Assembly (NCBI RefSeq): GCF_900110435.1
Contig: NZ_FODT01000007.1
Coordinates: 1-64,000, forward strand
Length of the DNA: 64,000 bases
Origin: Rhodopseudomonas pseudopalustris
GTDB lineage: Bacteria; Pseudomonadota; Alphaproteobacteria; Rhizobiales; Xanthobacteraceae
Reading direction: 5' to 3'
Positions 1 to 64,000 of the stretch are shown here, in pieces. The notes below the pieces were generated by a model that saw nothing but the letters and a program-made list of their open reading frames with translations, searched no databases and was not told where the DNA came from. Made by a program: the position numbers and the translations under genes. Every line of letters begins with the position of its first letter. Positions within the stretch are counted from its first letter, which is position 1.

Positions 1-107
1 TGGGAGCAGCGGCGTGAAGCTCCCCAAGACAGCGAGGCCATCCGCACTCAAAGCTGAAGCCGTCGCATGTCGAACGACTGCAGCCTTCAATCCCATTGAA
101 TGCCGGA

Positions 108-415
108 CTTCTTCAACAGCCTGCTAGGGCCCCTGGCACGACGCCACCACTAGGCGCGGCGCGGCGCGTGCGCAGCTCCGGCGAGATCATGTGGCAGGGT
201 CAGCGCATCTTCGTCAGCGAGGCGCTGATCGGCGAACTGATCGGTATCGCCGAATTGCAGACCGGCGACCAGATCGTGCGGTTCTGCCACTACGACATCG
301 GCCTGATCGATCGTCTCCACCAGTTCCACCGCTGCGCCGCCCCGACAGGGACTGCGCTACGCGCCGGAGCAGGCGGACTTAAAACTGTCGACAATCATCC
401 CGGTCTGAACTGGGG
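108..415 (+). pseudogene. IS481-type transposase C-terminal remnant
   Basis: The forward frame around 156-310 encodes a stretch like the end of integrase-core transposases of the IS481 group: a WQGQRIFVSEAL motif followed by a beta-strand region and DIGLID. Sequence like the usual tail (LRYAP...) continues in another frame near 352-380, so at least one frameshift is present. No start, no catalytic DDE region and no terminal repeats are visible in the window. It is a dead fragment. The family assignment is from memory of the motif and is moderately sure. Confidence 0.5.
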
Positions 416-611
416 GGAATCATGCCGGTTGAAAAGCCGGCTGATGAATTCGAACGGCCCTTAACGAAAGCCGGTTTCCCGCGCGGTCGGCCGAAAATCC
501 AGTGCTTTTCATGGTGAAAATCCCAAAGCTTTGGGGTATATTCCACTGCTGGGTGCATTTCGCTACAAATCAGAGCCTTCCGTGTCTGCACAAGATTGTG
601 GAAGGAGCCTC

Positions 612-1775
612 ATGTCTAGGGCCATAGTTACGATGCAATCCGAAACGCCGCTTCGCCTCGCGGATTTTATACGCGCCAATATTGATTCGATTGTCCAAGA
701 ATGGGTGCGGTTCGCGGAGACCCGGACGCCCGCCAGCGAAACGATGTCCCACCTGGCGCTAAAGAACCACATTGTCGAGCTGCTCGACTTCATCGCAGAC
801 GATCTCGAATCCGAGCAGACGGAAAAGGAACGTTTTGCCAAATCGTGTGGTTTGGAGAAGCGGGACGACGAGTTCGCCCGAACCGCGGCCGAGGTTCATG
901 CCCTGCTCCGGATCAAGGATGGTTTCCGGATCGACGAAGTGGTATCGGAATTTCGAGCTTTGCGGGCCAGCATCCTGAACCAGTGGACAAATACACGCAC
1001 AGGGCGGCCCGACGAACGTGAAGATATGATCCGGTTCAACGAGGCGATCGATCAGGCGATCGCCGAATCCGTCGCCGAATACACGATGACGGCCAATCGG
1101 TCGCGAGACCTGTTCCTCGGTGTATTGGGACATGATTTGCGAAACCCGATCGCGGCGGCGCTGATGGCGGCGCGACGGATAGCCAGCCTCAACGTCACCG
1201 ACGGCAAGCAGAAGGCGATGGCCAGACAGATCGCGCTGACTATGGAGCGCGCAACCTCGATTCTCGACGACCTTCTTGAACTGACGCGCACGACCTTTGG
1301 TTCGGAGATCCCGCTTCATCGAAAGCAAATGAATCTTGCCGAGCTCGGGGGGCAGATCGTCGACGAGATGCGATCGTTGTTCGATGTCAGGCAGATCGAG
1401 ATCTCCACGCTGGGTGAGACTGTGGGCGCGTGGGATCGGGCCAGAATGGGGCAGGTGTTGTCAAATCTGATCGGCAATGCCCTGCAGCACAGTCCGGCCG
1501 ACAGCTCCGTTACGGTGAAGATCGTCGGTGAGGCGGATCAGGTGTTCATCTCGGTGCACAATGAGGGCGAACCGATACCATTGGACGAGCAGAGGACGAT
1601 TTTCAAACCCCTCTCACGCGGCGCTGACTGTGAAACCAGGGACACCGGCGCGGCTCATCTTGGCCTGGGGCTATTCATCACCCACAAGATCATCACGGCT
1701 CACGGCGGCACCATTTCCGTGCAGTCCGCTTCCGGCAAGGGGACGCGATTTATTGCGCTCGTGCCGAAATGCTGA
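612..1775 (+). CDS. Sensor histidine kinase with RsbRD-like N-terminal domain
   Basis: This 387-aa protein has no predicted membrane segment. Residues about 10-150 resemble the all-helical RsbRD/RsbT co-antagonist N-terminal domain. A HisKA H-box follows (VLGHDLRNP, phospho-acceptor His near residue 174). The HATPase_c domain has the N-box NLIGNALQHS near 285 and a G-box GLGLFI near 351. It should autophosphorylate in the cytoplasm and pass phosphate to an unlinked regulator, since no response regulator gene is adjacent. The ATG at 612 is chosen because GAAGGAG sits at 601-607; upstream in-frame starts lack such a site. It lies between two IS remnants and stands alone. The signal sensed cannot be told from the sequence. 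Confidence 0.85.
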   Translation: MSRAIVTMQSETPLRLADFIRANIDSIVQEWVRFAETRTPASETMSHLALKNHIVELLDFIADDLESEQTEKERFAKSCGLEKRDDEFARTAAEVHALLRIKDGFRIDEVVSEFRALRASILNQWTNTRTGRPDEREDMIRFNEAIDQAIAESVAEYTMTANRSRDLFLGVLGHDLRNPIAAALMAARRIASLNVTDGKQKAMARQIALTMERATSILDDLLELTRTTFGSEIPLHRKQMNLAELGGQIVDEMRSLFDVRQIEISTLGETVGAWDRARMGQVLSNLIGNALQHSPADSSVTVKIVGEADQVFISVHNEGEPIPLDEQRTIFKPLSRGADCETRDTGAAHLGLGLFITHKIITAHGGTISVQSASGKGTRFIALVPKC

Positions 1776-1826
1776 AGGAGCGGCATCTTCCGGCGCTGAT
1801 ATCCTAGTCTAGCGTAGACGTAATAC

Positions 1827-2812
1827 TCACGGCGACCTGACGGATTCACGGTTGAAGTGCAACAGTTGATTTGAGTTTTGAGAATGCCTGGGCGGGTATC
1901 TTGAAGTCCAGGCATTTGCGTGGTGTTTTTTAAGGCGGTTGACATGCCGCTGGAGTTCGGCTGCTGTGATGCAGTTGAGATCGGTTTTGGGTGGTAGCAA
2001 GCGACGCAAGCGTCCGATGGAGTTTTCCACGCTGCCCTTTTGCCAGGGACTGTGAGGATCACAGAAGAAGGATGGACGCCGAGAGGGTATCGTGAAGCCT
2101 GTGATGCTCGGCATATTCGGTCCCGTTGTCGAAGCTGATGGTTTTGCGCAACGCCGGTCGCAAGTCGCCGAGTTCATGGCCGATGGTCGAGGCGGTGAGG
2201 ACAGCTTTGCGGTCGACCTGGTGCTGAACGATGCTGAAGCAGGTCGGTCGTTAGTGCAGGACAAGTAATCCTTGGCCGTACCGGGCGGACAGCATGAAGT
2301 CGGCTTCCCAGGGGCCTAGCACCGGGCGGCCTTCCACCCCGGCAGGTCGATCGGTGATCGGACGCCGATGTTTTGATGAAGCTGGCGGGACTACCGCCTC
2401 TGCGCCCGCGTGTGAGCTTATGGGGAGGCTGCAGACGATGCCAGTAATCCTTCTGGGCCTTTCGGTGATAGATAAAGGGATAGATTGATTCATGGCGGAT
2501 GATGACGCGACCATGCTGCAGCGCCAGTCGTCCAGCGATCTGCTCGGGAGAATGACCCATCGCAAGGTCCCGCAGGTCCGGCTGGCGCCAACTTGAAGCG
2601 GCAATCCCAGCGCCGCCGGCGATCCGCCAATTGCTGAGCCCGGACAGGTTCGTAGCCGCCCGCCCCATTTCTTGGAAGGCAGCGAGTTGCGTCGCAGTTC
2701 CCGACTGATCGTCGAGGGCGACCGATCAAGCGTCGTTCTGAGATTTACCCCCTGCATGCAGCCGGTAGATCTCAATGCGCTCCTCAAGGCTGAGCTGGCC
2801 ATGCTGTGACAT
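1827..2812 (-). pseudogene. IS30-family transposase, frameshifted
   Basis: On the minus strand an ATG at 2812 opens with SLEERIEIYRLHAG, the typical IS30 transposase beginning. The protein then continues through three different frames: the RSPSTISRELRRNSL helix-turn-helix, the MGHSPEQIAGRLALQHGR region, GPWEADFM with the first catalytic Asp, and FFCDPHSPWQKGSVEN near the C-terminus. At least two frameshifts break the gene, so it cannot make an active transposase without frame repair. I could not define matching terminal inverted repeats or target duplications. Confidence 0.8.
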
Positions 2813-2851
2813 CTTCGGTTTCGTCCAAATGAAGCTAGGGCCTGTGGGGAT

Positions 2852-2965
2852 TCAACGTGAGTTGATGACTGCGGCGGTAAGATAGATCATGGCCTCGAAG
2901 CTTCGGTCGGTTTTGCAGGCACGCATGGCGATGCGTTTGAACTAATTTCGCCATTCCGGCGGACG
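2852..2965 (-). pseudogene. IS5-family transposase 3' remnant
   Basis: The minus strand encodes FKRIAMRACKTDRSFEAMIY followed by LTAAVINSR and a stop at 2852-2854. This is the recognisable C-terminus of IS5-type transposases. An in-frame TAG at 2942-2944 interrupts the frame just upstream and no further homologous sequence is evident. The bases beyond the stop (2830-2851) look like the element's terminal repeat. Only this tail remains. Confidence 0.55.
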
Positions 2966-3006
2966 GCATCCGCGCCACGTCCCGGAGCTCAGCCGTTCTA
3001 ACGAGC

Positions 3007-3858
3007 TTAGAGCTTCTCGATCTGATCGGCTACGCTGCGCCAACTCGCGTCGAAGCGTCCATCGACCGGCGGCTCCCAGATCGCCCGCCGGGCGAGCCGC
3101 TGCGCGACTTCGAAATCGACGCTGCCGGGCGGGCCGGCGAGATCGATGACGACGGCGGATTCGGGAAGCCGGGCCAGGACGGTGGCGCCGATCGGTCTGG
3201 AGAAGCTCGTGGAAATCAGCAGGTCGATTCCCGCGGCGACCGCCGGCATGTCTTCGAACCGATGCGGGACGGCGCCGATGCGCTCGAGAACGCTGTAGTC
3301 ATCGATCGTATCCGCGGTGGCGTGCACGCGAACGCCCATATTCGCCAGGCGTTCCAGCAGTTGGACGACGACGTCACCGTCGCCGACCACGCACACTGCA
3401 ATCCGCCCGTTCGCCTCCTGGTGGGCGGGTCCCATATCGAGCGCGCTGATCGACGGTGTTGCAAGATCTGGCCCGGAGCAGCCGTGACCGATGCTGAGTT
3501 GGCGTCGCCACGGATCGTCCCGATCCTCGCCGATCGGCGGCGGCAGGTCGGCGGATCGCAGGTCGCTTCGGCGAGGCCGCTCGCGCAGCACCGCGATCCG
3601 GACCAGCAGCTCCAATCCCCGCCAGAATTGAAATTGCAGCCGCCATGCCAGCGCGCGCCAACGCCATCGTCGTGTGCGTCGTGCCGTCTCGATGCCGCCG
3701 GACGGTCCGGCCGCAATCGACGAAGCGCTCGGCGGAGCCGGATCGTCTCCTTGCGGATTTCGTGCTGCGTTCGACGATCCGGCTGAACCGCGCTGCGGTT
3801 CGATCGGCTCGGTCCGGCGCCCGCCGCGGGCTGCCGGCTTCGAATGAGGTGATTGCAT
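3007..3858 (-). CDS. Rossmann-fold protein downstream of nrdB (dipicolinate synthase A-like C-terminal domain)
   Basis: This is a 283-aa open frame whose ATG (3858) lies 3 bp after the nrdB stop, so it is probably the third gene of the nrdAB operon. The first ~135 residues are Arg/Pro-rich and low in complexity. The C-terminal half contains a nucleotide-binding-type IAVCVVGDGDV strand-loop-helix and a VVIDLAGPPGSVDFEVAQ segment. That second motif resembles the NAD(P)-binding domain of dipicolinate synthase subunit A and related 2-hydroxyacid dehydrogenase folds. No catalytic assignment is possible. The true start may be internal (for example near 3440), because the N-terminal part does not look conserved. 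Confidence 0.5.
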   Translation of the reverse strand: MQSPHSKPAARGGRRTEPIEPQRGSAGSSNAARNPQGDDPAPPSASSIAAGPSGGIETARRTRRWRWRALAWRLQFQFWRGLELLVRIAVLRERPRRSDLRSADLPPPIGEDRDDPWRRQLSIGHGCSGPDLATPSISALDMGPAHQEANGRIAVCVVGDGDVVVQLLERLANMGVRVHATADTIDDYSVLERIGAVPHRFEDMPAVAAGIDLLISTSFSRPIGATVLARLPESAVVIDLAGPPGSVDFEVAQRLARRAIWEPPVDGRFDASWRSVADQIEKL

Positions 3859-3861
3859 CGT

Positions 3862-4986
3862 TCAGTCCCAATCCAGCGCCCCGCCGTTCTGGTATTCGAT
3901 GACGCGGGTCTCGAAGAAGTTCTTCTCCTTCTTCAGGTCCATCGTCTCGGACATCCAGGGGAACGGATTGTCAGTGTCGGCGAGCACCGGGCGAAGCCCG
4001 AGCTGAACGCAGCGGCGGTTGGCGATGAAGTGCATATAGCTCTCGCACAATGGCGCGTTCAGCCCCAGCAGGCCGTGCGGCATCGTATCCCGGCCATAGG
4101 CGGCTTCGAGCTCGGCGGCGTCGTGGATCATGCCGCGGATGTCGTCCTGAAACGACGCCGTCCACACCGCAGGGTTTTCGAGCTTGATCTGATTGATGAC
4201 GTCGATGCCGAAATTCAGGTGGATCGATTCATCACGCAGAATGTATTGATATTGCTCCGCGATCCCGACCATCTTCTGGCGCCGTCCGAGCGACAGGATC
4301 TGGACGAAGCCGGTGTAGAACCACATGCCCTCGAACACGACGTAGAAGGCGACGAGGTCGCGCAGAAAGGCCTGATCGCTCGCAAGCGTCCCCGTCTTGA
4401 AGTGCGGGTCGTCCAGGTGCTGGGTGTATTCGAGCGCCCACGCCGCCTTGTCGGTGATCGACGGCACTTCCCGATACATGTTGAACAGCTCGCCCTCATC
4501 GAGGCCGAGACTTTCGACGATGTACTGGAAGGTGTGGGTGTGGACCGCCTCTTCGAATGCCTGGCGGAGCAGATATTGACGGCACTCGGGATTGGTGAGG
4601 TGGCGGTAGATCGCGAGGACGATGTTGTTTGCGACCAGGGACTCGGATGCCGCGAAAAATCCGAGATTGCGCTTGAGCGTGAGCCGCTCGTCGTCGCTCA
4701 AGCCGTCACGGGATTTCCACAGCGCGATGTCCGCCTGCATTGGGACCTCGGTCGGCATCCAGTGATTGTTGCAGGCCGCCAAGTATTTCTCCCATGCCCA
4801 GCGATATTTCATCGGCAGAAGCTGGTTGACGTCGGCGCGGGCATTGATCATCCGCTTGTCGTCGACACGCACGCGCGCGGCGCCCCGATCGATGGCGCCG
4901 AGGCCGGTCGTCTCCTTTGTGGCGGCCGTTTCGAGATCGGCGAAGATGTCGACCTTGGCGGTGGCGTTCTTCATCGCTTGCAGCAT
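3862..4986 (-). CDS. nrdB: Ribonucleoside-diphosphate reductase small subunit (class I, R2)
   Basis: This 374-aa protein holds the di-iron/tyrosyl radical cofactor of aerobic ribonucleotide reductase and passes the radical to NrdA. Visible motifs are the first iron-binding block (FFAASES), [12 protein letters not shown] carrying E..H and the likely radical Tyr, EGMWFYTGF, and [10 protein letters not shown] with the C-terminal E..H ligands. The C-terminal tail ending QNGGALDWD is the usual docking peptide for NrdA. The ATG at 4986 is chosen over an upstream in-frame ATG because AAGGGA precedes it and homology begins there. It lies 19 bp after nrdA and shares its transcript, hence its cobalamin-riboswitch control. 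Confidence 0.95.
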
Positions 4987-5005
4987 TGTGAAATCCCTTC
5001 GTCGA

Positions 5006-7927
5006 TCACTGGCAGGCTTCGCAGGTCGGATCGTCGATCGCGCAGGTCTTGCCCCACGCTTCGGTGTCGACGTGTCCGTTGGCGGTGTTGCCGCGCGCAG
5101 CGTCCGAAGCGACGGCCGCAGGCATGAACGCCGACACGGCATTGAGCTTGCCGTCCGTGCCCTTCAGCGTCGACTTTTCGACATGGGTTGCCGATCGGGA
5201 CCGCAGGTAGTAGGTCGTCTTCAGTCCTCGCCGCCATGCCAGCCGATACAGCGCGTCGAGCTTCTTGCCGCTGGGATTGGCGAGATACAGGTTGAGCGAC
5301 TGAGCCTGATCGATCCATTTCTGCCGTCGGGCCGCGGCTTCCACCAGCCAGGCAGCGTCGATCTCGAAGGCGGTCGCGTACAGCGCCTTGAGATCGTCGG
5401 GTACACGGTCGATCTGGCCGAGACTGCCGTCGAAGTACTTCAAGTCCGAGATCATCACCTCGTCCCACAGGCCCCGGCTCTTCAAGTCACGAACCAGATG
5501 GGTGTTCACGACGGTGAAGTCGCCCGACATGTTGGATTTGACGTAGAGGTTCTGATAGGCGGGCTCGATCGACTGCGACACGCCGCAGATGTTGGAGATG
5601 GTCGCGGTCGGGGCGATCGCCATGACGTTGGAATTGCGCATGCCGGTCGTCGCGACGCGTTGGCGCAGCGCCTCCCAGTCCAGTCGATGGCTTCGATCGA
5701 CTTCTATTTCGATGCCACGCGCGTCATCGAGCAAACGGATCGAGTCGAGCGGCAGAATGCCGCGCGACCACAGCGAGCCGTCGTAGGACGCGTAGCGGCC
5801 GCGTTCGGCCGCAAGCTCGGTCGAGGCCGAGATCGCCCAATAGGCGATCGCTTCCATGCTCTCGTCGGCGAAGGTGACCGCTTCGTCGGACGCGTAGGGC
5901 AGTCTCAGGATGTTGAGCGCGTCCTGGAAGCCCATCAGGCCGAGACCGACCGGGCGATGCCGGAGATTCGACGCCCGCGCCTCGGGGATGGTGTAGAAAT
6001 TGACGTCGATGACGTTGTCGAGCATCCGCATCGCGGTCGTCACCGTGCGGGCCAGCCGATCGTGATCGAGCCGGCCTTGCGCCACATGATTGACGAGGTT
6101 GATCGAGCCGAGATTGCACACCGCGACCTCGCGCTCGGAGGTGTTGAGCGTGATCTCGGTGCAGAGATTCGACGAATGCACCACGCCGCAATGCTGCTGC
6201 GGTGAGCGCAGATTGCAAGGATCCTTGAAGGTGATCCACGGATGCCCGGTCTCGAACAGCATCGTCAGCATCCGCCGCCACAGATCGACCGCGCGAACCT
6301 GCTTGGTGACGCGCAGTTCTCCGCGTGCGGCCTTGGCTTCGTAAAGGGCGTAGCGCTCGGCGAAGGCCCGGCCGGTCAGATCGTGCAGATCCGGCGTTTC
6401 GTCGGGCGAGAACAGCGTCCACAGGCCATCCTGCTCGACGCGCTGCATGAACAGGTCCGGCACCCAGTTGGCGGTGTTCATGTCGTGGGTGCGGCGGCGG
6501 TCGTCGCCGGTGTTCTTGCGCAGGTCGAGGAATTCCTCGATGTCGATGTGCCAGGTCTCGAGATAGGCGCAGACCGCGCCCTTGCGCTTGCCGCCCTGAT
6601 TGACCGCGATCGCGGTGTCGTTGGCGACTTTCAGGAACGGCACCACGCCCTGGCTCTCGCCGTTGGTGCCCTTGATGTGGGCACCGAGACCGCGGACGCG
6701 GGTCCAGTCGTTGCCGAGCCCGCCGGCGTATTTCGACAGCAGTGCGTTGTCCTTGATCGACTTGAAGATGCCGTCGAGATCGTCGGGCACCGTGGTGAGG
6801 AAGCAGGACGACAATTGCGGCCGCAGCGTGCCGGAATTGAAAAGGGTTGGCGTCGAAGCCATGAAGTCGAACGACGACAACAGATCGTAGAACTCGATTG
6901 CCTTGGCCTCGCGATCGACCTCGCGCAGCGCGATACCGCAAGCCACCCGCATGAAGAACGCCTGCGGTAGCTCGAACCGCGTACCGTGGACGTGAAGGAA
7001 GTAGCGGTCGTAAAGGGTCTGCAGGCCGAGATAGTCGAACTGCAGGTCGCGCTCGGGTTTGATCGCGGCGGCGAGCCGGGCAAGATCCAAACGTCCGATT
7101 TCGGGATCGATCAGGTCGTGCGCGATGCCGGCTTCGAGATAGGCGCTGAAATACTCGGCATAGCCGTCCACCATCTGCGCTTGCGTCGCCTGCCGCGACC
7201 GCCCGTCGACGAAACTCAGGGCTTCGCGGCGGAGTTTGTCGAGCAGCAGGCGCGCGCTGACCTTGGTGTAGTCCGGTTCGGTCTCGACGAAGGTCCGGGC
7301 GGCGAGAATTGGCGCCAGCGCCAGTTCGTCGTCGCTGATGCCATCGTAGAGATTGCGCTGGGTCTCGGCGAGAACAGCATCGACCGATACGCCGTCGAGT
7401 CCCGCGCAGGCCTCGGTGATGACGGCAGAGAGCCGCGGCAAATCGATCGGATGCAACGTGCCGTCGCCAGCCTTGGTGCGCAACACCGGTTCGGCTGGCT
7501 TGGCCTGCGCGGTCGCCGCCTTGGCGCGCTCACGGGCGCGCTCCTCACGATAGATCACATAGGCGCGCGCGACCTTGTGGTGCTCGCCGCGCATCAGGGC
7601 GAGTTCGGCCTGATCCTGAACGTCCTCGATGTGGAAGGTGCGGCCCGGTCCGACGCGGCGGGTGAGGTTGGCGACGATCTGGTCGGTCAGTTCGGCAACG
7701 GTGTCGTGCACGCGCCGGGACGCGGCGGCGTTGCTGCCTTCGACGGCGAGGAACGCCTTGGTCAGCGCAACCGAGATCTTCGACGCGTCGAACGGCGACA
7801 CCTGACCGTTGCGTCGGATCACCTGATAGCTTTGATCGTGGATGGCCCCTCCTGCGGCAACGGCAGAGAAGGGCGGCGGCACTGCCGGGTGAGGTGCGGC
7901 AGACGCAGCGTCGGTTCCGAAAGACAT
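5006..7927 (-). CDS. nrdA: Ribonucleoside-diphosphate reductase large subunit (class I, R1)
   Basis: This 973-aa catalytic subunit reduces ribonucleoside diphosphates in aerobic DNA-precursor synthesis. Two ATP-cone-like regulatory domains seem present at the N-terminus (about 30-125, containing [18 protein letters not shown], and 140-235). The active-site cysteines lie in [12 protein letters not shown], in NLCTEITLN and in [10 protein letters not shown]. The radical-transfer Tyr pair is in TTYYLRSRS, and the C-terminal thiol shuttle is [12 protein letters not shown]. An ATG at 7927 and a TTG at 7933 compete for the start; ATG is preferred although its ribosome site is weak. The long leader (about 310 nt) carries a cobalamin riboswitch, which suggests this B12-independent enzyme is made when B12 is low. 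Confidence 0.95.
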
Positions 7928-8010
7928 TCCCAAGACCCCGTGGTGTTGGGGCGGGGAGCGCGAGCGGATACGCGAGCAGAAGTTCGTCCGTCAGGACCGC
8001 AACGACCGCT

Positions 8011-8235
8011 AAGCGACCCACCGGGACACCCCGCCCAGGGACGATTGCAAATGTCACGGCAGGTCTCCTGGCTCGCGGGTCGTCGCGTCGGTCCAGTCTT
8101 CCCGGGCCTGGTGGGGCCCAGTGACGAATTTCGGACGTCGGCTCGTCGCTTACAGTTGCGGGGGCAGCGCCGGTGTTACACCGGCTTCCCTCTTAGCTCT
8201 CGGGTCGCTCACGCGACTCGAAAGACCGTGACATC
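8011..8235 (-). promoter_or_regulatory. Cobalamin riboswitch upstream of nrdAB
   Basis: Read on the minus strand it holds the hallmark blocks: a GCCGGTG...CACCGGC stem, the B12-box core GCTGCCCCCGCAACTGTAA (around 8150-8170), a GGGAAG block and the 3' AGCCAGGAGACCTGCC (8057-8074). A GGGCGGGGTGTCCCGG hairpin at about 8018-8040 follows and is a good candidate for the P13/L13 kissing-loop hairpin. B12 binding is known in this family to repress the downstream gene. Whether control is by translation or termination is not evident, as no U-tract terminator is seen before nrdA. Confidence 0.92.
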
Positions 8236-8240
8236 TAGAT

Positions 8241-8267
8241 ATTGTATTAGTGCGGCTATCCGGTCAA
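8241..8267 (-). promoter_or_regulatory. Candidate sigma70 promoter for nrdAB
   Basis: On the minus strand TTGACC (8267-8262) and TACAAT (8246-8241) are separated by 15 bp, just before the riboswitch. The spacer is short for sigma70, so the assignment is tentative. It lies in the 47-bp gap after nrdG. Confidence 0.4.
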
Positions 8268-8282
8268 CAGGTTGTGCCGACT

Positions 8283-8948
8283 TTAGGCGGCATTCGTTGT
8301 GGGAGGTATTGAAATCTTGGCGCCGGTGTCACGAAACGATTGGATGCGCGTGCGTCCGGCGCCGAGCGCAGCGAGGTCCGCAGACAGCCGGTCCAGGGCG
8401 GGTTGGCCGAGAAGATCCGGATGAACAGTTGTCCGCAGGTCGCATTCCACTCCGCTAGCGAGAACCAGCGCCAGGCTGGCGCGCGCGCTGTCACCGCTGC
8501 CGGCAACGCCGGTGATCCGGTCGTATTCGGCAAACGGCGCTTTGACGTCGAAGCCGATCCAATCGAGCAGCGGCAGCACACGGGCGAGCCGTTCGGGATA
8601 TGGACCAGCGGTGTGCAGGCCGACACGAAAGCCTTGCGCGCGCACGGCTGTGATCGCGGACGGCAAGCCCGCCTGCAGCGTCGGCTCGCCGCCAGAGAAC
8701 ACCACGCCGTCGAGCAGGCGTCGTCGTGTTTCGAGGAATGCGAGCACGTCCGGCCATGCGAGCTGATCCGTCCCGCGGGCGGGCAGCAGATGTGGGTTGT
8801 GGCAGTAACCGCACTGCCAGGGACAGCCTTGGCAGAACACGGTCGCGACCAGTTCGCCCGGCCAGTCGCAGGTCGACAGCCGGACGAGACCGCCGATCCG
8901 CAGCTCAACCGAGCTTGGCGCGGGCTTCGGTGAAGTACTTGCGGTCAT
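8283..8948 (-). CDS. nrdG: Anaerobic ribonucleotide reductase activating protein (radical SAM)
   Basis: This 221-aa radical-SAM enzyme generates the glycyl radical on the class III reductase. The [4Fe-4S] motif is CQGCPWQCGYCHNP (CxxxxxxC-like NrdG variant with the terminal CxxC near residues 38-45), and the GGEP motif is VVFSGGEPTLQ. The start at 8948 overlaps the preceding 63-aa glycyl-radical gene by 44 nt, indicating translational coupling. It is the last gene of the riboswitch-controlled nrdD operon. The alternative start at 8969 adds only seven residues. The family and partner are clear from sequence and context. Confidence 0.9.
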   Translation of the reverse strand: MTASTSPKPAPSSVELRIGGLVRLSTCDWPGELVATVFCQGCPWQCGYCHNPHLLPARGTDQLAWPDVLAFLETRRRLLDGVVFSGGEPTLQAGLPSAITAVRAQGFRVGLHTAGPYPERLARVLPLLDWIGFDVKAPFAEYDRITGVAGSGDSARASLALVLASGVECDLRTTVHPDLLGQPALDRLSADLAALGAGRTRIQSFRDTGAKISIPPTTNAA

Positions 8949-9096
8949 TGAATTCGCCGATCTTGCCACGGTTGAACGAGGAGACGGGGCGGTGATAGCC
9001 CATCACCCGCGTCCAGATTTCGCAGGGTTGACGCTCGGCGTCGGTCAGCTCGATGGCTTCGGTTGCATTGGCGGGAATGGTGACGTGGGCGTTCAT
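8905..9096 (-). CDS. Stand-alone glycyl-radical domain of class III ribonucleotide reductase (NrdD C-terminal fragment)
   Basis: This 63-aa protein consists almost wholly of the glycyl-radical loop normally found at the end of NrdD: PCEIWTRVMGYHRPVSSFNR followed by GKIGEFNDRKYF. The Gly of RVMGY (about residue 33) is the likely radical site. It has its own ATG (9096) with a good ribosome site (AGAAGGAA, 7 nt upstream) and lies 17 nt after the nrdD stop, in a different reading frame. The main NrdD chain ends right after its zinc motif and lacks this domain. So the enzyme appears to be encoded in two pieces, which would have to associate. It could instead reflect a fixed frameshift, but the dedicated start and ribosome site argue for a functional small subunit. 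Confidence 0.85.
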   Translation of the reverse strand: MNAHVTIPANATEAIELTDAERQPCEIWTRVMGYHRPVSSFNRGKIGEFNDRKYFTEARAKLG

Positions 9097-9113
9097 CTCT
9101 CGTTTCCTTCTGG

Positions 9114-11135
9114 TCAGTGATGAGCAGCGAGCCGCTTGGCCGCGAGGCGTTCGGCGTCGCATGTCGGGCAGAAGGCGTGTTCGCCTTCGATGTAGCCGTG
9201 GGTCGGGCAGATCGAGAAGGTCGGGGTCACCGTGACGTAAGGCAGCCGGAAGTTCTCCAGCGCGCGTCGCACCAGCTTCTTGCACGCCTCGCCAGAGGAG
9301 AGCTTCGACCCCATGTAGAGATGCAGCACCGTCCCGCCGGTGTATTTGCGCTGAAGATCGTCCTGGCGTTCCAGTGCCTCGAACGGATCGTCGGTGAAGC
9401 CGACCGGAAGCTGGCTGGAGTTGGTGTAGTACGGATTGTCCTCGGTGCCGGCCTGCAGGATGCCGGGATAGCGCTTGCGGTCTTCCTTGGCGAACCTATA
9501 GGTCGTGCCTTCCGCCGGCGTCGCCTCGAGATTGTACAGATTGCCGGTCTGTTCCTGGAAGGTTGTCATCCGGGCGCGGACATGATCCAGCAGCCGCACC
9601 GCGAAAGCGTGCCCCCACGGCGTCGAGATGTCCTCGTGACCCGCGGTGAAGTTGCGGATCATCTCATTGATGCCGTTGACGCCGAGCGTGGAGAAGTGAT
9701 TGCGCAGCGTGCCGAGATAGCGCTTCGAATAGGGAAACAGCCCGTCGTCCATGTAGCGCTGCACCACCTTGCGCTTGATCTCGAGGCTGGTGCGGCCGAT
9801 CTCGAGCAGGGTATCGAGTGCACGCAGCAGGCCCGGCTCGTCGCCGCGGTGCAGATGGCCGAGCCGTGCGCAATTGATCGTGACGACGCCGATCGAGCCG
9901 GTCTGCTCGGCGCTTCCGAACAGGCCATTGCCGCGTTTCAACAGCTCAGTGAGATCGAGCTGCAGCCGGCAGCACATCGACCGGATCATGTGCGGCTTCA
10001 GTTCCGAGTTGAGGAAGTTCTGGAAGTAGGGCAGGCCGTATTTCGCCGTCATCTCGAACAGCCGTGTAGCGTTCTCGCTCTCCCAGGGGAAATCCGTCGT
10101 GATGTTGTAGGTCGGGATCGGAAAGGTGAAGACCCGCCCTTTGGCGTCGCCCTTGGTCATGATCTCCATGTAGGCACGGTTGATCATGTCCATCTCGGAC
10201 TGCAGATCACCATAGGTGAAGTCCATGTCCTCGCCGCCGATCACCGGGACCTCGTCTCGCAGATCTTCCGGACAGGTCCAGTCGAAGGTGAGGTTGGTGA
10301 ACGGCGTCTGCGTGCCCCAGCGCGACGGAACGTTGAGGTTGTAGACCAGCTCCTGGATCGCCTGCAGAACGTCGACGTAGCTGAGATTGTCCTTGCGCAG
10401 GAATGGCGCCAAGTAAGTATCGAACGAACTGAACGCCTGGGCGCCGGCCCATTCGTTCTGCAGCGTGCCGAGGAAGTTGACGATCTGGCCGATGGCGCTC
10501 GACAGATGCTTCGGTGGGCTGGCTTCGACCTTGCCGGGCACGCCGTTCAGGCCTTCAGTCAAAAGCGTCCGCAGCGACCACCCGGCGCAGTAGCCGGACA
10601 GCATGTCGAGGTCGTGGATGTGAAGGTCGCCGTCACGGTGAGCCCGGCCGACTTCCGGCGGATAGACGTGCGAGAGCCAGTAGTTGGCGACCACCTTACC
10701 GGACAGATTGAGGACAAGGCCACCCAGCGAGTAACCTTGGTTGGCGTTGGCATTGACGCGCCAGTCGGTGCGATCGAGATATTCGTTGATCGACGCGATC
10801 GCATCGACGGCGACCTTGCGGTCGTTGCGCGCCTGACTACGCTTTTCGCGATAGACGATGTAGGCCCGCGCAGTGGTGAGATGGTTGGCTGAAATCAGCA
10901 CCTGCTCGACGATATCCTGCACCTGCTCGATCTGCGGCACTCGGCCAGCGAAGCGATGCGCGATGACCTTGACGGACTGGCTGGTGAGCAGTCCCGCTTC
11001 GAGTTCGCCGAATTCTCCCGTCGCCTGTCCGGCACGCGCGATCGCAGACCTGATCTTGGCACTGTCGAACGGGGCTTGCGAGCCGCTCCTCTTGATGATT
11101 GCTTGAGGAAGGTCGGTCAGGTTGGTAACAGGCAT
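9114..11135 (-). CDS. nrdD: Anaerobic ribonucleoside-triphosphate reductase, large part (class III)
   Basis: This 673-aa catalytic chain of the oxygen-sensitive class III reductase makes dNTPs without B12 or oxygen. An ATP cone covers residues about 8-95. HIHDLDMLSGYCAGWSL contains the conserved catalytic Cys region, and NLNVPSRWGTQTPFTN and GSIGVVTINCARLGHL follow the family pattern. The chain closes with the zinc-ribbon-like CPTHGYIEGEHAFCPTCD and stops 12 residues later. The glycyl-radical loop expected next is in a separate small gene. The ATG at 11135 is chosen because homology starts there. A cobalamin riboswitch occupies the leader, so synthesis is expected to be lowered by B12. Confidence 0.93.
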   Translation of the reverse strand: MPVTNLTDLPQAIIKRSGSQAPFDSAKIRSAIARAGQATGEFGELEAGLLTSQSVKVIAHRFAGRVPQIEQVQDIVEQVLISANHLTTARAYIVYREKRSQARNDRKVAVDAIASINEYLDRTDWRVNANANQGYSLGGLVLNLSGKVVANYWLSHVYPPEVGRAHRDGDLHIHDLDMLSGYCAGWSLRTLLTEGLNGVPGKVEASPPKHLSSAIGQIVNFLGTLQNEWAGAQAFSSFDTYLAPFLRKDNLSYVDVLQAIQELVYNLNVPSRWGTQTPFTNLTFDWTCPEDLRDEVPVIGGEDMDFTYGDLQSEMDMINRAYMEIMTKGDAKGRVFTFPIPTYNITTDFPWESENATRLFEMTAKYGLPYFQNFLNSELKPHMIRSMCCRLQLDLTELLKRGNGLFGSAEQTGSIGVVTINCARLGHLHRGDEPGLLRALDTLLEIGRTSLEIKRKVVQRYMDDGLFPYSKRYLGTLRNHFSTLGVNGINEMIRNFTAGHEDISTPWGHAFAVRLLDHVRARMTTFQEQTGNLYNLEATPAEGTTYRFAKEDRKRYPGILQAGTEDNPYYTNSSQLPVGFTDDPFEALERQDDLQRKYTGGTVLHLYMGSKLSSGEACKKLVRRALENFRLPYVTVTPTFSICPTHGYIEGEHAFCPTCDAERLAAKRLAAHH

Positions 11136-11218
11136 CGGCACCCCGCGGGTCGAATTGCGGGCAGGGGCCGAGCAGGCGCGTGCAGAAGTCGCACGGAGAC
11201 ACCGTGCGCATGAAAGCA

Positions 11219-11440
11219 AGCGACCCACCGGGACACCCCGCCCAGGGACGTTTGGTTGTTCGCGGCAGGTCTCCTGGCTTGCGGGTCGTCGCCTTCGTCA
11301 GCCTTCCCGGGATTGCTCCCAGTGGCGTGATGACGTCGGCTCACCGCTGACAGTTGCGGGGGCAGCTCCGGCCTAGGCGGTAACGCCGCACCGGATTCCC
11401 TCTTAGCCCTCGATCAGACGATTCGAGAGACCGCGAATAC
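11219..11440 (-). promoter_or_regulatory. Cobalamin riboswitch upstream of nrdD
   Basis: Minus-strand aptamer with the B12-box core GCTGCCCCCGCAACTGTCA (about 11348-11366), AAGAGGGAA upstream, a CGGTG/CACCG-type stem and the 3' AGCCAGGAGACCTGCCGCG (11262-11280). A GGGCGGGGTGTCCCGG hairpin follows (11225-11248), nearly identical to the one after the nrdA riboswitch. The remaining leader to the nrdD ATG is about 85 nt with no obvious terminator. Confidence 0.92.
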
Positions 11441-11473
11441 AATATATAGTGCCTCACACGACGTTTCTGTCAA
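11441..11473 (-). promoter_or_regulatory. Candidate sigma70 promoter for the nrdD operon
   Basis: TTGACA on the minus strand (11473-11468) matches the -35 consensus fully. TATATATT follows at 11448-11441, giving a 19-21 bp spacer, which is long. It sits directly before the riboswitch and overlaps the end of the upstream gene. Confidence 0.5.
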
Positions 11474-12006
11474 GCCGTCGATTTGCTTTCGCGGCGGACT
11501 GCATGCTTAGCCGTGTCAGTATCGGCTTGACGCCAAGCTTCGACTTGCTCCGGAGAACGCGCGAGCGACGCGATTGCGGCAGCGGGATACAGCACGAGAA
11601 AGATCGACTTCTTACCGTTCTGGAAAGAGGTATGCCCGGATGTCGGCAGCCGTCCGTTCTTGGTCCAGCGAAGTCGCTCCTGCGCACTGATCGCAAGGAT
11701 CTCCTCGACCACTTTCGCGTGGATTCTTTCGGACTTGAAGGCTGCGATTTCGGCGTCGATCGCGGCTAACAGGGCGGACATCTGGAAAGACGAGGTGGGA
11801 ATGATCGCGCGCGCACCGATGTCGTCGAGTGTCGCTTCGAGACGCCATTTTCGAAGCACTCTCAGCACCCGCCGAATGACAGCTTTCGCGCGGCGCGTCG
11901 ATCCCAGCGCGATGTCGAATGTAGGCTCGAAACGCAGCTCCAGACCATCGCCATACGGACCGAACCACACATAGCGTTTGCAATTATCCTGCTCTGTCGA
12001 CGTCAT
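11470..12006 (-). CDS. Hypothetical protein, 178 aa
   Basis: I do not recognise this protein. It is soluble, with no signal peptide or membrane segment, and is basic in parts. It contains RVLRKWRLEATLDDIGARAI and later RLRWTKNGRLPTSGHTSF, then an Ala-rich helix and VEAWRQADTDT. The ATG at 12006 lies 51 bp after the ScfR/RamB-type regulator stop, so the two may be cotranscribed. Its coding bias is like the neighbours, which supports a real gene. The middle could form a helix-turn-helix, but this is only an impression. Confidence 0.6.
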   Translation of the reverse strand: MTSTEQDNCKRYVWFGPYGDGLELRFEPTFDIALGSTRRAKAVIRRVLRVLRKWRLEATLDDIGARAIIPTSSFQMSALLAAIDAEIAAFKSERIHAKVVEEILAISAQERLRWTKNGRLPTSGHTSFQNGKKSIFLVLYPAAAIASLARSPEQVEAWRQADTDTAKHAVRRESKSTA

Positions 12007-12057
12007 GCTTCACCGCAGCGTTCCCGACGAGCAATGTTTCGTCTTCGATAGTTCAGG

Positions 12058-13482
12058 TCAATTCGTCGAATAGGGAGAGAACGAGCCGCGGCTTTCGTCG
12101 ACATGGAGCGCGCGGCCGACGGGCGGGAAGGCGCGTTGCGGGCAGGCGGGCCGTTCGCAAATCCGACAGCCGGCGCCGATAGGCGTGGCCGCTGCGGGAT
12201 TGGAGAGATCGAGGCCGTCGGAATAAACCAGACGCCCGGCATGCTGCAGATCGCATCCGAGAGCGATCGCAAATGTCTTGCGCGGCGCGTGATAACCTGC
12301 CTGATCGTGCGAAACCGTGCGCGCCACCCACAGATAGGTCCGGTCATCGGGCATTCGTGCCAACTGCGTGAGAATCCGGTCCGGTTGCGAGAACGCCTCG
12401 TAGACGTTCCACAGCGGACACGTTCCTCCGCCGCGCGAGAAATGGAAATCCGTCGCCGACTGTCGCTTCGAAATGTTGCCTGCGCGGTCGACACGGATGA
12501 AGAAAAACGGCACGCCGCGTGCGCCCGGTCTCTGCAACGTGCTGAGACGGTGACAGATGGTCTCGTAACCCACGCCGAAATGCTGACCGATCAACGTGAT
12601 GTCGTAGCGCACCGATTCGGCTTTCTCCCGGAAAGCGGCGTAGGGCAGCAGCAGCGCCCCGGCGAAGTAATTGGCTAGTCCAATCCGCGCCAATTTTCGC
12701 GATGCCTCGTCGCCGAATGGACTTTCTGCGACAAGCGTGTCGATCGTGTCGCGATGCTCCAAAAAGGCGAGCTGCGTACCGATCTGAAACGCCTGCTGGC
12801 CCGGTTGCAGCCGGGCCGAAAGCCGAAGCGTGTTGTCGCCCGCGTCAAAGCTGCGCTGAAGATCCGCCGATGCGTCGCCGGTTGCACCGACGCGGACGTC
12901 GATGCCGTGACGCGATTTCAGCCGCTCGGCCAGCGCCGCCGCGACCTGCTGGATCGTTCGTCCGGTGTCCGCGGCGGTTCGTTCCGCCGCTTCGTCGAGC
13001 TCGGCGATGTAGTTGTGCCTTGCATAAAAGAAATCGCGAACCTCCTCGAACGGCGTGGACATTGCGGGTGTCGGTCGATCTTGCCGATCGTCCCCAAGAC
13101 GGGCGGCGAGGGCTGCCGATTGCTCCAGCGCCAGGTGATAGCGCCGATAGATCGCCACCAAGGCGCGGCCGGCTGCGGGCATGCTGGTGGCGAGTTCGCG
13201 CACGTCGTTGGCGGTCATGCTTTCGCCGATCATCGGGTCGGACAGCGCTTCCTTGAGGTCGGCGATCAGTCGCGCCTCGTCGTCCTCTGAGAACAATTGC
13301 ACGTCGATGCCGAGCGTTGCATTGAGTTTCAGCAACACCGGGACCGTCAGCGGACGCTGATTGTTTTCGATCTGATTGAGATAGCTCGGCGAAATGCCGA
13401 CGGCGGTGGCGAGCGCATGCTGCGTCATGCCGCGTTGCTCGCGCAGCCGTCGCAGCCGGGCACCTACATACGCTTTCTTCAT
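12058..13482 (-). CDS. XRE-family regulator of short-chain fatty acid metabolism (ScfR/RamB type)
   Basis: This is a 474-aa regulator. Residues 5-65 form a Cro/CI helix-turn-helix (LRRLREQRGMTQHALATAVG). The middle (about 170-330) is an ImmA/IrrE-like domain, seen as SPFGDEASRKLARIGLANYF followed by AGALLLPYAAF, though without the HExxH of active peptidases. The C-terminal part is the cysteine-containing DUF2083-type domain (GGGTCPLW, GAGCRICERPACPQRAFPP). Relatives (RamB, PrpR of mycobacteria, ScfR) sense acyl-CoA status and control acetate or propionate genes. Its divergence from the thioesterase-prpDCB set supports a role as propionate-pathway regulator. The ATG at 13482 follows a strong GGAGGTG. 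Autoregulation through the shared intergenic region is likely. Confidence 0.85.
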   Translation of the reverse strand: MKKAYVGARLRRLREQRGMTQHALATAVGISPSYLNQIENNQRPLTVPVLLKLNATLGIDVQLFSEDDEARLIADLKEALSDPMIGESMTANDVRELATSMPAAGRALVAIYRRYHLALEQSAALAARLGDDRQDRPTPAMSTPFEEVRDFFYARHNYIAELDEAAERTAADTGRTIQQVAAALAERLKSRHGIDVRVGATGDASADLQRSFDAGDNTLRLSARLQPGQQAFQIGTQLAFLEHRDTIDTLVAESPFGDEASRKLARIGLANYFAGALLLPYAAFREKAESVRYDITLIGQHFGVGYETICHRLSTLQRPGARGVPFFFIRVDRAGNISKRQSATDFHFSRGGGTCPLWNVYEAFSQPDRILTQLARMPDDRTYLWVARTVSHDQAGYHAPRKTFAIALGCDLQHAGRLVYSDGLDLSNPAAATPIGAGCRICERPACPQRAFPPVGRALHVDESRGSFSPYSTN

Positions 13483-13499
13483 CGCACCTCCGCAGATCG

Positions 13500-13545
13500 C
13501 CTTCGCAATCTTTGCAAATCGCCGCACCACGCTTCGCAATTCTTC
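13500..13545. promoter_or_regulatory. Candidate operator of the ScfR/RamB-type regulator
   Basis: Between the divergent genes lie TTCGCAA (13502-13508), the palindrome TTTGCAAA (13511-13518) and a second TTCGCAA (13532-13538), with TTCGCAG just after. TTTGCAA-type sites are the known recognition motif of RamB-like regulators. The clustering and position suggest a shared operator. Confidence 0.5.
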
Positions 13546-13625
13546 GCAGGTTTAGTCCTTTACGGCGGCCCGCGTTCGCCAATATGCCGAACCATTCGCC
13601 AAGACAAGCCGAAGGAGGTGGCGCC

Positions 13626-14048
13626 GTGAGTGCGACAAGTTTCGATGCGCCGCCAGAGACGCGCTTCGTCGAGATGATCTTCCCGGAGCAAGCTAATCAC
13701 TACGGGACGCTGTTCGGCGGCAACGCGCTCAATCTGATGGGCAAGGCCGCGTTCGTCGCGGCGACCCGGCGAGCGCGCCAGCCGATCGTGATGGCGACAT
13801 CCGACAAGATTGAATTTCATGTTCCGGTCAAGGTCGGCGATCTGGTCGAACTGACAGCCCGCGTGGTGCGGGTCGGACGCTCGTCGATGACCGTGGTGGT
13901 CGATGTCGTCAGCGAGGCGCTGATTTCCGGTGCCCGGCAACTCGCAGTCCGCGGCTCGTTCGAAATGGTCGCCGTCGACAAGGCCGGCAGACCGACGCCC
14001 ATCCAAGTTTCTTCACCGACGACGACCACCCAGGAGACGATTTCGTGA
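13626..14048 (+). CDS. Acyl-CoA thioesterase, hotdog fold
   Basis: This 140-aa protein has the short hotdog thioesterase pattern of YciA/ACOT-like enzymes: [20 protein letters not shown], then [20 protein letters not shown]. It should hydrolyse acyl-CoA in the cytoplasm. Its place as first gene of the methylcitrate set suggests short-chain substrates such as propionyl-CoA or pathway intermediates. The GTG at 13626 is chosen because AAGGAGGTG (13611-13619) precedes it; upstream ATGs lack such a site. The stop overlaps the prpD start by 4 nt. Confidence 0.82.
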
Positions 14049-15577
14049 AGCTGCATACCGTCCGAACCGCCCGTTCTGCCGACCGCTTACCCCGCACCGA
14101 GCAGCTCGCTTGGAAAATTGCGGAGGTCGCTGCCGATCCGGTCGCGGTCGAGCCCGCGGTGGAGGAGATGATCGGCAACCGGATCATCGACAATGCCGCG
14201 GTCGCGGCTGCGTCGATCGCGCGCCGCCCGGTCGCCAGTGCCCGTGCGCAAGCGACGGCACATCCGTATCGCGCCGGCGCGACGGTGTTCGGGCTGGCGC
14301 CGGACCGGCGCGTTTCGCCCGAATGGGCGGCGTGGGCCAACGGTGTGGCGGTGCGTGAACTCGATTTCCACGACACCTATCTGGCGGCGGACTATTCGCA
14401 TCCCGGCGACAACATTCCGCCGATTCTGGCGGTGGCGCAGCATTGCGGTCTCGATGGCGCAGCGCTGGTTCGCGGTCTCGCCACCGGTTACGAGATTCAG
14501 GTCGACCTCGTCACCGGCATCTGCCTGCACGAGCACAAGATCGATCACATCGCGCATCTCGGTCCATCGGCGGCGGCCGGCATCGGAACGTCGCTGCGGC
14601 TGCCGGCCGAGGTGATCTATCAAGCGGTTCAGCAGGCCTTGCACGTCACCACGACGACGCGGCAATCGCGCAAAGGCGAAATTTCGAGCTGGAAGGCTTA
14701 CGCGCCTGCGTTCGCCGGCAAGATGGCGGTGGAAGCGGTGGATCGGGTGATGCGCGGCGAGAGTGCGCCGTCGCCGGCCTGGGAGGGCGAGGACGGCTTC
14801 ATCGCCTGGCTGCTCGGCGGCCCCAAGGCGAAGTACCAAGTTCCGCTTCCGGTGCAGGGTGAGCCCAAGCGTGCCATCCTGCAAACCTACACCAAGGAGC
14901 ATTCGGCCGAGTATCAGAGCCAGGCACTGATCGATCTGGCGCGCCGGATGGGACCGCTGCTGCGGGAGCGCGCGCCGGACCTGTCGAGGATCAGCAGCAT
15001 CGTGCTGCACACCAGCCATCACACCCACTACGTAATCGGTACCGGTGCCGACGATCCGCAGAAGATGGACCCGAGCGCCAGCCGCGAAACGCTCGATCAC
15101 TCGATCATGTACATCTTCGCCGTCGCGCTCGAAGACGGCGGGTGGCATCACGAGCGCTCCTACGCACCGGAGCGGGCGGCGCGGCCCGCCACGGTGGCGC
15201 TGTGGCACAAGGTCTCGACGGTCGAGGATCCGGAATGGACCCGGCGCTATCACAGCCGCGATCCCAAGGAGAAGGCGTTCGGTGCGCGTGTCGTCGTCAC
15301 TCTCGACGACGGCTCCGTGGTCGAAGACCAGATCGCCGTGGCCGACGCTCATCCGCTCGGCCGTCGCCCGTTCGGACGCGAGCAATATGTCGGCAAGTTC
15401 CGCACCCTGGCGGACGGCATCGTCGAGCGATCGGAGCAGGACCGCTTTCTCGACCTTGTCGAGCGACTGCCGTCGCTGACCTCGGCCGAACTGAGCGGTC
15501 TGAGCTTTGCGGTGGCGCCGTCCCGGCTCGGAGCCGCGCCTGCGACCGGCATCTTCGACTGGAAGCCGGCATCGTAG
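14045..15577 (+). CDS. prpD: 2-Methylcitrate dehydratase (MmgE/PrpD family)
   Basis: This is a 510-aa full-length MmgE/PrpD protein: [20 protein letters not shown] near the N-terminus, [20 protein letters not shown]-like core (here [20 protein letters not shown]) and [11 protein letters not shown]-like [12 protein letters not shown] toward the end. It dehydrates 2-methylcitrate in the 2-methylcitrate cycle. The GTG start overlaps the thioesterase stop (GTGA). It is followed 35 bp later by prpC. No riboswitch or separate promoter is seen, so regulation is probably through the upstream operator. Confidence 0.92.
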
Positions 15578-15612
15578 CGGGACGACCAATTCAGCAGACA
15601 AGGGAGGCAACA

Positions 15613-16797
15613 ATGACAGAACACGCAAATGCGCGTCACAGTGCTCCGCCGAAGAAGTCCGTGGCATTGTCCGGCGTTGTCGCTGGCAACACCGCGCTGT
15701 GCACGGTCGGCCGGACCGGAAACGATCTCCATTATCGCGGCTACGATATTCTCGACATGGCGGAGACCTGCGAGTTCGAAGAGATCGCGCATCTGCTGGT
15801 GCACGGGGCGTTGCCGACGGCGGCGGAGCTAGCAACCTACAAGGCCAGACTGCGAAGCCTGCGCGGGCTGCCGGCGGCGGTGCGGAGTGCCCTCGAAGCA
15901 CTTCCGGCGGCGGCGCACCCGATGGACGTGATGCGCTCAGGAGTATCCTCGCTCGGCTGCGTTCTGCCGGAAGCGGGCGACCTCAATCATCCCGGGGCGC
16001 GTGACATTGCCGACCGGCTGTTGGCTTCGTTCGGCTCGATGCTGCTGTACTGGTACCACTTCGCCCACACCGGCCGCCGCATCGAAGTCGAGACCGACGA
16101 CGACAGCATCGGCGGCCATTTTCTGCACCTATTGCATCGATCGCGACCGCGAGAGTCCCACGTTCGTGCAATGCACACCTCTTTGAACCTATACGCCGAG
16201 CACGAGTTCAACGCCTCGACCTTCACGGCACGCTGTATTGCCGGGACCGGCGCTGATTTCTACTCGGCGATCGCTGGAGCGATCGGTGCGCTGCGTGGCC
16301 CCAAGCATGGCGGCGCCAACGAAGCGGCGTTCGAAATCCAGAAGCGATACGCAACACCGGATGAAGCGGAAACCGACATCCGGCGCCGCGTCGCTGCGAA
16401 AGAGGTGGTGATCGGGTTCGGGCACCCTGTCTACACAATCGCTGATCCGCGCAACCGCGTCATCAAGGAGGTTGCCCGACGGCTTTCGGTTGAGGCCGGG
16501 TCGGTGAAGATGTTCGAGATCGCCGATCGGATCGAAGCGGTGATGCACGAATCCAAGAAAATGTTCGCTAATCTCGATTGGTTCAGCGCCATCTCCTATC
16601 ACGCGATGGGCGTGCCGACCTCGCTGTTCACGCCGTTGTTCGTGATCTCACGGACGGCGGGCTGGAGCGCCCACATCATCGAGCAGCGGCAGGACAACAA
16701 GATAATCCGGCCGACTGCGAATTACATCGGACCAGAAAATCGCCTGTTCGTGCCGATCGAACAACGCGGTCCCGCGCCGTCATCCCGTCACGCCTGA
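15613..16797 (+). CDS. prpC: 2-Methylcitrate synthase
   Basis: This 394-aa citrate-synthase-family enzyme has the [20 protein letters not shown] opening typical of PrpC and the core [29 protein letters not shown] carries a conserved His, and [20 protein letters not shown] carries the catalytic Asp-equivalent region. It condenses propionyl-CoA with oxaloacetate. The start is supported by AGGGAGG at 15601-15607. Plain citrate synthase is an alternative by fold, but the length and prpD/prpB neighbours favour methylcitrate synthase. Confidence 0.93.
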
Positions 16798-16807
16798 AAG
16801 ATACACC

Positions 16808-17719
16808 ATGCCCTATCTCGTTGCTGCTGATCTCCCCTCCGACCCCGCAGGCGTGCGGTTCCGCGCGCTGATCGAGCGAGGCGGCATCGTTCGGATGCCG
16901 GGCGCGCACAATGGTATGGCCGCGCTGCAGGCGCGGGCGGCCGGCTTCGAGGCGCTGTATCTGTCGGGTGCCGCGATGACCGCCTCGATGGGGCTGCCGG
17001 ACCTCGGCATGATCACGGTCGACGAAGTCGCGTTCTTCATCCGGCAGATCGCGCGGGCAGGCGGCCTTCCCACCCTGGTCGATGGCGACACCGGGTACGG
17101 CGAGGCCCTCAACGTCATGCACATGGTCCGTACCTTCGAGGATGCTGGCGCGGGCGCGGTTCATATCGAAGACCAGCTGTTGCCGAAGAAGTGCGGTCAT
17201 CTCAACGACAAGAAGCTCGCCGATGCCCGCGATATGGCCGCCAAGGTCGCCGCCGCGGCCAAGGCGCGCCGCCATCTTTATCTGATCGCACGCACCGATG
17301 CGGCGGCGAGCGAAGGCATCGACGGCGCCGTGGCGCGCGCCAGGCTGTACATCGAGGCCGGAGCCGACGCGATCTTTCCCGAGGCACTGACCACAGCCGA
17401 GATGTTCCGCGAATTCGCTGCTCGGATGCCGGGCGTGCCGCTGCTCGCCAACATGACCGAATTCGGCCGGACTCCGTTCTTCACCGCCGACGAGTTTCAG
17501 CAGATGGGCTACCGGATGGTGATTTGGCCGGTGTCGTCGCTGCGCGTCGCCAACAAGGCCCAGCAGAAACTCTATGCCACGTTGCAGCGCGAGGGCTCGA
17601 CACAGGCCATGCTCGGCGACATGCAGACCCGCGCCGAGTTGTACGAAACTCTCGGGCTCGATCGGTTCGAAGCGCTGGATGCATCGATCGTCAGATCGAT
17701 CGCCCCGGCGCCGGTGTGA
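16808..17719 (+). CDS. prpB: 2-Methylisocitrate lyase
   Basis: This 303-aa TIM-barrel enzyme of the isocitrate lyase/PEP mutase family cleaves 2-methylisocitrate to pyruvate and succinate. The catalytic loop motif KKCGHLNDKKL and the metal-binding DGDTGYGEALNV are intact, with IARTDA further on. It follows prpC by 10 bp and closes the operon. Together with prpC and prpD it gives a route for propionyl-CoA that avoids the B12-dependent methylmalonyl-CoA mutase. An aconitase (acnD or acnA type) is not in the window. Confidence 0.93.
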   Translation: MPYLVAADLPSDPAGVRFRALIERGGIVRMPGAHNGMAALQARAAGFEALYLSGAAMTASMGLPDLGMITVDEVAFFIRQIARAGGLPTLVDGDTGYGEALNVMHMVRTFEDAGAGAVHIEDQLLPKKCGHLNDKKLADARDMAAKVAAAAKARRHLYLIARTDAAASEGIDGAVARARLYIEAGADAIFPEALTTAEMFREFAARMPGVPLLANMTEFGRTPFFTADEFQQMGYRMVIWPVSSLRVANKAQQKLYATLQREGSTQAMLGDMQTRAELYETLGLDRFEALDASIVRSIAPAPV

Positions 17720-17881
17720 TCATAGGCGATGGACGGAAGCGCTTGTCGGATGCGGCGATGTTGCATCCCGAGTGGCAGAAGCTGATAGCTCCGGTGGGGT
17801 AGGGCAGAATCTATCTGCACTGCTGCTGCGCGCCTTGCGCGGGGGAAACTAATTAGTTGAGATGATCGAAGCGTGGATCGC

Positions 17882-17911
17882 TTGACAGTGCTGGATGGCA
17901 CTCGCCATAGT
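17882..17911 (+). promoter_or_regulatory. Candidate sigma70 promoter for metE
   Basis: TTGACA (17882-17887) and CATAGT (17906-17911) are separated by 18 bp and end about 9 bp before the riboswitch. The -35 box is a full consensus match; the -10 box matches at four of six bases. Confidence 0.5.
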
Positions 17912-17919
17912 AATCGCCG

Positions 17920-18135
17920 TCGAGGTTCTTCGGGCACGATCGTCCCGAAGCTAAGAGGGAAGCCGGTGCAAGGCCGGCGCTGCCCCCGCAACTGTCAGCG
18001 GCGAGCCGACGTTCAGCAAAGCCACTGGGAGCGATCCCGGGAAGGTGAACGAAGGCGACGACCCGCGAGCCAGGAGACCTGCCTCGTCGAACGAAACGTC
18101 CTCGGGCGGGGTGCCCCGGTGGTGCGCTTGTGGCC
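17920..18135 (+). promoter_or_regulatory. Cobalamin riboswitch upstream of metE
   Basis: Plus-strand aptamer: AAGAGGGAAGCCGGTGCAAG, the B12-box core GCTGCCCCCGCAACTGTCA (17979-17997), CCACTGGGA, GGGAAGG and the closing AGCCAGGAGACCTGCC. The following GGGCGGGGTGCCCCGG hairpin (about 18109-18124) matches those behind the two nrd riboswitches. Repression of metE by B12 when the B12-dependent MetH can work is the classic pattern. Confidence 0.93.
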
Positions 18136-18208
18136 CCGCCGCGCTCGCGGAGTTCGGGGATTCACGTCGCGTCGCTAGGCCTTGCCCCCAACATTTTGGG
18201 GTTGAGCC

Positions 18209-20575
18209 ATGTCTTCTCTCACATCTACTACTTCTCTTGCCGTTGCCACACTCGGTACGCCGCGGATCGGTCCGCGGCGCGAACTGAAATTCGCGCTCGA
18301 AAGCTACTGGGCCGGAACATCGACGGAAAGCGACCTTTTGAAAGTCGCAGCCGCGTTGCGCGCGGCGAACTGGGCCCGGCAGAACGCGCGGGGCGTCAGT
18401 GTGATTCCGTCGAACGACTTCTCCCTCTACGATCAGGTCCTCGACACCAGCGTGATGGTCGGCGCGATCCCTGAGATCTATGGGTGGAGAGGGGGCCCGG
18501 TCTCACTTGCTACCTATTTCGCCATGGCGCGCGGCACCCAAGCCGAAATCGCAGGGCATGGTTGCGCCAATGGTCATCACCACGGCGATTCTGCACCGCA
18601 GGGCGTCCCGGCGCAGGAGATGACCAAGTGGTTCGATACCAACTACCACTACATGGTGCCTGAACTTTTCGCCGGGCAAAGCTTCCAGCTCGCATCGCTC
18701 AAGCCGCTCGAGGAATATCGCGAGGCGAAGGCGCTCGGCTACGACACCCGTCCGGTGCTGCTCGGGCCTGTCACCTATCTCAAGCTCGGGAAGTGCGCGG
18801 GTGCCGACTTCGACGTTCTGTCGCTGCTGCCGAAACTGGTGCCGGTCTACATCGACATCCTCGGCCGTCTCGCGGCTGAGGGCGCGGATTGGGTTCAGCT
18901 CGACGAGCCGGCGCTGGTCCTCGATCTCGATGATCGCGAACGCCTGGCGTTTCACCATGCTTACGGACAGATCGCGCGAGCGCTGCCGCATCTCGACGTG
19001 ATGCTGACGACCTATTTCGGCGGGCTCGGCGATAATCTCGACGCCGTGCTGGCGCTGCCGATCGCAGGCCTGCATCTCGATCTGGTGCGGGCACCGAAAC
19101 AGATCAACGCCGTCGTCGCCAAGGGGCCGAAGGATCTTGTGCTGTCGCTCGGTGTCGTCGACGGCCGCAATATCTGGCGCGCTGACTTGCCCGATCTGCT
19201 CGACCGCCTCGAACCGATCGTGCAGCAGCGAGGGAGCGACCGCGTTCAACTGGCGCCGTCCTGCTCGCTGCTGCACGTTCCGGTCGATCTCGAACTCGAA
19301 ACCGGTCTCGATCTGGATCTGAAGAACTGGCTGTCGTTCTCGCTGCAGAAGATGGGCGAACTATCAACGCTGGGGAAGGCCTTGAGTGGCGAGCGGGCTG
19401 CGGTACAGGAGGAGTTGTCGGCCTCGGCGAAGGCGGTCGCGACACGTCGCAAGTCGCCAAAGGTGCACGACATCGCCGTGATCACCCGTGCCGCGGCGGT
19501 GACGTCCGCGCTGGCCCAGCGCAACAGCGGCTTCGCGGCGCGTGCCGCGCTCCAGCATCAGCGCTTGCGACTGCCCCCTTTCCCGACCACCACGATCGGA
19601 TCGTTCCCCCAGACCGCCCAAGTTCGAAAGGCCCGTGCGGCCCATGCCAAGGGAACGATCTCGGACGCCGAGTACAACACGTTTCTTCGCGGCGAAACCG
19701 CCCGGACGATCCAGTGGCAGGAAAAGATAGGCCTCGACGTGCTGGTTCACGGCGAGTTCGAACGCAACGACATGGTGCAGTATTTCGGCGAGCAGCTCTC
19801 CGGCTTCGCCTTCACCAAGGAAGGCTGGGTGCAGAGCTATGGCTCACGCTGCGTTCGGCCGCCGATCCTGTTCGGCGACGTCTCGCGGCCACGGCCGATG
19901 ACGGTCGATTGGTGGACATATGCGCAATCGCTCACCGCAAAGCCGATGAAGGGCATGCTGACCGGACCGGTGACGATCCTGAACTGGTCTTTCGTGCGCG
20001 ACGACGTGCCGCGCAGCACCGCGTGTCGCCAGATCGCGCTCGCGATCCGCGACGAGGTGGTCGATCTCGAGAGGGCCGGGGCTAAGATGATCCAGATCGA
20101 CGAGGCGGCGTTGCGCGAGGGGCTGCCGCTCCGCCGCTCCGAATGGAAGAGCTATCTCGACTGGGCGGTCGAGTGTTTCCGGCTGTGTTCGTCCGGCGTC
20201 AACGACGAGATGCAGATCCACACCCACATGTGCTATTCGGAGTTCAACGACATCATTGACGCGATCGCCGCGATGGATGCCGACGTGATCTCCATCGAGA
20301 CGTCGCGTTCGAAAATGGAGCTGCTCGACGCCTTCAAGACCTACAAATATCCGAACGAGATCGGCCCCGGCGTCTACGACATTCATTCGCCCCGCGTGCC
20401 GTCGGTGGAAGAAATGACCACGCTGCTCCAACTCGCGCGACAGCGGCTGTCCGATGGGCAGTTGTGGGTCAATCCAGACTGCGGATTGAAGACTCGCGGC
20501 TGGGACGAGGTCGAAGGCGCGCTGGTCAATATGGTCGAAGCAGCGCAGCGGATCCGCCAAGTCAGTGCGGAATGA
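18209..20575 (+). CDS. metE: Cobalamin-independent methionine synthase
   Basis: This 788-aa two-barrel enzyme transfers the methyl group of 5-methyltetrahydropteroyltri-L-glutamate to homocysteine. The N-terminal half carries LGTPRIGPRRELKFALESYW. The C-terminal catalytic barrel has all zinc ligands: His and Cys in HTHMCYSEF, Glu in VISIETSRS and Cys in VNPDCGLKTRGW. Length is normal for the family. It is monocistronic behind a cobalamin riboswitch, with a stem-loop about 45 bp after the stop. Confidence 0.96.
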   Translation: MSSLTSTTSLAVATLGTPRIGPRRELKFALESYWAGTSTESDLLKVAAALRAANWARQNARGVSVIPSNDFSLYDQVLDTSVMVGAIPEIYGWRGGPVSLATYFAMARGTQAEIAGHGCANGHHHGDSAPQGVPAQEMTKWFDTNYHYMVPELFAGQSFQLASLKPLEEYREAKALGYDTRPVLLGPVTYLKLGKCAGADFDVLSLLPKLVPVYIDILGRLAAEGADWVQLDEPALVLDLDDRERLAFHHAYGQIARALPHLDVMLTTYFGGLGDNLDAVLALPIAGLHLDLVRAPKQINAVVAKGPKDLVLSLGVVDGRNIWRADLPDLLDRLEPIVQQRGSDRVQLAPSCSLLHVPVDLELETGLDLDLKNWLSFSLQKMGELSTLGKALSGERAAVQEELSASAKAVATRRKSPKVHDIAVITRAAAVTSALAQRNSGFAARAALQHQRLRLPPFPTTTIGSFPQTAQVRKARAAHAKGTISDAEYNTFLRGETARTIQWQEKIGLDVLVHGEFERNDMVQYFGEQLSGFAFTKEGWVQSYGSRCVRPPILFGDVSRPRPMTVDWWTYAQSLTAKPMKGMLTGPVTILNWSFVRDDVPRSTACRQIALAIRDEVVDLERAGAKMIQIDEAALREGLPLRRSEWKSYLDWAVECFRLCSSGVNDEMQIHTHMCYSEFNDIIDAIAAMDADVISIETSRSKMELLDAFKTYKYPNEIGPGVYDIHSPRVPSVEEMTTLLQLARQRLSDGQLWVNPDCGLKTRGWDEVEGALVNMVEAAQRIRQVSAE

Positions 20576-20617
20576 AGCGGCACCGTCCTGAATAGGCGCC
20601 CGTCTCGCTGCGATCGG

Positions 20618-20648
20618 GGAGGCCTTCGGCTTTGCACCGGAGGCCTCC
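20618..20648 (+). terminator. Stem-loop after metE
   Basis: A 12-bp stem (GGAGGCCTTCGG pairing with CCGGAGGCCTCC, allowing one G-T) with a 7-nt loop lies 43 bp after the metE stop. There is no clear T-run, so intrinsic termination is only possible, not shown. Confidence 0.4.
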
Positions 20649-20749
20649 AGGGCCTGAAACTACGACTCGTTTGGAGTCTCTCCAGACTCGGAACGGCTCG
20701 GTCTGTTCATCGTGTCTCCCGATTTGAACGTGGTTAATGCGCTGCGTCA

Positions 20750-20918
20750 CAGGTGTCTCTCGCAAGAGGGGTGAAACGGGAATGCGGTGCGGGACGACGT
20801 CCCTGAGCCGCAGCTGCCCTCGCAACTGTAAGCGGATCACGACGTCCTTGATGTCACTGGCCGGTGGTTGGCTGGGAAGGCGGACGAGCGATATATCCAA
20901 GAGCCAGGAGACCGGCCG
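20750..20918 (+). promoter_or_regulatory. Cobalamin riboswitch, orphaned by an IS
   Basis: A fourth aptamer: ACGGGAATGCGGTGCGGGAC, the B12-box core GCTGCCCTCGCAACTGTAA (20813-20831), TGTCACTGGCC, GGGAAGGC and CCAAGAGCCAGGAGACCGGC. It differs in detail from the other three and lacks their GGGCGGGGTG hairpin. The IS3-family element begins 13 bp further on, so the RNA is cut off from whatever it controlled. Confidence 0.85.
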
Positions 20919-20994
20919 GCGATCTGGAGCTGTTGTGACCCCTTCGATTTCCTCCGAATGAAGCTAGAGTCCGGACCCGTGGAAGGACCGGACA

Positions 20995-21261
20995 ATGAAG
21001 CGATCGAGATTTACGGAAGAGCAGATCATTGCCGTTCTGCGCGAGCAGGAGGCGGGCGTGGCGACCGCGGAGGTTTGCCGCAAGCACGGCATCAGCAGCG
21101 CGACGTTCTATGCCTGGAAGGCGAAGTTCGGCGGGATGGATGTGTCGGAGGCCAAGCGGCTGAAGAGCCTGGAGGAAGAGAACGCTAAGCTGAAGCGGCT
21201 TCTGGCCGACGCGATGCTCGACAATGTCGCGCTGAAGGATCTTCTGGGAAAAAAATGGTAA
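20995..21261 (+). CDS. IS3-family transposase OrfA
   Basis: This 88-aa protein has the IS3-type helix-turn-helix (RFTEEQIIAVLREQEAG, VCRKHGISSATFYAWKAKFG) followed by a leucine-zipper-like coil (LKSLEEENAKLKRLLADAML). It binds the element's ends. Seven adenines at 21249-21255 just before the stop form a slippery site for programmed -1 frameshifting into OrfB. The gene looks intact. Confidence 0.92.
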   Translation: MKRSRFTEEQIIAVLREQEAGVATAEVCRKHGISSATFYAWKAKFGGMDVSEAKRLKSLEEENAKLKRLLADAMLDNVALKDLLGKKW

Positions 21262-22160
21262 CGCCCGTCGCCAAACGGGAAGCCGTCGCTCATCTGGTGA
21301 CCACCTATGAGATGAGCGAGCGGCGGGCGTGCCGGGTGATCCCGGCTGATCGCAAGACGATCCGCTATCGATCGCGCAGACCTCCGGACGTCGAGCTTCG
21401 CGCTCGCTTGCGCGAACTCGCCGCGGAGCAGCGTCGGTTCGGCTACCGCCGGCTGCACGTGCTGTTACGCCATGAGGGGCACGTGGTGAACCGGAAGAAG
21501 ACGCAGCGCCTCTACCGGGAGGAAGGGCTATCGGTGCGTCGACGGCGTGGGCGCAAGTGAGCGACTGGCACACGCGCGCCGATCCTGGTCGAAGCGAGGG
21601 CAAATGCGCGCTGGTCGGTCGACTTCGTGTCGAATCAGTTTGCCTCGGGACGCCGCTTCCGGATCTTCAACGTGGTTGATGACGTCACCAAGGAATGCCT
21701 GACGGCGATCCCGGACACCTCGATCTCCGGCCGGCGGGTGGCGCGCGAACTGGCCGAGGTCATCGGGCAGCGTGGCAAGCCCGACCTGATTGTCTCCGAC
21801 CATGGCACCGAGTTCACCTCGAACGCGATGCTGGCCTGGACCCAGGAGGCCGGCGTCGCATGGCACTTCATCGCTCCCGGCAAGCCGATGCAGAACGGCA
21901 TCTGCGAGGCCTTCAACGGCCGGATGCGGGACGAACTCCTCAACGAGACGCTGTTCTACGATCTCGACCACGCCCGCGCCGTCGTCGCCCGCTGGGTGGG
22001 CGCCTACAACCGGACGCGACCGCACTCCGCGCTGGGCTACCTGACACCTGCTGCCTACGCAGCTTCCCTCACGCAACGGACGATCGGCTACGCAACTCCG
22101 ACCAGCTCCGCCGATCGTCCGTTGCTCAACTGGCGCACCTGCGCCAATCTCAGCCCGTGA
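21255..22160 (+). pseudogene. IS3-family transposase OrfB, interrupted by a nonsense codon
   Basis: The rve-type DDE integrase frame runs from the slippery A-run to 22160. The N-terminal part (YRRLHVLLRHEGHVVNRKKT) and the catalytic part ([37 protein letters not shown]) are in the same frame but separated by TGA at 21558-21560, where relatives usually have Arg (CGA). A single C-to-T change explains it. The copy is therefore probably transposition-defective unless read through. Confidence 0.88.
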
Positions 22161-22198
22161 CTCTGGCTTCAGCTGGATGAATGAAAGGGGTCCCAGCA

Positions 22199-22488
22199 GA
22201 GCCAACTCATTCGGCGAAGGGCCGACGGAGGATACAGCCATGAGGAATTGCACGCCGCATCGCGGCGCGAACGTCGTGCGCGGCGTTTTTCCTGCAATGC
22301 GTTCAATCCTCTTCCTCAACTTTATCCAGCCGAATTCGGGCAGGCTGCAAATTGGCGATGCCGATGTCGCACAGCCGCCGCGGCAGTCGAAACGGCTGGT
22401 TGCCTATCTTCCCGACCCGGTAAGAGTCTCGGACGTGAGTGCCCGCTTCGTCACGCCAGCGGTCTACTCACAGTTCTTCCTGTTCTGA
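22199..22488 (+). pseudogene. Segment formerly downstream of the fourth riboswitch; possible ABC-ATPase scrap
   Basis: Once the IS is removed, this sequence directly follows the fourth cobalamin riboswitch. An ATG at 22240 has GGAGGA upstream (22227-22232), so a gene once began here. Its frame runs to 22488. Residues encoded by about 22306-22420 (FIQPNSGRLQIGDADV, then RLVAYLPDPV) resemble the stretch after Walker A in ABC-transporter ATPases, but no Walker A precedes it and the frame ends early. I treat it as a decayed gene. The identity of the original B12-regulated gene cannot be told. Confidence 0.35.
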
Positions 22489-22514
22489 TTGAATCAGACG
22501 GGCCGACTGAACGA

Positions 22515-22891
<377 letters not shown>

Positions 22892-22911
22892 TCAAGGGTG
22901 AGCCTGACCTG

Positions 22912-23208
22912 GTGTTTCCGGTTTCCACCACAGCAACCGAGATTGGCGAATTCTTCCAGGACAAGTGGCCTTGGCTCGATTTCAGATACTTGGAAGGCCA
23001 CGAGATATTGTCCGGCAAGATGGGTGCGCTGCGTTCACGGCTGCATGTCTGGATCAACGACCTAGGCAAGGCATACATCGAGGTCGAGAAATATTACGAG
23101 AGCGGCGCTGCCGAGTTTCTTGTCGATGATCCTGGCCTCGAAGAAACGTATGACGACGACGAGGAGACGGAGGAGAACTTCCGCCGCAACCTTGAGCGGG
23201 ACGACTGA
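22912..23208 (+). CDS. Hypothetical acidic protein, 98 aa
   Basis: I do not recognise this protein. It has aromatic, charged segments (TATEIGEFFQDKWPWLDFRY; INDLGKAYIEVEKYYESGA) and a very acidic tail. A TGA in frame lies about 36 bp upstream and no ATG occurs in between. The GTG at 22912 is the best visible start, without a clear ribosome site. The gene may be a shortened remnant. It lies 48 bp before a zincin-like gene and could be coexpressed with it. Confidence 0.5.
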   Translation: MFPVSTTATEIGEFFQDKWPWLDFRYLEGHEILSGKMGALRSRLHVWINDLGKAYIEVEKYYESGAAEFLVDDPGLEETYDDDEETEENFRRNLERDD

Positions 23209-23256
23209 GGGCCGCTCTCATATGATGAGAATCCGCTGATTCGTTAGGGGCGGACC

Positions 23257-24240
23257 GTGAGCGACGCACCAGAACAAACGATAGAGGAGTTGCTGGCCAC
23301 CTCAACCGCGCCGGCCAACATTCCATTTCATCTGAAAGGCTTCGCTGACGAGAAAACGGCGACGGATTTGGCCAACAAGACGGCAACCTATATCAACTTT
23401 ATCGGCACGCGGATGAACTTGGAGGACCTCGACGGCGTCACCGTCGCGTATGATTACGCCCAAGCTCTGACCGAGATCGACCGCGGATATGAGACCTCAC
23501 ACGTCCTGACAGCTTCAACTGAGATTGCGCACGGCGTCGCAATGGCACCCGGCGTGTTCCGTGATGGGGTACTCAAGACTCATTTAGCATTCAATGCAAA
23601 CGTCCTGATGCACCTGATGGACGGGGAGGGCGAGGGCTTCTCCCATGTCTATTACCAGCTTGCCCACGAATGTGGCCACGTTCACGACCGTACAGCATTT
23701 GATGTCGCGATTCCCGGTCTTCTGCAGAGGCCGTACAATTTTGGGAGTGATCTGGCTCGCATCCAGTTCGGTCTAGGTTGGGGAAGCTGGTGTGAATATG
23801 CGGCGACCAGGTTGAGCGCGTCGTTCTATCCCGAGCAGGTAGCCCATTTTGAAGAGACGTTCTTCGCAGCACTCGATGGGCTCGATGATCGTGTTGAAGC
23901 CGCAATGGATGCCTTCAGCGGCGATGGCGATGGTTGGAAGTGCTTCAACGCTGTCACGGGAGAGTACGATCGCTTTCTCACATTTGCTTCATACCTCCTT
24001 GGACACCTGAATGGCCTGGGTGAAGACGTTGATCTTGCGCCAAAGTTCAAGGAATTCCTGCAGTCCGGGAATTGGCTGGCAAAACACGTGATTGATTTAG
24101 ATAAGACCGTTGAGGAAATCTGGAGCAATTACGGTGAGTGGAAGAGCTTTGAGGAGTTCGATGGAATAGGTGAGCTGGTCTTGCTGCTTGCCGCAACTGA
24201 TGACGTGCATCTTACGGCCGATGGGCTGGTCATCTACTGA
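23257..24240 (+). CDS. Zincin-like metallopeptidase-domain protein, function unknown
   Basis: This 327-aa soluble protein contains HECGHVHD near residue 137, which matches the HExxH zinc motif. GSWCEYAATRLSASF about 40 residues later could supply a Glu as third ligand, as in gluzincins. The rest shows no known domain: an N-terminal helical part and an acidic C-terminal third. The GTG at 23257 is the start, with AGGGGCGG upstream. It sits in an accessory region with no partner peptidase or inhibitor gene apparent. A cytoplasmic protease is a reasonable guess but unproven. Confidence 0.65.
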   Translation: MSDAPEQTIEELLATSTAPANIPFHLKGFADEKTATDLANKTATYINFIGTRMNLEDLDGVTVAYDYAQALTEIDRGYETSHVLTASTEIAHGVAMAPGVFRDGVLKTHLAFNANVLMHLMDGEGEGFSHVYYQLAHECGHVHDRTAFDVAIPGLLQRPYNFGSDLARIQFGLGWGSWCEYAATRLSASFYPEQVAHFEETFFAALDGLDDRVEAAMDAFSGDGDGWKCFNAVTGEYDRFLTFASYLLGHLNGLGEDVDLAPKFKEFLQSGNWLAKHVIDLDKTVEEIWSNYGEWKSFEEFDGIGELVLLLAATDDVHLTADGLVIY

Positions 24241-25061
24241 CCTGTTGCTAACTTTCCCGATGCTGCTGTGTGCGCATAGTCGTAAAGAGGACTTGCCAGA
24301 CGTGCCATAACATTCGATTTGCGTAGGACAACTTCGAAAAGCTGTCCCCCCAGGACTCGAACCTGCATCCAGATCGCTATGAGCAGCAGGATATCGATCG
24401 TCTTCGATTTTGTTGGGTTTTCGTTCGATTTCGATCGCGTCCGTTGTGCTTCATCGAGGTCGTTTCTGGTGCGAAACCGGAGCGGTTTGAATCTGAGGTA
24501 CGGCATGGCTAGCTCCGATCGAAACACTGCATGTCGGGTGTGTGAGTCTGTCCCATGATGGATTGGGTGGAGAGTTCATGTAGATCAAATAGTTGAGTGG
24601 AAGGCGTGTGCAAATTCTGTGCACAGCCGCGTGCCTTTTCTTTCGTTTTCGTTCTTACGACATTGGGGTCAAGAGCCGCCTATTGGGTGGAACGATGCCT
24701 TGGCCACAACGTAAGATTAGGTCCGATCACATTCCGAACTGGCAGATGTCTTTGGCCAGGCCTCTGCCGAAAGAGCCGGTAAGTGGAGTTTCTGCCTGAT
24801 CGCGACCAAAGCGCCGGACATGCTATACGTGCAACGCCGGCACCATTTCGGTGCAACTGACGGACGCAGTGCGATGGGCTGGACATTGCTCGAAGCCGGC
24901 GCCGTCGCGTTCGTTGGCGCATCGTCGATCGCGTGGTGGAGCGACATGCTCTCGCTTGTGTTTCGGCTCCGAATATTGCCCCCTTTCGGCGTCCAACATT
25001 GACCCCGGTGCCATCTCAAAAGTTGGAGCAAAATGCGGAGCTTGTGGCGCGACGGGTGGGG
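24241..25061. other. Gene-poor stretch with possible IS21-type end
   Basis: I find no convincing gene here. Around 24988-25085 two copies of GGGGTCA.T.TTGGACGCCGA occur in opposite orientation (24989-25008 on minus, 25061-25081 on plus). Such repeats resemble the ends of IS21-family elements, and the downstream Fic-like gene is truncated at this boundary. A tRNA T-arm-like GGTTCGAGTCC occurs on the minus strand at 24353-24363, but no tRNA body is present. Confidence 0.35.
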
Positions 25062-25508
25062 TCAGTCTTGGACGCCGATTGGGGTCAAAGGCCACGCCGA
25101 TTTACAGAAGGTGTAGGTCAAGGCGATCAGCCTGCCGAAGTCGTCTGCGTTGGTGTCCGCAAGCAAGTCTCGGGAGTTCTTCAGCAACTCGGCCATGCGC
25201 GACACCACTTCGCCGGGCAGGCAGAATTCATAGTCGTTACCCGGCTCGAGTTGGCTCTCGGCAGAAATCCTCCGGTCGAAGAGCGAAGTGCCAGGCGTGC
25301 CGCGATAGGTGCCTGCATATTCGGGGTGGTCGGAAGGCGCGAAAGACGCAAACAATTCCCGATGCAGGTCGAGCGGATCAGCCAAGATAGCCTGTCGCCG
25401 ATGGTGATTTGCAACGATCTCGGTCAATAGCTGTCCGCAGCGCCTGGACATGGCGGCGTCATAGCCTTTCGTCGCGTGCGCTTGCCATCGTGGCGGGTGC
25501 TTCGTCAT
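25062..25508 (-). pseudogene. Fic-like protein, 3' truncated
   Basis: The frame from the ATG at 25508 gives 148 residues resembling the N-terminal part of Fic/DOC proteins: LHRELFASFAPSDHPEYAG then TYRGTPGTSLFDRR, ending in FGRLIALTYTF. In intact relatives this last helix leads into the HPFxDGNGR AMP-transfer motif. Here the sequence instead switches to unrelated residues and stops, next to IS21-like terminal sequence. The catalytic loop is thus absent. It starts 33 bp after the preceding HEPN-like gene and was probably the last gene of that operon. The Fic assignment rests on pattern only. Confidence 0.45.
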
Positions 25509-25540
25509 TTCTCGGTTCTCTCCGGCTTGTGTCGCGCGCC

Positions 25541-26425
25541 TTAGATGAGGAATGGTTGGCGTGGGCCGGGCCATTCGTCGGTTTCCATCAGGAGCGCGAG
25601 ATCAGCGCTGGCGATGCGCCGCAAGCTTGATGCGGCGATGAATTGCACGCCCAAAGCAAGCTTGACGACCTGCAGCCGCTTCAATCCGGCCGGCTTGTAT
25701 CGGCTTTCGACATATGGCGGCAGGGCGCTGACGACGGCTTGGACGCGCGGGTCATCGCGGTGCGGGCGCGCGTCCGCTATGCGGCGGGAAAGCGTCGGCA
25801 GATTGTGACCGTCCTTGCCCTTTCTGAAGGAATCCGGGTCGACACCGTCCCGGACAAGAGCCGCCTTCATCGAAAGTTCGGCCACCATACAGATCGGCTG
25901 GATTACCGAGTCATGGCTGAACGTCGTCGGGAGGGTGTTCGCCACATCTTCGAGATTGGACCGCGCCATGCGCCAGAGCGTGGTCGCCGCTGGATTCACT
26001 TGTTCGACTTCATTCAAACCATTGGTGAGATCGTGGAGATCGGCGTCCGCGAGAGAAACTTCGCCGGCAATTGCCCTATCCTGCCTACACCAGTTCCACC
26101 ATTCCTCGGCGCTAGAGAACCCTGCTATCTGCCAGGGCTGGAGCGACACCTGGCCGAACACGACCGGGAAAGTGAGCTTGCGGACCTGATCGACGGACGC
26201 AGCGAAACCGATCCCAGCACCAGGCCAGCTCGTGCTGACCTCGGGCACCATGGCGGTATAGGTGTCCATGATCCGTTTGACTTCGGGGTTTCCGCCGACC
26301 CCCATGACGAAGTTGGAACCGAGAAGCTCCATTGCGGCACGGAATGGCCGCTGATGGACGTGGATGCCTTCCTCCGCGTATTTCAGGTCGAGCCGGCGAA
26401 GATCATCTAACGTCCATGTGGTCAT
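25541..26425 (-). CDS. Hypothetical protein with HEPN-like C-terminal region
   Basis: This 294-aa soluble protein has no recognised N-terminal domain. The region about 180-270 has an HEPN-type arrangement: AELSMKAALVRDGVDP, then GHNLPTLSRRI and YVESRYKP. The typical RNase RxxxxH motif is not obvious, so it may be a non-catalytic HEPN. It lies 68 bp after the 356-aa gene and 33 bp before the Fic-like gene, within the same minus-strand run as the AAA ATPase and HipBA-like pair. A defence or toxin-antitoxin role is inferred from neighbours only. Confidence 0.6.
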   Translation of the reverse strand: MTTWTLDDLRRLDLKYAEEGIHVHQRPFRAAMELLGSNFVMGVGGNPEVKRIMDTYTAMVPEVSTSWPGAGIGFAASVDQVRKLTFPVVFGQVSLQPWQIAGFSSAEEWWNWCRQDRAIAGEVSLADADLHDLTNGLNEVEQVNPAATTLWRMARSNLEDVANTLPTTFSHDSVIQPICMVAELSMKAALVRDGVDPDSFRKGKDGHNLPTLSRRIADARPHRDDPRVQAVVSALPPYVESRYKPAGLKRLQVVKLALGVQFIAASSLRRIASADLALLMETDEWPGPRQPFLI

Positions 26426-26493
26426 TCGCGGTTTGCCTTCCTGATAGGTTTAAAGCGGGCCGTGTCCTTGCGGTGCAACGGCCACAATTTTCG

Positions 26494-27564
26494 TCATTCG
26501 TAAGGGAGTTCCCCAAATAGCCCGATCATGAGATCGCCGTCGTAAAGCGAGAACGGGATTTCGACGTAGTGATCGGGATGGCGGGGCAAGGCGCGCCCAT
26601 CATTGGGACCGTTTTTGGTGTGGCCCCGGATCGGCTCGCCATTCTCCTTGATATAGGGAAGCACCACGAGGCGACCGTGGTTGGTGGAGAGGATCGTACC
26701 TTCCTTCCAGATCGTCGCGCCCTCGGAGTCCTTCGTCGAAGACGTCGATTTGACCTGCCAGCCTATCCCGCCTTCCGGCTCGTACCAGAAGACGATACCG
26801 TTGGAGACAAGCACATGATCGCCTCGGGCCAGGGCCTCGGCGAGGAGGCGCTGGACACTAGCCATTTGAAGCAACTGGTTGGCGCGGGGGAGAAGGATCT
26901 GTCTGATCCGCGCCTTGGTCTTTCCCCAGTGGGCGGTTGCGCTCAGATCAAAGCCATTTGCGATTTTCGCGCGCTCGGCCGTGAGCGCAGCCTTTTCGCC
27001 AGCATGATAGGGCTTCGACCAGGCGCCATCGAGACCGAGGAACACCAGGGCATAAGTCCATCGACTGTTCGAGCGGCCGACCTTGGCGACCTTGAGATAG
27101 GGCATCTCGGCCAGTTGTTCGGCGAGGTCCTGTCGATAGCGCTCGGACTCCGGCGCGAGCTTCAGGCTGGAAGGGTCCGGCCGCGCGTCGTCGGCATGCC
27201 GGCGTTGGGCTTCGCGCAACATCAGCACTTCTTCCTCCAGCAGCCGCTGCTTGGCCTGGAGGGCCTTGTCGATCTTCAGTTCGAGTGATCGCTTCGCGAC
27301 AGGATCCATGGTGCGGGCAGAAACGGCAGCGCTCAAGACCGGGTTGAGCGCCTGGGCGGCGGCGATCGCTGTCTCGCGTTCGGGATAGTGGTCAGCGCGC
27401 ACGGTGTCGTTTTCTCCCGGCACCATCCGCTCGCGCCAGACCGGAGGAAGTTCGTCCTTGTCGACCAGCTCCTGCATGAACCAGCGTTCGTGGAGGGGGC
27501 GGTAGTGAGGCCAGACCGCCAGCACGATGTCGGAGGTCCGTTTGAGTTCCGACCATTTCAGCAT
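26494..27564 (-). CDS. Hypothetical protein, 356 aa, in AAA ATPase operon
   Basis: I do not recognise this protein. A predicted helical or coiled-coil stretch lies near 95-150 (LELKIDKALQAKQRLLEEEV). A probable beta-rich C-terminal half follows, with GRSNSRWTYALVFLGLDGAW and VSNGIVFWYEPEGGIGW. There are no membrane segments. It starts 46 bp after the large ATPase stop, so it is probably cotranscribed and perhaps a partner. The first ~25 residues (SDIVLAVWPHYRPLHERWF) look structured, supporting the ATG at 27564. Confidence 0.6.
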   Translation of the reverse strand: MLKWSELKRTSDIVLAVWPHYRPLHERWFMQELVDKDELPPVWRERMVPGENDTVRADHYPERETAIAAAQALNPVLSAAVSARTMDPVAKRSLELKIDKALQAKQRLLEEEVLMLREAQRRHADDARPDPSSLKLAPESERYRQDLAEQLAEMPYLKVAKVGRSNSRWTYALVFLGLDGAWSKPYHAGEKAALTAERAKIANGFDLSATAHWGKTKARIRQILLPRANQLLQMASVQRLLAEALARGDHVLVSNGIVFWYEPEGGIGWQVKSTSSTKDSEGATIWKEGTILSTNHGRLVVLPYIKENGEPIRGHTKNGPNDGRALPRHPDHYVEIPFSLYDGDLMIGLFGELPYE

Positions 27565-27610
27565 GGCGGACGTCCTTCGGCGGGAGGCGGCGCAACGCGC
27601 TGGAGCTTCG

Positions 27611-30235
27611 TCATGCTGCCGTCTCCTGCCGGGTTCGGATATCCACGATCCACTTTTCGAGCGCGTCGATCTCCGCCTGAATGACGGTCGGTGCTGGCAG
27701 CCGGGGGTTGATCTCGCCGGGCTGGCTGTGGAGCAGCGCCGAGCATCTCCCGAACGCCTCGCGCATGGTTGCGCAATCGCCGTCGGTGAGAACCGTGAGC
27801 TTGATGAGGCCGGCGGTATCGACCTTGCGCGACAGTCGGCGGATCACCGGCCCGACCACTTCCTCTACGGCGCGCTCCCATGTCGTGCGCAACTGGTCCT
27901 GGAATGAGGTTACTTCGCGCAGCCACTTGGCTTGATCGCCGCGCTCATGGTGGATCTTCACATTGGCCAGGTGCGCTTTCATGCCGTCGAGCACCTTGTC
28001 GAGCGGCATGACGCTGGCGGGCGGATCTTGATGGCAGAAGCCGGAATTCTCGCCGCCGCGGCTGATCAGGCGATAGGTGACGGGCGTCGCCTCGCGATCC
28101 TTGGTCGCGCGGCACGCTTCGTCCTGCAGCAGGAGGAAGGCCATGTCGTGGGTGAAGACGATCACTTGGCGAGTCTGACCCGCTTCGGCCAGGCGCGCGG
28201 CGACCCGGTCGCGATGCAGGTGGTCGAGCGACGAAACGGGATCGTCGAACACGATCGCCGATTGTGCGTCGATCGTGGACAGTTCCGCCAGGAACGCGGC
28301 GAGCGCGACGCAGCGATGCTCTCCTTCACTCAGCACCTTGCCGACTGGCTCGCTCGGCTTGTTGATTAGCCGGACCTGGAAGAAGGGCACGCCGGCGGTC
28401 GTCTTCGCCTGCTGGAGCTCGATGGCAAGCCCGGCGACGCCGAGCTTGTCGACCTCGATGGCGAAACGCCCGCGCAACCGATTGGTCACGAGCGCCTGCG
28501 CGATCCTGGCGCTCTGGGTGGTGATCTTGTTGGTGGTGGTGTCCTTGCTCGCCTTTTCGAGGGCCTCGACGGCCTTGAGGCGTGTGATCTGGGCGAGTAC
28601 GTCGGACTCTACGACGCCGAGCCATTTACGGTCGGCAAGCGCATCGCGTTCGGCGACAAGCGCGGTTCGTTGGGGCGAGTTGGCCTCCGAGCGTAAGGCT
28701 TCCATGCGGGTCGCCAGGCCAGAAAGAGCCGTTCGCAAGGGATCGAGAGAAACGGCGATTGCCGGCGGCAGGGTCGGCAGTGTTTCGAGACGATGGGTGC
28801 GCAGGATGGCGCGCAGGCGCCAGGCCATAGCGAGAATCTCGCGACGAACGGATGTCGCGAGCGATTCCTGTCCAAGATCATCCCGGATCAGCGTGATGAT
28901 GGCCGGAACGTCGGCCATCGCGATTGCCTTTGACGCGACATCCTGCAGCGCCTCGTCATAGGCTGTCTCAGCCTCTTCCTCCCGACGTTTGCTCTCGTCC
29001 TGGACGAAGGCCTCGAAGCTACTCAGGCGTTTCGAAGCTTCTTCGCGGAGGGGTTGCTGGCAGAGAACGCAATGCGCGTCGGCGTCCGTGACGGGAAAGC
29101 CTTTACCGGGATAGGCTGACGCGCGGGAATAGTCCCGAGCTGCCTCCCAGAGCGACTTCCACACGTCCGACCCGATGTCAGGCAGCGGCTCGTCGGCGAA
29201 GAGGTTCGCAGAAGCGGTAGCGGCCGCCCGGCGTGCGGTGTCGAGACGCGTATGGGCATCGTGCAACCCGGTTCGGGTTTTCTCAGCCACGATGCCCGCC
29301 AGCCGCTCGAGATGGTCGATGATGGTCTTGAGGCGGGTCTCTTGGCCCTGGAGCTGGCGCAGCGTACGCGTCGGATCGCTGGCGAGATCGGTGACGAGGG
29401 TCTGAAGCCGGGCTTCCTCCTCGGCAGTGAGGCCCGACAGTTTCTCAACCGTTTCCGACTTGGTCTTACCTGAAAGTGCTGCGATCAGCTTGCCGACTTC
29501 TGTCTGGGGCTTGCACTCGGGTTTGGAAAGAACGGCCGGTGTCTGTTCCTGCAGGGTCTTGATCTCGGCGGCGAGCTTGGCCTTCACGTCCTGACAGGCC
29601 TGCGCAAGGCCGGCGAGGATGCGGAGCGGCAGAGGCGTGTAGGCGAGATCGTTGGTGTTCTCGACATGGACGTTGGCGGTGCGTGAATCGAATACGCTGA
29701 CCGCCGAGAGCATCGCGTCGGTCGGAGTGCCTTGTGTCCAGGAGGCGTTGCGCTTCTGCCCGCCAATATAGAACTCCACATTGGCGGATGGCGTGCCGGA
29801 AGCGGACGCGTAGATGTTAGGCAGGATCGCGTCACCTTTGGGGGAACGGGCGCGGCAGAGCTGCTTAAGCACACGGGCATAGCCGGACTTGCCGGCGCCG
29901 TTGTCGCCGTAGATCACCGTCAGCCCGGCCTTTCCAAAGGACAGGCGTTCGCCCGGCGCGAGCGCGTTGACGTTTGATAGGCCGTGGAGCGCGCCGAGAC
30001 TGACGACGGCATGGCTGGCGGCGGGATCTCGGATATGGGTCGCGTCGAGCGGCGTGCCTTGCTCGGCGGCCTTGCAGATGGCCACGAGCGACATCAGGTC
30101 CGCCGGCTCCAGCTTCGTTTGGCCACACAGCCGCCGCAGGGCATCCCGTTGCCAAGCGGGAATGTCCGCCGACCATTTGAGGATGTCGGCAAGAGCCGCG
30201 GCCTCGTTGGAGAGATCTCCATCCTGTCCATCCAT
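27611..30235 (-). CDS. Large SMC/RloC-like AAA ATPase (AAA_13 type)
   Basis: This is an 874-aa ABC-class ATPase. Walker A is GDNGAGKS at residues 110-117. A long helical region follows, with CVLCQQPL (CxxC near 388-391) at its middle, recalling the zinc hook of RloC/Rad50-type proteins. The signature-like VLSEGEHRCVALAAFL precedes Walker B IVFDDPVSSLDH near 663, and the H-loop is VIVFTHDMAF. The N-terminal 100 residues contain the WSADIPAWQRDALRRL helix seen in defence-linked ATPases. The C-terminal 130 residues resemble AAA_13-family tails. It could be a DNA-damage or phage sensor. Anticodon-nuclease activity as in PrrC/RloC is not shown here. Confidence 0.8.
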   Translation of the reverse strand: MDGQDGDLSNEAAALADILKWSADIPAWQRDALRRLCGQTKLEPADLMSLVAICKAAEQGTPLDATHIRDPAASHAVVSLGALHGLSNVNALAPGERLSFGKAGLTVIYGDNGAGKSGYARVLKQLCRARSPKGDAILPNIYASASGTPSANVEFYIGGQKRNASWTQGTPTDAMLSAVSVFDSRTANVHVENTNDLAYTPLPLRILAGLAQACQDVKAKLAAEIKTLQEQTPAVLSKPECKPQTEVGKLIAALSGKTKSETVEKLSGLTAEEEARLQTLVTDLASDPTRTLRQLQGQETRLKTIIDHLERLAGIVAEKTRTGLHDAHTRLDTARRAAATASANLFADEPLPDIGSDVWKSLWEAARDYSRASAYPGKGFPVTDADAHCVLCQQPLREEASKRLSSFEAFVQDESKRREEEAETAYDEALQDVASKAIAMADVPAIITLIRDDLGQESLATSVRREILAMAWRLRAILRTHRLETLPTLPPAIAVSLDPLRTALSGLATRMEALRSEANSPQRTALVAERDALADRKWLGVVESDVLAQITRLKAVEALEKASKDTTTNKITTQSARIAQALVTNRLRGRFAIEVDKLGVAGLAIELQQAKTTAGVPFFQVRLINKPSEPVGKVLSEGEHRCVALAAFLAELSTIDAQSAIVFDDPVSSLDHLHRDRVAARLAEAGQTRQVIVFTHDMAFLLLQDEACRATKDREATPVTYRLISRGGENSGFCHQDPPASVMPLDKVLDGMKAHLANVKIHHERGDQAKWLREVTSFQDQLRTTWERAVEEVVGPVIRRLSRKVDTAGLIKLTVLTDGDCATMREAFGRCSALLHSQPGEINPRLPAPTVIQAEIDALEKWIVDIRTRQETAA

Positions 30236-30298
30236 GTTTCCGCCCCGATTTTATTTGCCGATACCGGCAATTGGTATGTCTTGCCGTGTATTCCCGCG

Positions 30299-31423
30299 TC
30301 AGGTCCCGCCGATAATGTGCCGTTCTTCGCCGAGCGGCACGATCCAGCCGCCCGCGCGATCGGGCCGCGCGAAATCATCGGGACGCACCGACTGGGTCAG
30401 CCGCGTGCGCACCGTCTGCGGCTCCGCATCGATGGCAGCCCGGATCAGCTCGCGCTCAACACCGACAAACACCGGCCGCAGATTGAGGCGCGCAAGCGAC
30501 TCCTGATCGCCGGGCGTGACGTCCGTGTCCGTCACCGGACCGGCGCGGGTGACGATCCCGCCGACCAGCCCGTCCATAGCTGCTGTTTTATCCACTTCTC
30601 CTACCGAAGCTGCGTCGAGCGCGGAGCGGGCCAGATCGAGATCGCCTTGAAGCCTGCGTGCGAACGGTTGCTGCGTCAGCCGATAGAGCGCTCCCGCCAG
30701 TTCGGCATGACCGAGCGGTCGGATCAGGTTGGCGATGTGCAGCCGAAGCATGCCGATGAAGAGGGCCTCCTTCTCCAGCGGCTCGATGGGCTCGCCCTCG
30801 TCGAGCGGATCTTTGACGGAGAGATGGGCGTCCGCCGGGCCGGCGTGGGCCATGCCCCAGCGCGTTGCGATAGCGATGCGCTTGACCGTGACCTTGCGGC
30901 CCCGGGCGGTTACGTCGATGCGGCCGGCCTGCGCCCAGGCCCGCGTCAGCGCTTTGGCCGGGCCTCCGGGATCGTGACAGCCCTTGGCCTCGGCGACCGT
31001 CAGTGAGGACAGATCCGATGCGCAGGCGATCCAATCGGGCAGGTCACCGCGCGACAGCCGCTTGATCTTGACCTTCCGCCGGCGGTCCAGATCGATCGTC
31101 TGGCTGCCCAGATGCGCGAAGATCGACAGGTTGAAGTAGCGCTCGAGATAGGCGCGGGCGACGAAGCGCCCGAAGAGCCCCGACAGGGCGACCTTAACTT
31201 CCCGAGCCTGGCCTAGCGGTTCACGGAAAATGAAAGGCGTGCCTACGCCGGTCGGCGCCAGGAGCGCGTCGAGAATGGACCATGCGCCATAGGCAGCGCC
31301 CGGCGTCTGCAGTACCTCGCGGATGCCCGCATCCTCGATATCCGCCACGTCGAGGTCGACGGTCGTGCCCGTGACCGGGCTGGCCGATGGCGGGTCGAAG
31401 CTGTGAAGGAAGGTTCTCGTCAT
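30299..31423 (-). CDS. Hypothetical protein with possible PD-(D/E)xK nuclease motif
   Basis: This 374-aa protein is coupled to the HipA-like gene (ATGA overlap) and lies 63 bp before the large ATPase. A segment near residues 130-155 reads DWIACASDLSSLTVAEAKG, with an upstream acidic residue and E-x-K on a strand, as in PD-(D/E)xK nucleases. A GGPAKALTRAWAQ helix follows, similar to the helix after that motif. The rest is a long Ala/Leu-rich helical domain. If the motif is real, this may be the effector nuclease of the operon. The assignment is speculative. Confidence 0.5.
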   Translation of the reverse strand: MTRTFLHSFDPPSASPVTGTTVDLDVADIEDAGIREVLQTPGAAYGAWSILDALLAPTGVGTPFIFREPLGQAREVKVALSGLFGRFVARAYLERYFNLSIFAHLGSQTIDLDRRRKVKIKRLSRGDLPDWIACASDLSSLTVAEAKGCHDPGGPAKALTRAWAQAGRIDVTARGRKVTVKRIAIATRWGMAHAGPADAHLSVKDPLDEGEPIEPLEKEALFIGMLRLHIANLIRPLGHAELAGALYRLTQQPFARRLQGDLDLARSALDAASVGEVDKTAAMDGLVGGIVTRAGPVTDTDVTPGDQESLARLNLRPVFVGVERELIRAAIDAEPQTVRTRLTQSVRPDDFARPDRAGGWIVPLGEERHIIGGT

Positions 31424-32667
31424 AAGGCCAGTGCTCGCTTCAAATCATCATGCTCGAAGGCGCTGGCCATGCGGTTGATCTCGGCCGACCGGGCGCCGAC
31501 CGCCTTTGCGGTTTCACGCCAGTTCGCGGTGACAGTGGCGACTTCTTTGATGACCGAGCGGGCCTGCGGCAGGGTCAGCGCGAAGAATTCCGACGCGGCT
31601 TCGAGCAGGTCGAGCGAGCAAGTGCCTTCGTCGAGATCGATGTTCGTCGTCAGTACCCGCGCCTTCACATCGGTGGGCACGGGATTGAGATCGTAAGCCG
31701 GAGAGAGCGACCATCCCGCCTTTCCCAACCACAGGAAACCATGGTTGCGCAGATGATCATCGACGTTGGAGATCAGCACGTTGAAGACGACTCGCCGGTA
31801 AAGGGCATGGGCGTCCTTCTTTCCTTGCGCGCCATGTTGGGCGAGAGCATCGACGATCTCCGGATAGCTGCCGCGCTCGCCGTCTTTGGCGCCCATCATC
31901 GCCATTGCGGACAGGAACGGGATGCGGACGGAGTCATTGCGATCGAAACGGCGCGACAGCATCACGGCCTTGCCTGCCACTTCGACCAGTTCGTGTTGCG
32001 GGGTGGCGATGCCGGCCTGGCCAGCGAGCCGCAGCGCAATCTCCTCCCAGGTCTCCATGCTGTAGTCGTCGGTCTCCTTCGGAAACTTGGCGATCGAGAG
32101 GTTGCCATGCTGGTCGACGACTGACGCCTTCGGTCGGGCGCCGCCGAGGGAGGAGCCGGGCGCGAAGATAAGCTGGAGATCTTCGTCCGTCTCCTCGTCG
32201 CGGAGAATGCGCTCGGTGATCTCGAGCAGCCGGCCGAGTTCGATCAAGGCGGGCACGCCGGCGCGGATCGGCGCCTGGAAGGCTTCTTCGCCGACCCAGC
32301 GGAAGCGGAGTGCGCCAAGTCGGGTTTCGTCGGCAACGCCGAGCAAATAGTCGCTTTCTGCAAGCGTGCGAACGGCGCGGTGTTCGCGATTGGCGAGGCG
32401 ACGTTCGGCGCGCTGCATCAGACGGCGGCCCCAAGTGTCAGGCGCGGAGTCGCCGATGGAGCCGAAGGTCGCCAGTCCGGGGGGAGGAGCGAAGGTGCCC
32501 CGCGTCAGGGCCAAGGCAGGCTCCAGCGAGAACTTGTCTGGGTCACCAAGCCACGCGCCATCGTACTCGAATAGAATGGTCTCCGAGCCGCGAACTTGAT
32601 TGCTCCTTGCCAGTCCGATGCGCCGCGTGCTGCCACCGAGATCGATATGCACCTCAAAGTCAGCCAT
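31420..32667 (-). CDS. HipA-like Ser/Thr kinase
   Basis: This 415-aa protein carries the HipA N-terminal subdomain (LARSNQVRGSETILFEYD) and the kinase core: GGARPKASV near the P-loop region, the catalytic loop SNVDDHLRNHGFLW and the metal-binding SLSPAYDLNP. HipA toxins phosphorylate tRNA synthetases or related targets. The ATG at 32667 is 8 nt inside the end of the XRE gene, the usual hipBA arrangement. Unusually, the 3' end overlaps a further gene leading into a large ATPase, so the kinase may act in a larger system. Confidence 0.88.
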   Translation of the reverse strand: MADFEVHIDLGGSTRRIGLARSNQVRGSETILFEYDGAWLGDPDKFSLEPALALTRGTFAPPPGLATFGSIGDSAPDTWGRRLMQRAERRLANREHRAVRTLAESDYLLGVADETRLGALRFRWVGEEAFQAPIRAGVPALIELGRLLEITERILRDEETDEDLQLIFAPGSSLGGARPKASVVDQHGNLSIAKFPKETDDYSMETWEEIALRLAGQAGIATPQHELVEVAGKAVMLSRRFDRNDSVRIPFLSAMAMMGAKDGERGSYPEIVDALAQHGAQGKKDAHALYRRVVFNVLISNVDDHLRNHGFLWLGKAGWSLSPAYDLNPVPTDVKARVLTTNIDLDEGTCSLDLLEAASEFFALTLPQARSVIKEVATVTANWRETAKAVGARSAEINRMASAFEHDDLKRALAL

Positions 32668-32995
32668 CGCGTGAAGCTCCGGTTTTGCGTTTGAGGTGGA
32701 TATGCTTGGGCAGTTCGGCGCTGGCGAGCGCCTGGCCGACACTGTCGTTGCTGATATCGGCGACTTTAATCAGGCCGTCGAGCAGGCCGAGAGCCTGAAG
32801 AACGCCGGCATATATGCCGATGCTGACGTTGGTGTCCCCGGCTTCGACTTTTTGCAAAGTCGAGCGGGACGTGAAGGCGCGCTCGGCCACGACTGCCATC
32901 GGCAGCCGTCGGCGCCGACGGGCATCATGGATGTCGGCGCCTAGCTTGCGCAGGGCCCGCCGTACGGCCGCGGGAGGGTTGTGTGGAGTTGGCAT
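32660..32995 (-). CDS. HipB-like XRE antitoxin/repressor
   Basis: This 111-aa protein has an XRE helix-turn-helix: LGADIHDARRRRRLPMAVVA, then AFTSRSTLQKVEAGDTNVSI. It probably binds and neutralises the HipA-like kinase and represses the operon. The ATG at 32995 is preferred since GAAGG lies 6 nt upstream; a GTG at 33010 is possible. It is the first gene of a seven-gene minus-strand run. The region before it is AT-rich (33015-33075), a fit place for an autoregulated promoter. Confidence 0.82.
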   Translation of the reverse strand: MPTPHNPPAAVRRALRKLGADIHDARRRRRLPMAVVAERAFTSRSTLQKVEAGDTNVSIGIYAGVLQALGLLDGLIKVADISNDSVGQALASAELPKHIHLKRKTGASRDG

Positions 32996-33201
32996 TTGAT
33001 ACCTTCGCACTTCAGATTTTGCGAATATGTAGCACGAAGATTACAATTTTCCTAGGGCGCGTTAGGTTAATAGAATCCCAATTCGGGTCACCCAGCTCTT
33101 CGTCCACGGCCGATCCTGAGGAAACTCGGGGATAAAATCGGCGGCTCTTGACAACAAAATGCATCCTCCCCATACTCACTGAGTTCAATGAGGATAAAAA
33201 A

Positions 33202-33762
33202 GTGAAGTTATCGATTCTTACTCTGGCCGGTGGCCAGCCGGTGCTCAGCGGTGTGCAGGCCGGCCGTCAGCTGCTTGGAAAGCTGGTCGCAGCTGCGCGC
33301 CCGCTGGCCGAGCCGGAGCCTGTTTATTTGGATTTCGATGGCGTCACCGTCGCAACCGCCTCCTTCCTGCGCGAGGGTGTGATCGCTTTTCGCGACTATG
33401 CGCGCGCCACCTTGCCGGCGCTCTACCCAGTCATCGCAAACGCCTCACCCGAAGTGACTGAAGAGCTCGAATTTTTTCTGCGGCATCGGAAGGATGCGCT
33501 GTGGATTTGCCGCCTGACGCCCGAAGGCGAGGTTCGCGATCCGAAGATACTCGGTGAGCTTGACGAGGCTCACCGCTCGACCTTCGATCTCGTCGCGCGC
33601 CTCGGTACGGCAAGCGCGCCGAGTCTTGCTGCGCAGAGCCAAGAGAGCTTGGCGCCGACGGCCTGGAACAACCGCCTGTCCAATCTGGCCGCGCGCGGTC
33701 TTTTGATCGAGCGCCGATCAGGGAAAACCAAAACTTTTGCACCTGTCTTGGAGGTCGCGTGA
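33202..33762 (+). CDS. STAS-like (DUF4325-type) protein with winged-helix tail
   Basis: This 186-aa protein contains VYLDFDGVTVATASFLREGV, close to the STAS-like DUF4325 signature, and ends with a winged-helix-like part (AWNNRLSNLAARGLLIERRS). DUF4325 proteins often occur beside GHKL ATPases, and one is encoded nearby on the other strand. The GTG at 33202 has GAGG 7 nt upstream; a longer TTG start at 33148 is possible. The stop overlaps the next start by one base (TGATG). An anti-anti-sigma-like or signalling role is inferred only. Confidence 0.6.
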   Translation: MKLSILTLAGGQPVLSGVQAGRQLLGKLVAAARPLAEPEPVYLDFDGVTVATASFLREGVIAFRDYARATLPALYPVIANASPEVTEELEFFLRHRKDALWICRLTPEGEVRDPKILGELDEAHRSTFDLVARLGTASAPSLAAQSQESLAPTAWNNRLSNLAARGLLIERRSGKTKTFAPVLEVA

Positions 33763-34112
33763 TGGGGATTGAATTCATCCGAAACGCCAGCGGCAAACCT
33801 TACACCAAGCGCTGGGCGAGGGGCATCGACCGCATCAGGACGCCAACCTTAATGGACGTCAGCATGTCGGAGGAAAGCCGCACGCTCACGGCGAAGCTGA
33901 CCGCGAAGGGAGCGGCGTGTCAGGGCGCCACTGTGCTGATCCAGTCGAAGGGGGCGGATCTGGTCGTGTTCGACGGGCTTCGGCAGGTGGCAAGCATTCC
34001 CAACGCGCCGCCTTCCGTGCGGGCCGCCGTTGATGCGCGACAGGGCATGGCTCCGGCCGTCGTCGAGCGCGTCGGTATCCTCGGAGCAACTGCGGAGATC
34101 AAGCTCAAATGA
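33762..34112 (+). CDS. Hypothetical protein, 116 aa
   Basis: I do not recognise this protein. It is predicted mostly beta (SRTLTAKLTAKGAACQGATV, LIQSKGADLVVFDGLRQVAS). The ATG overlaps the STAS-like stop by one base and its own stop overlaps the following ATG (ATGA), so it belongs to a tightly coupled three-gene operon. No signal peptide or membrane segment is seen. Confidence 0.6.
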   Translation: MGIEFIRNASGKPYTKRWARGIDRIRTPTLMDVSMSEESRTLTAKLTAKGAACQGATVLIQSKGADLVVFDGLRQVASIPNAPPSVRAAVDARQGMAPAVVERVGILGATAEIKLK

Positions 34113-35386
34113 CCCGACGCGCCCCGCAGGAGCCCACACGCGACTTCAAGCCGTCCCATCGGCTTCGCGACGACGCCGCGTTCTATGCGCCGTCGCTTGG
34201 CTGCGGCGGCTGCCCGGACTTCAAGACCTGTGGAGGCCTTCACACCCATGCTGGCGTGTTCGACTGCAACGATTTCTGTTCGTGTGAGGATCGCGCCGCC
34301 TGTGACTCCGTCTGTCGCAACAAGCCGGACCAGTTCTTCGAGCGCTACCTCGAGATCGGCGGCTTTGAACTTGAACCGACGCCCCGGGTTGCGGCTCTTG
34401 AGACGCCCGCGCTGCCGTCCGTCATCCCTCTCATCGGGCATAAATATAGCCGCCAATCGGTCCTGAACGAGCCCGTTGTCGCCGTTCCCTTGTATGAGCT
34501 CTTCCACATGGGAAGCGGCCAGCCGCATGTTCGCACTCGCGCTGAACTCGCCGAGCGCTTCCGCATCCCCGAAACCGCGACAGTCGTTGCCTCGGGCGTC
34601 GATCGGGACGTCAAGCTCGAGGCGTGGTGGGCCTTTGCCGATCGCGAGCTGATCATGTCGACGCTGCGCGATCTTCGGATCGCGCTGGTCACCGTGCCGA
34701 ACTTCAGCCTGTTCTTGAACGTGCCGCGGTCCGACAATCTGCACAGCATCAAGCGCATAGCGCTCGGCTGGGCTGAGCTGATGGCGGCGGGGATTCCGGC
34801 GGCGCTGCACCTGAATGCACGGACCGATCAGGACTATACGCGCTGGATGCGCTTCGTGCAGGAGCGCTCGGAAGTCGAGATCGTTGCATTCGAGTTTCGC
34901 ACCGGCGCTGGCGTGCCGAGCCGAATCGACTGGCATGTCGATCGTCTCTGCCAGATCGCCGACGTGGCGGGACGACCGCTCACGCTTGTCGTGCGCGGTG
35001 GTGCTCAAGTTCTTCGCCGCCTGAAGCGCCACTTCGGCCAGGTAATCCTCATTGAGACCGATGCCTTTGCGCGCACCCTGAAACGCCGCCGGGCGGAATT
35101 CACCGAGTCTGGCCGTCTGCGTTGGCCACGGATCTCGACACCTAAGGGCGCGCCAATCGACGACCTGCTCGCCCACAATATAGTCACCAAGCGCACGGCG
35201 CTTCAGCTCTCCGACTTCGCGCCGACGGCGGACTCAGAGCGCTCGGCCCGGAACGCTCGTCGGTCGGCACAGCACGCTGATGGTCAGACCAGGCAGGGCA
35301 GCTTTCTGGCGGAGCTGGATGCGACCTTGGAGGCTCGGGCTGTGCCCGCGAACCTCGAGCGCGTGATCGTCGCTGCGGAAACGTAG
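34109..35386 (+). CDS. DUF4417-like protein with cysteine-rich N-terminus
   Basis: This 425-aa protein begins with a cysteine cluster (CGGCPDFKTCGG, then DCNDFCSCEDRAACDSVC), probably binding Zn or Fe-S. The middle (DLRIALVTVPNFSLFLNVPR, then SDNLHSIKRIALGW) matches my memory of DUF4417, a family of unknown function found with GHKL or STAS-like partners. The last 50 codons overlap tail-to-tail with the GHKL ATPase gene on the opposite strand (153 bp shared). It is the third gene of the coupled plus-strand set. Confidence 0.6.
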   Translation: MTRRAPQEPTRDFKPSHRLRDDAAFYAPSLGCGGCPDFKTCGGLHTHAGVFDCNDFCSCEDRAACDSVCRNKPDQFFERYLEIGGFELEPTPRVAALETPALPSVIPLIGHKYSRQSVLNEPVVAVPLYELFHMGSGQPHVRTRAELAERFRIPETATVVASGVDRDVKLEAWWAFADRELIMSTLRDLRIALVTVPNFSLFLNVPRSDNLHSIKRIALGWAELMAAGIPAALHLNARTDQDYTRWMRFVQERSEVEIVAFEFRTGAGVPSRIDWHVDRLCQIADVAGRPLTLVVRGGAQVLRRLKRHFGQVILIETDAFARTLKRRRAEFTESGRLRWPRISTPKGAPIDDLLAHNIVTKRTALQLSDFAPTADSERSARNARRSAQHADGQTRQGSFLAELDATLEARAVPANLERVIVAAET

Positions 35387-36082
35387 GTCGCCGTCATGGT
35401 TGGCCAGCGCGCGAAACATCTGTCCCATGCCGAAGCCGCAGCCGCTATCGCGGCCGAAGCGGGATTCCCCATCGGCCACCGCGACCTTCAAGGCCGCGCC
35501 GGCGTCCTTGATGCAGGCATAGTCCGCATGCGAGCGCAGGCTAGCGAGCACGCCGACGCCGCTGTCGCTGACGACGACTTCGAACGTACCAGGCCGCGCA
35601 GCGAATGCGATAAGGCCTGTACGTGCCGCCTCGCTATGGCGGAAAACATTGTCTTGGAGCTCGCCGAGCGCGCCGACAATCTCGGCTGCGATTTGCGCTG
35701 GGAAGCCGGCGGTGAGGGCGGCCTGGTCGGCGCGGCTCGCCCAAAGCTGCCACAGGTCCGATCGCTCGCCATTCACGCCAAGCCGTTGAAGCGGAAAAGC
35801 GCCGGCCTGCGCGTTCTTTTCGGTGCCGGTCACGGTGTCGCGATCAAGGGCAGCCTGGATGGTCGCGACGAACGGTGCTTCAAACACCACGGACGCAAAG
35901 GCTTCAGGATATTGCTGTCGGGCTCGAACCAGCTCGACCAGCGGCCCGATCTGTCCCGACCGTTGCACGCGAATAGGCCCGAGATCGTGCAAGCCGCCGC
36001 TCTCGGCTGCAAAAAGCAATTCGTCGGCGACATCGAAGTCGCCGATCAGCGTCTCCCCCTGTTTCTCTCCCTCTGGCTCCAT
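35234..36082 (-). CDS. GHKL (histidine-kinase-like) ATPase
   Basis: This is a 282-aa protein using ATG 36082. The ATP-binding motifs are ELQDNVFRHS (N-box), VVSDSGVGV (G1) and GCGFGMGQMF (G2), as in HATPase_c domains without a histidine phospho-acceptor. It could act as a switch kinase for the STAS-like protein encoded convergently. Longer starts at 36121, 36160 and 36241 exist, but 36082 leaves room for a promoter between it and the divergent ATPase gene. The 3' end overlaps the DUF4417-like gene by 153 bp. Confidence 0.65.
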   Translation of the reverse strand: MEPEGEKQGETLIGDFDVADELLFAAESGGLHDLGPIRVQRSGQIGPLVELVRARQQYPEAFASVVFEAPFVATIQAALDRDTVTGTEKNAQAGAFPLQRLGVNGERSDLWQLWASRADQAALTAGFPAQIAAEIVGALGELQDNVFRHSEAARTGLIAFAARPGTFEVVVSDSGVGVLASLRSHADYACIKDAGAALKVAVADGESRFGRDSGCGFGMGQMFRALANHDGDLRFRSDDHALEVRGHSPSLQGRIQLRQKAALPGLTISVLCRPTSVPGRAL

Positions 36083-36239
36083 TGCCCCCGATCTCACCCG
36101 CCAGCGCCGGCGGGGTGTCATCCTGGCCGGGTACGCGGTCCACAGCCGCCTTGATAGCATATCAAGGGCGTTTTCTCCTCCTGATTGTGCGGCCCTGGGA
36201 AATAATGGATCGGGCCCGCCCCAAGATTGCGGATTACTC

Positions 36240-36968
36240 ATGTATCTCGAACGACTTCACCTGACGAACTTCCGGTGCTTTGGACCGCAGACGACGACGA
36301 TCGACACGGCTCGAGGTCTGACCGCGTTCGTGGGCGTCAATGGTTCTGGCAAGACTGCGGTGATGCAGGCGCTGCTGAGGCTGTTCGGCGTCACGCCCGA
36401 GCATCGGCGACTGCGACGGCAGGATTTCCACGTGCCCAGCGTCGAAGCGGGAGCGCCGCTTGAGCGCGAGTTCGTGGTCGAGGCAATCTTGTCCTTTCCG
36501 GAGCTCGACGGCGCAGACGGCCATGCGGCGGTGCCGGAGTTTTTTCATCAAATGGCCTGCGAGGAGGACGGGCGGCTGAAATGTCGGTTGAGGCTTGAAG
36601 GACGCTGGACAGACGACGGTTCGCTCGAGGGCGTAATCGAACAGAAGTACCAGGCCATCCGCGCGATCGGCAATTTTGAGGACGGCGATCGCTCGGATAT
36701 GCGGCCGACTGACCGCGCCCGCATTCAGATGATCTATGTGCCTGCGAGTCGGGACGGCTCCTCTCAGGTGAGTGCTTTTCTGCGCGGTCGCCTCTGGCGC
36801 GCGATCACTTGGTCGCAGGGTATGAAGGACGTCTTCCTAGACGCGGGCGGACGACTCAATGGCGCCTTTGGCGGCGAGGCGGCCGTCGATCTCGTTTCTC
36901 AGGCCGTGGAGCGGCGCTGGCAGCAGGTGCAGGCTCTGACCAAGGCGTGGCCATGTCCCAAACGGTGA
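36240..36968 (+). pseudogene. OLD-family ATPase, truncated
   Basis: The 242-aa product starts MYLERLHLTNFRCFG with Walker A GVNGSGKT (about 32-39), as in OLD/GajA-type ATP-dependent endonucleases. It continues through IQMIYVPASRDGSSQ but ends after AVERRWQQVQ. The ABC signature, Walker B and Toprim nuclease domain expected over another ~350 residues are missing. The last residues are unrelated and read into the start of the HEPN gene. It looks like a deletion junction, so nuclease activity is unlikely. Confidence 0.7.
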
Positions 36969-37705
36969 CGCCGCCGACCGCCCCGGCTCCGCCGGCGTTC
37001 GGGCACGAACTGGAGATGTTCCGCGGCGAGGAGGAGTCCGCGCAGCAATACTTCTTCGGCTATCTCGCGACGCAATTGGTGCCGGCCCGCAATCCCGAGG
37101 TGCTCGAGAAGATGCGCGAGACGCCGATGTTCTGGCGGACGACGCGCTACGCGCTGCTGATGTCGGCGTTCGTCGTGCTCGGCCGCATCTTCGACCAGGA
37201 TCCGAAATCGCTCCACAACATCGACAAGCTGATGATGGCGGTCTCGGCCTCTATCGGCGCCCTGAGCCGTGCCGGCCTGCAGCAACGCCGCGTCGTGCAG
37301 GGCATGACCCCGGTCGACGCCGCGGCCTACGCCTCCACGAAATACGATCTGACCACCGACGACGTGCGCGCCATGCGCAAGGAGGTCGCGAAGTGGCGAA
37401 AGGTCTATGAGGCGACCTACCGCGACATCCGGCACAAGATCTTCGCGCACAAGAGCGTCAGCAGCGCCGACGCCGACGCGCTGATGGCCAAGACCAACAT
37501 CGACGAGATGAAGGAGATACTCGGCTTCCTGCACGCGCTCTACAGATCGCTGTTCCAGCTTCACTCGAACGGCTTGATGCCGGACCTCACGCCGATCGTG
37601 TTCGACATGCCGCCGGTGACACTCGGGTGGGGCCCGTCGGCGGCGGCGGAGCACATGTTCCGCGAGGCCGGCGACCTGCTCTACGGTACGATCGACGTCG
37701 AATAG
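36953..37705 (+). CDS. HEPN/AbiU2-like protein
   Basis: This 250-aa helical protein has the motif YRDIRHKIFAHKS near residue 156, where Arg and His are spaced as in HEPN ribonucleases and AbiU2-like abortive-infection proteins. The surrounding helices (FWRTTRYALLMSAFVVLGRI; ILGFLHALYRSLFQLH) fit that fold. It starts inside the end of the truncated OLD gene (16-nt overlap), so its original upstream context was probably lost by deletion. An inverted repeat follows at 37731-37758. Confidence 0.6.
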   Translation: MSQTVTPPTAPAPPAFGHELEMFRGEEESAQQYFFGYLATQLVPARNPEVLEKMRETPMFWRTTRYALLMSAFVVLGRIFDQDPKSLHNIDKLMMAVSASIGALSRAGLQQRRVVQGMTPVDAAAYASTKYDLTTDDVRAMRKEVAKWRKVYEATYRDIRHKIFAHKSVSSADADALMAKTNIDEMKEILGFLHALYRSLFQLHSNGLMPDLTPIVFDMPPVTLGWGPSAAAEHMFREAGDLLYGTIDVE

Positions 37706-37885
37706 GAAACGCAGGAAATGATTGAAGCCCGCACACTGGCCTGTGCGCGGGCTCCCGGCCTTCGTGCCGGCGTGGTGCAGTGAGCGACGCCTGCCGACCA
37801 GAACCGCTGGATCGCACGAAGAATTCTTACCAATTGCCACAACTACAGGTAACATCACGGCCATTGCTCACCAAAGGTATTGAGA

Positions 37886-39070
37886 ATGACCGGCGAATTG
37901 GCAGGCGACCAGCCTAAAAAGCGGATAGCACTGTTCCTCGATGGCACGTGGAATACGACCAACGACAACACCAACGTCTGGCGGCTCCGTGCTCTTACCG
38001 CCCCCGTCGGTGCAGACCGGGTCAGGCAGTCGATCTACTACAACGCCGGCCTGGGAACGCAGGTCGGTAGCAAAGTGCGCGGCGGAATGTTCGGTGTCGG
38101 CATCGACGAAATACTTCTCGAGACCTATCAGTGGCTCGTCGAAAACTACAACGACGGCGACGACATCTTCATCTTCGGATTTTCCCGGGGATCCTACACG
38201 GCGCGCAGTTTGTCCGGATTCGTCTCGCGGTGCGGCGTGCTGAAGCCAGGTGGGCCGCTCTCGATCAAGCAGCTTTATGATCGCTATCGCTTGGGATTGA
38301 CGGTCCCGTCGATCGAACGCCTTCTCAATCATCCTCCGAAGAATCCCACACTGGAAGAGGAATGGCTTGTGCGGTACTCGCGCTTCGTGAACATCAAGTT
38401 CCTGGGCGTGTTCGATACCGTTGGATCCCTAGGCGTTCCCGTGGGCATCAGCCGCTTCAGAAAGAGTCACTCCTTTCTCAACACCAGCCTTCGCACTCCT
38501 AATATCGCAGCCGCGCACGCGCTGGCCATCGATGAACACCGCCCGGATTTCGCCCCTACATTATGGACCAGGAGTGTCCCGAAGGATCCGAATGCGGATC
38601 AACCGAGAGCTCCTCGATCGCTGGCGGAAGCGGAGCAGCGCTGGTTTGTCGGCGCTCACGCCAATGTCGGCGGCGGCTACTCGAACGACCTGCTCTCCCA
38701 GAGGCCGTTCGCATGGATGATGAAGCGGGCCGCCGCCCAGGGACTATCGTTTCGCAGTGATGTCGACCAGTTCTCTCCGACCATCAAATCGCCGGTGATT
38801 GACTCCTATGGAAGCTTCCTCGGCGGATTCTATAGGTATCTTCAAAGGGAGTATCAGCGACCGATCGGGGCCGATCCCATCGATTCCGGTACCGCAGTCG
38901 AGAGCCCGATCAACGAAACGATCGATAGCTCCGTTTTCGAGCGATGGCAGAGTGACGAGACGTACCGCCCCAAGAACCTGTCGACGTGGGCCGAAAGGAA
39001 TAAGGCGGACCTGACCAGAATCTCCGGATCGGTGCGCGCCGACGATCTGTCGCAAGTCCCGAGCGACTGA
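37886..39070 (+). CDS. DUF2235 alpha/beta-hydrolase (Tle1-like)
   Basis: This 394-aa protein has the DUF2235 opening KKRIALFLDGTWNTTNDNTN and the nucleophile elbow FIFGFSRGSYTAR (Ser near residue 99). FLGVFDTVGSLG contains the likely catalytic Asp and WFVGAHANVGGGY the His. Related Tle1 enzymes are phospholipases delivered by type VI secretion, but no T6SS gene is present here. The ATG at 37886 has AAAGG 8 nt upstream. A PIN-domain gene follows after 16 bp and is probably in the same operon. Confidence 0.8.
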   Translation: MTGELAGDQPKKRIALFLDGTWNTTNDNTNVWRLRALTAPVGADRVRQSIYYNAGLGTQVGSKVRGGMFGVGIDEILLETYQWLVENYNDGDDIFIFGFSRGSYTARSLSGFVSRCGVLKPGGPLSIKQLYDRYRLGLTVPSIERLLNHPPKNPTLEEEWLVRYSRFVNIKFLGVFDTVGSLGVPVGISRFRKSHSFLNTSLRTPNIAAAHALAIDEHRPDFAPTLWTRSVPKDPNADQPRAPRSLAEAEQRWFVGAHANVGGGYSNDLLSQRPFAWMMKRAAAQGLSFRSDVDQFSPTIKSPVIDSYGSFLGGFYRYLQREYQRPIGADPIDSGTAVESPINETIDSSVFERWQSDETYRPKNLSTWAERNKADLTRISGSVRADDLSQVPSD

Positions 39071-39086
39071 GGGGAGAAGGTTGCGC

Positions 39087-39908
39087 ATGACACGGATGGT
39101 GGTCGATACCAACTACCTGCAGGGGGACGAGCTGCGCGGTTACCTGACGGATCCGAACAACAAGGTTGTGATCACGCCGTTCGTCGAGCTTGAGATGCTC
39201 AAGGGAGATGCACCGCTGAACGTCGTCAGATCGACGGAGATTCTGGCCGAACACGCCAAACAGGTCGTCCTGACCAAGGATTCGCGCGACGTCGCGTGCC
39301 TCAAGGGGCGCCGAAAGGGCATGAAGAAGCGTCTCACCGGCGGCCGGAGAACCTCGAGCTTTCGCAAGTGGTGCCGTCACACCCGCGAACGCGCCAAAAG
39401 CGGCGACGTTCTCGCCTTGAACCACATCGCCCGTCGGGCCGCCGGCGCGCGAGCCCAGCTTGCGGACATGCGCCAGAATGCGGACACCTTCCAAAAGAAC
39501 ATCGACGAGGCACGAAAGCGCTACACCAAGGAGGAATTGGAAGCGTTCCGCGCCGATAGCTTCACGCCGGGACTGATCGAGAAGATCCGGACGCATGTCA
39601 TGGAGATGACGCAACAGTTCTTCGAAGATCATCCGGATCAGCCGGGGTGGCCGCCGAGAGATGATGTCTTTCACACGTTCACGTTTCGCTTCGCATTGTG
39701 CGCCCGCCTGCACGCGATTACCGTCATCGCAAACGGCGTCGCCAAGGACGTGGACAAGTTGCCGAACGACTTCATCGATGTGAGCGTCGCGGCCTACGCA
39801 AGCTGTTACGATGGTCTTCTAAGCAAGGACAAGCTGACCCTGGACATCTACCGTAGAGCGCGCCTTCTGCTCGATGAGGAGTTTCTCAAGGTCGAGCGCG
39901 CCGATTGA
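39087..39908 (+). CDS. PIN-like nuclease-domain protein
   Basis: This 273-aa protein begins with MVVDTNYLQ, followed by ITPFVELEMLKG and, near the C-terminus, DFIDVSVAAYASCYDGLLSK. The spaced Asp/Glu residues fit the metal-binding set of PIN domains (VapC-like, but longer). A central basic coiled region (GRRKGMKKRLTGGRRTSSFR) could bind RNA. It is probably cotranscribed with the DUF2235 gene 16 bp upstream. The ATG at 39087 with GGGGAGAAGG upstream is preferred over TTG 39081. Confidence 0.65.
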   Translation: MTRMVVDTNYLQGDELRGYLTDPNNKVVITPFVELEMLKGDAPLNVVRSTEILAEHAKQVVLTKDSRDVACLKGRRKGMKKRLTGGRRTSSFRKWCRHTRERAKSGDVLALNHIARRAAGARAQLADMRQNADTFQKNIDEARKRYTKEELEAFRADSFTPGLIEKIRTHVMEMTQQFFEDHPDQPGWPPRDDVFHTFTFRFALCARLHAITVIANGVAKDVDKLPNDFIDVSVAAYASCYDGLLSKDKLTLDIYRRARLLLDEEFLKVERAD

Positions 39909-40621
39909 CGGCGGACTTTCCATCGGCGGTGCTATGATCGCCGACCCGAACTGCGTCTGCCACGCGGTCGGCGTGATCCTCGACGGAAACGCGACCCCGA
40001 CATGCACTCCGGCACGTGGCGGTCGCCACAATTCCGCGGTCCGTTGTAAATCTGCGCCGAAGCGGGACCCTCTCGTAGATCCACTTAAGCAGTGGATTTC
40101 TAACTGAAAATTGGTTTGAGCAGGGGCCCCGATCGGCGCCGATCGGGACCCCTGCCGAATTCGATATGTCTCAAGTAAATCAGCAATTTATTCTGCGGAT
40201 CGGCGGGGTCCCGCTTCGGTGCTGATCCACACACGACTTGGCGCCATCGACCAGAATGCGGTCGGAATTTCTGGAAGATCGACTACTACGATCTGTCAAC
40301 TCGCAGAAGCCATCCTCGTTGTCTTGGCAATCAGACCGCGTAACGCCTCGTGAGACCGTCGGTCGACTGACAAGGTTTGGTCGCAAATGGAGTCAGTTCG
40401 TTGACTGATAAGCTTTCGAGCAAAAGCTTATCGGTTCTCAATGCGTGTTTCGCGTGTAATCAAAACGTAAAATGAACCGGAAACCCTTCCCGTGTGAAAG
40501 GAACGCTTTAGTCGAAAATTCAGTGAAATCAAGGGCACCGCTTGGTCGTAGGGGCCACAAAAAGGCACCAAAACGCACCTGAGGGCGGGTGCCGACACAA
40601 AGCATTGGTGGGATGAGTAAA
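39909..40621. repeat. Gene-free stretch with nested inverted repeats
   Basis: No convincing gene is seen. An inverted pair CCGAAGCGGGACCC (40057-40070) and GGGTCCCGCTTCGG (40210-40223) flanks a near-perfect palindrome with 18-bp arms and no loop, GCAGGGGCCCCGATCGGC/GCCGATCGGGACCCCTGC (about 40121-40156). Overall it is about 167 bp and looks like a small non-coding mobile element or a structured RNA. The rest to 40621 is featureless and lower in G+C. Confidence 0.45.
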
Positions 40622-41176
40622 TCACTCAGGGGCGAGGCCCGCTTCGATGCGCTTAAATCCGCGCAGAAAGTGACGACCCATTGCGAGCCGTTCCTCGCGG
40701 TTAGAAACTTTGTATCGGTCGAGCGCTCTTTTGAAGTCGGCATACCCATCGTGCCCGGGGTCGGGGTGAGAATCCCAAATCTCCGGCTGGTCGAGCGTCA
40801 TCAAGCTTTCCCAGGCCTTCATTTCCGGGGAACAGGATTCTGTCGCGCGGCTGTAGAGAATAATGCCGAGCCCAATGCCCGTTCTCGCGTTTATGTCGTG
40901 GGGCTCCATCTGAGCCTCAGTGTCCTTGTCGGCATGTTTTAGGAAATTGGTGATTGCGTTGAGCTTGTGCCAACCGATGTTTTCAATGACTTTGCCCAAA
41001 GGCTTTTCAAAGCCGTCTTGCGCGATAGTCGGGTAAATGTCCCACAACAGGCGAAACGAGGCTCGCGAGAGGGTGATGACTGAACTGAGGTGGTCGTCGG
41101 TCAAGTAAAGCCGTATCGCGCAATCAAGCTGACGCTTCGCTGCTTCCAGTTTTGATGTCAGCATTTTCTCTCCCAT
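40622..41176 (-). CDS. Hypothetical protein, 184 aa
   Basis: I do not recognise this soluble protein. It is helical at the N-terminus (SKLEAAKRQLDCAIRLYLTD, then SSVITLSRASFRLLW), followed by ITNFLKHADKD, which recalls HEPN-like or MAE-type helical domains but without RxxxxH. The C-terminal part (DGYADFKRALDRYKVS) is charged. Two ATGs are possible, 41176 and 41164; GGGAG precedes the latter closely. G+C seems lower than in the metabolic region, which fits accessory DNA. Confidence 0.55.
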   Translation of the reverse strand: MGEKMLTSKLEAAKRQLDCAIRLYLTDDHLSSVITLSRASFRLLWDIYPTIAQDGFEKPLGKVIENIGWHKLNAITNFLKHADKDTEAQMEPHDINARTGIGLGIILYSRATESCSPEMKAWESLMTLDQPEIWDSHPDPGHDGYADFKRALDRYKVSNREERLAMGRHFLRGFKRIEAGLAPE

Positions 41177-41419
41177 TGGTTGGGGTGGCTAATCGACGCA
41201 ATTGGTCGCTTAAAGCTGGGCGCGAGAGCAACGGCCATTCTTACCGCGTTGGCTATTCTCAAAGACAAGTCGGGTGGCGTTCATTGGTTTCGATGAGTCT
41301 TTGCAACTGCAGTGGGCCTGGAGGTTGCTACTGGAATTGCCTATTAGGGTAATAACGCCCGGTAGAATTCCAGAAGGAAGTAGGTAAAGTCGACGTTATT
41401 CCTGAAGCATGAGGCTTCA

Positions 41420-42676
41420 GTGTCCGACATACCTGCTTATTTGGGGCGAACTCTTAACGGCCGTGCGACCGACACAGCCGTAGAGATTGCCAAGATTGTT
41501 CGGGAAGTAATGAACCGTCTCGCTTCGCGCGGGCAGACAGGGGCATCGATAAGGAACATTGATGTCGAAGCGATGGAATTGCTCACGAAGCAGGTGAATG
41601 AGGCCTGCCAATTCGCCTTTAATCTGATTGGCGAGGTTACTCCATTCGTGGTGGAGCAAGTTACGTTTTTTGCTGGCCGGGTTGAAAAGATTATCACGGA
41701 CGAAGTTGTGCCGGTGGCTACGCGTTTGGGGATGCGTGAGGATCAGGCTGCGAGGGTAAACGCTACTTTCTTGGGCCAACTGCGAAGCCGAAAGGAGCAA
41801 CTGCTCGACGATTTCGTGCACGGAATGCAGGGTAGTGAGCGGCTGAAGAAAGACCCCGTTTTGAACGTCATCGCCAACCAGACCAACAGCCCTGGTGCTA
41901 CACAGCAAATAGGTATTGGCGACAAGTTCACGCAGTCGGCTTTCACGCAGAACCACACCGAGCTGATTGCTGTGATCGACCGGGCCTTGGAATCCCCGGA
42001 GTTTGCAAAGCTTAATACAAGTCAGAAAGGCGTCGGTCAGGGGTTTCTCTCCGGCTGGATGGGCAGCATCGATCCCGCAAGGGCCGCGCGCTACTTCCGG
42101 TTCGCCATGGACAAGGGCGATGCAAGATCGACCTTCCGTCTGGCCGACATGACGTTGCAGGGGAACGGCGTCAAAAAGGATGAAGTGGAGGCCGATCGGC
42201 TCGCCGAAAAGGCGGCCCTGCAGGGCAACCGTGAGGCCCAGGCCTTTGTCGGCGCGCGTAAGTTGATGCCCTATCTGGCTGGTTTGACGGACCATGCAGA
42301 GGATGCGCTCAAGTGGCTCAACATGGCGGCCGATCAAAACGAACCGATCGCCATGCGATTTCTGGCCAATTTCTATCACTCGCTGGGCGCCCGGACCGGC
42401 GAGGTGAATCTTGCCCGCGGCAATGAGCTGCTCAAGCGCTGCGTCGAGAAGACCGCCGATCCGGGCTGCGCTTTCGCCTATGGCGAGGCAATCAACGCCG
42501 GTGTCGCCGAGCCCCGCGATGTGAAGAAGGCGTACGCACTCTTCATGCTCGCCAATCGCGACGGCCGCAACCGAGCCGCCGCAACCAAGCTCGAGCAAAT
42601 TGCAAGGGAACTGACGAAAACCGACATCGTCAATGCGCAGATGATTGCCAGCGAGCTTTCGGTGTCGAAGGAATGA
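41420..42676 (+). CDS. Sel1-like repeat protein
   Basis: This 418-aa protein has an N-terminal helical half without a known domain. Its C-terminal half carries Sel1-type repeats, for example DPARAARYFRFAMDKGDARS then TFRLADMTLQGNG, EADRLAEKAALQGNREAQAF, and AYALFMLANRDGRN. Such repeats mediate protein-protein contacts. The start is GTG 41420; the stop overlaps the next gene by 4 nt (ATGA). Partnership with the following membrane protein is likely. No signal peptide is seen. Confidence 0.7.
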   Translation: MSDIPAYLGRTLNGRATDTAVEIAKIVREVMNRLASRGQTGASIRNIDVEAMELLTKQVNEACQFAFNLIGEVTPFVVEQVTFFAGRVEKIITDEVVPVATRLGMREDQAARVNATFLGQLRSRKEQLLDDFVHGMQGSERLKKDPVLNVIANQTNSPGATQQIGIGDKFTQSAFTQNHTELIAVIDRALESPEFAKLNTSQKGVGQGFLSGWMGSIDPARAARYFRFAMDKGDARSTFRLADMTLQGNGVKKDEVEADRLAEKAALQGNREAQAFVGARKLMPYLAGLTDHAEDALKWLNMAADQNEPIAMRFLANFYHSLGARTGEVNLARGNELLKRCVEKTADPGCAFAYGEAINAGVAEPRDVKKAYALFMLANRDGRNRAAATKLEQIARELTKTDIVNAQMIASELSVSKE

Positions 42677-43710
42677 CGATCAACCAGACCACGGCCGGTC
42701 TAAATGACGCCGGAACCGACGCTTCGGCGTCGGCGCGTCGAACTGATGTCATCCTGATCCGTCTTTCGAAGGCCGTGGCAGTCCTTTTTGCAGTGGCGCT
42801 GACCACCATTGTTTTCAAGGTATTTCTGGGGATTGCGACCGAGCCTAAGCCGCTTGGAGGCATCGATCTCGCCAAGATGCCCGATGCGTTCATGCCTTGG
42901 ACGCCGGTCTACTACCCGTTGATCCTGGCTGCGCTATTCGCATGGTGGCGATGGCCATCGAACATCATCAAGCCGGGCGCGTGGGCTTTGCTGCGCGGCG
43001 GCTTCGTCATGGCCCAGATCGCGGTGGTTTGTATTTTCGTGTGCTTTCTCTGTGCCCAAATCGGTCAATTGACGCTGACGATTCCGTTTGCTCTCAGTGC
43101 AGAGCTTTGGAAGATGTTGCTCAGTTCGGTCGCCGCAGCGCTGTCTTATACGCTGACCTACGCGATGTTCTTTGCGACGTCATTATTTCCTCTGGCAATC
43201 GCGTTCGGATTGATCCTGGCGCTGATGACGCAATCGCTGCGCCGACGTCTCGTCGGAGATGCGGAGCAGGGAATTGATGAAAGTCATGCCGATGCCTTTG
43301 TCACCTGGCAGCCCAGCCGCTCGCCGGGAGTGCATTTCGATCGCCCGATTGAGCAACGCATATTTGCCGGGTGGCCTTCGGTTCTCGCTGGCGGCTTTGT
43401 TCTGGTTCTATTGCTTCTGTCATTCCTCACGATGGGTCCGTTTATCCTGATGATGTGGGCGCACGGTCTGATATCGACTGCCATTCCTTGTCTGATCATT
43501 GGAGCGAGCTTCCGCTGGCTCGGATTTGGGTGGTCATCTTGTGCCGTGGCTGGTGGACTCCTCAGTTTGTATTTCGGATATGATTCAATGCAGCATAATG
43601 GCTTTCTGACGGGGCAATTGATTTCAGCGCCGCCGGTCGTCGGCGCGACGATGGGTGGCTTCTGGATTTTCAACGCTATTCATCCGAGACATAGGCAGCG
43701 GCCCGCCTGA
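42673..43710 (+). CDS. Polytopic membrane protein, unknown function
   Basis: This 345-aa protein has about seven to eight hydrophobic segments: AVAVLFAVALTTIVFKVFLG, YYPLILAALFAWW, MAQIAVVCIFVCFLC, LSYTLTYAMFFATSLF, FPLAIAFGLILALM, VLAGGFVLVLLLLSFLTMG, and later pairs. A soluble loop of ~45 residues lies between segments 5 and 6. I recognise no family. It is translationally coupled to the Sel1-repeat gene. The following 300 bp (43711-44021) hold nothing I can identify. Confidence 0.65.
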   Translation: MTINQTTAGLNDAGTDASASARRTDVILIRLSKAVAVLFAVALTTIVFKVFLGIATEPKPLGGIDLAKMPDAFMPWTPVYYPLILAALFAWWRWPSNIIKPGAWALLRGGFVMAQIAVVCIFVCFLCAQIGQLTLTIPFALSAELWKMLLSSVAAALSYTLTYAMFFATSLFPLAIAFGLILALMTQSLRRRLVGDAEQGIDESHADAFVTWQPSRSPGVHFDRPIEQRIFAGWPSVLAGGFVLVLLLLSFLTMGPFILMMWAHGLISTAIPCLIIGASFRWLGFGWSSCAVAGGLLSLYFGYDSMQHNGFLTGQLISAPPVVGATMGGFWIFNAIHPRHRQRPA

Positions 43711-44021
43711 GCGGAGGTGGTCTGACCGAACGTCGGCGGACGGCTTCGGCAGTCGGAACTGGCAGGCGTCTCGACGTACGCACGGCTTGGTTGTCGAGAT
43801 TCCGTTTGCAATACGTCGTGAGCCGATTAGAGTGCAGTTTATTGGTGATTGGTTCATTTATGGGCGCACATGCGGCTGTTTTTCTTGTCAGAAGCGATGC
43901 ATTTTGAGCTGCGATTCGGTGCGCCGATTAAATTCGCCGTTTTCTCCGCCCCCCTCCACAAGTCCCATAGCCACCCGTTTCCAGCCGCAAGTGAAAAGCA
44001 TTTTGCAGCGGGTCATTGGTC

Positions 44022-44741
44022 GTGAGGTGGCTGATTGGCTTTGCACTCATTGTGGCAGCCGTTTCCGGTTACGTCGCGATCAACAGTGCCACGGTGCGGT
44101 ATCGCCTTACGCTAGAGGCGGAAATCGATGGCGTCCGCAAGACAGGGGCGGGCGTAGTAGAGGTGAGCTACAGCAAGCAGAACCTTCCCATTTCTCAGGC
44201 TGAATTCCGGATAGATATTCGGGGAGATGCCGTTGTGGTTGATCTGGGGCCCAGAGGACAGCTGTTCGCGCTGCTAAGAGAAGGCTCCGATAGCCGCTCC
44301 GGTGCTGACTACATCGTGCTGCGTGCTTTTAATTTTCCTGGCGGAGCATTGCCGCGACCGGTGCTAGACGGTCTCGGCAAAGTCAGGCGACTGTCTGGGA
44401 AGGTCGATTTGCCTCTCAGGAGCCTACCGTTACTCGTTCGCTTTCGCGATTTGGATGCCCCAATGACAATCGAGCGGGTCGACCCGCTCGATCTCGGAAG
44501 GAGCTTCGGCACCGGCGCAAGATTGGTTGGCGCGACGTTGGAAATCGTCTCCCCTGGCGTCTGGCCGTTTAATCGCATCGGAATAACGGGAGAGTCGATC
44601 ACGAGAGGCATCGACCAAACGCTAAAATGGATCCCAAACTACTACAATCGCCAACTCGACGGAGACCGAGTCGAGTCAGCGTCTGCGCCATTGCGTCTAG
44701 CAAACTCACTTTCTTCCCGCGACTTCAAAGCAGGACCCTAG
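44022..44741 (+). CDS. Membrane-anchored or secreted hypothetical protein, 239 aa
   Basis: The N-terminus VRWLIGFALIVAAVSGYVAI is a signal or anchor segment; the rest is predicted periplasmic and beta-rich (VRYRLTLEAEIDGVRKTGAG). The function is unknown to me. Its stop is only 2 bp before the giant RTX gene, so the two are probably cotranslated and it may assist secretion or maturation. The GTG at 44022 is preferred; TTG 44016 is possible. Confidence 0.55.
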   Translation: MRWLIGFALIVAAVSGYVAINSATVRYRLTLEAEIDGVRKTGAGVVEVSYSKQNLPISQAEFRIDIRGDAVVVDLGPRGQLFALLREGSDSRSGADYIVLRAFNFPGGALPRPVLDGLGKVRRLSGKVDLPLRSLPLLVRFRDLDAPMTIERVDPLDLGRSFGTGARLVGATLEIVSPGVWPFNRIGITGESITRGIDQTLKWIPNYYNRQLDGDRVESASAPLRLANSLSSRDFKAGP

Positions 44742-44743
44742 TT

Positions 44744-47700
44744 ATGGCCATTTCCAAAGAGCTGTTTCTCGCAATTCTTTCGATGGATGCGTACAATCGT
44801 GGAGGCGCGCCCGGCATCAAGGACCTTGGCGGAATTGGTAGCTCAGTAGGAAACGCAATTCTAAAATTTCAGTCTCAAAACGTAGAATCTAATTTCTACG
44901 CCAGTGCCTACAACACTTCAGCAGTATCCGGTTTCTCGGCCGGAGAGACGACGATCGCCTACCGGGGGACTGACGAACCAATCGGATCGAATATCTTAGA
45001 CGGTGACATTTGGAATGGCTGGGGTGTTGGCGCCGGAAGCCCCGGTGGGGCCCAGGCCCAATTGGCGATCGAATTCTACAAGGTTCTCGCCAATGGTGAG
45101 AATCTTCAAAGCGCCAATATCTCGCTCACTGGCCATTCGCTGGGTGGCGGGCTCGCCGGACTTGTTGCAGGCCTCTACGGCAAATACGGCGCCCTCTTCG
45201 ACAATATGCCGTTCGAGCTGGCGACCGAAAAGGCACATCAGTTTGCTTCGGCAGACCCGTCAAATCCCCTGTACAACGCCGCGCTAAACGCGCTTATATA
45301 TCAAGGCACGAGCCCATGGGCGATTGATCTCTCCAAGCTTCTAACTACGTATGTTCAGGGTGAGTTTCTTGCTTCGCTCCGCCTTGGACAATCGACGCCG
45401 ACGCTTCGGCTAGATTTGGATCCCTCCATCCCATTGGACCTCCTCACCGAACGGCATTCCCAGTCACTGTTGGTGATACTGAAATATGCCAACGAAGTGT
45501 TGGGATATGACGGTGATTGGTCTCAAGCGACGAAGTATTTCGTTCCGGCGCTATTTGACGAGCGTATCGGCACCTTGCTGGTGCCTGAAAGCATCCAGGG
45601 ATCTTCGACATTCTCAACAGTCCTGCGCGACGCAATCGCGTATTCAGCGATTGACGAGGGCACGCGTATCTTCGGTGACACGGGCATTCGAGCGTTGTTT
45701 GATGACGCTAATGACCTGGGAAAGGCGATCGCGCTTGCGAACGTCTCCAAGACTCTCAAGGACGCGGCTGATGGCCTGGCAACAATCCTAACTCAGTTCG
45801 CGGGCCAGCTCGCGATTGGCAAGGTGCTACAAACGGAACACTCCGAAGCGTTGCCCGGGGTTCTCGCCCTTTCGAGCGACGATCAGACGCTGGCGGTGGA
45901 TTTTTCCGATCAACTGTGGGCCCTTGGTAGGGATGCGCCGCAAACGAATATCTTGGGCCGATCCGATCTGATCAATCAGGTTTTTGCGCAGTATTCCGGT
46001 GGAGCGGCGGGCCAGCCGTTTGGCAGCGATACCAGCGCCGGAATGAAGTGGCTATGGAATGCGGATGATGCCAGCATTGTCGACCGCATCATTCTTGCGA
46101 CAACCAATGATGCGCTGACCACGACCATTGCAGATCGCGGATATACGACTTCTAAAGTCAGCCTATTCGCGGCCGGTGGTCTCGGCGACACCATCCGTGG
46201 CTCTAGCGGCAACGATTTTGTCTACGGAGGCGATGGCAACGACACTATTCGCGGTGGTGCGGGAAGAGATCTTCTCGCGGGCGGTGCCGGCGACGACCGG
46301 CTCAGCGGTGGTGAAGGCAGGGACTACCTTGCCGGGGGCGACGGCAGGGACACCGTATTCTATGAATCGGTCGGTAGCGCTGGCGTCGAATTGACGATCA
46401 AAGCTGTAGCCGACGAAGCAAGTGGCAACGTTCCGACGCTGGAGTTGCGAATGTCGGCCACCGACATCGACCGCGCTAACGCGGTCGAAGTCATCGAATT
46501 GACCGATGAGAGAGATACGGTGCATGTCGGAGATGGCCTTACTACGCTGAACGGCACTGTGGAGATCGATGCCCGCGGTCAGTCGGCCGAGCAACGCGAC
46601 GTGCTCGATTTTCGGGGCTTGACCAGTGGCATCGTTCTTAGGCAGGACGGCGATGGAGCTCTTTACTCTTCGCGAGGCGCGTCCGCAGCCGGCCAGGTTG
46701 CCGACTCTATTGCGGGCATTAGCGTCAAATATCTCCATTTCGAAGAGGTACATCTGACGTCGAGCGACGACACCGTCTATATCAAGTCTGACGTTCAGAA
46801 GCTCTACACTGGGGATGGCAACGACACAGTGAAGGCTACTGGCGTCAGGATGACAATCGACCTAGGTGAAGGCAACGACATCCTCAAAGGGTCTGGAGCG
46901 GGGGCAATCGTCTACAGCGGAGCCGGTGAGGACCGTATCGAAATATCTCACAAAGGTCAGATGTTGTTCGACGATGCCAGTACTCTCGATCGAATGACGA
47001 TGTACGGCGTCACCCTGACCGGTGGAATACATTGGCATGCTTCTGAAAGCCCTTGGGCCTATGGAGCGCTCGGAGAGCGTTACGGCCGAAATCAGCAAGG
47101 CGATCTCGTCATTAAAGATTGGAACGGCAATGAGACTTTCATTTCAAATTTCAATTTCGCGATTGGCGGAGCGAATCTAACAGCGGGACTCTATGTCATC
47201 GATTTGGAGGTCTACTGGCGGAACATCATGGATGTCCCGAGCGACTTCAGTATCTTGAACGCTTGGGAAGCTCTCATGGGTCACGCCATGAAGGCATTGA
47301 CCGGTCACTCGGGCTGGGTAACGGTAGATCCGTTAGTGCTCGATTTGAATGGTGATGGCATTAGTCTGTCGTCACGAGACGTAAACAAAGCTTTCTTCGA
47401 TATCGACAGCGATGGGTTTGCTGAACAGGTAGGCTGGACGACCGGTGGTGACGGCCTCCTTGTTCGAGACAGGAACAATAACGGAAGAATCGACAATATC
47501 GACGAGATGTTCGGAAACGAGCATCAGTCCGGCTTCGAGCAGCTTTCTATGCTCGACGGAAATCACGACGGTAGAATTGATGAGCAGGATAACTATTTAG
47601 CAGAGTTCGACGGCGACGGTGTCATCGACGCAGAGGACACATTCGACGCACTGAAAATCTGGATTGATGTAAACGAAGACGGCAAAACCGATCCAGGGGA

Positions 47701-50700
47701 ACTTGTGGGCCTAGATGCGCTCGGCATCGTTTCGATTGCGGTCGCGTCATCTCCTTCCGGGACCACGTCGGCCGGCAACACGATCGTATCCACAGGCTCA
47801 TTTACGAAGGCCGACGGATCAACGGGCACCGTTGCGCACGTCGACCTCAATGTGAATGACTCCGATACGGTTTGGTTGGGGGATCAATCTGTCAGTACGG
47901 AGGCCGCGGCGCTCCCAAATATAAAGGGACATGGGACCCTTACTGATCTTCACGTCGCGATGACGATTGATGACGGTCTCATCAACATTGTGGAGAACGG
48001 CCTGTATGCTCTCAACTCCACCAATCTTGACTCGTTGCGTTCGGCGGCGCGGCCTATTTTGGCAGCTTGGGCAAGTGCGGTTCCTGTTCCGGAGGGTACC
48101 CCAGGAAGCGCCCCGCGAGATGACTTCAACCTTGTGATCGAAGAAACAGCGACAGGTATAGTGGTCAGGGATTTTCTGATCAGAAAGACGGACGAAAACG
48201 GGACATACTGGGGACTGGCGAGCGGGCACGTCGTTAAAGACGCACTCGATGTAACGATCGATCGACCGACGCGTGAGCAGGTGCTCAGCAGCACCCCAGA
48301 AGCCGGAGAATGGTCGATCTTGACGGGAGCCGATATCTCGTTTCTCGAGCGATATATCGGCGATGCAATTGATCTAGATGTAACAAACAATCCGGGCTCG
48401 GCGGCAATTGCAGCAGTAACGACCGTTCTAAATTTTGCTACACATGTGCTCGATGAAATCGTCGTTCGGTTGGCAGCGCAAGGTCCACTCGAACAATTCT
48501 TCGCCGGCATCGAATACGACGCTGCGGCAGATGTCTTTCGGCCTACGACAGACCGACAGCTCAGTCCTATGTTGGAGGCGATCTTTATGGCGGCGCCGCA
48601 ATCTTCGGTTGATGCACCGCAGTTCGTAGAAGGGTGGAAGAGTATCATTGGAGTGATGCTTCCGGATTTCGAGCGCGGCGGCATCTTCTTGGAGACTACC
48701 TATGCCTATCTGTTCCAGAATTTGGTCGGCGCCTACGAGAACGTACCAATTGCACTAACGCTACAGCAGGCAGCAACACTTCTTGGAATTCCTCAGGAAG
48801 CGATCTTAACGGGCTCGGGCACCGTGTCGGGCACGAACGACGCCGATCTGATATACCTGGATGCGTCTAATCAAGAAGCCCGAGGATCCGCTGGCTACGA
48901 TTCGTATGTAATTGGGCGCGACTTCGGCATTGATATTATCCAAGACGTGATGGAAGGTTATGGAGAATCTCAAGAAGACACCATCCGTTTCGTGCATCTG
49001 AACCCTGATCAGCTTGAGTTCCGAAGAGACGGCACTGATCTCATAATTACGCAAATTGGCACACAGAACGAAATTCGCGTGGTCGATGAGTTTGCTGGTC
49101 GCAGGCCGTCATTAGGTGTGGCGTATATGGATTTCGATACTTCAATCGAAGTCATCACCTTTGGCGATGGCACAGTGTGGGATATGGTGGAGATTGCGCG
49201 CCAAGTTGGCATGCAGTCGTTTGTTACTGACGATGTTTTGGTTGGTACGGGATCTTCCAATGTCCTGAATGGAGGTGCTGGTGATGACTTCATGTCCGGT
49301 GGAAATGACGGCGACCAATACATGTTCGGCCGCGGAGATGGCCACGACATTATTCGAGACAACCAGAGCTGGATCTGGGCGGAGACGCCGGACTTTCTTC
49401 ATTTTGGAGAAGGAGTCGCGCTAACAGATCTTTGGTTCCAGAGAATCGGGAGCTCCGATGACCTGAGCATCGGCATTTCCGGAACCGATGACGTCATTAC
49501 CATTGAAGACCAGTTTACCGTGGCATATGGCCTATTAAATACGACCGTAGACCGCATTGAGATCTTTACGTTTGACGATGGCAACTACATTGATTGGGAA
49601 TACATCATTCAACGGTTGGACGCAGAGGCCGGTACAGACGGTGACAACGTCATTTACGGATTCTCTTACGCAGATGTCCTAGATGGTGGAAGGGGTAACG
49701 ATTTCCTAAGTGGCGGAAACGAGAACGATACATACGTATTCGGTCGCGGTTATGGGCACGATACGATTCGTGACAACCTGACGATGATCCTCAGTGGTAG
49801 CGACGACACGATACGGTTTCGGGAAGGAATTAGTCGCGGCGACGTAAGGTTCAGTAAGGTTGGAGATTCAAATGATCTCCAGGTGACTATCATCGGAACG
49901 GACGACGTTCTCAATGTCCTCGGGCAATTCCAGGTCAACTATGGTTTGATTTCCACGAAAGACGATCGGATTGAGTTTTTTGAATTTGCAGATGGTGCAG
50001 TTATTAGCTGGGAAGAGCTGATTTGTCAATTTAACGAAGCCGCGGGAACGTCGCTTGATGATGTGATTTACGGGTTCTCTTATGAGGATACGCTCACCGG
50101 CCGGGGCGGAGACGACTACCTGAACGGCGGTAGAGACAACGATAGATACGTGTATAACCGTGGTGACGGCAACGATTTGATCGAGGAAGGGGCTGACGGG
50201 CAGGCGCCTGCTTTCGATACATTATTCCTTCATGGTGTCGATCCGATCCAAGTCAGCCTTTCGCGGACAGGCAACGATGTCACGCTCGTCATCGCGGAAA
50301 GCGGGCCGGGCGTTGGCGATGCCGGATCGATCACCCTCAAAGAGGAGTTAGACGATTGGTTTAGCCGTGGTGTCGAGCGGGTTGTATTCGACGACGGGAC
50401 GATCTGGACGCAAAATACCCTCCGACTGAGGTTAATTGCCGATGCATCCACGGCTGGGGACGACGATATTGTCGGGTTCAACGTGAACGATGTCATTCGT
50501 GCTGGTCGTGGAAACGACGTGATGAGCGGGGGGGCCGGAGATGATAACTATATCTATGCTCGCGGAGATGGAAATGATGTGATCGTCGAGGGAACGAGCG
50601 GAAATTTCAGCACGTTCGATACGCTGTTGTTCGAAGATATCGACGCGGTCGAAGTTTCGTTGTCCCGAAGCGGTAACGATATTACGCTTACAATCGCGGA

Positions 50701-53700
50701 AACGACGCCTGGGGCTGGCGACGGTGCGACTATTCTTTTGAAGGATGAGTTCGAGGACTGGTTCAGTCGCGGTGTCGAGCAGATAATCTTCGCAGACGGT
50801 ACGATCTGGACGCAAGCGACCATTCGGGCAGCGCTGATCAGTGCGTCTGGGACATCCGGGGATGACGTTATATTCGGATCTGGATCCGATGATATCATCG
50901 ATGGCGGCATGGGCGATGACACGGTGTCCGGTGGACCGGGCGATGATACGTTTATTTATGCTCGCGGGGACGGGCACGACATAATTGAGGAGGGTACCTC
51001 CGGAAACTTCAGCACAATTGACACGCTTCTTATCCACGGCGTTGTGCCTGCTGTAGTTACGCTGGTACGGAATGGCAACGACTTGACGTTAGTGATTGCG
51101 GACTCCGCCGCGGGTGCCGGCGATGACGGGTCGATTACGCTGAGAGACGAGTTGGACGACTGGTACAGCCGTGGCGTTGAGAATATTATTTTTGATGATG
51201 GGACGGCGTGGACACAAAATGATCTTCGTTTGAAGGTGTTGGCGCAGAGCGCTACGTCGAGCGATGATGTTATCGACGGATTCAATACTAACGATAGCAT
51301 TTTTGGTGGGGCTGGTGACGATATTCTTAACGGGATGTCGGGAGACGATTCTTATCGTTACGCAAGAGGCGATGGTCATGACGTCATTTTCGACGGAACT
51401 GGTGGAAACTCTAGCACTATTGACACCCTTACTCTCGAGAATATCGATCCATCGGACATTAGCTTGTTCCGGAATGGGAACGACCTAACGTTAGTGATTG
51501 GGGAAAGCGCCTCGGGCGCCGGAAACGGTGGCTCCATCTTGTTGAAAGAGGAGCTTGATAACTGGTACAGCCGAGGCGTAGAGCGGATCGCTTTTGCGGA
51601 CGGCACAATATGGACCCAGGCCGATCTTCGTTATCAATGTCTGGTGTTGGCGCAAACAGAGGGCGACGAGGTCATTATTGGATTTAACGTAAACGATGTG
51701 ATGCGTGGCGGCGGTGGAGATGATGTTTTGTCCGGGGGTGGTGGCTCGGACACTTACGTCTATTCACTAGGCGATGGCAACGACACGATCCAAGATCAAG
51801 GTGCCTCGGGGGCAAATGAACTGGTCCTGCATGGAATCCCGCCATCATCGGTAATGGCGGTCCGTCATGGCAACGATGTTATCCTTCTCTTTGGCGAAGA
51901 TGGCATAAATGGCCGGATTACAATCGTAGGTCAGCTTGCTGCATCTAGCAGCATAGCGACCATTGCTTTCGACGACGGAACAGTATGGTCCGATCAAACG
52001 ATTGCGGCGAATTTGGTCGACAATGATGGAGCGATCATCACCAACCTTGGTACCTCGGCGAGCGAGTCGATCACCGGAACGCCTTTTGCAGATGTTATCG
52101 ATGGGCGCGGTGGTGATGACTATTTGAGCGGCGGCGGCGGCGGCGATATCTACATCTTTGGGGTAGGTTCGGGCAACGATACAGTGACCGAGTCCGATGG
52201 CGGCACCGACGTTGATGAGGTCCGTCTTGTGGGTCTCTCTACATCGAACGTCGAGTTCGCCCGGAGCGGAGACGATCTTTACGTCGCCAATATTGAAAGT
52301 GGCGAGAGGCTGAAGATCGAGAGGCAGTTTAACGGCGCTAGCGGAATCGAACAGATCAGGTTTGCAGATGATACTGTTTGGGATCGCAGTCAGATCCTTG
52401 CCGCCTCTTGGATCCGAGGCACCGACTCCAACGAAACGGTGAGCGGATCGAACGACGCCGACACAATTGACGGCAAGGGAGGCAACGACCGTCTCGAAGG
52501 CAATAATGGTAGCGACACCTACATTTATCGAGCGGGCTCTGGCAACGACACGATCGTCGAATACGGTTACAGCAGTGGTGTGGACGTCGTTGCTCTGATC
52601 GGACTTAATCCGATCGACGTGCTGTTCAGTCGGAGTTTGACCGATCTCATGATGACGGTCATTGCGTCTGGTGAGGTGCTTAGGGTTGAGAACCAGTTCA
52701 GCAGCAACTACGGAATTGAACAGATTAGGTTTGCAGATGATACTGTTTGGGATCGCAGTCAGATCCTCGCCGCCTCTTGGATCCTAGGCACCGACGCCAA
52801 CGAAACGGTGAGCGGATCGAACGACGCCGACACAATTGACGGCAAGGGAGGCAACGACCGTCTCGAAGGCAATAATGGTAGCGACACCTACATTTACCGA
52901 GCGGGCTCTGGCAACGACACGGTTGTCGAATACGGTTACAACAGTGGCGTGGACGTCGTTGCTTTGATCGGACTTAATTCGTCCGACGTACTGTTCAGTC
53001 GCAGTTCGACCGATCTTCTGATCACGGTCATTGCGTCAGGCGAAGTACTCACGGTTAAGGACCAGTTCAACAGCAACTACGGAATTGAACAGATCAGGTT
53101 TGCAGATGATACTGTTTGGGATCGCAGTCAGATCCTTGCCGCCTGTTGGATCCGAGGCACAGACGCCAATGAGACGGTGAGCGGCTCGAACGGCGCCGAC
53201 ACGATTGACGGCAAGGGAGGCAACGACCGTCTCGAAGGCAATAATGGCGGCGATACCTATCTTTACCGGGCTGGCTCTGGCAACGACACGGTTGTCGAAT
53301 ACGGTTACAACAGTGGCGTGGACGTCGTTGCTTTGATCGGGTTCAATTCGTCCGACGTTGTGTTCAGTCGCAGCTCGAACGACCTATCGGTGACGATCAC
53401 TTCGTCAGGCGAAGTACTCAAGGTTAAGGACCAGTTCAACAGCAACAACGGCATCGAACAGATCAGGTTTGCAGATGATACTGTTTGGGATCGCAGTCAG
53501 ATCCTTGCCGCCTCTTGGATCCGAGGCACCGACGCCAACGAAACGTTGGGTGGTTCGAATGACGCCGACACGATTGACGGCAAGGGAGGAAACGACCGTC
53601 TAGAAGGCAATAATGGCGGCGATACCTATCTTTACCGGGCTGGCTCTGGCAACGACACGGTTGTCGAATACGGTTACAACAGTGGCGTGGACGTCGTTGC

Positions 53701-55327
53701 TTTGATCGGGTTCAATTCGTCCGACGTTGTGTTCAGTCGCAGCTCGAACGACCTATCGGTGACGATCACTTCGTCAGGTGAAGTACTCAAGGTTGAGAAT
53801 CAGTTCAACAGCAACAACGGCATCGAACAGATCAGGTTTGCAGATGATACTGTTTGGGATCGCAGTCAGATCCTTGCCGCCTCCTGGATCCGAGGCACCG
53901 ACGCCAACGAAACGTTGGGTGGTTCGAATGACGCCGACACGATTGACGGCAAGGGAGGAAACGACCGTCTAGAAGGCAATAATGGCGGCGATACCTATCT
54001 TTACCGGGCTGGCTCTGGCAACGACACGGTTGTCGAATACGGTTACAACAGCGGCACGGATGTCGTTGATCTGATCGGGTTCAATTCGTCCGACGTACTG
54101 TTCAGTCGCAGTTCGACCGATCTTCTGATCACGGTCATTGCGTCAGGCGAAGTACTCAAGGTTAAGGACCAGTTCAACAGCAACTACGGAATTGAACAGA
54201 TCAGGTTTGCAGATGATACTGTTTGGGATCGCAGTCAGATCCTTGCCGCCTCTTGGATCCGAGGCACCGACGCCAACGAAACGGTGAGCGGATCGAACGA
54301 CGCCGACACAATTGACGGCAAAGGAGGCAACGACCGTCTCGAAGGCAATAATGGTAGCGACACCTACATTTACCGAGCGGGCTCTGGCAACGACACGATT
54401 GTCGAATACGGTTATAACAGCGGTACGGATGTCGTTGATCTGATCGGGCTCAATTCGTCCGACGTTGTGTTCAGTCGCAGCGCGAACGACCTATCGGTGA
54501 CGATCACTGCGTCAGGTGAAGTACTCAAGGTTGAGAATCAGTTCAACAGCAACAACGGCATCGAACAGATCAGGTTTGCAGATGATGCCGTCTGGGATCG
54601 CAGTCAGATCCTCGCGGCCTCTTGGATCCGAGGCACAGACTTCAATGAAACGGTGAGCGGCTCGAACGACGCCGACACAATTGACGGCAAGGGAGGCAAC
54701 GACCGTCTCGAAGGCAATAATGGCAGCGACACCTACATTTACCGAGCGGGCTCTGGCAACGACACGATTGTCGAATACGGCTATAACAGCGGCACGGATG
54801 TCGTTGATCTGATCGGGCTCAATTCGTCCGACGTTGTGTTCAGTCGCAGCGCGAATGATCTATCGGTGACGATCACTTCGTCAGGTGAAGTACTCAAGGT
54901 TGAGAATCAGTTCAACAGCAACAACGGCATCGAACAGATCAAGTTTGCAGATGATACCGTCTGGGAGCGAGCGCAGATTCAAGGGGCTGCCTGGTTTCAT
55001 GGGACCGGCGGAAATGATTCAATAAACGGAACGGCCGGGAGCGACACGCTGCTGGGAGGAGCCGGCGATGATATTCTAACGGGAAGTACAGGAAGCGACA
55101 AATTCGTATTCGGCGCAGGTTTTGGGCAGGATACAATCACAGACTTCACGGTCGGAGCGGACACTATCGAATTCCATGATGGCATATTCGCTGATGCTTC
55201 CGCTGCATTAGCGGCGGCCAGCCAATCTGGGAATGATACGTTGATTACTGTCGATGCGACGACTAGCATTCTACTGCAAAACGTCGCGATTGCTAATCTG
55301 CATGCGGACGATTTCCGTGTCGCCTGA
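44744..55327 (+). CDS. Giant RTX protein with N-terminal lipase-like domain, type I secreted
   Basis: This is a 3,527-aa protein. Residues about 1-260 resemble a class-3 lipase: AYRGTDEP, then ISLTGHSLGGGLAG with nucleophile Ser near 131. A first RTX block (about 482-535) has GGxGxDxxx nonapeptides. LDLNGDGISLSSRD near 865 opens an EF-hand-like calcium region of the FrpC kind. From about 1,420 onward, RTX units alternate with HCBP-related modules (ITLKEELDDWFSRGVE). Residues about 2,534-3,394 are seven tandem 123-residue units. The C-terminus (DTITDFTVGADTIEF, ending LHADDFRVA) is a typical type I secretion signal. ABC exporter and adaptor genes follow. The likely role is an exported calcium-folded lipase or adhesin. 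By eye, base composition is less GC-rich than in the metabolic genes. Confidence 0.9.
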   Translation: MAISKELFLAILSMDAYNRGGAPGIKDLGGIGSSVGNAILKFQSQNVESNFYASAYNTSAVSGFSAGETTIAYRGTDEPIGSNILDGDIWNGWGVGAGSPGGAQAQLAIEFYKVLANGENLQSANISLTGHSLGGGLAGLVAGLYGKYGALFDNMPFELATEKAHQFASADPSNPLYNAALNALIYQGTSPWAIDLSKLLTTYVQGEFLASLRLGQSTPTLRLDLDPSIPLDLLTERHSQSLLVILKYANEVLGYDGDWSQATKYFVPALFDERIGTLLVPESIQGSSTFSTVLRDAIAYSAIDEGTRIFGDTGIRALFDDANDLGKAIALANVSKTLKDAADGLATILTQFAGQLAIGKVLQTEHSEALPGVLALSSDDQTLAVDFSDQLWALGRDAPQTNILGRSDLINQVFAQYSGGAAGQPFGSDTSAGMKWLWNADDASIVDRIILATTNDALTTTIADRGYTTSKVSLFAAGGLGDTIRGSSGNDFVYGGDGNDTIRGGAGRDLLAGGAGDDRLSGGEGRDYLAGGDGRDTVFYESVGSAGVELTIKAVADEASGNVPTLELRMSATDIDRANAVEVIELTDERDTVHVGDGLTTLNGTVEIDARGQSAEQRDVLDFRGLTSGIVLRQDGDGALYSSRGASAAGQVADSIAGISVKYLHFEEVHLTSSDDTVYIKSDVQKLYTGDGNDTVKATGVRMTIDLGEGNDILKGSGAGAIVYSGAGEDRIEISHKGQMLFDDASTLDRMTMYGVTLTGGIHWHASESPWAYGALGERYGRNQQGDLVIKDWNGNETFISNFNFAIGGANLTAGLYVIDLEVYWRNIMDVPSDFSILNAWEALMGHAMKALTGHSGWVTVDPLVLDLNGDGISLSSRDVNKAFFDIDSDGFAEQVGWTTGGDGLLVRDRNNNGRIDNIDEMFGNEHQSGFEQLSMLDGNHDGRIDEQDNYLAEFDGDGVIDAEDTFDALKIWIDVNEDGKTDPGELVGLDALGIVSIAVASSPSGTTSAGNTIVSTGSFTKADGSTGTVAHVDLNVNDSDTVWLGDQSVSTEAAALPNIKGHGTLTDLHVAMTIDDGLINIVENGLYALNSTNLDSLRSAARPILAAWASAVPVPEGTPGSAPRDDFNLVIEETATGIVVRDFLIRKTDENGTYWGLASGHVVKDALDVTIDRPTREQVLSSTPEAGEWSILTGADISFLERYIGDAIDLDVTNNPGSAAIAAVTTVLNFATHVLDEIVVRLAAQGPLEQFFAGIEYDAAADVFRPTTDRQLSPMLEAIFMAAPQSSVDAPQFVEGWKSIIGVMLPDFERGGIFLETTYAYLFQNLVGAYENVPIALTLQQAATLLGIPQEAILTGSGTVSGTNDADLIYLDASNQEARGSAGYDSYVIGRDFGIDIIQDVMEGYGESQEDTIRFVHLNPDQLEFRRDGTDLIITQIGTQNEIRVVDEFAGRRPSLGVAYMDFDTSIEVITFGDGTVWDMVEIARQVGMQSFVTDDVLVGTGSSNVLNGGAGDDFMSGGNDGDQYMFGRGDGHDIIRDNQSWIWAETPDFLHFGEGVALTDLWFQRIGSSDDLSIGISGTDDVITIEDQFTVAYGLLNTTVDRIEIFTFDDGNYIDWEYIIQRLDAEAGTDGDNVIYGFSYADVLDGGRGNDFLSGGNENDTYVFGRGYGHDTIRDNLTMILSGSDDTIRFREGISRGDVRFSKVGDSNDLQVTIIGTDDVLNVLGQFQVNYGLISTKDDRIEFFEFADGAVISWEELICQFNEAAGTSLDDVIYGFSYEDTLTGRGGDDYLNGGRDNDRYVYNRGDGNDLIEEGADGQAPAFDTLFLHGVDPIQVSLSRTGNDVTLVIAESGPGVGDAGSITLKEELDDWFSRGVERVVFDDGTIWTQNTLRLRLIADASTAGDDDIVGFNVNDVIRAGRGNDVMSGGAGDDNYIYARGDGNDVIVEGTSGNFSTFDTLLFEDIDAVEVSLSRSGNDITLTIAETTPGAGDGATILLKDEFEDWFSRGVEQIIFADGTIWTQATIRAALISASGTSGDDVIFGSGSDDIIDGGMGDDTVSGGPGDDTFIYARGDGHDIIEEGTSGNFSTIDTLLIHGVVPAVVTLVRNGNDLTLVIADSAAGAGDDGSITLRDELDDWYSRGVENIIFDDGTAWTQNDLRLKVLAQSATSSDDVIDGFNTNDSIFGGAGDDILNGMSGDDSYRYARGDGHDVIFDGTGGNSSTIDTLTLENIDPSDISLFRNGNDLTLVIGESASGAGNGGSILLKEELDNWYSRGVERIAFADGTIWTQADLRYQCLVLAQTEGDEVIIGFNVNDVMRGGGGDDVLSGGGGSDTYVYSLGDGNDTIQDQGASGANELVLHGIPPSSVMAVRHGNDVILLFGEDGINGRITIVGQLAASSSIATIAFDDGTVWSDQTIAANLVDNDGAIITNLGTSASESITGTPFADVIDGRGGDDYLSGGGGGDIYIFGVGSGNDTVTESDGGTDVDEVRLVGLSTSNVEFARSGDDLYVANIESGERLKIERQFNGASGIEQIRFADDTVWDRSQILAASWIRGTDSNETVSGSNDADTIDGKGGNDRLEGNNGSDTYIYRAGSGNDTIVEYGYSSGVDVVALIGLNPIDVLFSRSLTDLMMTVIASGEVLRVENQFSSNYGIEQIRFADDTVWDRSQILAASWILGTDANETVSGSNDADTIDGKGGNDRLEGNNGSDTYIYRAGSGNDTVVEYGYNSGVDVVALIGLNSSDVLFSRSSTDLLITVIASGEVLTVKDQFNSNYGIEQIRFADDTVWDRSQILAACWIRGTDANETVSGSNGADTIDGKGGNDRLEGNNGGDTYLYRAGSGNDTVVEYGYNSGVDVVALIGFNSSDVVFSRSSNDLSVTITSSGEVLKVKDQFNSNNGIEQIRFADDTVWDRSQILAASWIRGTDANETLGGSNDADTIDGKGGNDRLEGNNGGDTYLYRAGSGNDTVVEYGYNSGVDVVALIGFNSSDVVFSRSSNDLSVTITSSGEVLKVENQFNSNNGIEQIRFADDTVWDRSQILAASWIRGTDANETLGGSNDADTIDGKGGNDRLEGNNGGDTYLYRAGSGNDTVVEYGYNSGTDVVDLIGFNSSDVLFSRSSTDLLITVIASGEVLKVKDQFNSNYGIEQIRFADDTVWDRSQILAASWIRGTDANETVSGSNDADTIDGKGGNDRLEGNNGSDTYIYRAGSGNDTIVEYGYNSGTDVVDLIGLNSSDVVFSRSANDLSVTITASGEVLKVENQFNSNNGIEQIRFADDAVWDRSQILAASWIRGTDFNETVSGSNDADTIDGKGGNDRLEGNNGSDTYIYRAGSGNDTIVEYGYNSGTDVVDLIGLNSSDVVFSRSANDLSVTITSSGEVLKVENQFNSNNGIEQIKFADDTVWERAQIQGAAWFHGTGGNDSINGTAGSDTLLGGAGDDILTGSTGSDKFVFGAGFGQDTITDFTVGADTIEFHDGIFADASAALAAASQSGNDTLITVDATTSILLQNVAIANLHADDFRVA
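52343..54925 (+). repeat. Seven tandem 369-bp repeats inside the RTX gene
   Basis: The start GGAATCGAACAGATCAGGTT or a close variant recurs at 52343, 52712, 53081, 53450, 53819, 54188, 54557 and, as the first part of a last partial unit, 54926. Every interval is exactly 369 bp (123 codons). Units are highly similar, in places identical over long stretches (for example 53450-53818 against 53819-54187). Each unit carries one RTX block (GKGGNDRLEGNNG.DTY.YRA). Confidence 0.95.
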
Positions 55328-55357
55328 TAGTCCGCTCAAGCGTAGTGTGAGGGCGCC

Positions 55358-57112
55358 GTGACGTTGCCACAGAAGAGGTCCGTGCCGTCGGCAGTGGTGA
55401 CAAATGCCCTCCGTGCATGCCGTCTCGGGTTAGTGGCCGTTGGAGTTTTTACTGGTATCATTAACGTCCTGATGCTAACCGGGTCGTTTTTCATGCTCCA
55501 GGTATACGATCGGGTGATACCGAGTCGCAGTCTGCCAACGCTGCTTGGTCTTTTTGTCTTCATTATTGTACTCTACACGTTCCAGGGAGTGTTCGACGCT
55601 ATTCGGGGCCGCTTGCTGGTACGCATCGGCGCTTCGCTCGATCAGCACTTAAGCCGTTCTGCTTATGAAGCCGTGGTCAAGCTGCCTCTGGTCCAGGGCG
55701 CGGGGCCCGATGGCTTGCAGCCTGTTCGTGATCTCGACCAAGTCCGCAGCTTCTTGGGAGGACTCGGCCCCACAGCGCTCTTCGACTTGCCTTGGATGCC
55801 ACTCTACCTTGGCCTCTGTTTCCTTTTCCATGTCTGGATTGGTCTAACTGCTCTGGTCGGTGCTGTTCTCTTGATAGCGCTGACGCTTCTAACGGATGTC
55901 ATGACCCGGGCCTCTGCTAGGGAGGTCTCGCAGTCGGCCTCAGTGAGGCTCGGTATACTCGAAGCGGGACGCCGCAATGCCGAGGTGTTACGCGCAATGG
56001 GCATGATCGGGCGGGTGTTTACGCGATGGGCGATCGTCAACGAGCGCTACATGGATACTCAGCAGCGCTCATCGGATGTGGTGGGTGGACTCGGCGCTTT
56101 GTCGCGGGTATTGCGCATGCTCTTGCAGTCAAGTGTGCTTGCCGTGGGCGCCTGGCTCGTAATAAATCAGCAGGCTACAGGCGGGATTATCATCGCCAGT
56201 TCAATCCTGACATCGCGTGCATTGGCCCCGGTCGAACTCGCAATCGCACACTGGAGGAATTTCGTGGCCGCACGCCAGAGTTGGCGTCGGCTTACCGACC
56301 TAGTTAGTCGCCTCGCGGTGCCGGAACCGTCCCTTTTGCTGCCGCCTCCGGTTAAGGAGATCGCTGTCGAGGCGTTGACCGTGGCGCCGCCGGGTACTCA
56401 ACGGTTTGTGGTGCAGAATGCGAATTTCCGGCTGGAGGCCGGGGACGGCCTCGGCATCATCGGTCCAAGCGGATCTGGAAAATCTTCGTTGGTGCGCGCT
56501 CTTGTTGGCGTTTGGCCGGCCGTACGCGGCAAGGTGCGGCTGGACGGCGCTGCGCTGGACCAATGGAACGCCGAACAGCTGGGAGATCACATTGGGTATC
56601 TGCCGCAGGACGTTGAGCTCTTCGACGGCACTATCGCCGAAAACATATGTCGTTTCGAGGATAGACCTGAGTCTGCATATATCATTGAGGCTGCAAAAGT
56701 CGCGAGCATCCACGAAATGGTTCTGCGGCTTCCCGACGGGTATGAGACGCGGATTGGTGAGGGTGGTTCCGCGCTGTCCGCTGGACAGCGTCAGCGCGTC
56801 GCGCTGGCGCGCGCAGTGTACAAGTCGCCGTTCTTGCTTGTGCTGGATGAGCCAAATTCAAACCTCGACGCTGAAGGCGACCATGCATTGACGCAGGCGA
56901 TCGCGGCAACGCGAGGACGGGGTGGCATCGTGATGATCGTGGCGCACCGGCCGGCTTCGCTTGTGGGCATAGATCTTCTTTTGGTGATGGCAAATGGGCA
57001 ATGCCAACACTTCGGATCTAAAGATGAGATCGTAAAGCGTTTAGCGGAGGGGACGCGAGACCCGTCGCAGCGGTCAACTATACGCGCCGAGGCAGTCAGG
57101 GCTAAAGGATGA
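55358..57112 (+). CDS. Type I secretion ABC transporter (PrtD/HlyB type)
   Basis: This 584-aa inner-membrane half-transporter has an N-terminal transmembrane domain with about six spans (GVFTGIINVLMLTGSFFMLQ onward). The ATPase domain has Walker A GPSGSGKS near 368, signature LSAGQRQRVALARA and Walker B LLVLDEPNSNLD. It lacks an N-terminal peptidase or CLD domain, as in PrtD-like exporters of RTX proteins. The start is GTG 55358, 30 bp after the RTX gene. It should drive export of that protein together with the adaptor encoded next. Confidence 0.93.
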   Translation: MTLPQKRSVPSAVVTNALRACRLGLVAVGVFTGIINVLMLTGSFFMLQVYDRVIPSRSLPTLLGLFVFIIVLYTFQGVFDAIRGRLLVRIGASLDQHLSRSAYEAVVKLPLVQGAGPDGLQPVRDLDQVRSFLGGLGPTALFDLPWMPLYLGLCFLFHVWIGLTALVGAVLLIALTLLTDVMTRASAREVSQSASVRLGILEAGRRNAEVLRAMGMIGRVFTRWAIVNERYMDTQQRSSDVVGGLGALSRVLRMLLQSSVLAVGAWLVINQQATGGIIIASSILTSRALAPVELAIAHWRNFVAARQSWRRLTDLVSRLAVPEPSLLLPPPVKEIAVEALTVAPPGTQRFVVQNANFRLEAGDGLGIIGPSGSGKSSLVRALVGVWPAVRGKVRLDGAALDQWNAEQLGDHIGYLPQDVELFDGTIAENICRFEDRPESAYIIEAAKVASIHEMVLRLPDGYETRIGEGGSALSAGQRQRVALARAVYKSPFLLVLDEPNSNLDAEGDHALTQAIAATRGRGGIVMIVAHRPASLVGIDLLLVMANGQCQHFGSKDEIVKRLAEGTRDPSQRSTIRAEAVRAKG

Positions 57113-58431
57113 TCAGCTGGACAGATACGAGCGACGTCGGCACAGCGGGTTCTTCGATCCGAAAGCATAGCATCGTAGGTTTCGCGGCGCTTGCTCTGCT
57201 CGTCTGCGGTGCAGGCGCCTGGGCAATGAACACAGAGCTCGCCGGTGCGGTTGTCGCACCGGGGGTCTTGGTAGTCGAATCCGACGTCAAGAAGGTGCAG
57301 CATCCAACCGGAGGCGTAGTTGGAGAGATTCTAGTGCGCGACGGCCAACGAGTGCTTACAGGTGAGGTTTTGGTGAGGCTCGACGAAACGGTGACACGCG
57401 CCAATCTAACTATCTTAATCAAGAGTCTTAACGAGTTAAACGCGCGAAAGGCGCGTCTGGAAGCCGAGCGGGACGGTGTAAATGACATTATCTATCCCAC
57501 CGAGCTCATCATGCAATCCGCCGATCGCGAGATCAATAGCCTATTGGCCGGCGAGACCCGACTATTCGAATTGCGTCGCTTGGCAAGGCAAGGTCAGAAG
57601 TCTCAACTCACTGAGCGGATCGGCCAGATCAATGAAGAGATTTCTGGCTTAACGGGACAGTCTGCCTCGAAGCGACGAGAGATCGAGTTCATTCGTCAGG
57701 AACTGTCGGGTGTTCGCGAGCTATGGCAGAAGAGACTCGTTCCCATGAATCGCGTGATGAGCCTTGAGCGCGAGGGAGAGCGACTGGACGGCGAGGCGAA
57801 CCAACTTATTGCGGGAGCAGCGCAAGCAAAGGGCAAGCAGACGGAGACCAGCTTGCAAATAATCCAAATCGATCAAGATCTACGAAGCGACGTGGCCAAG
57901 GAACTCCGTGAAATTCAGGCGAAGACAGCAGAACTGTTAGAGCGGAAAATTGCCGCAGAAGACCAGCTTAAGCGAATCGATATTCGCGCTCCGCGGAGTG
58001 GATCGGTCCATCAGCTAGCTGTCCACACAATTGGCGGGGTTGTCGGGGCGAGTGAGACGTTGATGATAATTGTGCCGGAAGATGATGCATTGAATGTTGA
58101 GGCCAAAATCGCGCCCAGCGATATTGATCAGGTGCGAGTGGGACAACGCGCGGTGCTCCGATTTTCAGCATTTAGCCAACGAACCACGCCCGAGATCGGG
58201 GGGAGCGTTAGCCACGTCTCTGCTGATGTAACGCAGGATCAGAAATCTCCAGCAACATTTTACGTCGCACGCATCGGCTTTTCTAAAGAAGAAATTGGCG
58301 GTCTAGGTAGTGTTCGCCTAGTGCCTGGTATGCCGGTAGAGGCGTTTATTCAGGCGGACTACAGAAGCGTCGCCTCGTACCTAGTCAAACCTCTCCATGA
58401 TCAAATCATGAAGGCGTTTCGCGAAAGATAG
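57109..58431 (+). CDS. HlyD-family membrane fusion protein of type I secretion
   Basis: This 440-aa periplasmic adaptor has one N-terminal membrane span (VGFAALALLVCGAGAWAM), then a biotinyl-lipoyl-like strand VKKVQHPTGGVVGEILVRDG. A long coiled-coil hairpin covers about 95-290, and the C-terminal beta domain contains IRAPRSGSVHQLAVHTIGGV. It matches PrtE/HlyD partners of RTX exporters. It overlaps the ABC gene by 4 nt (ATGA). An outer-membrane TolC-like channel is not in the window and must be supplied from elsewhere. Confidence 0.93.
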   Translation: MISWTDTSDVGTAGSSIRKHSIVGFAALALLVCGAGAWAMNTELAGAVVAPGVLVVESDVKKVQHPTGGVVGEILVRDGQRVLTGEVLVRLDETVTRANLTILIKSLNELNARKARLEAERDGVNDIIYPTELIMQSADREINSLLAGETRLFELRRLARQGQKSQLTERIGQINEEISGLTGQSASKRREIEFIRQELSGVRELWQKRLVPMNRVMSLEREGERLDGEANQLIAGAAQAKGKQTETSLQIIQIDQDLRSDVAKELREIQAKTAELLERKIAAEDQLKRIDIRAPRSGSVHQLAVHTIGGVVGASETLMIIVPEDDALNVEAKIAPSDIDQVRVGQRAVLRFSAFSQRTTPEIGGSVSHVSADVTQDQKSPATFYVARIGFSKEEIGGLGSVRLVPGMPVEAFIQADYRSVASYLVKPLHDQIMKAFRER

Positions 58432-58446
58432 GATTGGACGCCTTGA

Positions 58447-58515
58447 GCGCTTGTGGCGGACGAACCCTACGCACGCAAGGTCAAGGAGTCATTTGCCAAG
58501 GATGCCTACTGAGTG
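58447..58515 (+). pseudogene. Possible TRAP-transporter binding protein C-terminal scrap
   Basis: The frame LVADEPYARKVKESFAKDAY followed by a stop resembles the last helix of DctP-type TRAP solute-binding proteins. Only about 22 codons are recognisable. The next 150 bp have no gene. It may be the remains of a chromosomal gene cut when neighbouring DNA arrived. Low certainty. Confidence 0.25.
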
Positions 58516-58654
58516 CTTCCTGCGCCCGTGGTGCAGGACTGAGTTCTGGGAAACTTTATGGTCCTTCAGATCGAGTTTGATGGTTGGGATGCATCGGCAG
58601 GGCTGTGGCCCAGAGCTAATGAAGCTACGACGTAATCTCCGCGGGAGAAGAGTC

Positions 58655-58755
58655 GTTCAGGCCGCCGTCTCAAACAACAATTTGAGATGGTTGCAGGTCC
58701 CCGCAACCAAGTTGACTTGCGAAACCCCGGTCCCAGTGGCCGGGGTTTTCGTTTT
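58655..58755 (+). ncRNA. Candidate small RNA module, copy 2 (conserved hairpin plus terminator)
   Basis: The 34 bp at 58678-58711 are identical to 22541-22574, including the GGTTGC/GCAACC hairpin. A different Rho-independent terminator follows: AAACCCCGG pairing with CCGGGGTTT and a T-rich end (58722-58755). The preceding 25 bp are also similar between copies. The downstream 210 bp up to the CRISPR array hold nothing else that I can name. Confidence 0.45.
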
Positions 58756-58965
58756 GAGGAATCGCAAGGATTCCAGCGAGATCGCCTCGGACATCGATCT
58801 TCAATTCATCATCCTGCGCGTCAGGACGATCTCCTTTGCGAGCGATCGTAAGACTTCAGCGGCCTTCGGACGAGGACAGACGCTCCCCACGCCCGCGTCA
58901 TTCCCTCTCCGACATTCCGTCCCTGTTAGATTGTTTCGCATCACGCCGACATGCAGCGTCCAGTA

Positions 58966-61186
<2,221 letters not shown>

Positions 61187-61369
61187 GTCAGTAGCAATAG
61201 CCGACTGCAACGCCACGTGAAATCGCACGGTTTGCGCGAACGTCAGCTTATGGCCAGGCGCACCACGTCGTGAAATGCCGCTGGCCGCATAAGCATCTTG
61301 AATCACGGCGGTTTAGTCCGGTGCGAAGGTTCCGACTCCTGCGCGTGCGCTCTGGGTTCGCGCTCCAGA
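61187..61369 (-). promoter_or_regulatory. CRISPR leader region
   Basis: The 183 bp between the leader-proximal repeat and the cas2 stop should hold the array promoter and integration signals, given the repeat orientation. I cannot point to a convincing -10/-35 pair. It is not notably AT-rich. Confidence 0.6.
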
Positions 61370-61660
61370 TCAGACGATCAGCGGTTCGCCGAAATCCGTT
61401 GCCGGCTTGGCGCCCACATGTTCGACGCGTCGGCGCCAATTGGAGCCCAGGAAGTAGTATCGAAGGCTGTCGTGCTTCGGCGAGATCAGACTTTCCAGCC
61501 GGGATCGCAGCGCGGTCCATTGCGCGGGATCGACTTCGATCTCGAACACGGAATACTGCACGCGCTGGCCATAGTCCTGGCACGCCCGGGCGACGCGCCG
61601 CAACCGTGCTTGACCGCCGGGTTCGCTGGTACGGACGTCGTAGGTCACTAGGACGAGCAT
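61370..61660 (-). CDS. cas2: CRISPR-associated endonuclease Cas2
   Basis: This 96-aa protein starts MLVLVTYDVRTSEPGG, carrying the conserved Asp of the Cas2 ferredoxin-like fold. The segment YGQRVQYSVFEIEVDPAQW is typical of the I-C branch. With Cas1 it forms the spacer-integration complex. The ATG at 61660 is 25 bp after the cas1 stop. It is the last cas gene before the leader. Confidence 0.95.
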   Translation of the reverse strand: MLVLVTYDVRTSEPGGQARLRRVARACQDYGQRVQYSVFEIEVDPAQWTALRSRLESLISPKHDSLRYYFLGSNWRRRVEHVGAKPATDFGEPLIV

Positions 61661-61685
61661 CGCAGGCCTCTTGCTTCGCGTTCGG

Positions 61686-62720
61686 CTATTTCCAGATCCA
61701 AGGCGGATAGGCGTCCAAGTCACCGCGCAAGTGTCGGCTGAGAAGCTGTGCCTGCAGATAGGGAACGAGCCCCAGCTTCGCGGTCTCGTCGAGAAAGGGA
61801 TGGCGCCGTTCTTCCTTCTTGCGATCCTGCCAGGCTGTCAGCACGGTGCGTCGGCCATCGTCTGTGAGAAGTGTCGCACCGCCGTCCAGGTTCTCGAAAT
61901 CGCGTGGCCGCAACTGCCGACGGTTGATCAGCGAGAGCGCCAGACGATCCGCCAGGACCGGTCGCAATTCCTCCATCAGATCGAGGGCGAGGCTCGGGCG
62001 GCCCGGCCGGTCGCGGTGCAGGAAGCCAACCGCGGGATCCAGGCCGACCGCTTCAGCGGCGCTTCGGCAGTCATGTGTCAACAACACGTAGATGAAGGAA
62101 AGTACGGCATTGACGGCGTCGCGCGGCGGCCTGCGACTGCGACCGCCGAATTGCATCTCCTTGTCAGTTACGCGGATCAGATGCCCGAACACCGAGAAGT
62201 AGCCGAGCGCGGCTTCACCCTCGGCGCCACGCAAAGCGTCGACTCCCAGGTTCGCCAAAGTGACTCGCCGCACGATGCCGGCCATGCGATCAACCACGGC
62301 CTCGATCTGCGCGCGCGGGCCGGCCGCCATCTCGGCCCCATAGTCCCGCAGCGATCGCTGCAGCACCGCCCGCTGGTTTGCCACCTTGGCCGAGACCAGG
62401 CTGCGAACCACGTCGTCGGCTTGCTCCGACATTCGATATTGAGCACGGCGCAGCAGCACATTGCCGCTCACAGGTCCTTCGATCCGCGCCTGAAACCGGC
62501 CCGCGCGATCGAGCAGAACGATGGTGATGCCACGCGGCGCCAGCGCCTGGATCAGCGGCGGCGACAGATAGACCCCGCCAAATACAACGACCGACGACAG
62601 CATGTGAAATGGCACGCGCGCACGTTCCTCCTTGTCCACCTCAGCGACGAGGTTCTCTCCGTCCTTCCGCAGTGATGCGCCCTCGGCGGTGACGTATAGC
62701 GTGTTGAGAAGCTTCTTCAC
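61686..62720 (-). CDS. cas1: CRISPR-associated integrase Cas1 (type I-C)
   Basis: This is a 344-aa protein of normal I-C length. It opens KKLLNTLYVTAEGASLRKDG; the catalytic part includes NAVLSFIYVLLTHDCRSAAE (with the conserved helix bearing Glu) and GFLHRDRPGRPSLALDLMEE with the metal-binding His and Glu. It integrates new spacers together with Cas2. The GTG start (62720) overlaps the cas4 stop by 4 nt. Confidence 0.96.
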   Translation of the reverse strand: MKKLLNTLYVTAEGASLRKDGENLVAEVDKEERARVPFHMLSSVVVFGGVYLSPPLIQALAPRGITIVLLDRAGRFQARIEGPVSGNVLLRRAQYRMSEQADDVVRSLVSAKVANQRAVLQRSLRDYGAEMAAGPRAQIEAVVDRMAGIVRRVTLANLGVDALRGAEGEAALGYFSVFGHLIRVTDKEMQFGGRSRRPPRDAVNAVLSFIYVLLTHDCRSAAEAVGLDPAVGFLHRDRPGRPSLALDLMEELRPVLADRLALSLINRRQLRPRDFENLDGGATLLTDDGRRTVLTAWQDRKKEERRHPFLDETAKLGLVPYLQAQLLSRHLRGDLDAYPPWIWK

Positions 62721-63388
62721 GGCATGTCGCTCCGTGGCGTGTCCGCGAGCGCGTCCTGGATCGCACGATTGCGGAAGTCGGCGGCGGATTCCCGCGCGAG
62801 TTTCGGCCGGCATAGATCGAGCAAGGAACACGCGTTGCAGCGATCGGCTCGGAAGTTCGCTGCCGGCGTCCGGCCCGCATCCACCAGCGCGCGGAAGCTG
62901 ATGGCGACGTCTTCGGTCAATCGGCGCAGTTCGGCGTCGAACGGCACGCCGACGCGGCGGCGCGTACTGGCGTAGAACAGCGCGCCTTCGGGCACCGGGC
63001 GGCCGGTCATTTCCTCAAGGCACAGCGCCTGCGCGCAGAGCTGCACTTCATCAGCGCGGTGCAGCTTGGCCTTGCCGCGTTTGTATTCGACGGGGAAAGC
63101 GGTCTCGCCATCGGGCCCATCGCGAAATTCAACCAGATCGGCGGTGCCGGCGAGATTCAGTCGTCGGCAGGCCAGCGGCATGGCGCTGACGCGCCGGATG
63201 CTGCCGCGGCGATGGTCGGCAGCCTCGTGCACGCTGTTATGCAGCACCCGGCCTTCGGCGGTGAAGCGGTTCTCCTCCCACATTCGTTCGATGTGGATCA
63301 GCGCCGCCTGGCGCAGGCAATACACCGCATGCTGCAGCGCCGACAGCGCAATCGGATCGTCGAGCTCGGGTGCAGCGCCTGGCAGCAT
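62717..63388 (-). CDS. cas4: CRISPR-associated exonuclease Cas4 (type I-C)
   Basis: This 223-aa RecB-like nuclease contains VYCLRQAALIH with the first cluster Cys, the catalytic DLVEF and VEYKRGKAK (D...E-x-K), and CNACSLLDLC with the remaining cluster cysteines. It trims prespacers and checks the PAM during adaptation. The ATG at 63388 lies 16 bp after the cas7 stop. Its place between cas7 and cas1 is standard for I-C. Confidence 0.95.
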   Translation of the reverse strand: MLPGAAPELDDPIALSALQHAVYCLRQAALIHIERMWEENRFTAEGRVLHNSVHEAADHRRGSIRRVSAMPLACRRLNLAGTADLVEFRDGPDGETAFPVEYKRGKAKLHRADEVQLCAQALCLEEMTGRPVPEGALFYASTRRRVGVPFDAELRRLTEDVAISFRALVDAGRTPAANFRADRCNACSLLDLCRPKLARESAADFRNRAIQDALADTPRSDMP

Positions 63389-63404
63389 GATCGCGTGCCA
63401 TCGA

Positions 63405-64000
63405 TCAGAACAGTTCGACCACCTCGATCCCGTCGGGCAGGGCGTCGCGGTCGATCGTGACCTCGTAGTCGGAGAACTGCCGTGCCGGCTTGGCGTTATC
63501 GAGGCGGGCGTCACCTGGCGCCATCAGATCGTCACCGCTGCGACGCCACACCTTGACGCGGTCGAACAGCGCCTGGGCGTGGGCATTGCCCAGCGCCGAA
63601 GCGTGCTTGAAGGCGATGCCGCGCCGCGACACCATCTCGCCGCGCGAAGCCGAGCGGTCGTGCTCGAACATCGAGGCCAGCGACGCGAACAGATGGTCGA
63701 GATCGTCCTGGCCAAAGCCGGTGCGCTCGGTGAGTTTGGCGTTGACGAAGATGTGGGCGCGGTACAGTCCGTAAGGGACGATGTGCTTGCGGCCCATGGT
63801 GCGGTTCTCGGTGCGCTCGTCGTCACCGCCCTTGTCGCGCTCGGCCTTTTCCTTCTCATTGGTGGCGGCCATGCGGGTGATCGAGATTTCCAGCGGCAGG
63901 ATCGGCTCGATCGAGGTGGCGAACGTCACCTGAACGGGGCCGCGCACCTGGCCGGCATTGATGCCGGTGCTCATCACCGCGCCGAACGTGCGGACGTCGA
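63405..64000 (-). CDS. cas7: CRISPR-associated Cas7 (Csd2), 3' part
   Basis: The visible 197 codons are the C-terminal part of the Cascade backbone subunit of type I-C: FGAVMSTGINAGQVRGPVQV, then LEISITRMAATNEKEKAERD, GRKHIVPYGLYRAHIFVNAK and a final VTIDRDALPDGIEVVELF. The start lies past the right edge of the window. The rest of the operon (cas3, cas5, cas8c) is expected upstream on the minus strand, beyond 64000. Confidence 0.95.
   Translation of the reverse strand, partial: DVRTFGAVMSTGINAGQVRGPVQVTFATSIEPILPLEISITRMAATNEKEKAERDKGGDDERTENRTMGRKHIVPYGLYRAHIFVNAKLTERTGFGQDDLDHLFASLASMFEHDRSASRGEMVSRRGIAFKHASALGNAHAQALFDRVKVWRRSGDDLMAPGDARLDNAKPARQFSDYEVTIDRDALPDGIEVVELF

Follow-up and report, generated by a model that had tools for sequence, protein, structure and literature searches.

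Why do genes for class I and class III ribonucleotide reductases (RNR), for the B12-independent methionine synthase and for the 2-methylcitrate cycle lie side by side among four cobalamin riboswitches in Rhodopseudomonas pseudopalustris (Table 1)? The reading that we favor, with a probability of roughly 0.7, is that the locus is an accessory B12-independence island, in which riboswitched backups to NrdJ and MetH, together with the prp genes, have been assembled as a useful set. The analyzed stretch of DNA (64 kb, referred to as the window) begins at a contig end, and no tRNA gene that could mark an island boundary was found in it.

Genes and riboswitches of the island

Table 1. Features of the island and its right border (positions in the window)
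Feature	Position	Strand	Evidence and remarks
o3007, 283-aa protein directly behind nrdB	3007..3858	-	relative (60%) behind nrdB in G015
nrdB, class I RNR beta	3862..4986	-	NF005550, 663.7 bits (cut-off 309); longest frame 3862-5142, probable start 4986
nrdA, class I RNR alpha	5006..7927	-	NF005544, 1730.5 bits (cut-off 965); longest frame to 7933
nrdA leader behind riboswitch 1	7928..8040	-	CGTCC..GGGCGGGG element; no terminator-like site
cobalamin riboswitch 1	8041..8245	-	RF00174, 142.8 bits; ahead of nrdA
nrdG, class III RNR activase	8283..8969	-	homology; GTG-opened frame, putative start
glycyl-radical part of NrdD, separate 63-aa gene	8905..9096	-	PF13597 positions 531-562 of 562 in frame 8905-9285
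nrdD, class III RNR catalytic part	9114..11135	-	NF006126, 1127.4 bits (cut-off 548); longest frame to 11228, probable start ATG 11135
cobalamin riboswitch 2	11247..11450	-	RF00174, 139.7 bits; ahead of nrdD
o11470, 178-aa protein upstream of riboswitch 2	11470..12006	-	relative (63%) in G015
prpR, short-chain fatty acyl-CoA regulator (RamB/PrpR type)	12058..13539	-	PF09856 ScfRs, 3.6e-74
acyl-CoA thioesterase	13512..14048	+	NF007970, 46.7 bits (under cut-off 162); longest frame
prpD, 2-methylcitrate dehydratase	14045..15577	+	NF042438, 914.1 bits (under cut-off 950)
prpC, 2-methylcitrate synthase	15613..16797	+	NF009006, 695.7 bits (cut-off 550); probable start, longest frame 15142-16797
prpB, methylisocitrate lyase	16808..17719	+	TIGR02317, 433.5 bits (cut-off 354.4)
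promoter-like site ahead of riboswitch 3	17882..17911	+	10 of 12; 0.6 expected in scanned stretch
cobalamin riboswitch 3	17906..18100	+	RF00174, 137.0 bits; ahead of metE
metE, B12-independent methionine synthase	18209..20575	+	NF003556, 1145.7 bits (cut-off 541)
cobalamin riboswitch 4, orphan	20734..20934	+	RF00174, 110.1 bits; nearest to btuC-type transport gene leaders
IS3-type insertion element, two transposase frames	20930..22203 (ends approximate)	+	second frame with one in-frame stop
riboswitch 4 leader remainder behind IS element	22204..22285	+	terminator-like site 22265-22281; permease gene gone

The four cobalamin aptamers called in the preliminary description were all recovered in full length (model positions 1-189) by the Rfam covariance model RF00174, with strong scores (110.1-142.8 bits, gathering cut-off 31.5) and within a span of 12.9 kb. 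The host genome contains 14 such riboswitches in 5.27 Mb, and the chance of finding three further ones within 12.9 kb of one is ~4e-5, even spacing being assumed. As had been claimed, nrdAB, nrdDG and metE each have a riboswitch of their own and the prp genes have none; riboswitches 1-3 are each placed immediately before a gene, and riboswitch 4 has no intact target gene. A recent single duplication finds no support in the window as the origin of the three riboswitches, each of which groups with the leaders of its own gene elsewhere, in a tree that is weak and in which long branches meet; in g38 the leaders of nrdA and nrdD show 73% similarity to each other, versus 58-67% to the other compared leaders.

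The class III RNR is complete, comprising NrdD, a separate glycyl-radical gene and an NrdG identified by homology (94% in G015, 84% in G003, 72% in G014 and G009; the homologues are annotated as activating protein). The frame 8264-8908 was rejected as nrdG, being the wrong frame with no family match. The ATG at 7927 is the probable start of nrdA, as judged from its leader. The 2-methylcitrate cycle set prpB, prpC and prpD lies together in the island, prpD falling below the cut-off of a model that is named for high-GC Gram-positives. The RamB/PrpR-type regulator scores 628.2 bits with its NCBIfam model, under the cut-off of 700, and the acyl-CoA thioesterase frame overlaps the prpR start, its real start being probably at ~13627.

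For o3007, profile searches revealed no fitting family, a resemblance to DpsA was dismissed as far below the cut-off, and the AlphaFold model is poor (pLDDT 45) and unusable. No plasmid or viral relatives of this protein were found; a second relative lies behind a riboswitch in the same genome (C15:102348). Profile searches likewise assigned no family to o11470, a relative of which (45%) adjoins nrdDG on one Bradyrhizobium plasmid.

Judged by its sequence, riboswitch 4 belongs to a leader of the transport type, which an IS element has interrupted, and is no fourth B12-independent unit. The first transposase frame has a 79% relative annotated as IS3 family on AP014687.1, and behind the element lies a remainder similar to the genome's own C6 leader (86% over 44 nt) and to leaders of relatives (77-78% over 69-83 nt). 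Since this transport-homologous leader resumes past the IS element, we reject riboswitch 4 as a switch of the transposase or of another enzyme.

Leaders and the level of control

No terminator-like sites were found in the leaders of riboswitches 1-3, and a block at the level of translation is therefore most likely. Folding adds no positive support for it. The analysis covered 20 of 25 leaders (nrdD of G120, G070, G099 and Cereibacter and metE of G023 were left out), in which at least four of the five Shine-Dalgarno bases are paired in 17 leaders, three in 2 and two in 1, with no excess over shuffles. The mean unpaired value is 0.13, versus 0.16 with shuffled upstream sequence, and none of the 20 leaders falls into the lowest 5%. 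Because shuffled upstream sequence pairs equally well, the Shine-Dalgarno hairpin was dropped as a sign of translational control. When the shared element is blocked in folding, Shine-Dalgarno opening falls only from 0.19 to 0.12.

The platform element, in a longer form that was picked after the leaders had been seen, is present in 19 of the 32 leaders that precede B12-independent genes and in none of the 58 others. It is absent from six of the first 25 (metE of G015 and G023; nrdD of G120, G070, G099 and Cereibacter) and from all seven later ones (four Bradyrhizobium plasmids, P. ferrooxidans nrdD, and metE of Rhodococcus and Nocardia). The C15 leader, a relic of an nrdA leader, has the element and was excluded from both groups. 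A looser motif, GGGCGGGG[TA]G[TC]CC, was rejected as specific to B12-independent genes: 22 of 25 of their leaders have it, but so have 2 of 17 and 10 of 41 other leaders.

Distribution and recurrence of the modules

The B12-dependent counterparts, on whose presence the preliminary description had made its proposal depend, are all encoded in the host genome (NrdJ, 2352.3 bits; MetH, 1689.1 bits, and methylmalonyl-CoA mutase, 1139.3 bits, the latter two scored on partial frames). Among 16 genomes of the genus, NrdJ is found in all, NrdB in 2, NrdD in 5, PrpD in 3 and MetE in 3. In this genus the island is an accessory trait, with the patchy presence among close relatives that characterizes genomic islands, and it occurs in full again in a second species (G015).

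The synteny comparison called for earlier revealed the same island in this one congener and its modules in other orders in other genera and on plasmids. The order riboswitch-nrdDG-riboswitch-nrdAB occurs in two genomes, and prp with riboswitched nrdDG and riboswitched metE within 14 kb in one; g38 and g56 are among the places where the order differs. A Methylocella plasmid carries riboswitched metE and nrdAB, a Cereibacter plasmid carries aceBA, prp and riboswitched nrdDG in this order, and Paracoccus yeei, Rhodococcus and Nocardia have prp-metE.

In all 12 genomes of the family with readable context, nrdD has a riboswitch ahead of it, the nrdD locus standing alone in three (G003, G248, G175) and beside other riboswitched genes only in G014 and G009. 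In G009 the nrd genes lie apart from prp-metE, and in G023 nrdD, metE and prp each lie on a different contig; in the latter genome, which served as a control, the search for NrdJ at 1e-100 gave no match, and the 19 kb around nrdD contain no B12 riboswitch. Among 17 organisms with plasmid-borne PrpD, a B12 riboswitch lies within 11 kb in 7 (1.0 expected; the excess is weak, P 0.048, if Paracoccus is counted once and a higher density is used) and an uninterrupted metE in 3 (0.1 expected). Two more metE genes beside prp are broken, with one in-frame stop in P. versutus and only a fragment in P. ferrooxidans, and nine of the 17 plasmid prp loci have no metE, nrdD or B12 riboswitch within 11 kb. 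The clustering of B12-independent modules is thus recurrent, but not universal.

Function, alternatives and meaning

Under the favored reading, plentiful adenosylcobalamin would bind the aptamers and lower the expression of NrdAB, NrdDG and MetE, so that NrdJ and MetH would be used by the cell; when cobalt or B12 is short, their work would pass to class I RNR in the presence of air, to class III RNR in its absence and to MetE. The prp genes are probably under PrpR, answering propionyl-CoA-type signals rather than B12, and may serve as the propionate route when the mutase is without its cofactor. The modules would have been acquired by horizontal transfer and gathered, as we propose, for their joint usefulness. 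Of the cobalamin-scarcity island originally suggested, the physical assembly is supported by synteny; that the clustering itself serves B12 scarcity is something we infer.

Alternatively, the locus could belong to a broader B12-regulon cluster, in which uptake, synthesis and B12-free enzymes are co-located by a common signal and not specifically as backup. Riboswitch 4, as a former transport-type leader, fits this explanation, as do a riboswitch in G015 that heads TonB receptor, FhuF and SbmA/BacA-like ABC genes adjoining nrdAB, the nrdDG of G014, which adjoins riboswitched cobT/cobS and a FecCD permease (with the same riboswitch layout in G009), and g56 frames next to metE or nrdD, which we take to be cobN and cobW. 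However, the intact riboswitched genes of known family in the window are all B12-free alternatives, and the transport gene has been lost; we consider this explanation unlikely.

We also doubt that the genes are clustered for the sake of joint movement in the manner of selfish operons, whatever their regulation: plasmid carriage (some plasmids are typed as conjugative) and the patchy distribution speak for such co-transfer, but each module has retained a leader and an orientation of its own, and they form no single operon. Co-transfer of this kind is not opposed to the favored explanation. Still less probable is the pooling of accessory genes at a single hot spot of integration, where class III RNR would have been acquired for growth without oxygen and prp for the use of propionate, each independently, and where their nearness would be without function. 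This would suit the right flank (an IS element and defence/phospholipase-like genes: HipA, AbiU2-like, AAA_13, Tle1-like), the solitary nrdDG loci and those among transposases on Bradyrhizobium plasmids, but not the meeting of the same few B12-independent functions in at least five arrangements across other genera, families and plasmids, nor the excess of uninterrupted metE near plasmid prp.

Riboswitch control of B12-free isozymes is already known. In delta-proteobacteria that also have NrdJ, nrdDG with B12 elements was reported and B12 repression of the B12-free isozyme proposed, with reference to earlier work on RNR and methionine synthase for the same switch logic (PMC545781). The logic for metE, nrdAB and nrdDG is the same here; the consulted part of that paper proceeds gene by gene, whereas here three riboswitched units and prp share one accessory island. 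Plasmid pSZ77 of Geobacter lovleyi (PMC3403914) is alike in carrying cobalamin genes and a metE redundant with the chromosomal metH, but differs in that synthesis and transport genes predominate and that the part consulted names neither an nrd nor a prp set. The methylcitrate cycle of mycobacteria, regulated by PrpR, has been described as a way around the mutase pathway that needs no B12 (PMC4428469); the present set is alphaproteobacterial and lies between riboswitched nrd and metE. The titles and abstract openings retrieved in literature searches gave no description of such a B12-independence island, and its recurrent, partly plasmid-borne assembly is apparently undescribed.

Tentatively, and at somewhat less than even odds, we speculate that mobile, modular islands of B12 independence form a general class. 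The unrelated nrdA, nrdD and metE would share one type of leader (aptamer and shared platform element) in Hyphomicrobiales, and the modules, among them prp, which has no switch, and perhaps aceBA, would be repeatedly reassembled on chromosomes and plasmids, so that lineages bound to B12 would become facultative. In 11 of the 16 genus genomes NrdJ was found with neither NrdB nor NrdD (class Ib enzymes are not excluded by this count), and DNA synthesis in them may therefore depend wholly on B12. A transferable set that removes B12 dependence in one step would turn reliance on the cofactor into an accessory trait, with consequences for the evolution of B12 auxotrophy and sharing, and the island offers a system in which gene transfer linked to riboswitches can be tested.

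The riboswitched cluster and its B12-dependent counterparts

The preliminary description took four cobalamin aptamers and the B12-free enzymes among them for a cobalamin-scarcity island. The window, which covers the opening 64 kb of contig C14 in the 5.27 Mb draft genome, indeed contains four RF00174 aptamers (142.8, 139.7, 137.0 and 110.1 bits), and the clustering of the riboswitched B12-free set is real, beyond chance and rightly read, with riboswitches 1-3 serving B12-free enzymes; the inclusion of riboswitch 4 in this set has to be abandoned.

Features of the island, its surroundings and related loci
Feature	Location	Orientation	Remark
o3007 (283 aa), nrdB, nrdA	o3007: 3007-3858	leftward	left end of island, behind riboswitch 1
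Riboswitch 1	8041-8245	-	before nrdA
nrdG, 63-aa glycyl-radical gene, nrdD	63-aa gene: 8905-9096	leftward	next to the right of nrdAB, behind riboswitch 2
Riboswitch 2	11247-11450	-	before nrdD
o11470 (178 aa), then prpR		both leftward	right of riboswitch 2 unit
Thioesterase, prpD, prpC, prpB		rightward	right of prpR
Riboswitch 3, metE	17906-18100 (riboswitch)	rightward	right of prpB
Riboswitch 4	20734-20934	+	right of metE
IS3-like element	near 20930 to near 22203		two transposase frames
Defence-like genes	27611-39070
3566-aa open frame	44627-55327		lower G+C stretch
NrdJ	C6:394434
Relic nrdA leader	C15:102348
o3007 relatives	L132 5836-6690; L102 16302-17138
TonB receptor and adjoining genes (G015)	L102 10884-16136		adjoining nrdAB
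Glyoxylate-cycle genes adjoining prp	L149 4188-14601; L145 3696-14601; L146 9029-21851		Rhodobacterales plasmids

The closest relative of riboswitch 4 is a riboswitch on contig C6 of the same genome (79%), which stands before a FecCD-type permease (BtuC models match below their cut-offs). The stretch 3' of the IS3-like element is 86% identical to the C6 leader over 44 nt and 77-78% identical to the leaders of relatives over 69-83 nt, while the permease gene is gone. Since the C6-type leader resumes past the element and the permease is lost, riboswitch 4 is, as judged from sequence, a relic of a transport leader split by the insertion, and three riboswitches are left for the B12-free enzymes.

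The island reading presupposed that the B12-dependent enzymes exist in the genome, and NrdJ (2352.3 bits, cut-off 1737), MetH and methylmalonyl-CoA mutase were all matched. PF02310 occurs at four places, three of which NCBIfam names as BchE, MetH and the mutase (the MetH and mutase frames being scored as the parts within the fetched loci), the fourth carrying no name. On contig C15 a riboswitch with the same leader as the window's nrdA precedes approximately the first 17 nrdA codons and then a relative of o3007; the 5.4-kb operon query gave no match there for the remaining nrdA or for nrdB (matches only at 68-424 and 4636-5230). Because of this relic leader, nrdA start and o3007 relative, the genome seems formerly to have possessed two nrdAB operons, and the decayed copy fits gain and loss. 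The o3007 family is linked to the riboswitched nrdAB operon and is kept at C15 despite the loss of nrdB and almost the whole of nrdA.

The glycyl-radical part of NrdD is encoded in the window by a separate gene past a stop codon. Among 80 loci (L015-L094) a stop lies between the two parts in 74; two are apparently fused, one is unclear and three gave no match. The excerpts of two RNR papers make no mention of a split class III enzyme. The defence-like genes comprise an AAA_13 ATPase, HipA, an AbiU2-like HEPN protein and a Tle1-like phospholipase.

Riboswitch leaders

Of 25 nrdA, nrdD and metE leaders, 19 carry the element CGTCC..GGGCGGGG 3' of the aptamer; it is missing from 17 other B12 riboswitches, from 41 motif-found riboswitches (40 stretches, the higher-scoring rows of the riboswitch search in 11 genomes lacking nrdA, nrdD and metE) and from seven further leaders of B12-independent genes. 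Overall, it is present in 19/32 B12-independent leaders vs 0/58 others (Fisher P 2e-11, a guide only, given the relatedness among rows and a pattern picked after inspection); a shorter motif is not specific to B12-independent genes. As no terminator-like site was found in the leaders of riboswitches 1-3, and platforms without terminators are treated as translational in the excerpted PMC2258182, we infer that these riboswitches would block translation. Folding was dropped as support: the SD run is mostly paired in 20 folded leaders, with no excess over shuffled upstream sequence (unpaired 0.13 vs 0.16; 0/20 in the lowest 5%). Blocking the platform element reduced SD opening only from 0.19 to 0.12, with lower values in 16/20.

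Recurrence on chromosomes and plasmids

NrdJ was found in all 16 genomes of the genus, the own genome included, NrdB in two (E 1e-20), and NrdD, PrpD and MetE in five, three and three, respectively (E 1e-30); 11 lack both NrdB and NrdD, by searches that would not exclude class Ib enzymes. All four modules occur together, in identical order, in the own genome (G000) and G015. G009 carries prp-riboswitch-metE and riboswitch-nrdDG on separate contigs, and G003 and G014 have, of the modules, nrdDG only. In G015 a B12 riboswitch precedes genes for a TonB receptor, a protein with an FhuF domain and an ABC transporter resembling SbmA/BacA, which may form a corrinoid uptake operon.

Within the family, 296 genomes were taken from a larger group and 13 of them have NrdD, with a B12 riboswitch upstream in all 12 of readable context. 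A second B12-independent module accompanies nrdD within the fetched flanks (~7-10 kb per side) in six of the 12: nrdAB in G000, G015, G277 and G130, metE in G070, and metE with prp in G120, where prpR-prpDCB, riboswitch-nrdDG and riboswitch-metE fall inside 14 kb in an order different from that of the window. G099 retains prpD and prpB in parts only; in G014 nrdDG adjoins riboswitched cobT/cobS and a FecCD permease, a riboswitch layout shared by nrdDG of G009; G003, G248 and G175 show none of these neighbours by the queries used in the fetched flanks. In the control genome G023, of the same order, NrdJ has no match at 1e-100, the 19 kb around nrdD contain an FMN riboswitch only, and metE retains its B12 riboswitch; its nrdD, metE and prp are spread over three contigs, which shows that clustering is not required.

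Similar combinations occur on plasmids. Riboswitched metE and nrdAB converge in Methylocella tundrae, while Cereibacter azotoformans pORIO2 (typed conjugative) carries consecutively aceB, aceA, prpR, thioesterase, prpDCB and riboswitch-nrdDG, the NrdD stretch having no internal stop. On Bradyrhizobium plasmids nrdDG lies amid transposases, with a riboswitch-like motif (by motif match alone, without Rfam scan) directly upstream in 4/4 examined. The 23 plasmid PrpD records, some of them very large replicons, were reduced to 17 at one per organism, with ~11 kb per side (L143 and L156 shortened at record ends). A B12 riboswitch is present at seven (P. versutus, P. ferrooxidans, P. aminovorans, P. 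aminophilus, Cereibacter, Rhodococcus sp. PD04, Nocardia farcinica), nrdD at one (Cereibacter) and a metE match at five, uninterrupted in P. yeei, Rhodococcus and Nocardia, with one in-frame stop in P. versutus and a mere piece in P. ferrooxidans. Within ~11 kb per side, nine of the 17 lack all three (Thioclava, two Pseudochrobactrum, Pacificitalea with a distant PrpD of 53%, two Arthrobacter, Paenarthrobacter, Streptomyces clavuligerus, Rhodococcus opacus). Under assumed densities, seven loci with riboswitch compare with 1.0 expected (P 3e-5) and three with uninterrupted metE with 0.1 (P 1.3e-4), relatedness being ignored; counting Paracoccus a single time and assuming a higher riboswitch density gives P values of 0.048 and 5.5e-5, respectively. 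Isocitrate lyase and malate synthase matches lie near prp in Cereibacter, P. aminophilus and Thioclava; as the glyoxylate cycle is a B12-free alternative to the ethylmalonyl-CoA pathway, these genes may be a further B12-free module.

An accessory set of B12-independent enzymes

Both the enzymes and the logic of the switch are already established: the excerpted PMC545781 describes B12 elements controlling the B12-free isozyme nrdDG in the presence of NrdJ, citing earlier RNR and methionine synthase work, and the excerpted PMC6461909 reports both isozyme forms together in many genomes. The plasmid of PMC3403914, as excerpted, carries metE alongside cobalamin genes, and no assembled island of such kind is announced in the titles and abstract openings surveyed. 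We infer the B12 response, the blocked step and the reason for clustering. An accessory B12-independence island is the best explanation of the locus (probability roughly 0.7), and a general class of mobile, modular islands of this type is a tentative proposal, somewhat short of an even chance; both estimates were lowered because SD hairpin pairing did not exceed that of the shuffled control and a further metE turned out to be interrupted. What is new is the assembly of these enzymes as an accessory, recurrent, partly plasmid-borne set.
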